From IMG/VR virus record IMGVR_UViG_3300015371_000097, positions 1 to 38,784 of that record: a stretch of DNA of 38,784 nt. One strand, written 5' to 3'. Positions 1 through 38,784 of this stretch are shown here, one piece after another. The translations under genes were made by a program, and so were the position numbers. How positions within the stretch are numbered: the stretch's first letter is position 1; each line of letters opens with the position of its first letter. The stretch is from a virus. The notes below the pieces were generated by a model. That model did not search any database. It was not told the origin of the DNA and was given only the letters and a program-made list of their open reading frames with translations.

Positions 1-743
1 TCCTTCGGGGCCGTATAGAGCGAGATCGTCACGCGCGGATCGTTGGCGGCGAGCGCGTCGTCGATCAGCATCGACAGTAGGTCGGCATCGGTCGGGGCCT
101 GCGTCGAGATGATGACGCTCAGCGGGTTTTGCTGCGCGCCGGTCGCCGTCTCCAGCGCCTCATACAGCGGCGAGCGCTGGCCTTTCACCTGCCCGAGTTC
201 ATCATGACAGATGAAGGCTGGTGAGAGCCCGAAGTTGGTGGCCGCCTCCGCACTCAGCGCCCGATAAACGGTGCCGAGATTCTGGCAATAAAGCTGCTTG
301 GCGGTGTCGCGGATGATCACCACCGTGCGCAGGCCCGGCGAGAAGCGAATGATCTTCGCCGCCAGCGAGAACAGGATCGCCGCCTGATCGCGCGATTGTG
401 CCGTTGAATAAAGCTGCGAGTTCGGGCGGAACTCCTTGCCGCAGAGATGCAGCAGGAGGAGAAACGCCGCCAGCGTGGTCTTGGCGTTTTTCCTGCCGAA
501 CGAGATGATCGCCCGGCGCGTCCCGGCCGGGTTGTCATAAATCTTGGCGATCTCGACCTTCTGCCACAGCCGCAGCCTGACCGGCTGGCCGAGGTCTTGG
601 CCCTCGGGGATGCGGCAGTATTCCTGTATCCATTTGATGTTGCGACCGGCCCGGGTCAGTTCGCCCTTTTTGAACGGCAGCGGGCCGTGGTCGAGGCCGC
701 TTTCCGGGTCGACAAACTTCTTCCAGCCCTTTGGCGTTCGCAC
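1..743 (-). CDS. terL: Terminase large subunit (TerL), 3' part off the window
   Basis: The large terminase is the ATPase and nuclease motor that packages phage DNA into the prohead. The visible 247 residues hold a Walker A loop, GRKNAKTT, at about 83-90, a Walker B with catalytic acidic residues, FICHDE, at about 177-182, and a motif III-like ISTQ at 212-215. The C-terminal nuclease domain lies beyond base 1. The start is a GTG at 743; the frame is closed nine bases upstream by the TGA that ends the small membrane ORF before it. It follows the small terminase gene in the same operon. The family call is firm; the start is less so because no strong ribosome site is visible. Confidence 0.92.
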   Translation of the reverse strand, partial: MRTPKGWKKFVDPESGLDHGPLPFKKGELTRAGRNIKWIQEYCRIPEGQDLGQPVRLRLWQKVEIAKIYDNPAGTRRAIISFGRKNAKTTLAAFLLLLHLCGKEFRPNSQLYSTAQSRDQAAILFSLAAKIIRFSPGLRTVVIIRDTAKQLYCQNLGTVYRALSAEAATNFGLSPAFICHDELGQVKGQRSPLYEALETATGAQQNPLSVIISTQAPTDADLLSMLIDDALAANDPRVTISLYTAPK

Positions 744-749
744 AGCAAA

Positions 750-854
750 TCAGGTGCCCGCCAGCGTTGCCCAAACGAGGCGGACAACCACAAAGATGGC
801 CGCCACGGTCATAATCATGGCCGCCGCCAGTATGACATCGGGCCACCAGATCAT
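750..854 (-). CDS. Small single-pass membrane peptide (34 aa)
   Basis: This short frame lies between the two terminase genes. It starts at an ATG that overlaps the TGA of the small terminase (ATGA) and ends six bases before the TerL start, in the same frame as TerL. It encodes one hydrophobic segment, roughly residues 4-30. Tight coupling on both sides argues that it is translated. The function is unknown. It could also be a leader that only delivers ribosomes to the TerL GTG start. Confidence 0.42.
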   Translation of the reverse strand: MIWWPDVILAAAMIMTVAAIFVVVRLVWATLAGT

Positions 855-1291
855 TCCCACGGCATCCTTTTCGGGTTCATTTCCGCGAGCTTGTCCGCTT
901 TTTCGGAGCGGAAGCGCGACTGATTGGTGAGGCGGAGTTTGGTCGCCATATTGCCAGCCGCGCGCGTTTCAAGCTCTCGCATACGTAACAGGGTCGCTTG
1001 CCGATTGAGCCCTTCGCGTGTTGCCAGAATAGTCGCATCCATTGCCTCGATCATTACAGTGAGCCGCTCGCTGGTGTCGCGATGGCGGCAGTAGTCGGTG
1101 AGCAGCGCCAAGGTTGCGCCACTGTTGAAAAAGCCGACCGGCTCGCCGAGCGTGGTCTCGCGCCAGATCGCAGCCTGCCGTTCGTTCAGTTCCGCTGGCG
1201 GCTGCGGACGCTTGCCGCCGAACTCGACGGTGACGACCTCTCGGGTCTCAGCCTCGATATGAGCGGCGGAAACGCGGCCTCGGGTACGCAT
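851..1291 (-). CDS. terS: Terminase small subunit, P27 family
   Basis: The small terminase recognises the packaging site and loads TerL onto phage DNA. The 146-residue product has the P27-family layout: a short basic N-terminus, a Pro-rich turn and LNERQAAIW near residues 36-44, then long helices with RELETRAAGNMATKLRLT near 104-121. An AAGGA ribosome site lies six bases before the ATG. The position directly upstream of TerL supports the call. The length is normal for the family. Confidence 0.86.
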   Translation of the reverse strand: MRTRGRVSAAHIEAETREVVTVEFGGKRPQPPAELNERQAAIWRETTLGEPVGFFNSGATLALLTDYCRHRDTSERLTVMIEAMDATILATREGLNRQATLLRMRELETRAAGNMATKLRLTNQSRFRSEKADKLAEMNPKRMPWE

Positions 1292-1304
1292 GGCTGGTCC
1301 TTGT

Positions 1305-1712
1305 TCAGAATTTCGTGAAATAGAACACCCCGGTCAGTTTGCCAGCCCCCAAGGTCTGAATGCACAGCGAAGCGCCGGGTTCTCCGATTGGCTGGCCATA
1401 GTCGATGCGGTTGGTCAGCGCGAAGTCGTTGGGCAACTCAAGCTGCGGCGTGATCTGGATGGTGTTGATCTGGCAAGCATCGCCCTTGCCGACCGTGACG
1501 ATCAGATCGAGCGTATTGCCCTTCTGCGTCACCATGAATCCGCAGAAATAGATGCGCTTGCCCTCCTCGCCGGTCACGACCACGACCGGACCGGTCGGGA
1601 TTTCGTGCTTGAAGTATGTCGCCGCATCGCACGCCCGCGATATCGTTTGCGCATGCGCGCTTCCGCACAACAGCAGCAGCAACATCAGCAACGTCAGCAA
1701 TACAGGGCGCAT
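1305..1712 (-). CDS. Exported protein of unknown function (135 aa)
   Basis: The product begins with a clear signal peptide: a hydrophobic leucine run, then SAHAQ as a likely cleavage site near residue 21. The mature part is about 114 residues with four cysteines that could form disulphides. A GAGGGAA ribosome site precedes the ATG. It lies upstream of the terminase genes in the minus-strand operon. No family is recognised. A role at the host cell envelope, such as entry blocking or lysis support, is only a guess from export and position. Confidence 0.72.
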   Translation of the reverse strand: MRPVLLTLLMLLLLLCGSAHAQTISRACDAATYFKHEIPTGPVVVVTGEEGKRIYFCGFMVTQKGNTLDLIVTVGKGDACQINTIQITPQLELPNDFALTNRIDYGQPIGEPGASLCIQTLGAGKLTGVFYFTKF

Positions 1713-2199
1713 TAGGTTTTATTTCCCTCATAGGGCTGATCGCCCGTGTCCCGGCACGCAGCGATGCTGTTCTCTTCGTCATCGCGTGCGAATTAGCGCA
1801 GTCCCACAGGCACTTAGTGAAGACTGCGATTAGCTCGACTTGACTAAGCGGGCGCTCGGACACCTCAGGTATCCGGTTTTTCTACTATCCCCCCCCACCC
1901 CCGGAGCAAGGCACACCCCGCGTGCGATCTAATTCTGTTTGTTGAAGGAAGATATGATTTGCTTGGCCATTCGACGGGCCATGAGTGAGACACTTGGTAC
2001 ACGCGGCTGGCTTACACCAATCATGACCGTTATTATTGCCCAGCCACGCCTTATGTGCGGCCTTGCGTTGCCGCGACAATGACCGACCCTTCGTACCTTG
2101 ATACATCAACAGTGTTGGGATGCAGCCACACGCAGGGGGCCCCACGGGCCCATTGTCTCGATGAGACCCGGTCACAATACTGTAGGGGGTATGCTGTTT
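1713..2199. other. Stretch without a convincing gene
   Basis: About 490 bp separate the exported protein from the TPR-glycosyltransferase. A minus-strand frame at 1885-2175 (96 codons) contains a CKPAACTKC cluster but ends in a glycine run made by the C-rich tract at 1887-1904. A second frame starting at 1863 has no ribosome site. Neither is convincing. I see no clear terminator. Confidence 0.4.
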
Positions 2200-3195
2200 T
2201 TATCTCAGAAATTTTTTCAAATTAAAAAACGGGATTTTCCAGTCATCCATCACTTCCTGCCGACAAATTTTGACCGTTGGATACCAAGACGGCGCACGGC
2301 TCCAGCGCCAGTCATTGTTCCATGGCACGATGACGTATGTGGATGGATGGCCCATTGCACCGGCAAGATGGGCAGGCGCGGTATCGATGCTGATGATGTG
2401 ATTCATCTGCGCGATCACTTCGACGGTGTCGGCGAAATCTTTTGCCACAAGCGGAATGACGCCTTTGTCTGCACCTTCCAACTGCAAACTATAGAGATCG
2501 GCGTCAACCGGGCCGAGTAAATCAAGAAATGTTTCTAACGTCAGTTCCTTGCGGGAAACACCCGACCACGCAATGCCGATTTTGGCTTTTCCGTTATTAT
2601 TGTTTGGGTTGCTGTTTGCTTTGATGTAGGGCGCATTCGGGATGTTTCCCGGCGTTTGCCGTAACGGCAGCATGACACCGAACAATGGGCAGCGAAAATC
2701 AAAAACGCTCAGATCGTCGGGTGTTTTGCCGCAAACCTCAATGCCGTACTGCTCATGCACCAAGCGCTGCAGCGGAAACGGCATCACGGCGGTGATTTGC
2801 GCACCAAGCTGCTGCAGCACCGGCAGATAGCGCAGCATCATGATCGCATCGCCGTGGCCTTGCTCGTGCAGCACAAGCAGTTTTTTGTCGCGCAGCTTTT
2901 CGCCGCGCCATGGCCGCAACGTCTCGATGCGATAGATGTCCTCGGAGAGAATGCCCCACCGCCAGTCGTACACTTGCCAGCGATACTCGTATTCGATGAA
3001 GGCCTGCGCATAGTCGCCGAGGTGCAATAGCGACAGTGCGTTGTACCAGTGTGCCAGCGGATAATCGGGACGATATTTCAGGCATTCGAGGAAATTGAGC
3101 GAGGCCTCTTTGAATTTACGGTTGTTGAGAAGATTGACGCCAGTGTCGAGGTAGAACGCCGCGATGTAGCTGTCACTGACGACGATATTCTGCAT
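2200..3195 (-). CDS. TPR protein with glycosyltransferase family 9-like C-terminal domain
   Basis: The N-terminal half (about residues 8-80) looks like tetratricopeptide repeats, with the pattern FKEASLNFLECLKYRPDYPL and LHLGDYAQAF. The C-terminal half resembles heptosyltransferase-like GT-B proteins, with KIGIAWSG near residue 204 and the nucleotide-sugar motif DTAPAHLAGAMG near residue 272. Such TPR-GT proteins transfer sugars to protein or surface glycans. Within a phage packaging region it may glycosylate a virion or host-surface component, but that is inference. At 331 residues it has the usual length. The ATG at 3195 lacks a strong ribosome site. Confidence 0.8.
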   Translation of the reverse strand: MQNIVVSDSYIAAFYLDTGVNLLNNRKFKEASLNFLECLKYRPDYPLAHWYNALSLLHLGDYAQAFIEYEYRWQVYDWRWGILSEDIYRIETLRPWRGEKLRDKKLLVLHEQGHGDAIMMLRYLPVLQQLGAQITAVMPFPLQRLVHEQYGIEVCGKTPDDLSVFDFRCPLFGVMLPLRQTPGNIPNAPYIKANSNPNNNNGKAKIGIAWSGVSRKELTLETFLDLLGPVDADLYSLQLEGADKGVIPLVAKDFADTVEVIAQMNHIISIDTAPAHLAGAMGHPSTYVIVPWNNDWRWSRAPSWYPTVKICRQEVMDDWKIPFFNLKKFLR

Positions 3196-3201
3196 GACGG
3201 G

Positions 3202-3396
3202 TTAATCATGCTCGTGTTCCGACAGCACGAATTCTGCCCTCACCTTCCAGCCATGACGGCGGCAATAATCGGCAAGCCACTCGTAGCGTTTGCCTATGGT
3301 CCAGCGCACAATCGGGGCCGCCTCGACCACGCGCCCGTCTCGCACGATAACGCCAGAGCAAAAATTCGGCGCATCGATTGAGACGAGCGTGGTCAT
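3202..3396 (-). CDS. Small unknown phage protein (64 aa)
   Basis: This compact soluble product starts MTTLVSIDAPNFCSG and ends in an acidic-histidine tail. It is rich in Trp and Arg and has no membrane segment. It ends seven bases before the TPR-glycosyltransferase start, in the same operon. I do not recognise a family with certainty. It resembles short conserved rhizobial-phage hypotheticals located near packaging genes. Confidence 0.6.
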   Translation of the reverse strand: MTTLVSIDAPNFCSGVIVRDGRVVEAAPIVRWTIGKRYEWLADYCRRHGWKVRAEFVLSEHEHD

Positions 3397-3416
3397 GGCA
3401 TCATGGCATCATCAGT

Positions 3417-3878
3417 TTATCTACGCTTCGACGGTGTGACGTGCTCGCCCTTCGGAACGAGTACGACCACCCATCCGGTCTCTTCAGTCCAAGCGGTTTT
3501 CCACTCGAACTTACTCTCCGGTGGTCCCGCTGGCGGTGTCGGCAGACCTTGATCCGGTCCACGATCTGGGAACACCGGCAACTGCACGGCCCAAGCTGGT
3601 GGGCTGCCTTCTGGCGGCAGCACGATTGGATGCGTTGGTTCACCCGGCTCGATGATCGGATGCGTCGGCACAAACGGAAACACTGGAAGTTGAACCGCCC
3701 ATGCCGGTGGCTTCGGTTCTCCCGGCGGCAGGCCTTGATCCGGGTAACGGTCGGGAAATACTGGAAGCTGAACGGCCCAAGCAGGCGGCTTCGGTGTACC
3801 TTCGGTGGGCGGTGGTAACCCTTGATCGGGATGTTCGTCACCGCTGACCGGCGAGATCAACGCAAAAAACGGCTTCAT
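3417..3878 (-). CDS. Proline-rich protein with three near-identical internal repeats
   Basis: The 153-residue product is built of repeats: PPAWAVQLPVFP occurs three times, joined by PDQGLP and THPI segments. It ends in a different block, FEWKTAWTEETGWVVVLVP, which looks folded. An AGGA ribosome site precedes the ATG. There is no signal peptide. Proline-rich repeats of this kind occur in phage decoration or tail-associated proteins, but no function can be assigned. A palindrome lies about 60 bp upstream. Confidence 0.72.
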   Translation of the reverse strand: MKPFFALISPVSGDEHPDQGLPPPTEGTPKPPAWAVQLPVFPDRYPDQGLPPGEPKPPAWAVQLPVFPFVPTHPIIEPGEPTHPIVLPPEGSPPAWAVQLPVFPDRGPDQGLPTPPAGPPESKFEWKTAWTEETGWVVVLVPKGEHVTPSKRR

Positions 3879-3938
3879 TTGATTTATCCTCCGTGTGAGA
3901 TTTTATTGTCACATAGCTCGATGAAGCGTTGATGAACC

Positions 3939-3957
3939 CTTGACACCTTTTGTCAAG
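3939..3957 (-). promoter_or_regulatory. Palindrome CTTGACA-N5-TGTCAAG
   Basis: Two perfect 7-bp arms are separated by five bases in the gap between the four-helix membrane protein and the proline-rich protein. The arms match the half sites of the operators at 15842, 28134 and 37267 but in the opposite order. It may be an operator. As RNA it could fold into a hairpin behind the membrane-protein gene. Confidence 0.5.
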
Positions 3958-3966
3958 ACATAATTG

Positions 3967-4431
3967 TCAGCGCCTTTCCGATTTCATGATCGATGGCTGC
4001 GAGCCGAGCGTATCGGCCATGCCTGCGATCCTGTAGCCGAACAGCAAATTCGCGGCGGCCAGCAGCAGGGCGATCAATACGATGGCACCGAGCACGTATT
4101 TGACGGGCGTGACCCAAGCGCCGCCGCCCATCTGACCGGCAATCCAGTCGAGCACCAGATTGATGATGTAGAGCACGACCACGGCGACAATCACGGAAAC
4201 CGCGAAATACACCACACCCAATGGTGACACCGAAATACCGCCAGCCAAGCCGAACACCGCAGCGACGGTGAGCACCAGTGCAATCAACAGCATCGCGCCG
4301 ATTGCGATCTTGGCGACCTTGGCAAAGAACTCGTCTGGCGCGACCTTGTCGATGGCCAAGAAGAAGATGCCGCCTGCCGCCAGCAGGGCGATCATGTTGA
4401 CGATGAATTGCACCAATCCTGAACCGGACAT
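3967..4431 (-). CDS. Polytopic membrane protein, about four transmembrane helices
   Basis: The 154-residue product has four hydrophobic helices, at about residues 10-26, 43-65, 70-95 and 109-130, and a short basic C-terminus. A strong AGGAGG ribosome site lies five bases before the ATG. Together with the 27- and 33-residue membrane peptides next to it, it could belong to a holin or lysis group. No endolysin is visible in the window, so this remains a guess. Confidence 0.72.
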   Translation of the reverse strand: MSGSGLVQFIVNMIALLAAGGIFFLAIDKVAPDEFFAKVAKIAIGAMLLIALVLTVAAVFGLAGGISVSPLGVVYFAVSVIVAVVVLYIINLVLDWIAGQMGGGAWVTPVKYVLGAIVLIALLLAAANLLFGYRIAGMADTLGSQPSIMKSERR

Positions 4432-4450
4432 GGCAGCCTCCTGTCGTTTG

Positions 4451-4534
4451 TCAAACGAACGCCCAAATGACGAAAATGATGGCGGCGATGCTAAGGATGA
4501 TCACGGCCCAACTCACCGGATTGATTTGATGCAT
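4451..4534 (-). CDS. Membrane mini-protein (27 aa)
   Basis: It starts one base after the stop codon of the HNH gene, so translation is probably coupled. The peptide is almost entirely one transmembrane helix ending WAFV. No separate ribosome site is visible. Small hydrophobic peptides of this kind are common among phage lysis and membrane genes. The function is unknown. Confidence 0.5.
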   Translation of the reverse strand: MHQINPVSWAVIILSIAAIIFVIWAFV

Positions 4535-4535
4535 T

Positions 4536-4841
4536 TCAATGTTTGTGACTGTTGACCGGGTGTGCCGGATCGACCGGCCAGCCATCGAGGCCGATCTCCT
4601 TGCTGTAGCCGTGCGCCTCTTCAAATTTCTTGGCGCTGTTGTGATGCATCTGACACAGCGATTGCAGCTTGCCATACCAGAATGCGTGCTGATCACCACG
4701 GTGCGGCTCGATATGATCGGCCACCGTTGCGGCGGTCACGATGTTGTTGCGCAGGCACATCGCGCACAATGGATGCGTGCGTAGTTGCAAGCTGGCGCGA
4801 TCCCGCCAGCGCTGCAGGCCGTACCATTGGCGATAGGACAT
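4536..4841 (-). CDS. HNH endonuclease
   Basis: HNH proteins next to terminase genes assist DNA cleavage during packaging in many tailed phages. The 101-residue product has the zinc-binding pair CAMC at about residues 26-29, the core VADHIEPHRGD near 40-50, and LCQMHHNSAKK near 62-72, which supplies the final HNH residues and the second zinc pair. The length fits the packaging-type group. It lies about 3.3 kb from TerS on the same strand. Confidence 0.9.
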   Translation of the reverse strand: MSYRQWYGLQRWRDRASLQLRTHPLCAMCLRNNIVTAATVADHIEPHRGDQHAFWYGKLQSLCQMHHNSAKKFEEAHGYSKEIGLDGWPVDPAHPVNSHKH

Positions 4842-4848
4842 TGGTTGT

Positions 4849-4950
4849 TTATCCGCCGTAGATCGCCACCGTCATCACCACCGTCACCACAACGATCACG
4901 CCAATGATCAGCCAGAAATGCCGAACGGCGTAGTCGAAATCGGTTTTCAT
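4849..4950 (-). CDS. Membrane mini-protein (33 aa)
   Basis: The ATG overlaps the stop of the preceding gene (ATGA), indicating coupled translation. The peptide has a short charged N-terminus, MKTDFDYAVRHF, then one helix of about 19 residues rich in Val and Ile. The topology is like that of a small holin-type or spanin-like membrane peptide, but no family is recognised. Confidence 0.55.
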   Translation of the reverse strand: MKTDFDYAVRHFWLIIGVIVVVTVVMTVAIYGG

Positions 4951-5132
4951 CGTTGTGAAGGCTCTGGAGGCCGCAGTTGCGCTGCTGTTTCCCGTGCAAC
5001 AAAACGCAAAAGGCAGCGGCCGTTGGGGGACGGGAACTCCGCTGCCTCGATTGCGCATTTCGGGGATTGGAATGCGGTGAGAATGTAAAAAGGACCCGCT
5101 GCGCCAAAGGCATAGCAAGGCCCCTCGGCCAT
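4947..5132 (-). CDS. Small unknown protein (61 aa)
   Basis: I chose the ATG at 5132. A GGGAGG lies 14 bases upstream, which is somewhat far. An in-frame TTG close to the previous gene's stop is an alternative that would add about eleven residues. The product, starting MAEGPCYAFGAAGPFYIL, is soluble and of mixed composition. Its TGA overlaps the ATG of the 33-residue membrane peptide. The function is unknown. Confidence 0.5.
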   Translation of the reverse strand: MAEGPCYAFGAAGPFYILTAFQSPKCAIEAAEFPSPNGRCLLRFVARETAAQLRPPEPSQR

Positions 5133-5167
5133 CTCGCGCGTACCATCCTCCCGCTGGACCGCTTTTG

Positions 5168-5818
5168 TCAAGCGCGCTGGCGCTGGCTTTCCACATCTTC
5201 CGGCGCAAACCACGGGAATTCCACGCGAATCCGCTGGATCAGGTTTTCTAGCGATAGTGGGCCGCGCGGGTTTTCGATCAAGCTCTTGATGAGCACTCGC
5301 TGCAGCCGCTCCATCACCAGCCAGTACGGCTGGGCGCTGCCGCCCTCGGCTTTTCTGGCAATGCGGTGATCACGGTAGGCCCGATTGAGTTCGTGGAATT
5401 TGCCGCTCTCGCGCAATTGCCGGGTTGCATCATTGACGTAAGCCGCCAGCACGGTGGCACGCTCCACCACCTTGGCATGCGGGGTGAGCACGAGATCGAT
5501 CTGCTTGGCCATGTGCTCGATATTGAGGACGATGTCCGATAAACCTCGGATCACGCGCGCGCCGTCGAAGCGCCGGGTCCACATCACGTCCGGGTCCTTG
5601 GCGATTTGCATGAGCTTGTCATAATCCTGCGACCATGCCAGCCAGCCGAATGAAACCTGCCGGTGCGTGCGCTTGCGCAAGGTCGTCAAGACGGTCTGAT
5701 CGATCTTGCGCGTGCAGCCGACGCTCACTGGCAGAATGAGACGGGAATCGACCGAGACGTAGATCGCGGCCGCGCCGATGGCGGCGAGATAGTTTTTTAC
5801 GGCGGGCTCGATCTGCAT
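5168..5818 (-). CDS. Unknown phage protein (216 aa)
   Basis: The start at 5818 (MQIEPAVKNY) is preferred because GAGAGG lies eleven bases upstream, and because the longer frame would overlap the DUF2493 gene. The product is soluble and mostly helical in appearance, with many Arg residues and a C-terminal block PRGPLSLENLIQRIRVEFPW. I recognise no catalytic motif. It lies between the DUF2493 gene and the small lysis-like genes. Confidence 0.7.
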   Translation of the reverse strand: MQIEPAVKNYLAAIGAAAIYVSVDSRLILPVSVGCTRKIDQTVLTTLRKRTHRQVSFGWLAWSQDYDKLMQIAKDPDVMWTRRFDGARVIRGLSDIVLNIEHMAKQIDLVLTPHAKVVERATVLAAYVNDATRQLRESGKFHELNRAYRDHRIARKAEGGSAQPYWLVMERLQRVLIKSLIENPRGPLSLENLIQRIRVEFPWFAPEDVESQRQRA

Positions 5819-5834
5819 TACGCCGGTATCCTCT

Positions 5835-6239
5835 CTATTCACGCATGAGCCGCACTTTAATCCCAGCCCGTTGCGCACGCTGCGTCATATCGGCGGTGCC
5901 GGTTCCACCGGGAAATGCCAGCACCACATCGGGGTTGCCCTCCTCAATCATGCGCTGGTTGCGCCGCGTCCCGGCCCGCGCATCGTATTTGCTGCCGTCA
6001 CGGCGCATGGTAACCAGCGCATCCGGGTGGCTGATGTCGTGCCATTGCGCGGGATATTTTTCGACGGCGACACCATGGTGCTCTGCCCACATAATAGCGA
6101 TGCTGTCGGCTCCCGAGGCACAGCCGGAAATTACCACCGTTGGCTTGATTTCATCCAAGGCGTTGTAGATGGCGTTGACATTGCCGTAGTGGCGGCCGCC
6201 GCAGACGAGTACGCGCAGGTTGTCTTTCGTCTCTGTCAT
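5835..6239 (-). CDS. DUF2493 / SLOG-fold nucleotide-binding-like protein
   Basis: The product has the Rossmann-like SLOG features: LRVLVCGGRHYGN near residue 8, VVISGCASGADSIA near 34, and VVLAFPGGTGTADM near 105. SLOG proteins bind nucleotides or nucleotide-derived ligands; DUF2493 members are frequent in phages and their role is not settled. AAGGA lies five bases before the ATG at 6239. The length of 134 residues is typical. It is the first gene after array 1. Confidence 0.85.
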   Translation of the reverse strand: MTETKDNLRVLVCGGRHYGNVNAIYNALDEIKPTVVISGCASGADSIAIMWAEHHGVAVEKYPAQWHDISHPDALVTMRRDGSKYDARAGTRRNQRMIEEGNPDVVLAFPGGTGTADMTQRAQRAGIKVRLMRE

Positions 6240-6361
6240 GCTATCCTTGACAGGCTGAGCGGGACGGACCTGCAAGAGCGCCAACCGCACCAAGTAAACC
6301 AAACTTGCTTAGCGCTCTCGGAAAGACCTGATCCGTTTCCGCTCAGCACACCTCCCAGTTC

Positions 6362-6657
6362 TTACGCGCTATCGCCATTTGGTTTGCTTGTGACTGGTGG
6401 CGCGCTCCAGCAAATGGATTGCTTTTTACGGTGGCACGCTGCAGCCCTTGGGTTACTTTCCTTCCAATTGGCACGCTTTGGTCTTTGGATGCGGTGGTCC
6501 TTTTCGGGCTCGCTCGTCAACCTTGGGTTACTGTCACGGGCTGACACGCTCCATGCTTTGGATTGCTTTTTACGGTGGCACGCTGCACCTCTTTGGTTTG
6601 CTCGACTCCCCTGACACGCTATGGTCTTTTTGGTTTACTGTCGTTCCCTGACATGAC
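6362..6657 (-). repeat. A/B 18-bp array 1 (17 motif positions)
   Basis: Read on the minus strand, motif A (AGCGTGCCA type) and motif B (AGCAAACCAA type) alternate with starts 16-21 bp apart, mostly 17-18. Motif starts lie at 6657, 6639, 6620, 6602, 6584, 6567, 6550, 6532, 6514, 6493, 6477, 6457, 6440, 6423, 6406, 6388 and 6370. The two outermost are A. The first B contains the TAA of the gene at 6635-6811. A 29-bp block is repeated exactly at 6415 and 6559, 144 bp or eight periods apart. The remaining 120 bp to the DUF2493 gene show no clear array. Confidence 0.92.
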
Positions 6658-6811
6658 CCGGCATCGTATCGATCACCACCAGCATGATGTCGATGTCTTG
6701 CCGGAGTTTTAGCAAAAAAGCCTTGGCCTCGCTCGGTGTCGGCGCTGGTTCGCTGTCAAAATAGTTATTGAGCGCGTGCTGGACGTTTTTGATACGCTCT
6801 TCCGGTTTCAT
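6635..6811 (-). CDS. Small unknown protein (58 aa) ending inside array 1
   Basis: The frame runs from the ATG at 6811 to a TAA that is part of the first B motif of array 1. The product begins MKPEERIKNVQHALNNYF and carries SEPAPTPSEA, which is encoded by two A-like motifs (AGCGAACCA and AGCGAGGCC) 21 bp apart, as if array sequence had entered the gene. The C-terminal half looks helical. The function is unknown. Confidence 0.6.
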   Translation of the reverse strand: MKPEERIKNVQHALNNYFDSEPAPTPSEAKAFLLKLRQDIDIMLVVIDTMPGHVRERQ

Positions 6812-6822
6812 CCCGCTCCCCG

Positions 6823-6978
6823 CTAATGTGATGTATCCGCCTCACACCTTCTTCTGTAATCAATCGAGTCACGCATTTCGTTGATAAGTTCAGAGTGCCT
6901 TCGGTTATATTCAGCTTCCTCCGCCTCGGTAATAAAGCGGTCCAACTTGGAGTGGTATTCGGTTTCCGACTGTGCCAT
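6823..6978 (-). CDS. Small charged protein (51 aa)
   Basis: It starts with MAQSETEYHSK two bases after the stop of the 181-residue gene upstream. The product is rich in Glu, Arg and Tyr and is probably one or two helices. It lies in the minus-strand operon between arrays 1 and 2. No family is recognised. Confidence 0.55.
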   Translation of the reverse strand: MAQSETEYHSKLDRFITEAEEAEYNRRHSELINEMRDSIDYRRRCEADTSH

Positions 6979-6980
6979 TT

Positions 6981-7526
6981 TCAGAACACCATCACCCGAT
7001 CCGCGATCAGACCATCTGCGATCTGGTCGCATAATCGCCAATTTAGTTGCTGCCATTGTTCTGGCTCTCCGCCATAGTTGCGGCGGCGGATTTCACGCGC
7101 GAGATCGTCGTGATCCAATTCGCCGGACCATGATGCCACCCGGGCGCAGACATTGACGATCAACACCGCGCGTGGCGTTTCCAGATAATCCATCGGCCAT
7201 GCAATGGATTGCTCCATCCAAGTGATTTCCTTGGCGGATGGCAGGATACGGACACGGTTAGCTTGGCGTTGCATTGCTTCGAGTTCACCAGCCCCGATCA
7301 TTGAGAGTAGATCATCCCATTCGACCCGGTAGTTTGGCCACCAACGGCCGAACGCGCGCGGGTAGAACCGAGGCATTGGTAATTTATTCAATGTGCGCCA
7401 TGCATCGGCGAGCCGGAGCCCGACATGCGGGCCATTCCATTCGGCTGGGATGTATTCTGGTGGCGGAACGCCGTCGAGCGGATTCCATTCCTCAATCGTT
7501 TCTTTGCCGGTGAACAGTCGCGCCAC
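6981..7526 (-). CDS. Conserved-looking unknown phage protein (181 aa)
   Basis: The start is a GTG at 7526 that lies inside the last A motif of array 2 (AGC-GTG-GCG). An AAGGA ribosome site eight bases upstream supports it. The product contains EWNGPHVGLRLADAWRTL near residue 29 and FGRWWPNYRVEWDDLL near 59, a pattern I associate with rhizobial-phage hypotheticals, without a known function. There are no membrane segments. Confidence 0.75.
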   Translation of the reverse strand: MARLFTGKETIEEWNPLDGVPPPEYIPAEWNGPHVGLRLADAWRTLNKLPMPRFYPRAFGRWWPNYRVEWDDLLSMIGAGELEAMQRQANRVRILPSAKEITWMEQSIAWPMDYLETPRAVLIVNVCARVASWSGELDHDDLAREIRRRNYGGEPEQWQQLNWRLCDQIADGLIADRVMVF

Positions 7527-7849
7527 GCTTTTTGTCCTTGGTTTTGCTTTAGGACCTTGACTCGCTCATGGTATCGGCACGCATCGAGACCTTGGTTTGC
7601 TATGTGTGGTTGGCTCACTTGTCCATTTGGTTGTTCTGCACGGCATTGGCGCGCTGTTTTATTTGGGTATCGATGCTGCTCGGCTCGCTAGTTTCGTTTG
7701 GTCTGCTGTTTCTATATGGCCGTGTTGGTCGCTATTGCAGTATGGTTTTTGCTTGTAGCCCATTGGCTCGCTGTTTGGCGTTGGGTGGCTAATTTGTATC
7801 GGCTTCGCTCGCTAAATATTGGGTTGCTTGTTTGTGTTCAGGCTTTCAT
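7524..7849 (-). repeat. A/B 18-bp array 2 (about 18 motif positions)
   Basis: On the minus strand, A and B motifs alternate from about 7849 to 7529. Exact 18-bp steps occur at 7707, 7689 and 7671 and from 7655 through 7583. The array fills the whole space between the PEP-CTERM gene ending at 7855 and the 181-residue gene starting at 7526. The last A motif contains that gene's GTG start. Spacing is disturbed near 7725-7753 and 7809-7813, where units look damaged or partly duplicated. Confidence 0.9.
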
Positions 7850-7854
7850 TTTCA

Positions 7855-8433
7855 TCAAGCGTATTTCGGCCACGCCTGCGCCCGCTTTTTCTTGCCGCGC
7901 GCGAACATACCGAGCAGTCCAAGCCCGCCGCCGAAGAGCCATACAGCGCCGGGGATCGGTGTTTCTGCAACCGAAAGGTTGCCGCCGTAGCCCGCGAGGG
8001 TGCCAGCGTCACCTTGGATTTGCAGATAGTAATTGCCGGGGAATAGCAGCCCGGTGCCGTCGAGCGTCTGGCACAGGCCAGAAGCACACAGTGTTGCAAA
8101 TTGCGGCCCGAACTTCAGGATGTCGTCGCCCCCACCGGGAACGCCGACCGTCTCAAAGATCGCGGCCGCAAAGTTCTGGATGCCGAACGGTCCGGTGACG
8201 CCGCCGACTGCAAACGTATTGGTCGCGCTTGCAACGGTGACGAACGCTGGACCACCGACGAGTTGGAAAGTGTAGAAGTCTGTGAACAGACCGCCCACAC
8301 CCACGCCGTTCGGGTCGTTGGAGAATGCACCGGCCGCCGAGGTCGGATTGATCCCGAACGTGCCGATCACAGCCGCTGACGCTGGCATCGCAAGTGCGAT
8401 CAGTGTGGCGGCTGCAAGTAGAAGTTTCTTCAT
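7855..8433 (-). CDS. PEP-CTERM-type exported protein, smaller paralogue
   Basis: The product (192 aa) has a signal peptide, MKKLLLAAATLIALAMPASA, a Gly-rich beta-type body, and a C-terminal sorting tail with PIPGAVWLFGGG, a hydrophobic helix and basic GKKKR residues. This matches the VPxPxAVWLF variant of PEP-CTERM tails, which are processed by an exosortase or related transpeptidase at the inner membrane. GAGG precedes the ATG by seven bases. No exosortase is visible here, so the host would have to supply it. It follows a second protein of the same type. Confidence 0.85.
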   Translation of the reverse strand: MKKLLLAAATLIALAMPASAAVIGTFGINPTSAAGAFSNDPNGVGVGGLFTDFYTFQLVGGPAFVTVASATNTFAVGGVTGPFGIQNFAAAIFETVGVPGGGDDILKFGPQFATLCASGLCQTLDGTGLLFPGNYYLQIQGDAGTLAGYGGNLSVAETPIPGAVWLFGGGLGLLGMFARGKKKRAQAWPKYA

Positions 8434-8516
8434 TGCCGTTACCTCACTTTCAGAAAGTGTCCGGTTTTCTGTGGCGAACCCGTAACCGGACCAACGGGCG
8501 GGAGATGTCCCAGTTG

Positions 8517-9209
8517 TCAGACTCTGACCTCCTTTCTCTTGCGATGGCGCAGGATCGCGCCGCCAATACCGATGCCGCTGGCGAACAGCCAGACCGCGCC
8601 GGGGATTGGAACCTCAGGTGGTTGTTCGAACGGAGTGATGCCGGGACCGCAACAATCAACGACGCCAGTATTTCCGACGCCGCCTTGTCCACTGATGATG
8701 TCGAGCGCCAGAAACGCCGGGACATTGCCCGGTGGATTGGTTGACAGTTCAGTGAAGCTGGCAAGCGTCAGGCCGGTGCCGGAGAGTGTAAAGGTCAGCG
8801 GACCGAAGAATGGATTGCTACCGCCCGGTGGGACGTAATTGAAGCCGTACTCGAAGGTGCCGAAACCATCCTGACCGATAGCACCGGCATTGGCTGTGTT
8901 GGTTGCCGAGTTGGACACATCGAACAGCGCGGCGTTAAGCCCGAAGTCGAATGTGATGGCCTGATTCTGCAGCGAGTTGAAGGTGAAGGTCGTCAGACCG
9001 TTCACCCCACCGACAAGACCGTTGCCATTCAGCGGAGTGATCGTGATGCTGACCGTTCCGCCGCCGAGGTCGGTCCCTGTAATGGTCGCAAAGCCGGTTG
9101 GCTGTGGACCGCATAAGGGATCGCAATGATCGCTCGTGAACGTGGCCGCCTGCCCCGTTCCGCAACTTACCAGCAGGGCGAGCCCTGCCAGCATTCCCTG
9201 TAATTTCAT
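8517..9209 (-). CDS. PEP-CTERM-type exported protein, larger paralogue
   Basis: The start at 9209 has AGGAG about eight bases upstream and gives a signal peptide, MKLQGMLAGLALLVSCGTGQA. The 230-residue product is rich in Gly, Thr and Asn, like secreted adhesin or matrix proteins. It ends with EVPIPGAVWLFASGIG, a membrane helix and RHRKRK. Together with the next gene it forms a tandem pair placed after the replication gene, so it may be a lysogenic-conversion cargo that alters the host surface. Confidence 0.85.
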   Translation of the reverse strand: MKLQGMLAGLALLVSCGTGQAATFTSDHCDPLCGPQPTGFATITGTDLGGGTVSITITPLNGNGLVGGVNGLTTFTFNSLQNQAITFDFGLNAALFDVSNSATNTANAGAIGQDGFGTFEYGFNYVPPGGSNPFFGPLTFTLSGTGLTLASFTELSTNPPGNVPAFLALDIISGQGGVGNTGVVDCCGPGITPFEQPPEVPIPGAVWLFASGIGIGGAILRHRKRKEVRV

Positions 9210-9326
9210 CGAAGTCTGCTCCTGTGTACGGGTGCCCGTGAATATTTTTGTGCGCACGGCCCTTGGCACCCGTCAGAGAGCCAAGGGCCGCTTCACGCGC
9301 GCGGATTCTAATTTGGAAGTGACGGG

Positions 9327-9602
9327 TTATGGTATGGTGAACTGCTGGACAATGTCCGTCAAGCGCCGCTCGACAGCACGCGCAAAATTTCCGTTCGCGT
9401 CGAACGGTTGTGTCCGGCGGTTGTGCGATCTGGTTTTTGTGGGGATCGCCGACGCTACTCCGTATGGTTGCGTCAGCATGGGGCGGAGCCTAGCCCCACT
9501 TTCGGTGTTCTGTCCAGCAGCCGACAAAATTCCTAGCCAATGGAACCCGGCTATCAACCCGATCAGCACCCCGGTTTTTACCCCCACCACTACCCATCCC
9601 AT
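9327..9602 (-). CDS. Small membrane-anchored unknown protein (91 aa)
   Basis: The frame starts at 9602 with a GGAG ribosome site about eight bases upstream. Residues 1-30 form one hydrophobic segment, GWVVVGVKTGVLIGLIAG, which may be an anchor or uncleaved signal. The remainder is basic and soluble. It sits between the hairpin cluster and the PEP-CTERM genes. No family is recognised. Confidence 0.58.
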   Translation of the reverse strand: MGWVVVGVKTGVLIGLIAGFHWLGILSAAGQNTESGARLRPMLTQPYGVASAIPTKTRSHNRRTQPFDANGNFARAVERRLTDIVQQFTIP

Positions 9603-9658
9603 GCTTTTGCTCCACCTACTGCGTCACCCCAAAATCGCTACGGTCCATGTAAGCGTAA

Positions 9659-9768
9659 GCGCCACCCTGTGTGGGCCCCTTTAGGGGCCACAGGTGGCGC
9701 ACGCGGGACCTACGCGACCCGCGTCACATCGTGCGCCACCTCAATATGATGCGGTGGCGCGGTGGCGC
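9659..9768 (-). repeat. Cluster of hairpins with five GCGCCACC/GGTGGCGC copies
   Basis: The octamer GCGCCACC or its complement occurs at 9659, 9693, 9733, 9753 and 9761. The first pair closes a long hairpin with an inner GGCCCC-TTTA-GGGGCC stem. A second hairpin uses ACGCGGG at 9701 and CCCGCGT at 9718. A third pairs 9733-9740 with 9753-9760. The cluster begins 12 bp after the primase-helicase stop. It may act as a terminator or processing site, or as an iteron-like replication site; I cannot decide which. Confidence 0.7.
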
Positions 9769-9779
9769 AGCCCCTAAAA

Positions 9780-11864
9780 CTAGAGCAACCCATTAGTGTC
9801 TTCTTTGTTTTTTATATCGTTCTGGTTGTCCATCTTTTCGCCGACGATGAAGGTCCGTTTTTTCCGATATTGGTCCATCGCCTCGACCTTGAAGAGCGCT
9901 CCACTCTTGAGCCACGTCCGCAACGCCCGGTTGATGAGTGTGCGGTCTTCTTTATCGTCGGCATCGAGATCGCAGACCTCGGCGACCATGCGCCCGACCC
10001 AATCCTGCGACTGTGTATCGGCGCGATACTTGAGTGTGCCGGTACAGTTCTTTTTGATGTAGTCGAATTGCTCGGCGGTGATGCGTGAGAGTGGCCCGGG
10101 GAAGGTAAAGCTGGTCACGACACCAACATCATCATTGTTCGCCAACGTCACGGACGCCATCCCGAACCATGTCGAGTGCTCGGCTGGTGGTGCATAGTTT
10201 GCCTTGCCGTTGTCGCAGCGGAAATATCGCTTGTGCTCGGTGACGCCAGCCTTGGTGGCCTCGCCTTCCTTCATACGGTTGAGGACACGGGCCGAGCGCA
10301 CCGCCCCGATCACCGCGCCTGCGCCACGGGTGTCCTGAATCTCGATGTCGGCGTTCTGGTAGCGCTTGCGGGCATGGTGAAGAATATCGATGGATATCTT
10401 GCGGTCATAGGCGAGCTTGCCGATGCGTTTGCAGAGTTCATCCATCAGGTTGTTGTCGCCCTCCGGCAAACCATGGAACGACACCAGCGGATCGATGATG
10501 ATCACATCGACGTGCAGATCGTTGACCAGCTTATCGAGTGCGGTCCAGCGCGGCGCGTCAAAGACGATGTTGATGTGATGGGCGCGGGCGAGCTTGAGCG
10601 GATCGCTCAGCATGGTTGCAAAATAAAACCGGTAGAGTTCGATGGTTGGGATGCGGTAGAAGTCGCAGATCGCGTGCACGCGGCGCTCAACCTCTTCGAG
10701 CGGCTCCTCGCCGGACAGGTAGAGCACCTTGAGTTTCTCGGTGACCAGCACATTGAGCAGGTTACGGCCGGTCGCCATGGCGATGCCTTCGGCGATGGCG
10801 AGGTTGCTCTTGCCGATCCCGGGGTCGCCGACCGTCGCCGTCACCGCACCGCGCAGATAATGCCGGGCGTAGAGCCAGCGCCGGGGCGGAATGTCTTCCT
10901 GCCTACGCAGGACGGTGATGGCATCGATCTTGATTTCGAGCGGGCCGTCATCGGCCTGCTGCGGGTCAAACGGCGGCAGCTTGTCGACATAGGCATAGAG
11001 CTTCTCGGCGTTGCCACTATCGTCGACGATCCAGTCGGTGATGTCGCCCTTCTCCGGGCATTGATCCCACAGCACGCGCATGTCGAGGTAGCGCACGTTC
11101 TTGGCGACCGTCAGCAGTTCGGTGGCGACCTGCTTGGCATGATCCTGCCCGGGCCGCTTCGGCCGCCCGTCCGGGTGGAAGAGCAGCTTGCCGTCCGGCG
11201 ACTTGGTTTGCGGATCGTTGTCGGCCACCACCACGACATTGGCGTCGATGAACCACTGGTTATAGGCGGTGCGCCATTTGCCCGCGCCGCCGATGTTGCA
11301 GGTCGCCGTTACGCCGATGCGCTTGAGGTTTTCGACATCCTTCTCGCCCTCGACCACAAAGACAATATGGTCGAGCGCGATGGCCTCGATCAGTTCCGGC
11401 AGATGGTAAGGCACCTGCCGCACACCCTTGACGTTCCAGTCCCACTCGCCATCGGTGCCCTTGCGGCGCTGCCGGAAATTCTTCGGCTCAAAGCGGCAGA
11501 CCTGTGAGAGGAATTGCCCGCTCTCGTCGGTATAGTCATAGGTATTGGTGATACGGCCGAGTGTGCCACGCTTGGGCGGCTCATGGCGGGTCTCGCCATT
11601 GGTGAGGTGGCGCTCCTCCATCCAGCGGAAGGCGGCCGAGCCTTCGAGGCCGATCTGGCGCTTGATCAGGTCGAGCACGCCACCGCCCTCGCCCGCCTCA
11701 TGGTCCTGCCAGACCCCCTTTTCGAGGTCGACCGACATTGAGCCGTGCGTGCCGAAGCGCAGTTCACGCTTGCTGGAGAGCCGCTGGTTCGGCTCACCGA
11801 GCAGTTCGCGTGCGACCGGCTCCATCAGGTCGGCAAGGTTGATGCTCTCGCGTTGTTCGGACAC
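9780..11864 (-). CDS. Phage primase-helicase: TOPRIM domain plus RepA-like AAA ATPase
   Basis: This protein (694 aa) probably drives phage DNA replication. Residues 1-90 form a primase-type N-terminus with HEAGEGGGVLDLI. A TOPRIM domain follows, with VEGEKD at about 171-176 and ADND at 214-217. The C-terminal ATPase carries Walker A GDPGIGKS at 346-353, Walker B VIIIDP at 454-459 and a HH pair near 496. The fold resembles RepA/AAA_25 hexameric helicases. The start is a GTG with GGAG upstream. The first 40 bases overlap the preceding small gene. Confidence 0.92.
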   Translation of the reverse strand: MSEQRESINLADLMEPVARELLGEPNQRLSSKRELRFGTHGSMSVDLEKGVWQDHEAGEGGGVLDLIKRQIGLEGSAAFRWMEERHLTNGETRHEPPKRGTLGRITNTYDYTDESGQFLSQVCRFEPKNFRQRRKGTDGEWDWNVKGVRQVPYHLPELIEAIALDHIVFVVEGEKDVENLKRIGVTATCNIGGAGKWRTAYNQWFIDANVVVVADNDPQTKSPDGKLLFHPDGRPKRPGQDHAKQVATELLTVAKNVRYLDMRVLWDQCPEKGDITDWIVDDSGNAEKLYAYVDKLPPFDPQQADDGPLEIKIDAITVLRRQEDIPPRRWLYARHYLRGAVTATVGDPGIGKSNLAIAEGIAMATGRNLLNVLVTEKLKVLYLSGEEPLEEVERRVHAICDFYRIPTIELYRFYFATMLSDPLKLARAHHINIVFDAPRWTALDKLVNDLHVDVIIIDPLVSFHGLPEGDNNLMDELCKRIGKLAYDRKISIDILHHARKRYQNADIEIQDTRGAGAVIGAVRSARVLNRMKEGEATKAGVTEHKRYFRCDNGKANYAPPAEHSTWFGMASVTLANNDDVGVVTSFTFPGPLSRITAEQFDYIKKNCTGTLKYRADTQSQDWVGRMVAEVCDLDADDKEDRTLINRALRTWLKSGALFKVEAMDQYRKKRTFIVGEKMDNQNDIKNKEDTNGLL

Positions 11865-12043
11865 TGACCGCTCCGCTCGTCATCCATGATTGCGTCGATC
11901 AGCCGGTCGGCGACGATCACGGTCAGAAGTTTGTCGATGAATTCGGCTCGCTGCAGGCCGCGTTTGCGCGCGGCCATGCAGAGGACTTCACTCACGCTAC
12001 TGGGCGGTCGAATGAGAACGAACTTTTCCTCGATACGTGGCAT
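11825..12043 (-). CDS. Small protein overlapping the helicase start (72 aa)
   Basis: The product is basic at the N-terminus (MPRIEEKFVLIRPPSS) and contains a helical block, KRGLQRAEFIDKLLTVIVADRL broken only by chain turns, which may bind DNA or the helicase. It overlaps the next gene by 40 bp, a sign of translational coupling, and is the first gene after array 3. A replication-accessory role is inferred from position only. Confidence 0.65.
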   Translation of the reverse strand: MPRIEEKFVLIRPPSSVSEVLCMAARKRGLQRAEFIDKLLTVIVADRLIDAIMDDERSGQCPNNARASTLPT

Positions 12044-12066
12044 TACTCGTCTCGTTTCTGTGTTTG

Positions 12067-12632
12067 CGTTTCGCTAATTGATCTCGGTTTTCTTTCTGGC
12101 ACCGGCTCGCTCTCGTTCTTGGTTGGCTCCAGTATTTGGCACGCTAATGCCCACTTTGGTTTGCGATTAAGCCATCGGCTCGTTCGTCGCTTCTGGGTTG
12201 CTGCCTTGCGCTGACATCGCTCTGGACTTGTGGTCGTCTACCTTTCGTGGCGCGCTGGATCGTTTCGGGTTTACTGGGCCTATTTTGGCGCGCTGTTTTC
12301 CTTTTGGGTGTCTCATGCCATTGAATCGCTCGGGCTAGTGGGTGTCTGCTTTTCGCTGGCTCGCTTGAAACAGATGGGTTGCTACGTGAAACTGGCTCGC
12401 TGGTTGATCCCGGGTTACTCAAACTTATTGGCTCGCTTTCTGCCGTGTCGTGGTTTGCATTTGCCCATGGCTCGCTAATCCGTGAAGGACTTCTTCAGTT
12501 CGATGACTCTTGGCTCGCTTGCTTGACCGGGGTTACGATTTGCAGATGATGACTCGCTTGAATGCGATGGATTGCTAGACACTTCGGGCACTCGCTCTCC
12601 TTGCTTGGTTTTCTCCTTGCCGGTGGCAATTA
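12067..12632 (-). repeat. A/B 18-bp array 3, the longest (about 30 motif positions)
   Basis: On the minus strand the array runs from 12632, where the A-like first motif holds the TAA of the RuvC-like gene, to 12075, just before the 72-residue gene. Exact 18-bp steps run from 12437 through 12347. Motifs alternate A and B throughout except for one place: A at 12519 is followed by A at 12476, 43 bp away, with the B between them lost. Other steps are 17-22 bp. Some sections are open in the Ser-x-Pro frame, but stop codons and shifts exclude one long protein. Confidence 0.93.
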
Positions 12633-13157
12633 CAGTTGCGCACCTCCGAACAGTGGCATCAGCTTGTGCGCGAGGGCTGGTGCCTCGATTGAACATTGAT
12701 ACGCCCACAGCGCGCAGGCATCGGCCGCGTTGTCGTCGACCGGCTCCCAGCCGAAGCGCGCGCAGCGCTGCATGGTCAGCGCCTTGGCCACCTTGCTCTT
12801 GAGGTTCTCGCCGAGAAAGAAGCAGCGCACATCGGACACGCGCGCGAGACGGATGTCGTAGATGCCGAGCTTGTAGGCGATGCCGCCGATCAGGAACGGC
12901 AACCCCATGAGCACCAGCGCCGTGTTGAGCGTGGTGTGGCCGCGCGTGAAGTTCGGCGGCAGCGGCTGCTCGTAGACGAGCAGTGAAGGCTTGACCTCGC
13001 GCAGCAGCGTGATCGCCCATGCCATGGCCTCGGCGGCGATCTGCGCATGGGTGGCGTTGGCCTGCGCGAAACGGTACGAGCCGCTCACCGGCTTGCTGCC
13101 GGGCTCGCCGTGGGCGAAGCCGCTGCGGATGGCGAGATCGAGCGCGAGGATGGTCAT
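12630..13157 (-). CDS. RuvC-like Holliday junction resolvase
   Basis: RuvC-type nucleases cut branched DNA during recombination or before packaging. The 175-residue product starts MTILALDLAIRSGFA with the first acidic residue at Asp7, has VYEQP with Glu63, and DDNAADACALW with further acidic residues at 141-146, as expected for the four-acid RuvC site. The start at 13157 overlaps the previous gene by 4 bp. The stop codon lies in the first motif of array 3. Confidence 0.87.
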   Translation of the reverse strand: MTILALDLAIRSGFAHGEPGSKPVSGSYRFAQANATHAQIAAEAMAWAITLLREVKPSLLVYEQPLPPNFTRGHTTLNTALVLMGLPFLIGGIAYKLGIYDIRLARVSDVRCFFLGENLKSKVAKALTMQRCARFGWEPVDDNAADACALWAYQCSIEAPALAHKLMPLFGGAQL

Positions 13158-13699
13158 GCGCGGCAACGCTCCCGCAATTGCAAAATATTGGCCGGAGGCC
13201 ATAGCTCGCTTTGATCAAGATACCACGTATCTTTCGTCAGCTTGTGACGATCACCGGCAATCTCATAGGTGCAATAGAATTCTGCCTTGGTGGTGAAGCC
13301 ACAGATTTGGCATATCGGTGGTGCTGTCTTGACCAAGACCAGACAATCAAAATCTTTGCTGTCGAAGATCGGATTTTTTCTGACCGGCCAAATCAGGCGT
13401 CGGCCGCGCGATGATGTATTTTTTACATCCCAACGAAGACCGGCAAAATAAATATCTTTGCCATCATCTGGACGATTTTCCCAACTGACCGCAGACAATG
13501 GATCAAGGCCGACATAGAGCGCAAACGCGCATTCAGCCATCTTTGCGTCTGCCCAAACCTTGATGTTGGTGTCAGCACCGTGGCTTGAGTAGGCAAGACA
13601 TTGCGGCCAACAGTGCAAACTGTTGACAACTTCTTCAGCGTGCCGCTCACATCGACGCGCTAAATCACTCGGCAGCTTTATCAAAGGATTCGAATCCAT
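13154..13699 (-). CDS. PD-(D/E)XK-like protein, possible nuclease
   Basis: The start at 13699 (MDSNPLIKLPSDLARRC) overlaps the methyltransferase end by 35 bp; upstream in-frame ATGs overlap it further. In the middle of the 181 residues, DDGKDIYFAGLRWDVKNT provides Asp82, Asp91 and Lys93 in the spacing of a PD-(D/E)XK core, followed by FDCLVLVK as a core strand. Two CxxC-like pairs near 130-133 may bind zinc. Its place between a methyltransferase and a resolvase suggests DNA processing. The nuclease call is motif-based only. Confidence 0.62.
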   Translation of the reverse strand: MDSNPLIKLPSDLARRCERHAEEVVNSLHCWPQCLAYSSHGADTNIKVWADAKMAECAFALYVGLDPLSAVSWENRPDDGKDIYFAGLRWDVKNTSSRGRRLIWPVRKNPIFDSKDFDCLVLVKTAPPICQICGFTTKAEFYCTYEIAGDRHKLTKDTWYLDQSELWPPANILQLRERCRA

Positions 13700-14747
13700 A
13701 CGAAGTCCAACCCGGTACATTGTCACGCGAAAATAATTCGAGCCGCGTGTCGGCATCGAAATCTGGATACATACGCTCGATAGCTTTTCTGATTTCTGGT
13801 GGTTTAGCGCTGTGCTTGCCGCGCGGACACAGAAACACTGACGGCGGCTGATACTGCGGTCCCGGCATCGCGCCCTTGGTGCCGTAGAGCAAAATCTCAT
13901 GAGCGTTGCGAAACACCAAACCCATTCCCGTCCAGATGCTGCCGTTCTCTTTGGTCTTCACCCAGATCGCATGAGTTTTATAGATGAAGCCCCAACCATC
14001 CATGATCTGCAGCGCACGCTCCAGATTTGCTGATGTGCACCACAGTAGAAGTGCGGCCTTCGCTGTTGAAATGTCGACAACCGATATGTCGCCGACCTTG
14101 AAGTTGATGATCTCATCGTCAGTCAGCGTCGGGTAATGCTGGTCCGGTGTACGGTCGAGACCTTTCTCGCTGTAGGTCTGAAACTTCCATGGTGGGTCGG
14201 CATAGATGAGCGGGAACGGACCGATTGGTGCATCGCTCTGTTTTGCATCGTCCTTAATTTTTTTGTGTTTGGCCTTGCGGCTCGCTTGGTACCAATATGG
14301 TCTGGCAAGCTCCAGTAGATCGGTGAAATGTGTCAGCTTCGGTGGTTCAACTTTCTTCGCATATGTGAGCGCTTTCTCCAGTTCCCTTTCCGGCAGCGTG
14401 CCGATGCGCTGGGCCGCCATCGCGGTCGGCTTGGTCAGGCCGAGATCACTGAGAAAAGAAGTAAAGCCGCTTAACTTCTTTTCTCTCTTTCCGCGCCCCG
14501 GCCCCTTCCCCCGCTCCATCCCGGCCAGCGCCTGCCCGAGCTTCCACCGCGCCCACATGCGGGTCTCGTTGATCGGCCTGATCTCTTCGGTGTCATATAG
14601 TCCAGTGTCGTGCATCCATTGCTCAACCGCGTCGAGCTTGGCCTCAATCTGAATGATTTCTTCCGGGGTGTTGGCCTTCACCAATGCGCGACGGATGTCA
14701 GACACATTGACTGGCGGCCGTAAGCGCTGCTTGACCAAGGCTTTCAT
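13665..14747 (-). CDS. MT-A70 family N6-adenine DNA methyltransferase
   Basis: The 360-residue protein carries IYADPPWKFQTYS, with DPPW at about 184-187, the catalytic motif of the MT-A70 class that transfers a methyl group from SAM to adenine N6. The N-terminal 170 residues form a helical region with a basic stretch near 80-92 and are of a type seen in phage MT-A70 proteins. The ATG overlaps the stop of the winged-helix gene (ATGA). It probably modifies phage DNA against restriction. Confidence 0.9.
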   Translation of the reverse strand: MKALVKQRLRPPVNVSDIRRALVKANTPEEIIQIEAKLDAVEQWMHDTGLYDTEEIRPINETRMWARWKLGQALAGMERGKGPGRGKREKKLSGFTSFLSDLGLTKPTAMAAQRIGTLPERELEKALTYAKKVEPPKLTHFTDLLELARPYWYQASRKAKHKKIKDDAKQSDAPIGPFPLIYADPPWKFQTYSEKGLDRTPDQHYPTLTDDEIINFKVGDISVVDISTAKAALLLWCTSANLERALQIMDGWGFIYKTHAIWVKTKENGSIWTGMGLVFRNAHEILLYGTKGAMPGPQYQPPSVFLCPRGKHSAKPPEIRKAIERMYPDFDADTRLELFSRDNVPGWTSYGFESFDKAAE

Positions 14748-15025
14748 GCCGCCACCTGCTCCCGCTTGCACAGGCGATAGACGGCACCGTTGTGGCCGCA
14801 GTGGATGTGGAAACCGGAGTCGACGATCAGGGCGTTGATCTGGCAGATTTGTACCTTGAGGACATTGCGCTGGCCGTCATTGAGACGGCGATGTGTCTCC
14901 GCCCGCCAGCCGCAATACAGCCGCCACAGTTCCTCACGCGGAATACCCGCCGCTCCAGCCCGCTCCACCGCATCGAAGATGCGGGCTTTGGTTACGGACA
15001 TGGCTGTGTTGAGCCGGATAGGCAT
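14744..15025 (-). CDS. Small winged-helix-like DNA-binding protein (93 aa)
   Basis: It is the first gene of the leftward operon. The middle holds an HTH-like pattern, IFDAVERAGAAGIPREELWRLYCG, here broken by loops, followed by helices and a beta-wing-like VDSGFHIHC. GAGAA lies five bases before the ATG at 15025. It may regulate the leftward genes, as it sits beside the palindrome at 15094. Confidence 0.65.
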   Translation of the reverse strand: MPIRLNTAMSVTKARIFDAVERAGAAGIPREELWRLYCGWRAETHRRLNDGQRNVLKVQICQINALIVDSGFHIHCGHNGAVYRLCKREQVAA

Positions 15026-15093
15026 TAATTTCTCATCAAAGTTTGTACGGCGAGGTCTGGCGCAACGGTCGTGTCAACCTCATCTTGACTGAT

Positions 15094-15108
15094 AGGGCCA
15101 TTGGCCCT
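15094..15108. promoter_or_regulatory. Operator-like palindrome between divergent genes
   Basis: AGGGCCA and TGGCCCT form perfect 7-bp arms around a single T. The site lies between the leftward gene starting at 15025 and the rightward HTH gene starting at 15158, where a shared operator would be expected. No convincing -35/-10 pair was found on either side. Confidence 0.5.
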
Positions 15109-15157
15109 TGGCGCATTCTCGGAATCCGCTCATCAAGTGAACGGACTGAGGAATGGC

Positions 15158-15370
15158 ATGACGGCGGCGGAATATCGGGACCTGATAGCCGCGCTCGGCC
15201 TTTCACAAGTGGCGGCGGCGATCCTGCTTGGTGTCGATGAGCGCACGTCACGCCGTTGGGCGTCTGGTGAGCGTGAAATTCCACCGCCGGTCGAGCGCTT
15301 TTTGCGCTACCTGCTGGCCACCGGCTCAACCGGAAAGGCGGCGATAAAGATGCTGAATAACGGGCATTGA
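15158..15370 (+). CDS. Small HTH regulator (70 aa)
   Basis: The start at 15158 has GAGGA five bases upstream. The product contains a clear helix-turn-helix: LIAALGLSQVAAAILLG followed by VDERTSRRWASGEREIP, the form seen in small phage and MerR/Cro-like regulators. The C-terminal helix may dimerise. It points against the leftward operon and ends directly against the convergent GapR-like gene. Confidence 0.8.
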   Translation: MTAAEYRDLIAALGLSQVAAAILLGVDERTSRRWASGEREIPPPVERFLRYLLATGSTGKAAIKMLNNGH

Positions 15371-15760
15371 TCATGCGGTGCCCGCCATCAGTTGTTCAAG
15401 ATCGGCGGCGGCCTCGGCGTGATCGATGGCAAATTTGAACAGTGGCAGATCGCTGGCATCGCCGTTCGCTTCGGCGATCATCTGCACAACTTGTTGTTGG
15501 TCGGGCGGCAGCGCTTCAATCGTTTGACGCAGTGCGCGCAAGCGCTGGCGGCCCGCGATATAGGCCTTCAGGCTCTTCACCGGTACGGCATTTTGCCGCG
15601 CCTCTTCGTAGAGCAGATCAAGTTTGGCTTTGATTTGTCCACACCGCTTTTGGTGCGAACTCAGGCTTGATTCTTGTTCGGTGAGACAGGCCTCAATGCG
15701 CTGAACAAGCGGCTGAATTATCTTGCTACTAAAGCCGCTGCCTGCAGCATGGTGTGGCAT
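15371..15760 (-). CDS. GapR-like coiled-coil DNA-binding protein
   Basis: GapR (DUF2312) proteins bind overtwisted AT-rich DNA in Alphaproteobacteria. The middle of this 129-residue product, with QIKAKLDLLYEEARQNAVPV followed by KSLKAYIAGRQR, has the long helix and turn pattern of that family, but with extra N- and C-terminal parts. The match is by pattern only. It could instead be another phage coiled-coil protein. An operator palindrome lies 80 bp upstream. Confidence 0.5.
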   Translation of the reverse strand: MPHHAAGSGFSSKIIQPLVQRIEACLTEQESSLSSHQKRCGQIKAKLDLLYEEARQNAVPVKSLKAYIAGRQRLRALRQTIEALPPDQQQVVQMIAEANGDASDLPLFKFAIDHAEAAADLEQLMAGTA

Positions 15761-15841
15761 GTGTCAAATTACTCAAACTTGGGCTTTAGCGGGTTTATTC
15801 GGGTTTTTCTTGATCGTGATCCACAGCGGATACATTATTTA

Positions 15842-15860
15842 TGTCAAGGTAAGCTTGACA
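15842..15860. promoter_or_regulatory. Operator palindrome TGTCAAG-N5-CTTGACA at the switch
   Basis: Perfect 7-bp arms with a five-base spacer (GTAAG). The same site occurs at 28134 and 37267. On the minus strand, ATAATG lies about 17 bp after a TGTCA -35-like element, so it could control the GapR-like gene. It lies just downstream of the Cro-like gene. Confidence 0.62.
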
Positions 15861-15877
15861 CAGACTGTTCAGCACCC

Positions 15878-16108
15878 CTAAGTTGTACCACCGTTAGTGG
15901 TAGGCCTTTGGCGGCGCGGCGGCGGATAGAGATCGGGGCGGAGTTTATGACGAACGATCCCAGTGATCTTCTCGACATCGAGAACCCGGCTGGCCGGGAC
16001 GCGCTTCCATTCGTAAGGTGCTTGCCGGGCGATGCGCAGCTTGGCTGCGATCACCGGCAGCCATTGCTTATCACGAAGACGGCGAATAGCGGGATCGATC
16101 CGCGTCAT
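15878..16108 (-). CDS. Cro/YdaS-like repressor
   Basis: The product (76 aa) contains AAKLRIARQAPYEWKRVPAS followed by RVLDVEKITGIVRHKLRPDLY. This is the YdaS/Cro signature, where the helix-turn-helix leads to a W-K-R-V-P turn and an R-x-x-LRPD end. It is divergent from the XRE repressor gene, in the standard lysis-lysogeny layout. The start at 16108 has GAGG nine bases upstream. It probably represses the repressor promoter. Confidence 0.85.
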   Translation of the reverse strand: MTRIDPAIRRLRDKQWLPVIAAKLRIARQAPYEWKRVPASRVLDVEKITGIVRHKLRPDLYPPPRRQRPTTNGGTT

Positions 16109-16165
16109 GGCATTTAACCTCGATAGCAGTTCGGATTTCACCGAGCTTCGAACTCTGGACAACTC

Positions 16166-16178
16166 TTGTCAAGGACAA
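16166..16178 (+). promoter_or_regulatory. Repressor promoter with TTGTC-AAG-GACAA dyad
   Basis: TTGTC and GACAA arms surround AAG in the Cro-repressor intergenic region. TTGTCA can serve as a -35 with AGGATA 17 bp on, close to the repressor start codon. The half site matches the TGTCAAG operators, but the spacing differs. Binding by Cro or the repressor is inferred. Confidence 0.5.
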
Positions 16179-16198
16179 CACGAATTGAAGGATAGACA

Positions 16199-16543
16199 AT
16201 GAACGAGCGAAGAGTGATCGGCGGCCGTATTCGTAAGGTGCGCGAGGCCGCCGGGCTGAGCCAAGAAGACATTGGTGACGCGCTGAGCCTGTCGCGGTCG
16301 GCGGTCAGCCAATGGGAAAAGGGCCAGTCGAGCCCCGAGGCGAAACATCTTGAAGCGCTGTCCAATGTTTTGAAGGTCAGCGTCGATTACTTAATTCATG
16401 GCAAGGGCAAACCACCCGCAAAGCATACCGCCAATGGCGAAGAGTTCCGGCGCTCCTCCGTCAACCGCGTGCGGCGGCTGATCGCGACCGGTGCGCTCGA
16501 TGGCATGCTTGCTGAGCTTGGCTACGTGAAGAAAAAACGCTGA
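16199..16543 (+). CDS. XRE-family phage repressor (CI-like)
   Basis: Residues 8-62 form an HTH_3 domain, with IRKVREAAGLSQEDIGDALS followed by LSRSAVSQWEKGQSSP. The remaining 50 residues are basic and have no S24 peptidase motif, so it lacks RecA-induced self-cleavage by the usual domain. GAAGGA lies six bases before the ATG. It is divergent from the Cro-like gene and is followed by a terminator. It most likely maintains lysogeny through the TGTCAAG operators. Confidence 0.88.
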   Translation: MNERRVIGGRIRKVREAAGLSQEDIGDALSLSRSAVSQWEKGQSSPEAKHLEALSNVLKVSVDYLIHGKGKPPAKHTANGEEFRRSSVNRVRRLIATGALDGMLAELGYVKKKR

Positions 16544-16572
16544 CCAAAAAATAATTTCTGCGCACGTTTCAT

Positions 16573-16603
16573 ACGGCCCGCCAACAGTTTGGCGGGCCGT
16601 TTC
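16573..16603 (+). terminator. Rho-independent-type terminator after the repressor
   Basis: A 12-bp perfect stem (arms ACGGCCCGCCAA and TTGGCGGGCCGT) closes a four-base loop and is followed by a short T run. It lies 30 bp after the repressor stop and before the next promoter. The T run is short, so termination strength is uncertain. Confidence 0.7.
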
Positions 16604-16627
16604 GATTCATGGCGAGTCTGGTTGAGC

Positions 16628-16692
16628 TTGACATGGTGTGTCCAGTCAGAGTGTACTCTGGACACTTTCAGTCGAGCCCCTGACTGGACACA
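16628..16692 (+). promoter_or_regulatory. Promoter of the rightward recombination operon with an inverted repeat
   Basis: TTGACA at 16628 and TGTACT at 16652 give a -35/-10 pair with an 18-bp gap. Perfect 13-bp arms (TGTGTCCAGTCAG at 16637 and CTGACTGGACACA at 16680) surround the -10. A third CTGGACAC half site lies at 16658. The layout suggests a repressed early promoter. The binding protein may be the XRE repressor or the Cro-like protein. Confidence 0.6.
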
Positions 16693-16797
16693 CTATGAAA
16701 ATTCTCTTGAAAAGCAAGCCGGAGCGGAGCAGCATCCGCACAACAATAAGGGCTGGTGGCGGGGGCCATCATTCAGACGCATCGTTGGGAGGTGCGG

Positions 16798-17067
16798 ATG
16801 TCACGAGTGCTTCGGCTGCACAGATCAAGTGCAGCGCTTGGCGGCGAAGAGCTAAAGTCCGCCGGAATTCAGCAACTCACAGAACAGTTTATTCAGGTTC
16901 TGCTCACACAAGGCGATATCATCCAAGAGTATGGTGGCGAACATGCGCGGCAGAAATTTCAGGTCGCTGCACTCGGTGCCATCGTGCTCGCAATGCAGAA
17001 AACAGCGGGCGTCGAATCAGCGAACGCCACGGTCAAGAGTGTCTTGAGTCAACTCGGCATCGACTAG
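16798..17067 (+). CDS. Small unknown protein (89 aa), first gene of recombination operon
   Basis: The ATG at 16798 has a GGGAGG ribosome site about six bases upstream. The product is helical, with LTEQFIQVLLTQGDIIQEYG near residue 28 and an Ala-rich helix, FQVAALGAIVLAMQ. It precedes the YqaJ gene. A 16695 ATG in another frame also follows the promoter but gives an Arg/Gly/His-rich product and is probably not coding. No family is recognised. Confidence 0.65.
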   Translation: MSRVLRLHRSSAALGGEELKSAGIQQLTEQFIQVLLTQGDIIQEYGGEHARQKFQVAALGAIVLAMQKTAGVESANATVKSVLSQLGID

Positions 17068-17122
17068 CCTCCATAGCCGGTTACCGCATCGGCGCGCTCC
17101 CTGTGGATAACGGAGCGCGCCC

Positions 17123-18046
17123 GTGACGATTGAGCGCATTCCCATCGTCAATCGCGCCGAGTGGCTGGCCCGCCGCAAGTTCGATGTAACGGCCTCGAAG
17201 GTCGGTGCGATCTTCGGTCTCGATCCCTACACCTCATCGCTGCGGCTCTACATCGAGAAGCAGGGCATCATTGATCTGCCCGAGCCGACCGAAAGCGGAC
17301 CAATGCGGCGCGGCCGCATACTGGAATCCGCCGTCGCCGCTGCCGTCGCCGATGAGCGGCCGAACTGGCGGATCGAGAAGGCGACGGACTATTTCCGCGA
17401 TGATGAATTGGGTCTGGCAGCGACGCCGGATTTTTTCATCCATGGTGATCCGCGCGGGCTCGGCGTGCTGCAGGCCAAGACGACATTGCCCTCGGTCTAC
17501 GACAGAGACTGGATCGATGGCCGTCCGCCGATGTGGATCACGCTACAGGCCGCGACCGAGATGATGCTCACCGACGCCAAGTTCGGCGCGGTCGCCGTAC
17601 TGGTCGTCGATCCGTTCAACCTGCCCTGCCACATCGTTGAGATTCCCCGGCACGAAGGCGCTGAGAATAAAATCCGCGAGGGTGTCGCCCGCTTCTGGAA
17701 GGACATCGAAGAGGGCAAGGAACCCGGTGTCGATTACGGCCTCGACCGCGAATTGCTTGCGGCGCTGAACCCGAACGAAGAGCCCGATCTCAAGATCGAT
17801 CTGTCGACCGACAACGAAGTGATGTCCGGTCTGCGCGAGCGCGCCGAGTTGAAGGCTCGCATGAAGCTCGACGACGAAAATTGCCGGAGAATCGAAACGC
17901 TGATCATGGCGAAGATGCGCGATGCCGGTGTGGCGCTGGTGCCGGATTTCACGGTGACTTGGCGTGTGGAGGAACGATCTGGATATACGGTTCAGCCAAA
18001 AACATCGCGTGTACTTCGTATTCGTGAAAAACGGAGCGTGGCGTAA
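17123..18046 (+). CDS. YqaJ-family phage exonuclease
   Basis: YqaJ/lambda-exonuclease proteins resect double-stranded ends for RecT-type annealing. The 307-residue product has WLARRKFDVTASKVGAIFG near residue 14, RGRILESAVAA near 63, TPDFFI with Asp103, and LQAKT with Lys119; the last two give the PD-(D/E)XK active site, with Gln in place of the usual acidic residue before the lysine. The GTG start has GGAG seven bases upstream. RecT is encoded in the same operon. Confidence 0.9.
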   Translation: MTIERIPIVNRAEWLARRKFDVTASKVGAIFGLDPYTSSLRLYIEKQGIIDLPEPTESGPMRRGRILESAVAAAVADERPNWRIEKATDYFRDDELGLAATPDFFIHGDPRGLGVLQAKTTLPSVYDRDWIDGRPPMWITLQAATEMMLTDAKFGAVAVLVVDPFNLPCHIVEIPRHEGAENKIREGVARFWKDIEEGKEPGVDYGLDRELLAALNPNEEPDLKIDLSTDNEVMSGLRERAELKARMKLDDENCRRIETLIMAKMRDAGVALVPDFTVTWRVEERSGYTVQPKTSRVLRIREKRSVA

Positions 18047-18096
18047 TGGGCAGACCTGTCATCGATTTAAGTCAGCGGGAGCAATCAAATGGCTAA
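18046..18096 (+). CDS. Coupled mini-ORF (16 aa)
   Basis: The ATG overlaps the YqaJ stop, and the TAA overlaps the start of the next gene. The peptide is MGRPVIDLSQREQSNG. It probably carries ribosomes across the junction, which also holds the next gene's ribosome site. A second 16-residue mini-ORF at 25636 shares V-I-D-x-x-Q-R. Confidence 0.35.
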   Translation: MGRPVIDLSQREQSNG

Positions 18097-18871
18097 GAAG
18101 ACAAAGGCAACACCATCAGAACCACAGATCAGCGATAAGCCGGTAAACCTCGGCTCACTGCTTTCGATCAAACCGATTTTCCAGCCGTTTCATATTTGGC
18201 TGGTTGGTGACACGCCGTTGATCACCCACGCTTGGTCGCACAAGGCCAAGCTGGAAATGCTGCAGAAGCAGGTCAAGGCGACCAAGGCCGGAAAAGAACC
18301 GCGCGATCCACAGGCCGACTTTGTTTCCTCGCTCTATGAAATGGGCAAGGACGCCAAAGGCCGCCAGATTTACGGCTTCCCGGTGACCGGCGTGAAGAAC
18401 GCCATCATGTCAGCCGCACACAAGGACAAGGGCATCGCTCGCAGCGGCGTGCTCTCGGCGCTCTGGCTCAACGCCGACATGGTGCGCACGCGCCCTGCCC
18501 TTGCCGGGGCGATCTGCGACATGCCGCTCGTCCGCATCTACGGCGGCGATCCCGAAATGCGCGAAGACATGGTGAAGATCGGCGCAGGCCTCAACAAGGT
18601 GGCGAGCTTGGCCTATCGCGGCCAATTCACCATTTGGGCCCTGAAGATCAGCGGCCGATTCAATCCGGCCGTGCTAACCGCCGAGGCGCTGACCTTCCTG
18701 ATTTCCGAAAGCGGATTGTCGGCCGGGCTTGGTGAATGGCGCAACGAGAAAAAGGGAATTTTCGGCGCGTTCCATCTGGCCGATCTCAAAGAGCAACAGC
18801 AGTGGGAAAAATATGCCGAAGGCAAAAGCCCGCTGCCGATCCCGCAACAATACAAGCAGGCTGCGGAGTGA
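18089..18871 (+). CDS. Unknown recombination-operon protein (260 aa), possibly RAMP/Cas7-like
   Basis: The gene sits between the exonuclease and RecT genes. The product has PFHIWLVGDTPLITHAW near residue 33, GFPVTGVKNAIMSAAHKDK near 96, and near the end GLSAGLGEWRNEKKGIFGAF. A central G-x-P-x-x-x-x-K motif and a late glycine-rich loop before a strand resemble the layout of Cas7-type RAMP proteins, but I cannot confirm homology. It may bind nucleic acid with RecT. GGGAG lies before the ATG. Confidence 0.6.
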   Translation: MAKKTKATPSEPQISDKPVNLGSLLSIKPIFQPFHIWLVGDTPLITHAWSHKAKLEMLQKQVKATKAGKEPRDPQADFVSSLYEMGKDAKGRQIYGFPVTGVKNAIMSAAHKDKGIARSGVLSALWLNADMVRTRPALAGAICDMPLVRIYGGDPEMREDMVKIGAGLNKVASLAYRGQFTIWALKISGRFNPAVLTAEALTFLISESGLSAGLGEWRNEKKGIFGAFHLADLKEQQQWEKYAEGKSPLPIPQQYKQAAE

Positions 18872-18874
18872 GCG

Positions 18875-19363
18875 ATGATCAAGTATATATTCAGGGACAC
18901 CGTGACGTTTCGTGGCGCGCGCGATGTCGATCCGCAAGTGATCGGCGAAGCGTTGCAAAAGATCAAGGACGACAACGGCGGCGACCTGCAACCTCAGTAT
19001 GTGTGGCGCGCGGCGAAGATCGCGCGTCATCCTCTGCACAAGCACTTTCAGTGGGATATTCAACTCGCCGCTGAAGCGCACTGGACCGATACATCACGGC
19101 AACTTATCGGCTCAGTCCGCATCGCCAGAGACGACGACCGTTCCGAGCCAATGCCAGCTTTTATCTCCATCAATGATGGCAAGAACGGCACGAGCTATCG
19201 GACGGTTGCCGAAGTAATGGACAACACAGAATTGCAAATCATCGCACTGCGACAAGCAGAGCGTGAACTCGAAGCATTGCTTCAAGATGTTCGAGGATAT
19301 TTGCAGTGCGATCCGGCACGCGAGATCGCTGATCGCAAAGCGTCGCGAGAAACACAAATCTGA
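18875..19363 (+). CDS. Unknown recT-neighbour protein (162 aa)
   Basis: The product starts MIKYIFRDTVTFRGARDVDP and contains LQPQYVWRAAKIARHPLHKHFQWD, here broken at the W, a pattern I know from phage hypotheticals encoded just before recT genes. The C-terminal half is a coiled helix. GGAG lies six bases before the ATG, and the stop of the previous gene is two bases upstream of that start region. The role is unknown. Confidence 0.72.
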   Translation: MIKYIFRDTVTFRGARDVDPQVIGEALQKIKDDNGGDLQPQYVWRAAKIARHPLHKHFQWDIQLAAEAHWTDTSRQLIGSVRIARDDDRSEPMPAFISINDGKNGTSYRTVAEVMDNTELQIIALRQAERELEALLQDVRGYLQCDPAREIADRKASRETQI

Positions 19364-19440
19364 AAGTCGCGCATCCGCGTGATGTGCGGCGAGAGACATG
19401 GCACTTGAGGGAGTTGTTCGGCATGTTTTGCGTTTGTTCA

Positions 19441-19735
19441 GGCCGGTTTCGGCTCGGCTCGGTAAGGCAGGCATGGCATGGCATTTGTTGGCGGGGCAAA
19501 GGCGGTGCCGGTCCTTGCAGGGCGCAGCCGGGCTCGGCGAGGCGGGGCCTTGCAGTCGTGGCAAGGCAGGCTCGGTTCGGAACGGCAATGCAAGGCCTAG
19601 CGCGGCACGGCAAGTCGTTGCCGGGCTCGGCAAGGCAGGCGCGGTTCGGCTCGGATGGCAAGTTTGGGTTGGGAGCGGCAGGGCCAAGCGTCGCCGGGCC
19701 CGGCAAGGCAGGCATGGCACGGCCTGTCCCCGCCC
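19441..19735 (+). repeat. G-rich imperfect repeats built on GGCAAGGCAGGC
   Basis: This 560-bp gap before recT holds about 300 bp of degenerate G-rich repeats. GGCAAGGCAGGC lies at 19560, 19629 and 19702, with GGTAAGGCAGGC at 19461 and a diverged copy near 19536; each is preceded by CGGGCTCGG-like sequence. Spacings of 69-75 bp suggest a unit of about 70 bp. Many frames stay open because of the composition, including one joined to recT, but the recT ribosome site at 19906 argues for no translation here. Confidence 0.72.
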
Positions 19736-19781
19736 GCCGCTGCCGGTCACGTCATGTTACGGCTGGCTTGGTCTGCGTATC

Positions 19782-19811
19782 GACGGTCGGTGCGCAAATG
19801 CGCCGACCGTC
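19782..19811 (+). other. Stable hairpin upstream of recT
   Basis: GACGGTCG at 19782 pairs with CGACCGTC at 19804, and an inner GCGC pairs with GCGC around AAAT, with a two-base bulge. It has no T run, so it is not an ordinary terminator. It may shape the recT leader RNA. Confidence 0.5.
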
Positions 19812-19922
19812 TGCGTTGAAAAGAGGAGCGCCGCGACAAGTGGGCGCATGGTTACTGCGTCGACAGCACAACCCGGGGCACGCTCAAGCAAGGGAAAATG
19901 TTTTGAAAGGAGAACAATAGAA

Positions 19923-20993
19923 ATGGCAACCGCAACCGCCGAGAAAACCGAGAACAAGCCGATCCATCCCATTGTCTCGCTGCAGGCGCAACTGGAAAAA
20001 CGCGCCAGCGAACTCTCGCGCGCCCTGCCCGCGCACATGCCTGCCGAGCGGTTCATCCGCGTCGTGCTGACCGCCTGCCAACTCAACCCCGATCTGCTCG
20101 CCTGCGACCGCACCTCGCTGTGGAACGCCTGCATGCGGGCGGCGCAGGACGGCCTGCTGCCGGACGGACGCGAGGGCGCAATCGTCCCCTACAAGGACAA
20201 GGCGCAATGGATGCCAATGACGCAGGGTCTGCTCAAGCGCTTCCGCAATTCCGGCCAGTTCAAGTCGATCACCGCCGGGATCGTGCGCGAGACCGAACCC
20301 TTCGAACATTGGGTCGATGAGAACGGCGAGCACCTGAAGCATGTGCCGAGTGATAGCGACGGCACCCCGGTGAAGGCCTACGCCGTCGCTACCATGATCA
20401 ACGGCGGCACCATGATCAAGGTCATGGGCCTCGCCGACATCGAGAAGCGGCGCAAGTCGAGCAAGGTGCCGCAGGGACCGATGTGGAAGGACTGGTGGGA
20501 AGAAGCAGCGATGAAGACCGTGCTGCGCAACCTCTCCAAGTATCTGCCGATGTCATCCGATCTCGACGATCTGATCCGCCGCGATGATCCACTCTATGAC
20601 TTCGACAGCACTGCGGCCGAGCGCCCAAAACTTTCCGATGTCGGTTCGGCGCTCGATCATTTCAGTCAGCCAGCAAGAAGTAGCAAACCAGATCAACCGA
20701 GCGGGCCACAGCCCTCCAGCCAACCAGACCCGACGAGCGAGCCAATCCCGCCAAGCAATCCAGAAAAGGAGAGCGAGCCGTCGCCGCCGAGCAATCCAAA
20801 TCCCAGCAGCGAGCCAACGAGTGCCAGCAAACCAGAGGCACCGAGCGATCCCGAGGCGGAGAAGAAGGCCTTCGATCAGGGCGTGAATGCCAAGAAAAAC
20901 AAGATCGGCCGCCGGGCGGTGCCGCCGGAGTACCGCACGCCGGAGACCACGAATCTCGCCCGCGCATGGATACAGGGATGGGACGCCGGATGA
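19923..20993 (+). CDS. recT: RecT ssDNA-annealing protein with array linker and RMF-like tail
   Basis: RecT anneals single strands made by YqaJ. Residues 12-235 match RecT, with ILTACQLNP-like VLTACQLNPDLLACD near 40, GLLPDGREGAIVPYKDKAQW near 77 and KDWWEEAAMKTVLRNLSKYL near 188. Residues 248-313 are a repetitive linker (SxP-xxx, eleven motifs) encoded by array 4. The last 44 residues, with AFDQGVNAKKNKIGRRAVPP and WIQGWD, resemble the RMF/CrpP small-domain family. The start follows an AAAGGAG site. The total is 356 residues. Confidence 0.9.
   Translation: MATATAEKTENKPIHPIVSLQAQLEKRASELSRALPAHMPAERFIRVVLTACQLNPDLLACDRTSLWNACMRAAQDGLLPDGREGAIVPYKDKAQWMPMTQGLLKRFRNSGQFKSITAGIVRETEPFEHWVDENGEHLKHVPSDSDGTPVKAYAVATMINGGTMIKVMGLADIEKRRKSSKVPQGPMWKDWWEEAAMKTVLRNLSKYLPMSSDLDDLIRRDDPLYDFDSTAAERPKLSDVGSALDHFSQPARSSKPDQPSGPQPSSQPDPTSEPIPPSNPEKESEPSPPSNPNPSSEPTSASKPEAPSDPEAEKKAFDQGVNAKKNKIGRRAVPPEYRTPETTNLARAWIQGWDAG
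20664..20861 (+). repeat. A/B 18-bp array 4, inside recT
   Basis: Eleven motifs start exactly every 18 bp from 20664 to 20844, alternating A (AGCGAGCCA: Ser-Glu-Pro) and B (AGCAATCCA: Ser-Asn-Pro or AGCAAACCA: Ser-Lys-Pro). Perfect spacing here contrasts with the drifting 16-20 bp in intergenic arrays and shows selection for the reading frame. First and last motifs are A. Confidence 0.95.
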
Positions 20994-21118
20994 AACGCAA
21001 ACCAGCCAAGATGGCGAAGCACACCAAGACTAGAAAGCGCCCGAAGAAACCATCGCCGCGCTTTTTCTACCGCGCACTCGCTCGTTCACCGTTCGATGAC
21101 CTGCGGAGGTACCGATGA
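20990..21118 (+). CDS. Small very basic protein (42 aa)
   Basis: The ATG overlaps the recT stop (ATGA) and the TGA overlaps the next ATG. The product, starting MKRKPAKMAKHTKTRKRPKK, is rich in Lys and Arg and ends FFYRALARSPFDDLRRYR. It probably binds nucleic acid. It is too short for standard gene callers, but coupling at both ends supports it. Confidence 0.62.
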   Translation: MKRKPAKMAKHTKTRKRPKKPSPRFFYRALARSPFDDLRRYR

Positions 21119-21417
21119 GCACCGCCGAACAAGTCGCCAGTGACATCATCGCCAACAACATCGATATCGATACTGCCCTGCTTGGCGCGCGGGTGATCCA
21201 CCGTGCCATGGCGGTGGCGATCAGCATGCAGAAACCGGACAGCCAAACGGCGGACGCGATCATCTATTCGGTCATTGGCCTCACCGCCGCCGAGGCGATG
21301 AAGCTCGCCGTGCTCAACGGTATGGACCGTCAGGACTTTCTCGATCTGTGCCGCGATCTTTGGCCCCAAGCCGAGGAATCGATAGCCGAACTCATCCAGT
21401 GCGAAGGCACCGCATGA
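21115..21417 (+). CDS. Unknown helical protein (100 aa)
   Basis: GGAGG lies five bases before the ATG. The product is helical and acidic at the end, with IIANNIDIDTALLGARVIHRA then LTAAEAMKLAVLNGMDRQDF. Neither segment is a membrane helix. It is coupled on both sides in the operon. No family is recognised. Confidence 0.68.
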   Translation: MSTAEQVASDIIANNIDIDTALLGARVIHRAMAVAISMQKPDSQTADAIIYSVIGLTAAEAMKLAVLNGMDRQDFLDLCRDLWPQAEESIAELIQCEGTA

Positions 21418-21626
21418 CCGAACCGAGACCACCGGCACACACGATGCTCGAACAGGCGAAAAACGCCTTGGGTGAACTGCACGATTACGTTGTCGCGCAT
21501 CACGAACATCTCGATCTCACGCGCGTGTCGTTATTGGCGTCGGTTGTGCAGACCAAGCTCGAAGCGGCGGCCAAGGAAATTGCCGAGGCCAGTTGTGACA
21601 TCGAAACTTCACTCAATCGGATATGA
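21414..21626 (+). CDS. Small helical protein (70 aa)
   Basis: The ATG overlaps the previous stop by four bases. The product, MTEPRPPAHTMLEQAKNAL onwards, forms one or two amphipathic helices. It has no cysteine pair or catalytic motif. Position in the recT operon is the only functional hint. Confidence 0.65.
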   Translation: MTEPRPPAHTMLEQAKNALGELHDYVVAHHEHLDLTRVSLLASVVQTKLEAAAKEIAEASCDIETSLNRI

Positions 21627-21629
21627 GCC

Positions 21630-22268
21630 ATGGCAGTCGAAGCAAAGAGAGGATGTGGATTCCGAAAAGTAAATGGCCTCTACATCGTCGGCGGCAAGCT
21701 GTCGGATGGCTGCTGCAAGCTGCCGATACCGCTGCACATCTGTCCGACCTGCGCGCAAGGCGTCAAGCAGACGCGCGGCTGGTCATGGATCAATCCCCAG
21801 CCATGGCTTGGCAGCACTAACTGCACGCTCAAGACGCGCGTCCTGTGCCCGGCTGCCAATCCAGAAACGATGTTGGGTGAGCGCGTCGGCCTACTCTGGA
21901 TCGGCCGCGCGTTCTACCCCACGCCGGGAGCCTTCGCGCACGAGGCGGCGCTACACGGGGTAAGCCGCCGCATCCGTGCGATTCCTCGCGGGTTCAAGCT
22001 CGGCGAGCATTGGGTTTTGCTTGCCCACCCGGAGGCCTGCATCGTCGACGGCGGGAAGGCTCCCGGCATCTTCTCCATCTTCAAGCCGACCGCGTTCGAA
22101 AAGATCGTCACGCAAACGCAGTCGGAAGACGCCGAGGCGATGGCTGATCTCGCCGAGCGCGGCATCACCCCGGTAATCGTGCCGGACGACGACCACGACC
22201 ATCAAGGCAGTGTCTACGACGAAGCCGACGACGCCGAACTGGCGCTTGAGGAACAGCATCCGAATTGA
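21630..22268 (+). CDS. Cysteine-rich phage protein (212 aa)
   Basis: The N-terminus EAKRGCGFRKVNGLYIVGG, then LHICPTCAQGVKQTRGWSW, is typical of a group of phage hypotheticals with a zinc-binding Cys set (CPTC near residue 38 and CGF, CC and CP pairs). A central domain holds YPTPGAFAHEAALHGVSRRI. The acidic His/Asp-rich end, DDDHDHQG, may be disordered. The stop codon lies in the first motif of array 5. The role is unknown. Confidence 0.75.
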   Translation: MAVEAKRGCGFRKVNGLYIVGGKLSDGCCKLPIPLHICPTCAQGVKQTRGWSWINPQPWLGSTNCTLKTRVLCPAANPETMLGERVGLLWIGRAFYPTPGAFAHEAALHGVSRRIRAIPRGFKLGEHWVLLAHPEACIVDGGKAPGIFSIFKPTAFEKIVTQTQSEDAEAMADLAERGITPVIVPDDDHDHQGSVYDEADDAELALEEQHPN

Positions 22269-22567
22269 GCCACTGAGCGATAACAACCCAATATCAGGAA
22301 GCGCGCCACTGACACCAGCAACCCCGGAGCAATAGCGTGCCGAAGTTTTTACGTAACCCAATCTGTGCAGCGGGCCATCAAATGTCAGCAATCCAAAACC
22401 TGCGAGCGCGCCAGCATATGAGAGCAACCCAATGCGCATCAGCGAGGCCGGGAGATGGTAGTCACCCAAAGATCGAGAGCGAGCCAGAAATGTTCAGCAG
22501 ACCGAACTGATCGAGCGAGCCAGAGCAGGCGAGCAACCCCGAAGCGAAAAGCGATCATTAGCGGAGG
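22264..22567 (+). repeat. A/B 18-bp array 5 (17 motif positions)
   Basis: Motifs start at 22264, 282, 300, 317, 334, 352, 369, 387, 405, 423, 441, 460, 478, 496, 514, 532 and 550, alternating A and B without exception and starting and ending with A. The first A-like motif holds the TGA of the upstream gene. The array reaches to the GGAGG ribosome site of the IS110-like gene. Spacers of 8-9 bp are all different. Confidence 0.95.
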
Positions 22568-22576
22568 AACCAAGCA

Positions 22577-23533
22577 ATGCCCGACAACGTCCACGTTCTG
22601 CGAATCATGGTGCGCGGTGCCTACGATCTGCAAGCCCTGCGTATGCAATCCGGCCTACGGCTGTGCGCCAACTTTCGCGCCCGGCTGAAAGACAAGATCG
22701 CCGCCGACGCCGATGAGGATGAAGAAGCCGAGCTTGGCGAGGCTGCACTCAAGGTCATCGAAGAACTCAAATCATCGTATCGCCGCCTCACTGATGGGGT
22801 GGCGCGCAATCGCGCCCTGCCCGACCAGCAAAAGTTTACCGGCGATGCGCTGATCTCGACCTTCACCGAACTCGTGTTGGTGTCGCAGTACATCGATCTG
22901 GAATCGCAGGAGCAGCGTCAGTTTCGCCAGATGACGGCGACGCTGGAAGCGATACCAATCTACAAAGCCTTCCTCGAACACGAACGCGGGGTCGGTCCAG
23001 CGCTGGCCGCCGTGCTGGTGACCTATTTCGATCCGGCCAAGGCACGGCACGTCTCTTCATTCTGGAAATATGCCGGGCTCGACGTGGCGCAGGACGGCAC
23101 CGCTCGCTCGCGGCGCAAGGAGCATCTGATCGAGCGGGCCTATACCGACCGCAACGGCCGCGAAGCCACGCGGCTCTCGACCACCTATAACCCTTGGCTG
23201 CGCATGAAGCTGCTCGGCGGGCTGGCTCCGAGTTTCCTGCGCTCGGCATCACCGCGCCGCAAGCTCTACGACGATTACCGGACGCGGATCATGACCGACC
23301 CGGACCGCAAGAAGGTCACGGTCGCCGAGTGGAAGCGGGCGTTCCACGCCGAGGAGGATGTGCGCAACCTGTGGCCGCCGGGGCGCATCCACAAGGCGGC
23401 GCTGCGTTACATGGTGAAGATTTTCCTGATCGACCTGTGGCGCAACTGGCGCGAACTCGAAGGCCTGCCGGTGACGCCGACCTATCACGAGGCGCGCCGT
23501 GGTTATGCCCACGGTAGCGAAGCAGCGGAGTAG
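22577..23533 (+). CDS. Protein with IS110-type (Transposase_20) C-terminal domain, no RuvC-type N-domain
   Basis: Residues 125-175, with HERGVGPALAAVLVTYFDP then SFWKYAGLDV, match the helix-hairpin-helix-bearing domain of IS110/IS116/IS902 transposases, followed by TTYNPWLRMKL and a C-terminal RIHKAALRYMVKIFL. The first 125 residues are an acidic helical region without the DEDD RuvC-like motifs, so it is unlikely to transpose like IS110. Its length is 318 residues. Arrays 5 and 6 flank it directly. GGAGG lies before the ATG. Confidence 0.8.
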   Translation: MPDNVHVLRIMVRGAYDLQALRMQSGLRLCANFRARLKDKIAADADEDEEAELGEAALKVIEELKSSYRRLTDGVARNRALPDQQKFTGDALISTFTELVLVSQYIDLESQEQRQFRQMTATLEAIPIYKAFLEHERGVGPALAAVLVTYFDPAKARHVSSFWKYAGLDVAQDGTARSRRKEHLIERAYTDRNGREATRLSTTYNPWLRMKLLGGLAPSFLRSASPRRKLYDDYRTRIMTDPDRKKVTVAEWKRAFHAEEDVRNLWPPGRIHKAALRYMVKIFLIDLWRNWRELEGLPVTPTYHEARRGYAHGSEAAE

Positions 23534-23668
23534 CCACTTGATGATAGAAACCCAAAGCGACCCAGCGAGCCAGCATGCTTATAGCCAACCAGACGGGGAA
23601 GCGAGCCATTCGATCAAGCTAACCAACCCAAGCAGCGCGCCATAAACACGAGGCCACCATAGGAGAAG
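23528..23668 (+). repeat. A/B 18-bp array 6 (8 motif positions)
   Basis: Motifs start at 23528 (A-like, containing the TAG of the IS110-like gene), 546, 564, 583, 600, 617, 634 and 651. They alternate A and B with 17-19 bp steps. The array fills the gap to the AGGAG ribosome site of the next gene. Confidence 0.92.
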
Positions 23669-23672
23669 AGCG

Positions 23673-24062
23673 ATGACCATCAATACACCTGACCCGGTCG
23701 AGAACGGCATCAAGGAATGGCAGAAGGTGAAGGCGGCGGCCGAGGAGGCTCTTGCGCGCGCCAGCAAGGCGGAAGAAGAAGCGGCCTTCCTGCGCGGCCA
23801 GAACGTGCTGCTGCAGGAGCAGTGCGAGCAGTCAGGTGAACGGCTGCGCAACATGCAGCAACGCTACGACGAACTCGGCTTGATGTGCGGGGCGCTCGGC
23901 ACCGCCGTGCTGGAGATTATCGACAAGCACAAGCTCGGCGGTTTTCGCAGGGCCGGAAGCATCGAAACGACCGGCGAAGAGGTCACCGAGATCGAGACCG
24001 GTGTGCGCGATCTTATCCGGCAGAATCGACTCAAACCCAAAATCCAAGCTGCGCGGCAGTGA
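23673..24062 (+). CDS. Coiled-coil protein (129 aa)
   Basis: Residues 14-65 form an uninterrupted coiled coil rich in Ala, Glu and Lys (WQKVKAAAEEALARASKAEE onward). The remainder has LGTAVLEIIDKHKLGGFRR and a basic end. AGGAG lies eight bases before the ATG. The TGA lies in the first motif of array 7. The function is unknown. Confidence 0.68.
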   Translation: MTINTPDPVENGIKEWQKVKAAAEEALARASKAEEEAAFLRGQNVLLQEQCEQSGERLRNMQQRYDELGLMCGALGTAVLEIIDKHKLGGFRRAGSIETTGEEVTEIETGVRDLIRQNRLKPKIQAARQ

Positions 24063-24177
24063 CGCCATCGTCCTCCAGCAGACCAATGTTTCAGAGCGGA
24101 GTCAGACCAAATAAGCAAACCAACTTGTGAGGAGCGAGCCAGTATCCACGAGCCAACCACATTTCGTGAGCGTGCCA
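24058..24177 (+). repeat. A/B 18-bp array 7 (7 motif positions)
   Basis: Motifs start at 24058 (AGTGACGCC, containing the upstream TGA), 24077, 24095, 24114, 24133, 24151 and 24169, in the order A-B-A-B-A-B-A with 18-19 bp steps. The last A motif runs into the next gene: AGCGTGCC-ATG supplies its start codon. Confidence 0.9.
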
Positions 24178-24779
24178 TGCAAACCGAAAAGATCACCGTC
24201 AGTCGATGGGAAGCCGCCAAGCTCTATCAGCAATACAAGACTCACGCCGCGTACTCCGAGCCCATCGATTGGGAAGTGCAGCGCACCTACGATCTGCTCC
24301 GCAAGGGCAAGGTCATCATCCGCGCACTTGAGAGCATCAAGCAGGCCGGGCTGAACCGTGACTTTTTGCCCAAGCTGGCGCTTACGTCTGCGCTCGCCAA
24401 GCATTGCCGACTGGTGCGCTACCGCGATGGTCAGTTCTCGATGTCGCCGCGCACCAACTCGCCGCGCTCGACCAAGAATGTCTACAGCTTCAGGGAAAAC
24501 ACCTTCGCGTTTCCGGCTGAAAGTTTCCCGATGAGTTGGGATAAAAAATTTCGGACGAGCCTCAGCGAACATGAAGCTCTTGTGCCGATAATACCGGTCT
24601 TCCTGAGACCAAAACGCGGGCTCGAAAACTACTCGATTCTCTGGGAGGCCGAATGGGAGCGGCTGCCGCCGCGTGACCCGTATTTGCTGCGCCGCATCGG
24701 CAAGGCCGACCTGTGGGTCGTGGTTGCGCACTGGGACTTGACCGAGGTCGAACGCGCGGCGCTATCAACGAGGATGTGA
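24177..24779 (+). CDS. Unknown phage protein (200 aa) starting inside array 7
   Basis: The ATG is part of the last A motif of array 7, and no good ribosome site is visible at normal distance. The product has RWEAAKLYQQYKTHAAYSEP near residue 10 and a C-terminal block, VPIIPVFLRPKRG, YSILWEAEW and DPYLLRRIGKADLWVVVAHW then DLTEVERA, which I know only from phage hypotheticals. The function is unknown. Confidence 0.7.
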   Translation: MQTEKITVSRWEAAKLYQQYKTHAAYSEPIDWEVQRTYDLLRKGKVIIRALESIKQAGLNRDFLPKLALTSALAKHCRLVRYRDGQFSMSPRTNSPRSTKNVYSFRENTFAFPAESFPMSWDKKFRTSLSEHEALVPIIPVFLRPKRGLENYSILWEAEWERLPPRDPYLLRRIGKADLWVVVAHWDLTEVERAALSTRM

Positions 24780-24781
24780 CC

Positions 24782-25327
24782 ATGGACTGTTCACCGATCC
24801 TTGCCCTACTCGCCATCTGTACGCCTGTGCCGGATGGCCCACCAAAGGCGCTGCCGCTGGCGGACGAGAAGCCAGCGGCGGTGTGCATGACCAAAGAGCA
24901 GGCGCGGGCAAAATATCCCAAGGCGTGGTTGTACTGGCACGGAGCGAGCCATTGCTGGGACAACATCCCGGGTCGTCGGTCAAGCACCGCTAGAAGCGAG
25001 CCAATACCCATCAGTAAACCACCCGCGCCGAGCGTGGCCAGTGGATCAAAGCAACCCAACTCCGACCAGCGTCCATCACACGAAATCATCTATCCCGTTC
25101 TGCGCAACAGCCTCGGCGTCGGACCGGAAATGTTGACCGCATACGAACTCACACACTGGCCGCTCTTGATTGATCTCGACGAAATGTTCGACACGCCGCC
25201 CGATCCCGATAATGGCATTGACGGCTGCTGCTGGCCGAAACTGGAGACGCTCGATGAAACGCAAAATCAGCAAATTGCCACCGACCATGTACGTCAAACT
25301 GGAAAAGGGGGCCGGTGGCGGCGCTGA
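24782..25327 (+). CDS. Possibly exported protein with array-encoded linker (181 aa)
   Basis: It starts two bases after the previous stop. The N-terminus MDCSPILALLAICTPVP is weakly signal-like. A block AVCMTKEQARAKYPKAWLYW then HGASHCWDN resembles exported phage proteins with paired cysteines. Residues 72-100 contain SEPIPISKPPAPS encoded by array 8. The last third holds WPLLIDLDEMFDTPPDPDN. The two halves may be separate domains joined by the array. Confidence 0.68.
   Translation: MDCSPILALLAICTPVPDGPPKALPLADEKPAAVCMTKEQARAKYPKAWLYWHGASHCWDNIPGRRSSTARSEPIPISKPPAPSVASGSKQPNSDQRPSHEIIYPVLRNSLGVGPEMLTAYELTHWPLLIDLDEMFDTPPDPDNGIDGCCWPKLETLDETQNQQIATDHVRQTGKGGRWRR
24995..25085 (+). repeat. A/B 18-bp array 8, inside a coding region
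   Basis: Motifs start at 24995 (A), 25013 (B), 25031 (A), 25050 (B) and 25068 (A). The first three are 18 bp apart and in the Ser-x-Pro frame; a one-base insertion before 25050 shifts the motif relative to the frame. A lone A motif lies upstream at 24943 in another frame. Confidence 0.85.
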
Positions 25328-25454
25328 CTGGTACAACACCAGCGACGATATCAAGGCGCTGGCCGATCTGCATAGCAAGGTCGTCGTCGGGGTCTACGAG
25401 CTTCGTGAGACCATGCTGGTGGAGGGCAGCTACAAGCAGAGGAAGATCGCATGA
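25254..25454 (+). CDS. Small unknown protein (66 aa)
   Basis: It overlaps the previous gene's end by 74 bp. GGAG lies seven bases before the ATG. The product starts MKRKISKLPPTMYVKLEKG and is basic at the N-terminus and mixed elsewhere. The TGA overlaps the next ATG. No family is recognised. Confidence 0.55.
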   Translation: MKRKISKLPPTMYVKLEKGAGGGADWYNTSDDIKALADLHSKVVVGVYELRETMLVEGSYKQRKIA

Positions 25455-25639
25455 GCAGCATAATCTGTTGCGATGTGTGCGGCGTCGAGTTGAAGAAGGG
25501 CAAGGGCGTGTACCGTGCAAAAATAGAGGGAGCGTCAGGCGCGCCATACAGGCGCGATTATGACCATGACGCCTACGAGTTGTGTCTCAAATGCGCCAAG
25601 CCGCTCCTGCAATGGAAACGGGAGCATCCGAAAAAATGA
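25451..25639 (+). CDS. Small zinc-ribbon-like protein (62 aa)
   Basis: The product carries CDVC at residues 7-10 and CLKC at 46-49, a pair of CxxC knuckles that would bind one zinc. It starts MSSIICCDVCGVELKKGKG. It is coupled by ATGA overlap at both ends. It may bind nucleic acid or a partner protein. Confidence 0.65.
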   Translation: MSSIICCDVCGVELKKGKGVYRAKIEGASGAPYRRDYDHDAYELCLKCAKPLLQWKREHPKK

Positions 25640-25686
25640 TCGTCATCGATATCAACCAGCGCCTGCGGCTAGGACGGCTGCCATGA
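25636..25686 (+). CDS. Coupled mini-ORF (16 aa)
   Basis: The peptide is MIVIDINQRLRLGRLP. The ATG overlaps the previous stop and the TGA overlaps the next ATG. Length and the V-I-D-x-x-Q-R motif match the mini-ORF at 18046. It may exist to couple translation. Confidence 0.35.
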   Translation: MIVIDINQRLRLGRLP

Positions 25687-25862
25687 GCGACGGCTGGCAA
25701 CCAATGGAGAGCGCACCGCGCGACCCGAAGGTCGTCGTCCGCGTCAAGGTCGATATCGAAAGCGTGCGGGCATACTGGGAGCCGGAGCTTGACCGCTGGG
25801 TGCTGGTACACCCGCTACACATGGAATCAGTGTTCAGGCCGACAGCATGGAAACCAGAATGA
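25683..25862 (+). CDS. DUF551-like small protein (59 aa)
   Basis: The product starts MSDGWQPMESAPRDPKVVV, with the W-x-P-M-x-S-A-P motif of DUF551-type phage proteins, and ends FRPTAWKPE, the matching P-T-x-W end. Members are common in phages and have no known function. Both ends overlap neighbouring genes. Confidence 0.75.
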   Translation: MSDGWQPMESAPRDPKVVVRVKVDIESVRAYWEPELDRWVLVHPLHMESVFRPTAWKPE

Positions 25863-26035
25863 GCGATCTCTTTCCGATCACCAAGGCCGATAAGCTCGCC
25901 TGCATCGAGCGCGAGATCAGGAAACGCGAGGATGTCTACCCGAGACTGATCCAGCAAGGGTCGATGTCGTTCGACCGGGCCGAGCGTGAGATCGCGCTCA
26001 TGCGGGCGATCCGAGAGGACTACCGGAAAGAGTGA
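25859..26035 (+). CDS. Small helical protein (58 aa)
   Basis: The ATG at 25859 overlaps the previous stop. An in-frame ATG twelve bases upstream is possible. The product is strongly charged and helical, with ACIEREIRKREDVYPRLIQQ. The pattern resembles small phage proteins found near replication genes. The function is unknown. Confidence 0.6.
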   Translation: MSDLFPITKADKLACIEREIRKREDVYPRLIQQGSMSFDRAEREIALMRAIREDYRKE

Positions 26036-26046
26036 GCGGAGGCGCG

Positions 26047-27642
26047 ATGGTGTTTGGGTGGTTGAAACGGCTATTCTGGGAGATCGTTGCTTGGTTTCAA
26101 CCGGGCGAACACGGCACGCCTGTCGCACCGCCACCCGCAAAAGAGCAAACCGAAGCTGATGTCTATGCTGCCGGATTGGTCCTCCCTCCAGCACTGCCAT
26201 CGCGGGAGTCAGTACAGCAGCCGAAAGTAATTCGCGAGCGCCGAGTCAAATGGCTCAAGCCTAAAGGCTTGGAAAAACTGGCCAAGCAGGAACGCGAGCA
26301 GCGCCCGGAAGCGGCGGTTGAGCGAAAGCCGAAGATCAAGCGTCCAGTGGCGCACGCCAGCGATGATGATCCTGAGCAGTGGGGTCAGTTTTATTTCCGC
26401 GATCAGGTTCTCGATCAGCTTGATATCTATTTTACCTATCTGAAGCGCATGAGACGCGCTGACAATGACGGCTATCATCTGCATCGCCAACTCGGTATTC
26501 AGATCATGCCGCGTAGTGCAGTGCAGACATTCGATAGTTGGCGGGATGAAGGTCAAATTGATGAACTGTCGGCATGGTGGCGTACACATAGACCTTCCTT
26601 CGGGGCCATCGCTTATGGGGCCGATAAGCAAACAGCGGAGGATGAATCTCATGGAGTCATTGATGCGCCACCAGAATTTTTCGAACGCCACAGAAAGAAA
26701 GTAGGCAGACCAAAGCAAGTAACCAAAAATAGGATTGCCACGATCACTGCTGGCAGCAGGATTGTCGAAGTCGCTGGTGGCATCAAAGAACGCGAGGCAC
26801 TGATCTGGATTCCAAAGTTTCTCTACTTCACCAAGCTGTCACGGGTGCCGTCAGACATTCAGATGGTAAAGAATGCCGATGTCTACAGTATGGTTATTTA
26901 TTGGGACCGCCTTACTGGTTACAGCAAGGGCTGGCATAAGCGTCACAAAGGCGGTATCCCGCAGGAATATGCGCTGTGCATTGATCGCGATTCAAACAAC
27001 ATTCGCGTTTTGCGCAGACAAGTGACTGAAATGATCAAGGTGCGCTCACGGCACGGGCGCAGTGGCTTTATCAACATTCCAGCAAAGTATTGGACCTCGG
27101 CAGCCGATTCGCGGCTGAATTGGGCGTTTGGCAGAAATGATGCCAGCCCGGAAGGTTACCTAATCCGCTGTTTTATTGAAGCGGCGTTGATGTTTGAAAA
27201 TGCCACGCTCGGCTCGATGGTACGCATCGAAGTAAAGAAAGACAATTTGATCGCCACCTTCGGCGTCGACATCAAGCGGATGTCCTATTTTTTCAAAGAT
27301 CGGGACATAACGCTGACGATAAAAGGCAAACGCCCTCGCATCTTCCATATCGTGCGGCCACACATGCGGAAAACAAAGAACGGTGAAATCCCGGTCAAGT
27401 TAACATTTCGTGGTCTAAGGAAATTCACTTGGGGAGGCTACGAGGTCAACATCACCGTTCCGGGCCGAGATCATTTCTCGCTCAGCGAGATGGATATCGC
27501 ATCTGAGCAATACGGTGAGAAAGAGAAATTCCCGAGGAATGGAATGATGACGAATAAGGAGTTGGGTGAGTTCCTTGTGCAATCCATGAAAGACGGAGTT
27601 GGTGCATGGCGAGCCAAAGAGAGATCAACATCACAGAGCTGA
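26047..27642 (+). CDS. Large unknown protein (about 531 aa)
   Basis: I prefer the ATG at 26047, four bases after GGAGG, over the GTG at 26032. The N-terminus MVFGWLKRLFWEIVAWF is amphipathic and may touch a membrane. A Pro-rich and Lys-rich part follows to about residue 110. The rest is a folded region with DSWRDEGQIDELSAWWRTH and WIPKFLYFTKLSRVPSDIQM. No catalytic motif is recognised. The base use is less GC-rich than neighbours by eye, and it is the largest unknown in the window. Confidence 0.72.
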   Translation: MVFGWLKRLFWEIVAWFQPGEHGTPVAPPPAKEQTEADVYAAGLVLPPALPSRESVQQPKVIRERRVKWLKPKGLEKLAKQEREQRPEAAVERKPKIKRPVAHASDDDPEQWGQFYFRDQVLDQLDIYFTYLKRMRRADNDGYHLHRQLGIQIMPRSAVQTFDSWRDEGQIDELSAWWRTHRPSFGAIAYGADKQTAEDESHGVIDAPPEFFERHRKKVGRPKQVTKNRIATITAGSRIVEVAGGIKEREALIWIPKFLYFTKLSRVPSDIQMVKNADVYSMVIYWDRLTGYSKGWHKRHKGGIPQEYALCIDRDSNNIRVLRRQVTEMIKVRSRHGRSGFINIPAKYWTSAADSRLNWAFGRNDASPEGYLIRCFIEAALMFENATLGSMVRIEVKKDNLIATFGVDIKRMSYFFKDRDITLTIKGKRPRIFHIVRPHMRKTKNGEIPVKLTFRGLRKFTWGGYEVNITVPGRDHFSLSEMDIASEQYGEKEKFPRNGMMTNKELGEFLVQSMKDGVGAWRAKERSTSQS

Positions 27643-27890
27643 TTGACCACGCATCGGCGGAACTCGGCAACATGGTGAAGTGGCCGGACTCTGAGGGAGT
27701 ACAAAGTCAGGTTGATCTGTCGATCAAAGCGCTGCGAAAGGTGTTCAAGGAAGACAATTACCCCGACATTTTTCGGTACATGGCAGCAGTGCAGATCGCA
27801 TCGAATATGTTCAACGAGGTTGTCTACCGTGATGCAAAGTTCAGCAATCATAAAAAGGCATGGATAAAGCTCGCCGAGCTTCTGGAGTAA
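27606..27890 (+). CDS. Small unknown protein (94 aa)
   Basis: It overlaps the end of the large unknown gene by 37 bp, with GGAG before the ATG. The product starts MASQREINITELIDHASAEL and is helical and soluble, ending KAWIKLAELLE. It may work with the upstream large protein. No family is recognised. Confidence 0.6.
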   Translation: MASQREINITELIDHASAELGNMVKWPDSEGVQSQVDLSIKALRKVFKEDNYPDIFRYMAAVQIASNMFNEVVYRDAKFSNHKKAWIKLAELLE

Positions 27891-27894
27891 CTGG

Positions 27895-28110
27895 ATGGTG
27901 GACCTTAATGAGCACGGCCTGCGCGACGGACTGAGCGCACTCACCGACATCGTCAAGACGGTGGCGGCGAGCGAGCGCCGTGCCGAGATGCGGATGGCCG
28001 AGGCCGAGGCCGATCTGATCGCCGCACGCAAGGTCCATAGCTACGTGAAGGGCGAGATCGAGGTGTTCAAGGCGCGGCTGCGCGCGATTGAGGATGCGAA
28101 AAAGGCTTGA
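27895..28110 (+). CDS. Coiled-coil protein (71 aa)
   Basis: GGAG precedes the ATG. Residues 25-70 form one long helix, SERRAEMRMAEAEADLIAAR onward. It is the last gene before the operator-controlled excisionase promoter. The function is unknown. Confidence 0.6.
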   Translation: MVDLNEHGLRDGLSALTDIVKTVAASERRAEMRMAEAEADLIAARKVHSYVKGEIEVFKARLRAIEDAKKA

Positions 28111-28132
28111 AAACAAGGGTTCTGGACAGGGC

Positions 28133-28161
28133 TTGTCAAGCTCGGCTTGACACTGTATTCT
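28133..28161 (+). promoter_or_regulatory. Promoter and operator of the xis-int pair
   Basis: TTGTCA at 28133 and TATTCT at 28156 are 17 bp apart. The palindrome TGTCAAG-CTCGG-CTTGACA (28134-28152) covers the -35 and spacer. A repressor bound there would block transcription. The site is nearly identical to that at 37267. Confidence 0.72.
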
Positions 28162-28176
28162 AGTGGGAGTTGTGTT

Positions 28177-28485
28177 ATGTCGGCGCAAAAGAAGGAGATT
28201 CGTGGTTCGCCGATTCGGTTTGCTGTCCAGCCCCGGGATGTGCCCCCGGAAAAGATTGCGAGACTCCTACACCTCACAGTCATCCAATTTCACGGGCTGT
28301 TGCCGCAATTGGAGGACCGAGGCTTTCCCCGGCCTGACCCAACGACAGGAATGTACGATTTAAACGCTGTAAATCTCTGGATGGATAATCGTCATGAGCA
28401 ACTCTACGGAAAACATCGTGATCCTTCCGCTAGGCTTGAAGAGCGGCTTGCCGCCATCCCAACCCGGCGAAATCGGAGAGGATAG
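28177..28485 (+). CDS. Excisionase-like winged-helix protein
   Basis: The product (102 aa) has a small winged-helix-like domain: EKIARLLHLTVIQFHGLLPQ then LEDRGFPRPDPTTGMYDLNA, followed by VNLWMDNRH. This fits AlpA/excisionase proteins that bend DNA for excision. It overlaps the integrase start by 92 bp. GGGAG lies eight bases before the ATG. Control by the operator just upstream suggests induction with the lytic switch. Confidence 0.75.
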   Translation: MSAQKKEIRGSPIRFAVQPRDVPPEKIARLLHLTVIQFHGLLPQLEDRGFPRPDPTTGMYDLNAVNLWMDNRHEQLYGKHRDPSARLEERLAAIPTRRNRRG

Positions 28486-29920
28486 ACGCTTTCTCATATT
28501 GATGAGAGGCAAATGGCGGTGGAAACCAACCACCGAGATGATGCGCCAAGGCTTCAAATTCCTGACGTTCGGGACAGAATTAACTCAAGCCGATCTGATC
28601 CGCGTTGCCGCCCTCAATCGGCAATGGGATGCCTTACGCTTAGAAAATAAGAACGGCGTGGACTACGGATTCCCACCCGGTACCGTTGGTGATGGCTACC
28701 ACCGGGCACTCGCGTTGCGCGCTAAGGAGCGTGAAGCAAAAGGTAAACCACCTCTCACATCGGAACAGGAAAGCGCCGATCACTGGCGGCGGTCGTGGCG
28801 TTGGCTGCATAACACGGTCGGCAATCACGATCCAAAGCGCGTGTCACCAGAAACACTTCTTACCATCTACAGTAATGCGCTCAATCGCGTATCGCTAAAT
28901 GAATCGTTCATGCTGCTCAAAACATGGCGCGCGCTGTGGAAAAAAATGGCCGCAATGGGTTATTGCGATGCCACCAAAGACCCGTCAAAGGCGATATCAA
29001 ATACGGAACCCGATCCACGGCAAGCATTTTGGTTGAACGAAGAGATCATCGTCCTCGTCGATATTGCATGGCGTGAGGGCTTCAAAGGTCTCGCCGCTGC
29101 CATTGCGGTTGGATGGGATACGAGCATGTCGCCAGTTGATGTGCGCAAGCTCACGCTCGGTAAAATGGACAATGATGAATTCGGACCATACTTCACGGTC
29201 GGCCGTGCCAAGACTGGTCGGGCCGCCGCCGGGACCATCACCGAGTGGTCGATCAAAATCTTCAACGACTATCTTGAATGGCTGCGCGAGGAAGGCATCG
29301 AGCTTCAACGCAAGACGCCAATTTTCAGGATGCGCGGCTCGCTCAAGGTACCGCCTCCAAAAAACCCACACAAGAAATATGCGACCGATTGCGTACTCAA
29401 GGCGCTCGCCAATGGCCCACGCTCTCGCGCCGAGATCGTGAGGGCGGTGACGACCGAAATGCCGGGCATTCGTCTGCAGGTCATCGATCAGGCCATCTAC
29501 TCGCTTAAAAAGCCGCCATATGAAAAGATTTTGCAGGGCGACAACAGTGGCGATTATCTCCTCAATCCGAACCCGCCGCTGCCAAAAGAATCGAAGGGTT
29601 CCCGTTGGCAACCGAAACCGTATACCCAAAATCAATTGGGCCGAGATTTCCGCAAAGTCCGGGGCATTGCTTTCGGCAAGACTGAAACGCGCACGTTCGC
29701 CGATATGCGGCGCTCTGGCCTGATGGAGGCCGATGCCGGTGGTGCGACTGCCGAGGTGATGTCGAATAAAGCCGCCAATACGATGGACGCCAACAAGCGG
29801 CTGAAAAAGACCTACAACCCGGTCAACCTTCCGAGTGTCCGTTCGGCTGATGCCCACCGTCTGGTCGGGCGCGAGAAGCTCAAGAAGCTCAATGGCAAAA
29901 AGCTGGCGAAACCAGATTAG
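28394..29920 (+). CDS. int: Tyrosine recombinase (integrase) with an inserted domain
   Basis: The product (508 aa) has a degenerate tyrosine-recombinase core: DVRKL with Arg251, RAKTG with Lys273, TFADMRRSG near 434-442 with the second arginine, and TYNP with the likely nucleophile Tyr474. Residues about 328-390, with CVLKALANGPRSRAEIVRAV and IYSLKKPPYEKIL, look like an inserted winged helix between the catalytic boxes. It ends 30 bp from the 3' end of a tRNA gene, the usual integration target. Confidence 0.85.
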   Translation: MSNSTENIVILPLGLKSGLPPSQPGEIGEDRRFLILMRGKWRWKPTTEMMRQGFKFLTFGTELTQADLIRVAALNRQWDALRLENKNGVDYGFPPGTVGDGYHRALALRAKEREAKGKPPLTSEQESADHWRRSWRWLHNTVGNHDPKRVSPETLLTIYSNALNRVSLNESFMLLKTWRALWKKMAAMGYCDATKDPSKAISNTEPDPRQAFWLNEEIIVLVDIAWREGFKGLAAAIAVGWDTSMSPVDVRKLTLGKMDNDEFGPYFTVGRAKTGRAAAGTITEWSIKIFNDYLEWLREEGIELQRKTPIFRMRGSLKVPPPKNPHKKYATDCVLKALANGPRSRAEIVRAVTTEMPGIRLQVIDQAIYSLKKPPYEKILQGDNSGDYLLNPNPPLPKESKGSRWQPKPYTQNQLGRDFRKVRGIAFGKTETRTFADMRRSGLMEADAGGATAEVMSNKAANTMDANKRLKKTYNPVNLPSVRSADAHRLVGREKLKKLNGKKLAKPD

Positions 29921-29949
29921 GACGGCCTCATCTTCTTTGATGGAACGCT

Positions 29950-30027
29950 TGGCGGGAGTGACGGGGCTCGAACCCGCGACCTCGTGCGTGACAGGCACGC
30001 GCTCTAACCAGACTGAGCTACACCCCC
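29950..30027 (-). tRNA. tRNA-Asp (GUC)
   Basis: The minus strand folds into a full cloverleaf. The acceptor arms are GGGGGTG and CACTCCC, the anticodon loop CTGTCAC gives GUC, and the T arm contains TTCGAAC. The CCA end is encoded. The 3' end faces the integrase. It could be the host gene used as attachment site or a tRNA carried by the phage. Confidence 0.95.
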
Positions 30028-30032
30028 AAAAA

Positions 30033-30096
30033 GTGTAACGTTCACGTTTGTTCTGTTGAGTGTAACGGCCAGTGTAACGGAGTGTAACGGCTGGCC
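30033..30096. repeat. Four GTGTAACG repeats beside the tRNA
   Basis: GTGTAACG lies at 30033, 30060, 30072 and 30082; the last three share AGTGTAACGG. GGCCAG at 30067 and CTGGCC at 30091 form an inverted repeat around two of them. They resemble integrase arm sites but lie on the side of the tRNA away from int. Confidence 0.6.
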
Positions 30097-30270
30097 GCGT
30101 CTTCACTTAACTCCTTATTTCTCTTGAGTTTTCCAGAATCTCACTTGGTGAAACCTACGGCGTGACAGAACAAATTTCATCAATGATCCCAATCCTGATT
30201 CCAACGACTTTAATACATTAACGTGAAATAAGAGAGCATCCAAAAAACATCGCTCTACGGAAATGAGCCG

Positions 30271-30297
30271 GGCCACTTACGGTGGCCTCTTTTTTTA
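30271..30297 (+). terminator. Rho-independent terminator
   Basis: GGCCAC and GTGGCC form a six-base-pair stem around TTACG, followed by TCTTTTTTTT. No gene ends just upstream on the plus strand (integrase ends 350 bp earlier), so it may end a small RNA or readthrough. The stretch 30097-30534 otherwise holds only two hairpins. Confidence 0.78.
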
Positions 30298-30534
30298 TGG
30301 CGCTACGTCATGCCGACCTTGACAGAGTGCGCACAGCGCGCCCAACATCGTCACGTTTGCAATACCTCGGAGCCGCCCGACAGGAGGTAAGCGGGCCCCG
30401 CAACAGGTATCGATCTTAATCGGGCCGGTTGACTGCTCGCACGGTTTGCGAGCGGTGGCGATTGCAAACAAACCAATCCGCGCAGTCATCGGTCTCCACG
30501 CCAATCGTCCCCGCCACACAAGTCGGGGATCGTC

Positions 30535-30678
30535 ATGGAGATATTTTATGTGTGCGCGAATGAAAGCGAGATCGAATCAGGAACGAGTGAAACGGATGAA
30601 AATCCGGCGGCACATTCTCAGCAGCCAGTGCAGCCACATTTCCCCCCATCCATGGTGGCGGCGGCATATGGGGGCTGA
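30535..30678 (+). CDS. Small acidic protein (47 aa)
   Basis: The product starts MEIFYVCANESEIESG and has a Ser/Thr/Glu-rich middle and PQPHFPPSMV-like end, so it is probably disordered. GGGGA lies five bases before the ATG, within a hairpin arm. It may be translated only when the hairpin opens. No family is recognised. Confidence 0.4.
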   Translation: MEIFYVCANESEIESGTSETDENPAAHSQQPVQPHFPPSMVAAAYGG

Positions 30679-30738
30679 TTTTTTTGTTTGCCTTCCCCAG
30701 CGCGAAGATCGAGACGACAAAAAACAGGGAGGCAGGTG

Positions 30739-31077
30739 ATGCGTAAAACAATCGTGGTCGCGTTTGATTCAGTCGCTGACATGGTCCTCTACGAGTCTCC
30801 GATGAACAAGACCGAGGCGCGGCGATATGTCGACCGGATGGTGCCGAACCTGCTCCAGCAGCATATGACCAAGCTGTCGCCAGAGCTTGCGTTGTATCTC
30901 GCCAACGAGATCGATCACATTCTAGAGGTCGATGTCGATGACGATTATGACCCATACCGGCACAGGCTGATCTACGCCATGGATGTCCTCGATGGCAGGC
31001 GGCTGACAACAAAGCGCGTACCGGTCGCCGATATTCCGGCGGATATGCTGGAGCGCTGCCTCAAACGCAGGCGGTAG
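30739..31077 (+). CDS. Unknown protein (112 aa)
   Basis: GGGAGG lies seven bases before the ATG at 30739. The product starts MRKTIVVAFDSVADMVLYES, then has a helical acidic middle (VDVDDDYDPYRH) and a basic end, ERCLKRRR. It begins the right-hand accessory operon. The function is unknown. Confidence 0.68.
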   Translation: MRKTIVVAFDSVADMVLYESPMNKTEARRYVDRMVPNLLQQHMTKLSPELALYLANEIDHILEVDVDDDYDPYRHRLIYAMDVLDGRRLTTKRVPVADIPADMLERCLKRRR

Positions 31078-31083
31078 ACAGAC

Positions 31084-31605
31084 ATGCCAGTCTTTTATCA
31101 CTTCACCTTTCCTGACGCGCTCAAGGCTGTGCTGCGCGACGGCCTGTTGCTGAGCAAGCACCGGCCCGGCCAGTTCCATGCGCCCAATCAGCGGCCCTGC
31201 ATCTGGCTGACCAGCCAGCCGACGCTGCAGCCGAGCTTTCGTGAGCGGATCGCCTTGCTCCAGATGGGCCAATTGGTCGAAGGCAGCCTGATGCCAGCCG
31301 CCACCGTCTGTCTGCGGGTGCGTCTCCCGACAAACAGCCGCCATCTTGTGCGATGGAAGGATTGGGCTGCCACGAACAAGCACATACTGCGCAGCCATCA
31401 CGGGCGGTTGCCGCTGTACCAGCCCAACTGGTGGATGTATCACGACGACATCCAGCCCGAGCAGCTTGAAGTGCTCAAGCGCGTGCGGCGCGGACCGGCG
31501 AACATAACCATCGACGAGGCGGCGCGCGCCTACGATCTCGGTGTCAGGGTCAAGATCGCGCCGAGCATTATCGAGCGCCTGCGCAACGCCAAGTCGCTCG
31601 GGTGA
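31084..31605 (+). CDS. Unknown protein (173 aa), possibly ADP-ribosyltransferase-like fold
   Basis: The N-terminus FYHFTFPDALKAVLRDGLL and then CIWLTSQPT recall the H-x-T...L..IL..GL pattern and following strand of ART-fold proteins such as the DarT or KptA group, but no catalytic Glu is obvious. The C-terminal part has ITIDEAARAYDLGVRVKIAP. This is pattern recognition only. The gene follows the previous one by six bases. Confidence 0.55.
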   Translation: MPVFYHFTFPDALKAVLRDGLLLSKHRPGQFHAPNQRPCIWLTSQPTLQPSFRERIALLQMGQLVEGSLMPAATVCLRVRLPTNSRHLVRWKDWAATNKHILRSHHGRLPLYQPNWWMYHDDIQPEQLEVLKRVRRGPANITIDEAARAYDLGVRVKIAPSIIERLRNAKSLG

Positions 31606-31783
31606 TTGCTAAAGAAGCCAGTGACGCGGCAGTAGACACCCGCTGTCCAGTCATGGCAAGCTTGACAGCGCCGGGAGCGGTAGCAATGCCAGTGGTGGTA
31701 ACGCATTCCCCTCCAGTGGCGTTCGTGGACGCCCAGCCGTTTCCCGGCACCGAATTGCAGGCACAATTTCCCCGGAGGAAGAA

Positions 31784-32011
31784 ATGCAACATGAACTGAA
31801 CGTGCTCGACAGTAACGGCCACACCTCGGTGAAATGGAATCCCGACAATGACGATGAGGTGGACGCCGCGCGCGCTGCCTTCAACGCGATGCGCGACAAA
31901 GGCTATCGCGCCTTCCTTGTCGGGCGCATGGGCCGTCAGGGTGAACGGCTCGATGCCTTCGATCCCGATGCCGGTGAGATCATGATGGTGCCGCAGCTTC
32001 GCGGCGGCTAA
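31784..32011 (+). CDS. Unknown conserved-type protein (75 aa)
   Basis: GGAGG lies six bases before the ATG. The product has VLDSNGHTSVKWNPDNDDEV and AFNAMRDKGYRAF near the middle and ends EIMMVPQLRGG, a layout I know from Alphaproteobacterial phage hypotheticals. The 178 bp before it hold a short frame ending at 31799 that is not convincing. Confidence 0.72.
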   Translation: MQHELNVLDSNGHTSVKWNPDNDDEVDAARAAFNAMRDKGYRAFLVGRMGRQGERLDAFDPDAGEIMMVPQLRGG

Positions 32012-32014
32012 TCG

Positions 32015-32635
32015 ATGATCGGCGACGACTATATCACACCAATCGGTGGCACTGGCGGCAGCGACTGGGTCTGGGCGACAACCAGCAGCACGACGACGCC
32101 GACCTATCCAGTGAGATGGGCGACCGATACTTCGACCGCCAGCAGCACGACTGCTTACGTCTACTGGACGGCGACCGGCAACAACACCGGTGACATCATC
32201 TGGTATTCGCAGCCACAGCGCATCTACCAGCCGCCATCGGAGCGCATCTACCGTCCAGCGGTCATCCGCCGCCGCACGGTGCGGGAGCATGCCCGTGAGG
32301 TGGTGCAACGGGTCGATGCGGTGCGCAGCGCCGACGAGGTCAAGCGGCGAGCGCGGCGGCTGCTGCTCTCGCACCTGACGCCGGAACAGCGGCAGACCTT
32401 CATGGAACGCGGCTGGTTCGTGGTCGAAGGCGGACGCTCGAAACAGCGCTACCGTATCCGCGATAAGACCGTGATGGCCAACATCGATGTGCTCGACGGT
32501 GACCGGGTCACGCACCGGCTCTGTGGCCATTGTGAGCCGGGCATCCCGATTGCGGACCAGTTGCTGGCGCAGAAGGTCATGCTGGAGATCGCCGAAGAGG
32601 ATTTCTTAAAGATTGCGAACAGGCATGCAGCATGA
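32015..32635 (+). CDS. Unknown conserved-type protein (206 aa)
   Basis: The first 75 residues are a Ser/Thr-rich, probably disordered region. The rest is a folded domain with RARRLLLSHLTPEQRQTF, FVVEGGRSKQRYRI and HRLCGHCEPGIPIADQLLAQ, ending ANRHAA. This domain occurs widely in phages and bacteria; the function is not known. Two cysteines (CGHC) may bind metal. The TGA overlaps the next ATG. Confidence 0.78.
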   Translation: MIGDDYITPIGGTGGSDWVWATTSSTTTPTYPVRWATDTSTASSTTAYVYWTATGNNTGDIIWYSQPQRIYQPPSERIYRPAVIRRRTVREHAREVVQRVDAVRSADEVKRRARRLLLSHLTPEQRQTFMERGWFVVEGGRSKQRYRIRDKTVMANIDVLDGDRVTHRLCGHCEPGIPIADQLLAQKVMLEIAEEDFLKIANRHAA

Positions 32636-32871
32636 TCCTTTACAGTATGACCGCGCTCTCGATGTGGACGGTGTATGACCATCCGAGCGACTACCCGCGC
32701 GGCTTCATCGCGCGCCGCTTCGAGGTCGACGGCAAAGGCTCGCGCGCAACGCGCGACGTGCTGACCTCGGACGATCTCGACGTGCTGCGCGGGCAACTGG
32801 TGGCGCGCGGGCTGACCATGATCAACCGCATGCCGAAGGACGACCCCAAGATCGTGGAGGTGTGGCTGTGA
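32632..32871 (+). CDS. Small conserved-type protein (79 aa)
   Basis: The product contains WTVYDHPSDYPRGFIARRFE then DVLTSDDLDVLRGQL and ends IVEVWL. It belongs to a common group of short bacterial and phage hypotheticals that start with W-T-V-Y-x-H-P-x-D-Y-P. It overlaps both neighbours by a few bases. The function is unknown. Confidence 0.78.
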   Translation: MILYSMTALSMWTVYDHPSDYPRGFIARRFEVDGKGSRATRDVLTSDDLDVLRGQLVARGLTMINRMPKDDPKIVEVWL

Positions 32872-33137
32872 AAGAACGACTGGGCGATGCACCGATTGAG
32901 CCACAATACATCGAGAAGATGAATGCGCTTGCCCGCGCCATCGACGTGCTTTTCAACGGTGACCTCAAGGGTGCGGATCGCAAGGTCGGCTTCGTAATGA
33001 TGGTCTACAATTTCGGCGACGAGCCGGGCCGCTGCAACTACATTTCCAACGGTGCCGACCGCAAAGACGTGGTTGTACTAATGAGGGAAATGATCGCGCG
33101 CTTTGAGGGCCAGCCGGAAATGAAAGGGCGGGCGTAA
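32868..33137 (+). CDS. Small conserved-type phage protein (89 aa)
   Basis: The GTG start overlaps the previous TGA. The product has IDVLFNGDLKGADRKVGFVM, GRCNYISNGADRKDVVVLM and IARFEGQPE. The pattern is shared by many phage hypotheticals. No catalytic residues can be proposed. Confidence 0.78.
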   Translation: MKERLGDAPIEPQYIEKMNALARAIDVLFNGDLKGADRKVGFVMMVYNFGDEPGRCNYISNGADRKDVVVLMREMIARFEGQPEMKGRA

Positions 33138-33149
33138 CCGTATCGAGAA

Positions 33150-33761
33150 ATGTCTGAATTGAAGAAAGAACAATGGGGGCCGGGACCGTGGCAGGATGAG
33201 CCTGATCGGCTCGACTGGCGCGATGAGCGCACTGGCCTGCACTGCGCGATCCGGCGCAACGATCTATTCGGCAATCTCTGCGGCTATGTTGGTGTCCCGG
33301 TCGGCCACCCATTCCACGGGTGGAGCTACGACGACAAGATACATAGCCGCCCCGAGGACTACGAAGGCACGCTCGACGATATTGGTGTGGTCGCCGCCTT
33401 CATGAACGCGCTCGGCGAAGATCGAGAGCACGGCACCATCGATCTCGGCATGGCGCTCAAGGTACATCAGGGCATCAGTTGGAGCGGCAGAGGGCCAACC
33501 AATGACATGCCGAGCGGCCTCTGGTGGTTCGGCTTCGACTGCGGCCATGCATGGGACTATATGCCCGGCCTGTCCAAGAGGCTCGAAGCATTGCCGAAGA
33601 ATGCGCTTGATGAACTCAACAAGTACAGAATGAAAGAGCAGGTCTACCGCACCATCGACTACGTCAAAACGGAATGCGCCAGTCTCGCCTTCCAACTGCG
33701 CCAGCTTGAGACCCGCGTGGTCCGAACGGAAATGCCGGAAGCGTTGAAGGGCGGCTCGTGA
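33150..33761 (+). CDS. Conserved-type phage protein (203 aa)
   Basis: The product has WGPGPWQDEPDRLDWRDERT near the N-terminus, then LCGYVGVPVGHPFHG and LWWFGFDCGHAWDYMPG. These aromatic-rich blocks are typical of a phage hypothetical family. The C-terminal helix, VYRTIDYVKTECASLAFQLR, may oligomerise. The function is unknown. Confidence 0.78.
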   Translation: MSELKKEQWGPGPWQDEPDRLDWRDERTGLHCAIRRNDLFGNLCGYVGVPVGHPFHGWSYDDKIHSRPEDYEGTLDDIGVVAAFMNALGEDREHGTIDLGMALKVHQGISWSGRGPTNDMPSGLWWFGFDCGHAWDYMPGLSKRLEALPKNALDELNKYRMKEQVYRTIDYVKTECASLAFQLRQLETRVVRTEMPEALKGGS

Positions 33762-34336
33762 TGCCAACTCACCTGATGCGTCAGTGCGGTGGCTGTACGT
33801 TATGCTGCAAGCTGCTGCCGGTACATGACGGCGTATTGGTCAATGGCAAACGCATGCCGGGCAATCTGGATAAGCTCGCTGGTGAGCGCTGCCCGCATCA
33901 GCGCACCGGCAAAGGCTGCGCGATCTACCACAGCAGCAGGATGCCAGCGTGTTGCACAATGTGGAATTGCCGCTGGCTGGTGAATGACGACACCGCCGAT
34001 CTGTCGCGCCCTGATCGCAGCCACTACGTGATCGACATCATGCCGGACTACGTCACCGTGGTGGACAACGAGACCGGCGCGCGCCACAAGGTAGAAGTGA
34101 TCCAGATTTGGTGCGATCCTAAATACCCCTATGCTCATCGCGATCCGCACCTGCGCGCCTACCTCGCGCGGCGCGGGGAAGAGGGCAAGATGGCATTGGT
34201 GCGCTACGACTCATCGCGTGCAGTCCACATCATGCCGCCAGCGATGACGCTTGACGGCAAATTTCAGGAATTACCGGGCCAATCAGAAGGGCGCGAGCAC
34301 TCGCTGCACGAGATCGCGAAGGCGGTGCAATCATGA
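33761..34336 (+). CDS. YkgJ-type cysteine-cluster protein
   Basis: YkgJ-family proteins bind a zinc or iron-sulphur site. The product (191 aa) begins MPTHLMRQCGGCTLCCKLLP, with the C-x2-C-x2-CC cluster, and has further cysteines in ERCPHQRTGKGCAIYHSSRM near residue 42 and ACCTMWNC. The ATG overlaps the previous stop by one base. The biochemical role in phages is unknown. Confidence 0.85.
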   Translation: MPTHLMRQCGGCTLCCKLLPVHDGVLVNGKRMPGNLDKLAGERCPHQRTGKGCAIYHSSRMPACCTMWNCRWLVNDDTADLSRPDRSHYVIDIMPDYVTVVDNETGARHKVEVIQIWCDPKYPYAHRDPHLRAYLARRGEEGKMALVRYDSSRAVHIMPPAMTLDGKFQELPGQSEGREHSLHEIAKAVQS

Positions 34337-34665
34337 TCAAAAAGGCCAAAACCTACCTCAACGATTATGTGATCTCGCGGCGCTGGTTCATGCTGACAGT
34401 GCACGGCATCACGGTGGTGGTACTGATCACGGCAGGCTTGTTTACGATTTTTGACTGGGTATCGCGGCTGGATTTTTTCGTGGCCGGTCTGGTCACCGCG
34501 CTGGGGCTGCAAAACGCCATGATCCCCGGCCTGTTCAAAGGCATCAGCAAAGCCGATCAGGCTGTGCTGCGTGCGCAGTTCGAAAAGGAATTCACCGAAG
34601 CAATCGCCGAATTAAAACGACAGCATCCCGAGATCGGCGATATTCAAGTGACAAGGGTACAGTGA
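34333..34665 (+). CDS. Membrane protein (110 aa, two helices)
   Basis: Two hydrophobic segments lie at residues 20-41 and 46-67, with a charged C-terminal helix, AQFEKEFTEAIAELKRQHPE. The start overlaps the previous stop by four bases. It could be holin-like or a membrane-associated accessory protein; no lysis enzyme is close by. Confidence 0.65.
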   Translation: MIKKAKTYLNDYVISRRWFMLTVHGITVVVLITAGLFTIFDWVSRLDFFVAGLVTALGLQNAMIPGLFKGISKADQAVLRAQFEKEFTEAIAELKRQHPEIGDIQVTRVQ

Positions 34666-34666
34666 C

Positions 34667-34870
34667 ATGATTGCCGATCATGAGCTTGAGCAGCGCTTCC
34701 CGACCATCGATTGGCGCGAGCCGATCCGGGTGCAGCGTATGGATGGCATCGTCCGTTATGCCTGTCGGTTCTGTATTGCGCAGAGAGGGCTCAAGGCGCA
34801 GGAGCTTGAAAGTCAGTTCATTAGCCCAGAGGCTGTGGTCGAGCACATCGAGCGTGAGCATCCGCAATGA
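34667..34870 (+). CDS. Small zinc-finger-like protein (67 aa)
   Basis: The product has YACRFCIAQRG at residues 31-41 and VVEHIEREH at 57-65, giving C-x2-C and H-x4-H ligands, a classic C2H2-like zinc site. It starts MIADHELEQRFP. Overlap with the next ATG shows coupling. DNA or protein binding is inferred. Confidence 0.72.
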   Translation: MIADHELEQRFPTIDWREPIRVQRMDGIVRYACRFCIAQRGLKAQELESQFISPEAVVEHIEREHPQ

Positions 34871-35430
34871 GAGTCAATATTGGCACCAGTTTCTATCGCT
34901 GTTTTCACCCAACTGGCTATATCAGCAACCAAAAGATCGGTACGCCGCATTCATATTTTGGTTATCGGTATAACCCCAGACGCCGATATGTTCAGGTACG
35001 AAATTGCGGCAATAACCGGACTGAAATACTGCAGCCGAGAAAGGACATCAGTGTCCGATACGGATACGCAGTCGAGGGCGATGAGGGCTATAATGACTTT
35101 GAGTGGGGGAATCTTGATCCGAACGGTGCCTCGCAGCAACTTGCCGTTGTTCTGCTCGATGACGCGACAGGCAATGCGCTTCTAGCGGAAGCGGCTTACG
35201 AGCAATTTGAACGCGAAGTTATTGCCCACCTACCTAACGATAGTTGGGTGCTTAGCGATATTGAGGTAATTGATTGGGTAATTGCTCATCACGGCGAGAT
35301 AGCGAAAAATGTCAGACATATTGCTAGACTTCGCACTAGACGGCTTACGGAAGAACTTTCCTATTTGAAGGCTGAAACGGAGGCTGCGCTCTCGTGTGAA
35401 TTTGGCGGAACCAATACGGTGACGCCATGA
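34867..35430 (+). CDS. DUF6166-like protein (187 aa)
   Basis: The middle block, ASQQLAVVLLDDATGNALLA then AAYEQFEREVIAHLPNDSWV and LSDIEVIDWV, matches the pattern of DUF6166 proteins, which are frequent in phages and plasmids. The gene is visibly more AT-rich than its neighbours and uses rare codons for this genome, suggesting recent acquisition. The function is unknown. Confidence 0.62.
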   Translation: MRVNIGTSFYRCFHPTGYISNQKIGTPHSYFGYRYNPRRRYVQVRNCGNNRTEILQPRKDISVRYGYAVEGDEGYNDFEWGNLDPNGASQQLAVVLLDDATGNALLAEAAYEQFEREVIAHLPNDSWVLSDIEVIDWVIAHHGEIAKNVRHIARLRTRRLTEELSYLKAETEAALSCEFGGTNTVTP

Positions 35431-35642
35431 AAATCAAAATCTTCACCGTCGCCGAGGTGGTAGTCGAACTTGAGAAGGCATGGCTGCAGCACTTGCGTGA
35501 CTTCGACATCGCGCATCCCGGTTGCTGCCACTTCGAGGTGATGATTGACGGACCGCCGGATCGCAGCATGGCCGAGATGATCGAGATGCTTCGCATCGAT
35601 CCGAGCCTGACCTTCACGCAGATTTTGGAGCGCAAATCATGA
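35427..35642 (+). CDS. Small unknown protein (71 aa)
   Basis: The ATG overlaps the previous stop. The product starts MKIKIFTVAEVVVELEKAWL and is a small alpha-beta protein without cysteine pairs except one CC. It is coupled to the next gene. No family is recognised. Confidence 0.6.
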   Translation: MKIKIFTVAEVVVELEKAWLQHLRDFDIAHPGCCHFEVMIDGPPDRSMAEMIEMLRIDPSLTFTQILERKS

Positions 35643-36295
35643 CCCAGCTTGCTCCCGGTATGCCGCCGCTGCCGTCGCGCTTCCTGAAACTGCCGGTCGA
35701 TCATCGCGGCTACCCGGTCCCGAAATTTGTCCATCAGCGCGAGGACGGCACCTATGATTTCCGCGTCGTCAAACCGGGCTGGCCGCAACGCTGCCGCAGC
35801 CACAAGCTGTGCTGGCTGTGCGGCGAACCGCTGGGCAAATTCATGTGCTTCGTGATCGGCCCCATGTGCGCCCTCAACCGCAACACCGCTGAGCCGCCCT
35901 GCCACCGCGAGTGCGCCGAGTTCGCCGTCATGGCCTGCCCGTTCATGCGCTTTCCGAACCGCAAGCGCGATGAGACTGACCTGCCGGAAGAAGGCCGCAA
36001 GCCCGGCGGCGACGAAGCAATGATCATGCGCAACCCCGGCGTCACCTGCCTATGGATCACGAAAAGCTACCGCGCCTATCGCGTCAGCAACAGCGATACG
36101 CTGATCGAAATCGGCGATCCGGTCGAGGTGATGTGGTGGGCGCATGGACGCACCGCCACGCACGACGAGATTATGGCCTCGATCAATTCTGGCTTGCCGC
36201 TGTTGCGTGCCATGGCGGAGAAGGAAGGCCCGAAGGCGGTCGAGCACTTGAACTATGTCACCGAACGCGGACTCAAACTGGTGCCAGCAGCATGA
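35639..36295 (+). CDS. Cysteine-rich phage protein (218 aa)
   Basis: The product contains LCWLCGEPLGKFMCFVIGPM then CALNRNTAEPPCHRECAEFA and VMACPFM. These cysteines and histidines would bind one or two zinc ions. The block order is the same in many phage hypotheticals. The C-terminal half has WWAHGRTATHDEIMASINSG. The function is unknown. Confidence 0.8.
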   Translation: MTQLAPGMPPLPSRFLKLPVDHRGYPVPKFVHQREDGTYDFRVVKPGWPQRCRSHKLCWLCGEPLGKFMCFVIGPMCALNRNTAEPPCHRECAEFAVMACPFMRFPNRKRDETDLPEEGRKPGGDEAMIMRNPGVTCLWITKSYRAYRVSNSDTLIEIGDPVEVMWWAHGRTATHDEIMASINSGLPLLRAMAEKEGPKAVEHLNYVTERGLKLVPAA

Positions 36296-36307
36296 GAGGA
36301 AAAATCA

Positions 36308-36436
36308 ATGGCTAAAAAACGAAAACAGAAACGCAAATCAGTCGCGACATCTGCCGAATTTCGCGCGTACACGAGCTTTATAAATCGCGCGATCATGAAA
36401 GCGCAATCTGCGTGGATACGGAAAAAACGCCAGTGA
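36308..36436 (+). CDS. Small very basic protein (42 aa)
   Basis: AGAGGA lies seven bases before the ATG. The product starts MAKKRKQKRKSVATSAEFRA and is rich in Lys and Arg. It is similar in character to the basic mini-protein at 20990 and probably binds nucleic acid. Confidence 0.6.
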   Translation: MAKKRKQKRKSVATSAEFRAYTSFINRAIMKAQSAWIRKKRQ

Positions 36437-36527
36437 CCCACATAAGGCGGTGTACGGAGTTGATGGCTGAATAACATGCACCACCACGGCGCAGTTGCGC
36501 CCTCACCGCCAGACCGGAGGTTTTTAG

Positions 36528-36740
36528 ATGCCAAGAATAGCCGCGACGGGAGAGTGGCCGAAGAACTGCAAAATATCGGCGGGACTTCGCACTGAGATTA
36601 TGAGACACGCGCGGGGCTTGGCGCGAGCCTGCATCATGGCCGACACCGATCTTTCGTACAGGGACGCCGACAATCTTCGCGTTCGCGTCACGCTGCCTGA
36701 CTACGGTCACAAGATCAGAAAACGCAAAGCCAAACGATAA
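36528..36740 (+). CDS. Small basic unknown protein (70 aa)
   Basis: GGAGG precedes the ATG by seven bases. The product starts MPRIAATGEWPKNCKISAGL and ends with IRKRKAKR. It has a helical centre with ADTDLSYRDADNLRVRV. The function is unknown. Confidence 0.6.
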   Translation: MPRIAATGEWPKNCKISAGLRTEIMRHARGLARACIMADTDLSYRDADNLRVRVTLPDYGHKIRKRKAKR

Positions 36741-36761
36741 CCGCCGCTTAACGAGGAACAC

Positions 36762-36953
36762 ATGCCGATCATAGCTTCATGCGGCTGCGAGGTTCACAGC
36801 GGGGACGATCTGATCCCGGTGGAATACGACGACGAGGAAATCAACTTCGACACGCAGCAATTTGAGGCCATTACAGTCATCGCAACCTATTGCCGGAAGT
36901 GCGCCGACAAAGGCATCAGGGATGGAAACCTACGGCGCGGCATGTATGGCTGA
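36762..36953 (+). CDS. Small Cys-containing protein (63 aa)
   Basis: The product begins MPIIASCGCEVHSGDDL and has CRKCADKG near residue 45. The C-x-C-x2-H and C-x2-C set could bind one zinc. The middle is acidic. GAGGA lies before the ATG. The function is unknown. Confidence 0.6.
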   Translation: MPIIASCGCEVHSGDDLIPVEYDDEEINFDTQQFEAITVIATYCRKCADKGIRDGNLRRGMYG

Positions 36954-36956
36954 AAA

Positions 36957-37181
36957 ATGAAACACAACGAGAAACTTGCCAGTTGGTCGCCAGATGCAAC
37001 GCCAGAGGCCCTTGCCAAAGCTGGCGGCAGAATATGTGTCTTGCTTCGTGACGGGCAATTATTTGGGCCATTCAAGTCGGTACAGGACGCTCGCTATTGG
37101 TGCCTATCGCTAGAGCTTGATGGCTATAGCACCTACGATCTAATTGAACCTAAAAATCTGCCACGCGGCGTGAATGGCTAG
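36957..37181 (+). CDS. Small unknown protein (74 aa)
   Basis: It starts three bases after the previous stop. The product has WSPDATPEALAKAGGRICVL and WCLSLELDGYSTYDLI. It looks like a small alpha-beta fold. No ribosome site is clear, so coupling is likely. No family is recognised. Confidence 0.55.
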   Translation: MKHNEKLASWSPDATPEALAKAGGRICVLLRDGQLFGPFKSVQDARYWCLSLELDGYSTYDLIEPKNLPRGVNG

Positions 37182-37265
37182 AATTTGGAAGTGACTACGC
37201 CGTATTGGCGTATACGCCACTGCTAAGTCCATGATCCCACAGCCTATCTTTCTACTTTACAGGGC

Positions 37266-37294
37266 TTGTCAAGCTCTGCTTGACAGGCTATATT
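37266..37294 (+). promoter_or_regulatory. Promoter and operator before the zinc-finger gene
   Basis: TTGTCA at 37266 and TATATT at 37289 are 17 bp apart. The palindrome TGTCAAG-CTCTG-CTTGACA (37267-37285) covers the -35 and spacer, as at 28134. The expected transcription start falls at or next to the ATG at 37301, so the message may be leaderless. Confidence 0.72.
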
Positions 37295-37300
37295 ATGGGC

Positions 37301-38107
37301 ATGGAAAAGATGTTCACACGCGAGGGTACGGAATACGCCAAGGCGGTCCACCGGGACGAAAAGGGTAAAGCCTTCTTCACTCGGTTGAAGCACTGCGGAC
37401 GATGCGGCGGTGTTGGCGGCTGGTCCGGCTGGCCGAACTACACCTGCTACGACTGCCACGGCAAGGGCAACCTCGGCCCCGAGCGCATCCGGCTCTACAC
37501 CACCGAGGAGCTTGTGAAGCTGAACGCGACGCGGGAAAAAGCCCGGGCACGAGCGACTGCCAAGCGGGCCGAGAAGGCCGCCAAGATCGAGGCCGAGAAG
37601 GCCGAACGGATCGCGGCCTTCATCGCCGCTAACGAGACGCTGGTGGCGGAGGCGCGCGCCCTGACCGAGGCGAATCCCTTCCTCGCCGATCTGATCGGCA
37701 AGCTCGAACTGGGCAAGCTGTGGACGGACAAGATGATCGCAGCGGTCGAGCGAACCATTCCAGAGACCAAGGCGGCCATTGCCAAGCGGGCGGCCAGCGG
37801 GTTCGTCGGCGAGATCGGCAAGCGGATCGAGATTAAGGTCACGGTCGAACGGGTGGCCGGTTACGAGCGGCCCGCCTTCCGGGGCTACGGCACCGAGTTC
37901 GTGCGGATCGTCTCCATGCGGGACGAGGCTGGCAACGCCATCGTGGTCAAGTCCCCTTCGTTCTACGGTCGCGAGAAGGGTGATGCCTTCACCCTGCGGG
38001 CAACCGTGAAAGAGCACTCGGAGTACCGGGGTGAAAAGCAGACCCGGGTCGAACGTGCTGCAGTGCTCGGCGATGTGGTCAACGAAACCAAAGGAGAGAA
38101 TGTGTGA
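37301..38107 (+). CDS. DnaJ-type zinc-finger protein with coiled coil (268 aa)
   Basis: The N-terminus has CGRCGGVGGW and YTCYDCHGKG near residues 32-57, two CxxCxGxG-like knuckles as in DnaJ zinc centres. A highly charged coiled coil follows (about 75-125), and a C-terminal domain with VERVAGYERPAFRGYG. I chose the ATG at 37301; ATG 37295 is also possible. It is controlled by the operator just upstream. It may be a DNA-binding or chaperone-like accessory factor. Confidence 0.7.
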   Translation: MEKMFTREGTEYAKAVHRDEKGKAFFTRLKHCGRCGGVGGWSGWPNYTCYDCHGKGNLGPERIRLYTTEELVKLNATREKARARATAKRAEKAAKIEAEKAERIAAFIAANETLVAEARALTEANPFLADLIGKLELGKLWTDKMIAAVERTIPETKAAIAKRAASGFVGEIGKRIEIKVTVERVAGYERPAFRGYGTEFVRIVSMRDEAGNAIVVKSPSFYGREKGDAFTLRATVKEHSEYRGEKQTRVERAAVLGDVVNETKGENV

Positions 38108-38125
38108 AAGCCTTTCCTCGCCGTT

Positions 38126-38377
38126 GTGATCAGTGTCGGAATAATTTTGTTCTCGTCCAGCGAGACATTCGGCGGGTTCCATTTTCTATTCTTTTGCGTC
38201 GCGGTATTCGTGCTCTACTTTTTGCCGTGGATCGTCGCGTGGGAGCGCCACCACCGTCATGAGTTGGCAATCTTCTGGCTCAACCTCCTGCTCGGCTGGT
38301 GCGGCATAGCATGGGTCATTGCCTTCGTGTGGGCCTGTACGGATGACGGCCGGACACGCATCAAATATGAACAATAA
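38126..38377 (+). CDS. Superinfection-immunity membrane protein (Imm-like)
   Basis: T4 Imm-type proteins sit in the inner membrane and block DNA entry by related phages. The product (83 aa) has two to three helices and the family pattern FLPWIVAWERHHRHELAIFW then LNLLLGWCGIAWVIAFVWA, which is close to the superinfection-immunity consensus. The GTG start is the first in-frame start after the previous stop but has no close ribosome site. The start is therefore less certain than the family. Confidence 0.82.
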   Translation: MISVGIILFSSSETFGGFHFLFFCVAVFVLYFLPWIVAWERHHRHELAIFWLNLLLGWCGIAWVIAFVWACTDDGRTRIKYEQ

Positions 38378-38391
38378 CCAGATACGCCATC

Positions 38392-38420
38392 TTGACGTAT
38401 CGACTACCATGCCCTATATG
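38392..38420 (+). promoter_or_regulatory. Sigma-70-type promoter
   Basis: TTGACG at 38392 and TATATG at 38415 are 17 bp apart. The promoter lies 35 bp before the start of the next gene and carries no TGTCAAG palindrome, so it may be constitutive. Confidence 0.6.
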
Positions 38421-38454
38421 TGAGACACGGGAAGAGCGAGTGAGGACAAACGCC

Positions 38455-38670
38455 ATGATTAAGACTGAACCAAAATTCAAAGACGGCGATCATGTCGTCG
38501 CTCGCCACAGCGGCAAGGTCTACATCGTCACTCAGGTATGGGCCTCCGATGAGTGTGGCTCGTTTACCTGCGCAGTTCGCGGATGGCGCGGTGGCCGCTA
38601 CTACGGCGCAACCCGACGAATGGCCGAAAGCGCCCTTATGTTCGAGTCGGAAATGGGCCCCCAGATATGA
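38455..38670 (+). CDS. Small unknown protein (71 aa)
   Basis: The start at 38455 has GAGGA eight bases upstream. The product starts MIKTEPKFKDGDHVVARHSG and contains a small beta-type region, GKVYIVTQVWASDECGSF, like an SH3-type barrel. The TGA overlaps the next ATG. The function is unknown. Confidence 0.65.
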   Translation: MIKTEPKFKDGDHVVARHSGKVYIVTQVWASDECGSFTCAVRGWRGGRYYGATRRMAESALMFESEMGPQI

Positions 38671-38784
38671 CGGATCGCGAAGCACTCCAAAAGGCAGCCG
38701 CAAGTCTCGCAGCTATTGCCGATTTGCTTTCCGCCTATCCTCGCCCGTCACAAGACCCGAATGGCCGCATTCTGTTGGATGCCA
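38667..38784 (+). CDS. Partial unknown protein cut by the window end
   Basis: The ATG overlaps the previous stop. The visible 39 residues begin MTDREALQKAAASLAAIADL and are helical, followed by a Pro-rich turn. The remainder is outside the window. Confidence 0.45.
   Translation, partial: MTDREALQKAAASLAAIADLLSAYPRPSQDPNGRILLDA

Follow-up and report, generated by a model that had tools for sequence, protein, structure and literature searches.

The virus described here very probably carries a TIGR-TasA system, which is a known kind, and the architecture of this system is unusual, with eight dispersed arrays of which two lie in frame in protein-coding genes. TIGR-Tas is an RNA-guided DNA-targeting system published in 2025 by Faure et al. 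(PMC12045711). Its arrays consist of two alternating repeats of 8-12 nt, termed edge and loop, with spacers of about 9 nt, and they adjoin a gene for a Nop-domain Tas protein. The window, meaning the whole stretch of 38,784 b that was analysed, is a virus record and represents a tailed-phage fragment. Its arrays have this layout of two alternating repeats and spacers of about 9 nt, and a gene for a Nop-domain Tas protein lies between arrays 5 and 6. The first-pass annotation of this DNA knew of no described system with such a layout, a statement that has to be withdrawn, since TIGR arrays are defined by it and a matching Tas gene is flanked by two of the arrays. Its suggestion of a dimeric reader, or of an RNA with a 36-nt unit, fits the published finding that a Tas dimer binds a 36-nt tigRNA (PMC12045711). 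We also agree that CRISPR, iterons and REP/BIME elements do not account for the arrays; in CRISPR-Cas there is one repeat, 25-36 nt long, and the spacers are about as long as the repeat, an arrangement that is not found here.

The eight arrays have a step of about 18 bp and lie close to where they had first been placed. Arrays 1 to 3 are on the minus strand (array 1, 6362-6657, 16 repeats; array 2, 7524-7849, about 14-16 repeats; array 3, 12067-12632, 30 repeats) and arrays 4 to 8 are on the plus strand (array 4, 20664-20861, 11 repeats, every spacer 9 nt; array 5, 22264-22576; array 6, 23528-23677; array 7, 24058-24177, clearest at 24114-24177; and the short array 8, 24995-25076). The chain model used to trace them finds 56 copies of motif A and 55 of motif B, a total of 111 against the approximately 113 counted originally, with array ends that are soft in this model. 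The spacers had been given as 8-9 bases; most are indeed 8-10 nt, but the actual range is 7-13 nt, and 54 of the 89 spacers of 8-10 nt are exactly 9 nt long. The alternation had been thought to hold everywhere except for one lost B. That loss is present in array 3, at 12497, but array 2 also has degenerate units around 7729-7751. The spacers are mutually unrelated, apart from one exact duplicate in array 1 (CCGTAAAA), and the eight arrays together hold about 43 spacer pairs.

The reality of the arrays was assessed against shuffled and unrelated DNA. The chain model trained on the window itself places all eight arrays far above shuffles, and it was retrained with repeats from nine other loci only, because the circularity had to be removed. 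With these other-phage repeats, arrays 1 to 8 score 149, 72, 228, 115, 141, 69, 47 and 38, respectively, while the best chain in 60 dinucleotide shuffles reaches 19.0. A comparable density of alternating motifs in shuffled or unrelated sequence, named at the outset as the result that would count against the arrays, is not seen: the only match in 273 kb of DNA from other phages is the tas-linked array of the phage that carries it, and nothing spurious appears. A plus-strand trio of motifs at 6275-6319 scores at shuffle level.

The edge repeat is taken to be motif A (AGCGAGCCA; pattern AG-CGnG-CCA) and the loop repeat motif B (AGCAAnCCA; pattern AG-nAA-nCCA), because B is rich in A, an extra internal pair is seen in A, and it is with parts of A that most arrays open and close. 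In the published system the edge repeats of TasR have a box C/D pair and an extra edge pair (PMC12045711). In a pair test that pools related repeats across loci, uncorrected for kinship, so that an excess is supportive and not a formal test, standard pairing links positions 2 and 7 in 85% of 957 edges, compared with 74% expected from the columns, with a switch between A-T and G-C/G-T across loci, and it links positions 3 and 6 in 88%, compared with 81% expected, as C-G, T-G or T-A. In the 939 loops of the same pool the 2-7 pair is kept in 85% and 3-6 pairing is found in only 8%. The repeats of this pool have the form of an edge with a box C/D pair and a second covarying pair, and of an A-rich loop that is without the second. 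As for the array boundaries, TIGR arrays typically begin and end on edge-repeat parts (PMC12045711), and the same is seen by eye for most of the arrays here. Several open with the 3' half of A and several close with a partial A (AGCG, then unrelated bases): array 1 begins with a 5'-truncated edge (..TGTCA) and ends AGCGCGTAA, array 3 ends AGCGAAACG, array 4 ends AGCGATCCC, and array 6 begins GTAGCCA. Array 7 finishes on a full edge, and neither end of array 2 is clear. The earlier reading had most arrays starting and ending with A.

The gene between arrays 5 and 6, tasA (22577-23533, plus strand), encodes a protein of 318 aa whose closest relatives of solved structure are Tas proteins. By phmmer it matches TasH (4.7e-9) and TasR (4.6e-8), and a profile of its 27-sequence family, run against solved structures, finds TasR 9mty (4.4e-23) and TasH (4.8e-18) and no others. 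The alignment-based fold model has a pLDDT of 82 and a helical N-terminal part, and in a fold search with this model the PDB matches at E<=1e-3 number 11, every one of them a TasR or TasH of TIGR systems. The Pfam Nop model (PF01798) does not match the ORF, and among Pfam families only Transposase_20, the IS110 C-terminal domain (5e-4), comes close to its threshold. An IS110 transposase was considered and rejected: only this C-terminal region matches, the N-terminal DEDD domain is not found and the best structures are those of Tas. A Pfam search of the ORF finds no nuclease domain, neither HNH nor RuvC. Sequence and predicted fold mark the product as a Tas protein with a Nop domain, and because no nuclease domain is seen it is assigned to the TasA subtype, which has a Nop domain and neither nuclease.

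Arrays of this type track with tas genes in viral contigs, which answers a check proposed with the first-pass annotation. The relatives of the window TasA comprise 45 viral loci, nearly all of which have a dual-repeat array. A scan of viral contigs for the edge-loop-edge DNA pattern, blind to tas, finds at least 119 stretches, and 86 of those 119 have a Tas ORF. These 86 stretches hold 127 arrays, of which 105 are no more than 300 bp from the Tas ORF and 126 are on the same strand as it; six of the 127 are more than 1.5 kb from tas. Long relative records were also scanned, in full or for the greater part, and in almost every case they have one or two arrays that flank tas, as against eight in the window. 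The sister phage in the Tas tree (L006/G002, support 97/82) has five. Searches of viral contigs for relatives by RecT or primase found none.

The genomic placement of the arrays differs across the window. Other genes in the window encode terminase subunits, a RuvC-like resolvase, a primase/helicase, a RecE-like exonuclease and RecT. Arrays 1 to 3 are 10-16 kb from tas. Arrays 5 to 7 occupy operon gaps between genes and abut stop and start codons: array 5 fills the gap from the upstream ORF stop to the tasA start, array 6 begins at the tasA stop codon and finishes on the ATG of the next ORF, and array 7 fills the gap between ORFs 23673-24062 and 24177-24779. All eight arrays run in the direction of their neighbouring genes, as judged by inspection of the ORF list. 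A rho-independent terminator after the array is typical of TIGR loci, though not obligatory (PMC12045711); no same-strand terminator-like site directly follows any of the eight arrays, an absence consistent with arrays sited inside operons. Neither wide dispersal nor arrays inside coding genes were found in the main text of PMC12045711.

A working mechanism can be proposed from the published system. The arrays would be co-transcribed with the surrounding phage operons, and TasA with a host RNase would process the transcripts to 36-nt tigRNAs of the form AGCCA - spacer A - loop - spacer B - AGCG. A TasA dimer would grip one tigRNA through the edge and loop box C/D motifs, and the resulting RNP would open about 18 bp of DNA, with spacer A pairing to one strand and spacer B to the other, and bend it strongly. 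RNA-guided DNA binding without cleavage is, by analogy with the published system, the probable activity. As TasA has no nuclease, blocking or bending rather than cutting is envisaged, and TasA most likely serves as a roadblock that can be programmed, or as a bender of DNA; the roles proposed for TasA by Faure et al. fall in the same range, DNA blocking or bending (PMC12045711). That rival mobile elements are what it acts against is put forward more tentatively, with chances somewhat below even.

Candidate targets were sought in a geometry in which the top strand carries spacer A followed by the reverse complement of spacer B with a gap of 0-2, as worked out from the cut sites and the 8-nt 3' overhangs that were published (PMC12045711). 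The cut side is worded in two ways in that source, and the wording consistent with 3' overhangs was adopted. A search of 1.09 Mb from related phages with 761 spacer pairs gives seven one-mismatch matches for the expected geometry and 5-6 for three control geometries, which is chance level. Exact scans of viral contigs with two guide pairs yield no match for one and a single 20-nt match for the other. The latter, a guide of array 3, has an exact zero-gap match (AAATAGGCCCGGATCGTTTC) on another phage fragment, within a VRR-NUC-like gene (L222:3142-3161), where chance alone would be expected to give 0.1-0.3 such matches, a rough figure for an assumed collection of about 50 Gb. The site is not found in related phages, and no other window guide matches those phages well in the target geometry. 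The match is taken as a lead only to a natural target.

The guides might instead regulate the phage's own genes, by self-targeting or as a processing switch for operon mRNAs, rather than act on other elements. The positions of the arrays lend this idea some appeal, since they lie in operon gaps at stop and start codons and within recT and another ORF, so that processing would cut those mRNAs. The spacers themselves speak against it: no pair matches the phage genome at two mismatches or fewer in the published geometry, just as none does after shuffling of the pairings, matches at 3-4 mismatches equal those of shuffled pairings, and an apparent excess of spacer 8-mers in the genome over mononucleotide shuffles vanished against a fourth-order Markov genome (250 vs 254). 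Self-regulation is considered unlikely.

The two coding-embedded arrays deserve separate consideration. Array 4 lies in frame within recT (19920-20993, plus strand), where it forms an SEP/SNP linker between the RecT core and a C-terminal tail with a weak likeness to ribosome modulation factor (0.004, short of the Pfam cut-off), and array 8 lies in frame within a hypothetical gene of 181 aa (24782-25327, plus strand). The sister phage has a short array of 8-9 repeats in frame within tasA itself, and a distant phage (G019/G020) has a 10-repeat array in frame in a primase-like gene, 14 kb from tasA and its main array; the dispersed or coding-embedded architecture is thus seen in the window, its sister phage and one distant phage. 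All four coding-embedded arrays share one reading phase, AGC-GAG-CCA, which reads Ser-Glu-Pro. It may be asked whether arrays 4 and 8 are simply Ser-x-Pro linker repeats selected at the protein level, whose DNA resembles TIGR repeats by chance. Both are in frame within ORFs, their SEP/SNP segments resemble disordered linkers, and array 8 is short with a score of 38. The codons of array 4, however, speak against a protein-level origin. In the motif slots, serine is AGC/AGT in 11 of 11 cases (background 34%, P=7e-6) and proline is CCA in 9 of 11 (background 18%, P=8e-6). Prolines in the spacer slots, by contrast, mostly use CCG, the normal codon of the phage. Since the spacers are all 9 nt and the motif codons run against phage usage, the constraint on array 4 acts on nucleotides and not only on amino acids. 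Array 4 also alternates edge and loop, scores 115 with other-phage repeats against a shuffle maximum of 19, and has counterparts in the tasA of the sister phage and the primase-like gene of the distant tas-bearing phage. A chance likeness of linkers is accordingly rather improbable, and arrays 4 and 8 are treated as TIGR arrays. They would be excised from protein-coding mRNAs, and guide production would then compete with translation of recT or of the gene that hosts array 8. More broadly, TIGR arrays may be able to spread through a phage genome and settle in frame in genes, with one transcript serving as both mRNA and guide precursor and TasA trading RecT, primase or TasA synthesis for guides, a proposal for which the chances seem slightly short of even.

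That the arrays are instead DNA-level sites for a dimeric protein, parS-like or iteron-like and with no RNA step, would suit short alternating motifs at near-constant spacing, and their co-orientation could mirror a directional complex, but it is highly improbable given that the linked protein is related to RNA-guided Tas proteins, a ParB_N search gives no match, the internal pairing of the edge is kept through changes on both sides and the spacers, bar that one duplicate, are unrelated.

Arrays in operon gaps and coding linkers bear on how arrays originate and spread, and the coding-embedded ones, if genuine, point to possible dual-use mRNAs that yield both protein and guide. The window spacer pairs, with hundreds more in relatives, provide material for a target search once hosts are known.

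Among known systems, the published TIGR-TasA (PMC12045711) is alike in its alternating 8-12-nt edge and loop repeats, spacers of about 9 nt, Nop-only Tas, box C/D-like pairing, phage location and arrays immediately upstream and downstream of tas. The window departs from it in having eight arrays, which are spread across 19 kb and occupy both strands; three are 10-16 kb away from tas, two sit in frame within other genes and none is followed by a terminator. Salicola phage CGphi29, which carries the published SpTIGR and is found by tblastn, has an identical edge repeat, a near-identical loop (AGACAACCA) and a homologous Nop domain, but its TasH has an HNH nuclease and its one array of about 22 repeats lies beside tas. 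The IS110 transposases, which are bridge-RNA recombinases, share the C-terminal Nop-like domain, whereas the window protein has no detected DEDD catalytic domain and is served by a multi-unit array rather than by one bridge RNA. CRISPR-Cas is similar in having interspersed repeats, unique spacers and inferred guide RNAs, while the window has two alternating 9-nt repeats, spacers of about 9 nt and a Tas-related protein.

Within the window, the small ORF at 23673-24062, which lies between arrays 6 and 7 and is coiled-coil-like, has a weak match to the Thoeris inhibitor Tad4 (8e-4, below the cut-off). Upstream of recT, a low-complexity GC-rich stretch (19398-19900) contains 20-bp tandem repeats at 19590-19636 together with Gly-Lys-Ala-Gly-like repeats. 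A tRNA-Asp (gtc) is located on the minus strand at 29950-30027, and the large ORFs surrounding it on both strands have no family match. The array 3 guide at 12294 (AAATAGGCCC / GAAACGATCC) has a candidate target on a different phage fragment (L222:3142-3161), where a VRR-NUC-like gene carries, at its 3' end, an exact 20-nt match with gap 0 in the predicted two-strand geometry.

TIGR arrays are also embedded in coding genes of other phages. The tasA of the sister phage (G002/L006) carries one within its own reading frame (L056:5844-5995), giving a Ser/Pro-rich insert in the encoded Nop protein. In a more distant phage, an in-frame array is found in the linker region of a primase-like protein (loci L134:7872-8042 and L156:9920-10090), 14 kb from the tasA of the same phage. 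The viral records L116, L203, L140 and L195 have TIGR-like arrays and no Tas match to the profile on the same record, possibly because the records are fragments or their Tas proteins are too diverged for the profile. In the close TasA relatives at L007:3236-4633, L008 and L009, the edge AGCGAGCCA is retained and the loop differs, reading (A)TCAACATCA without the usual AG..CCA boxes.
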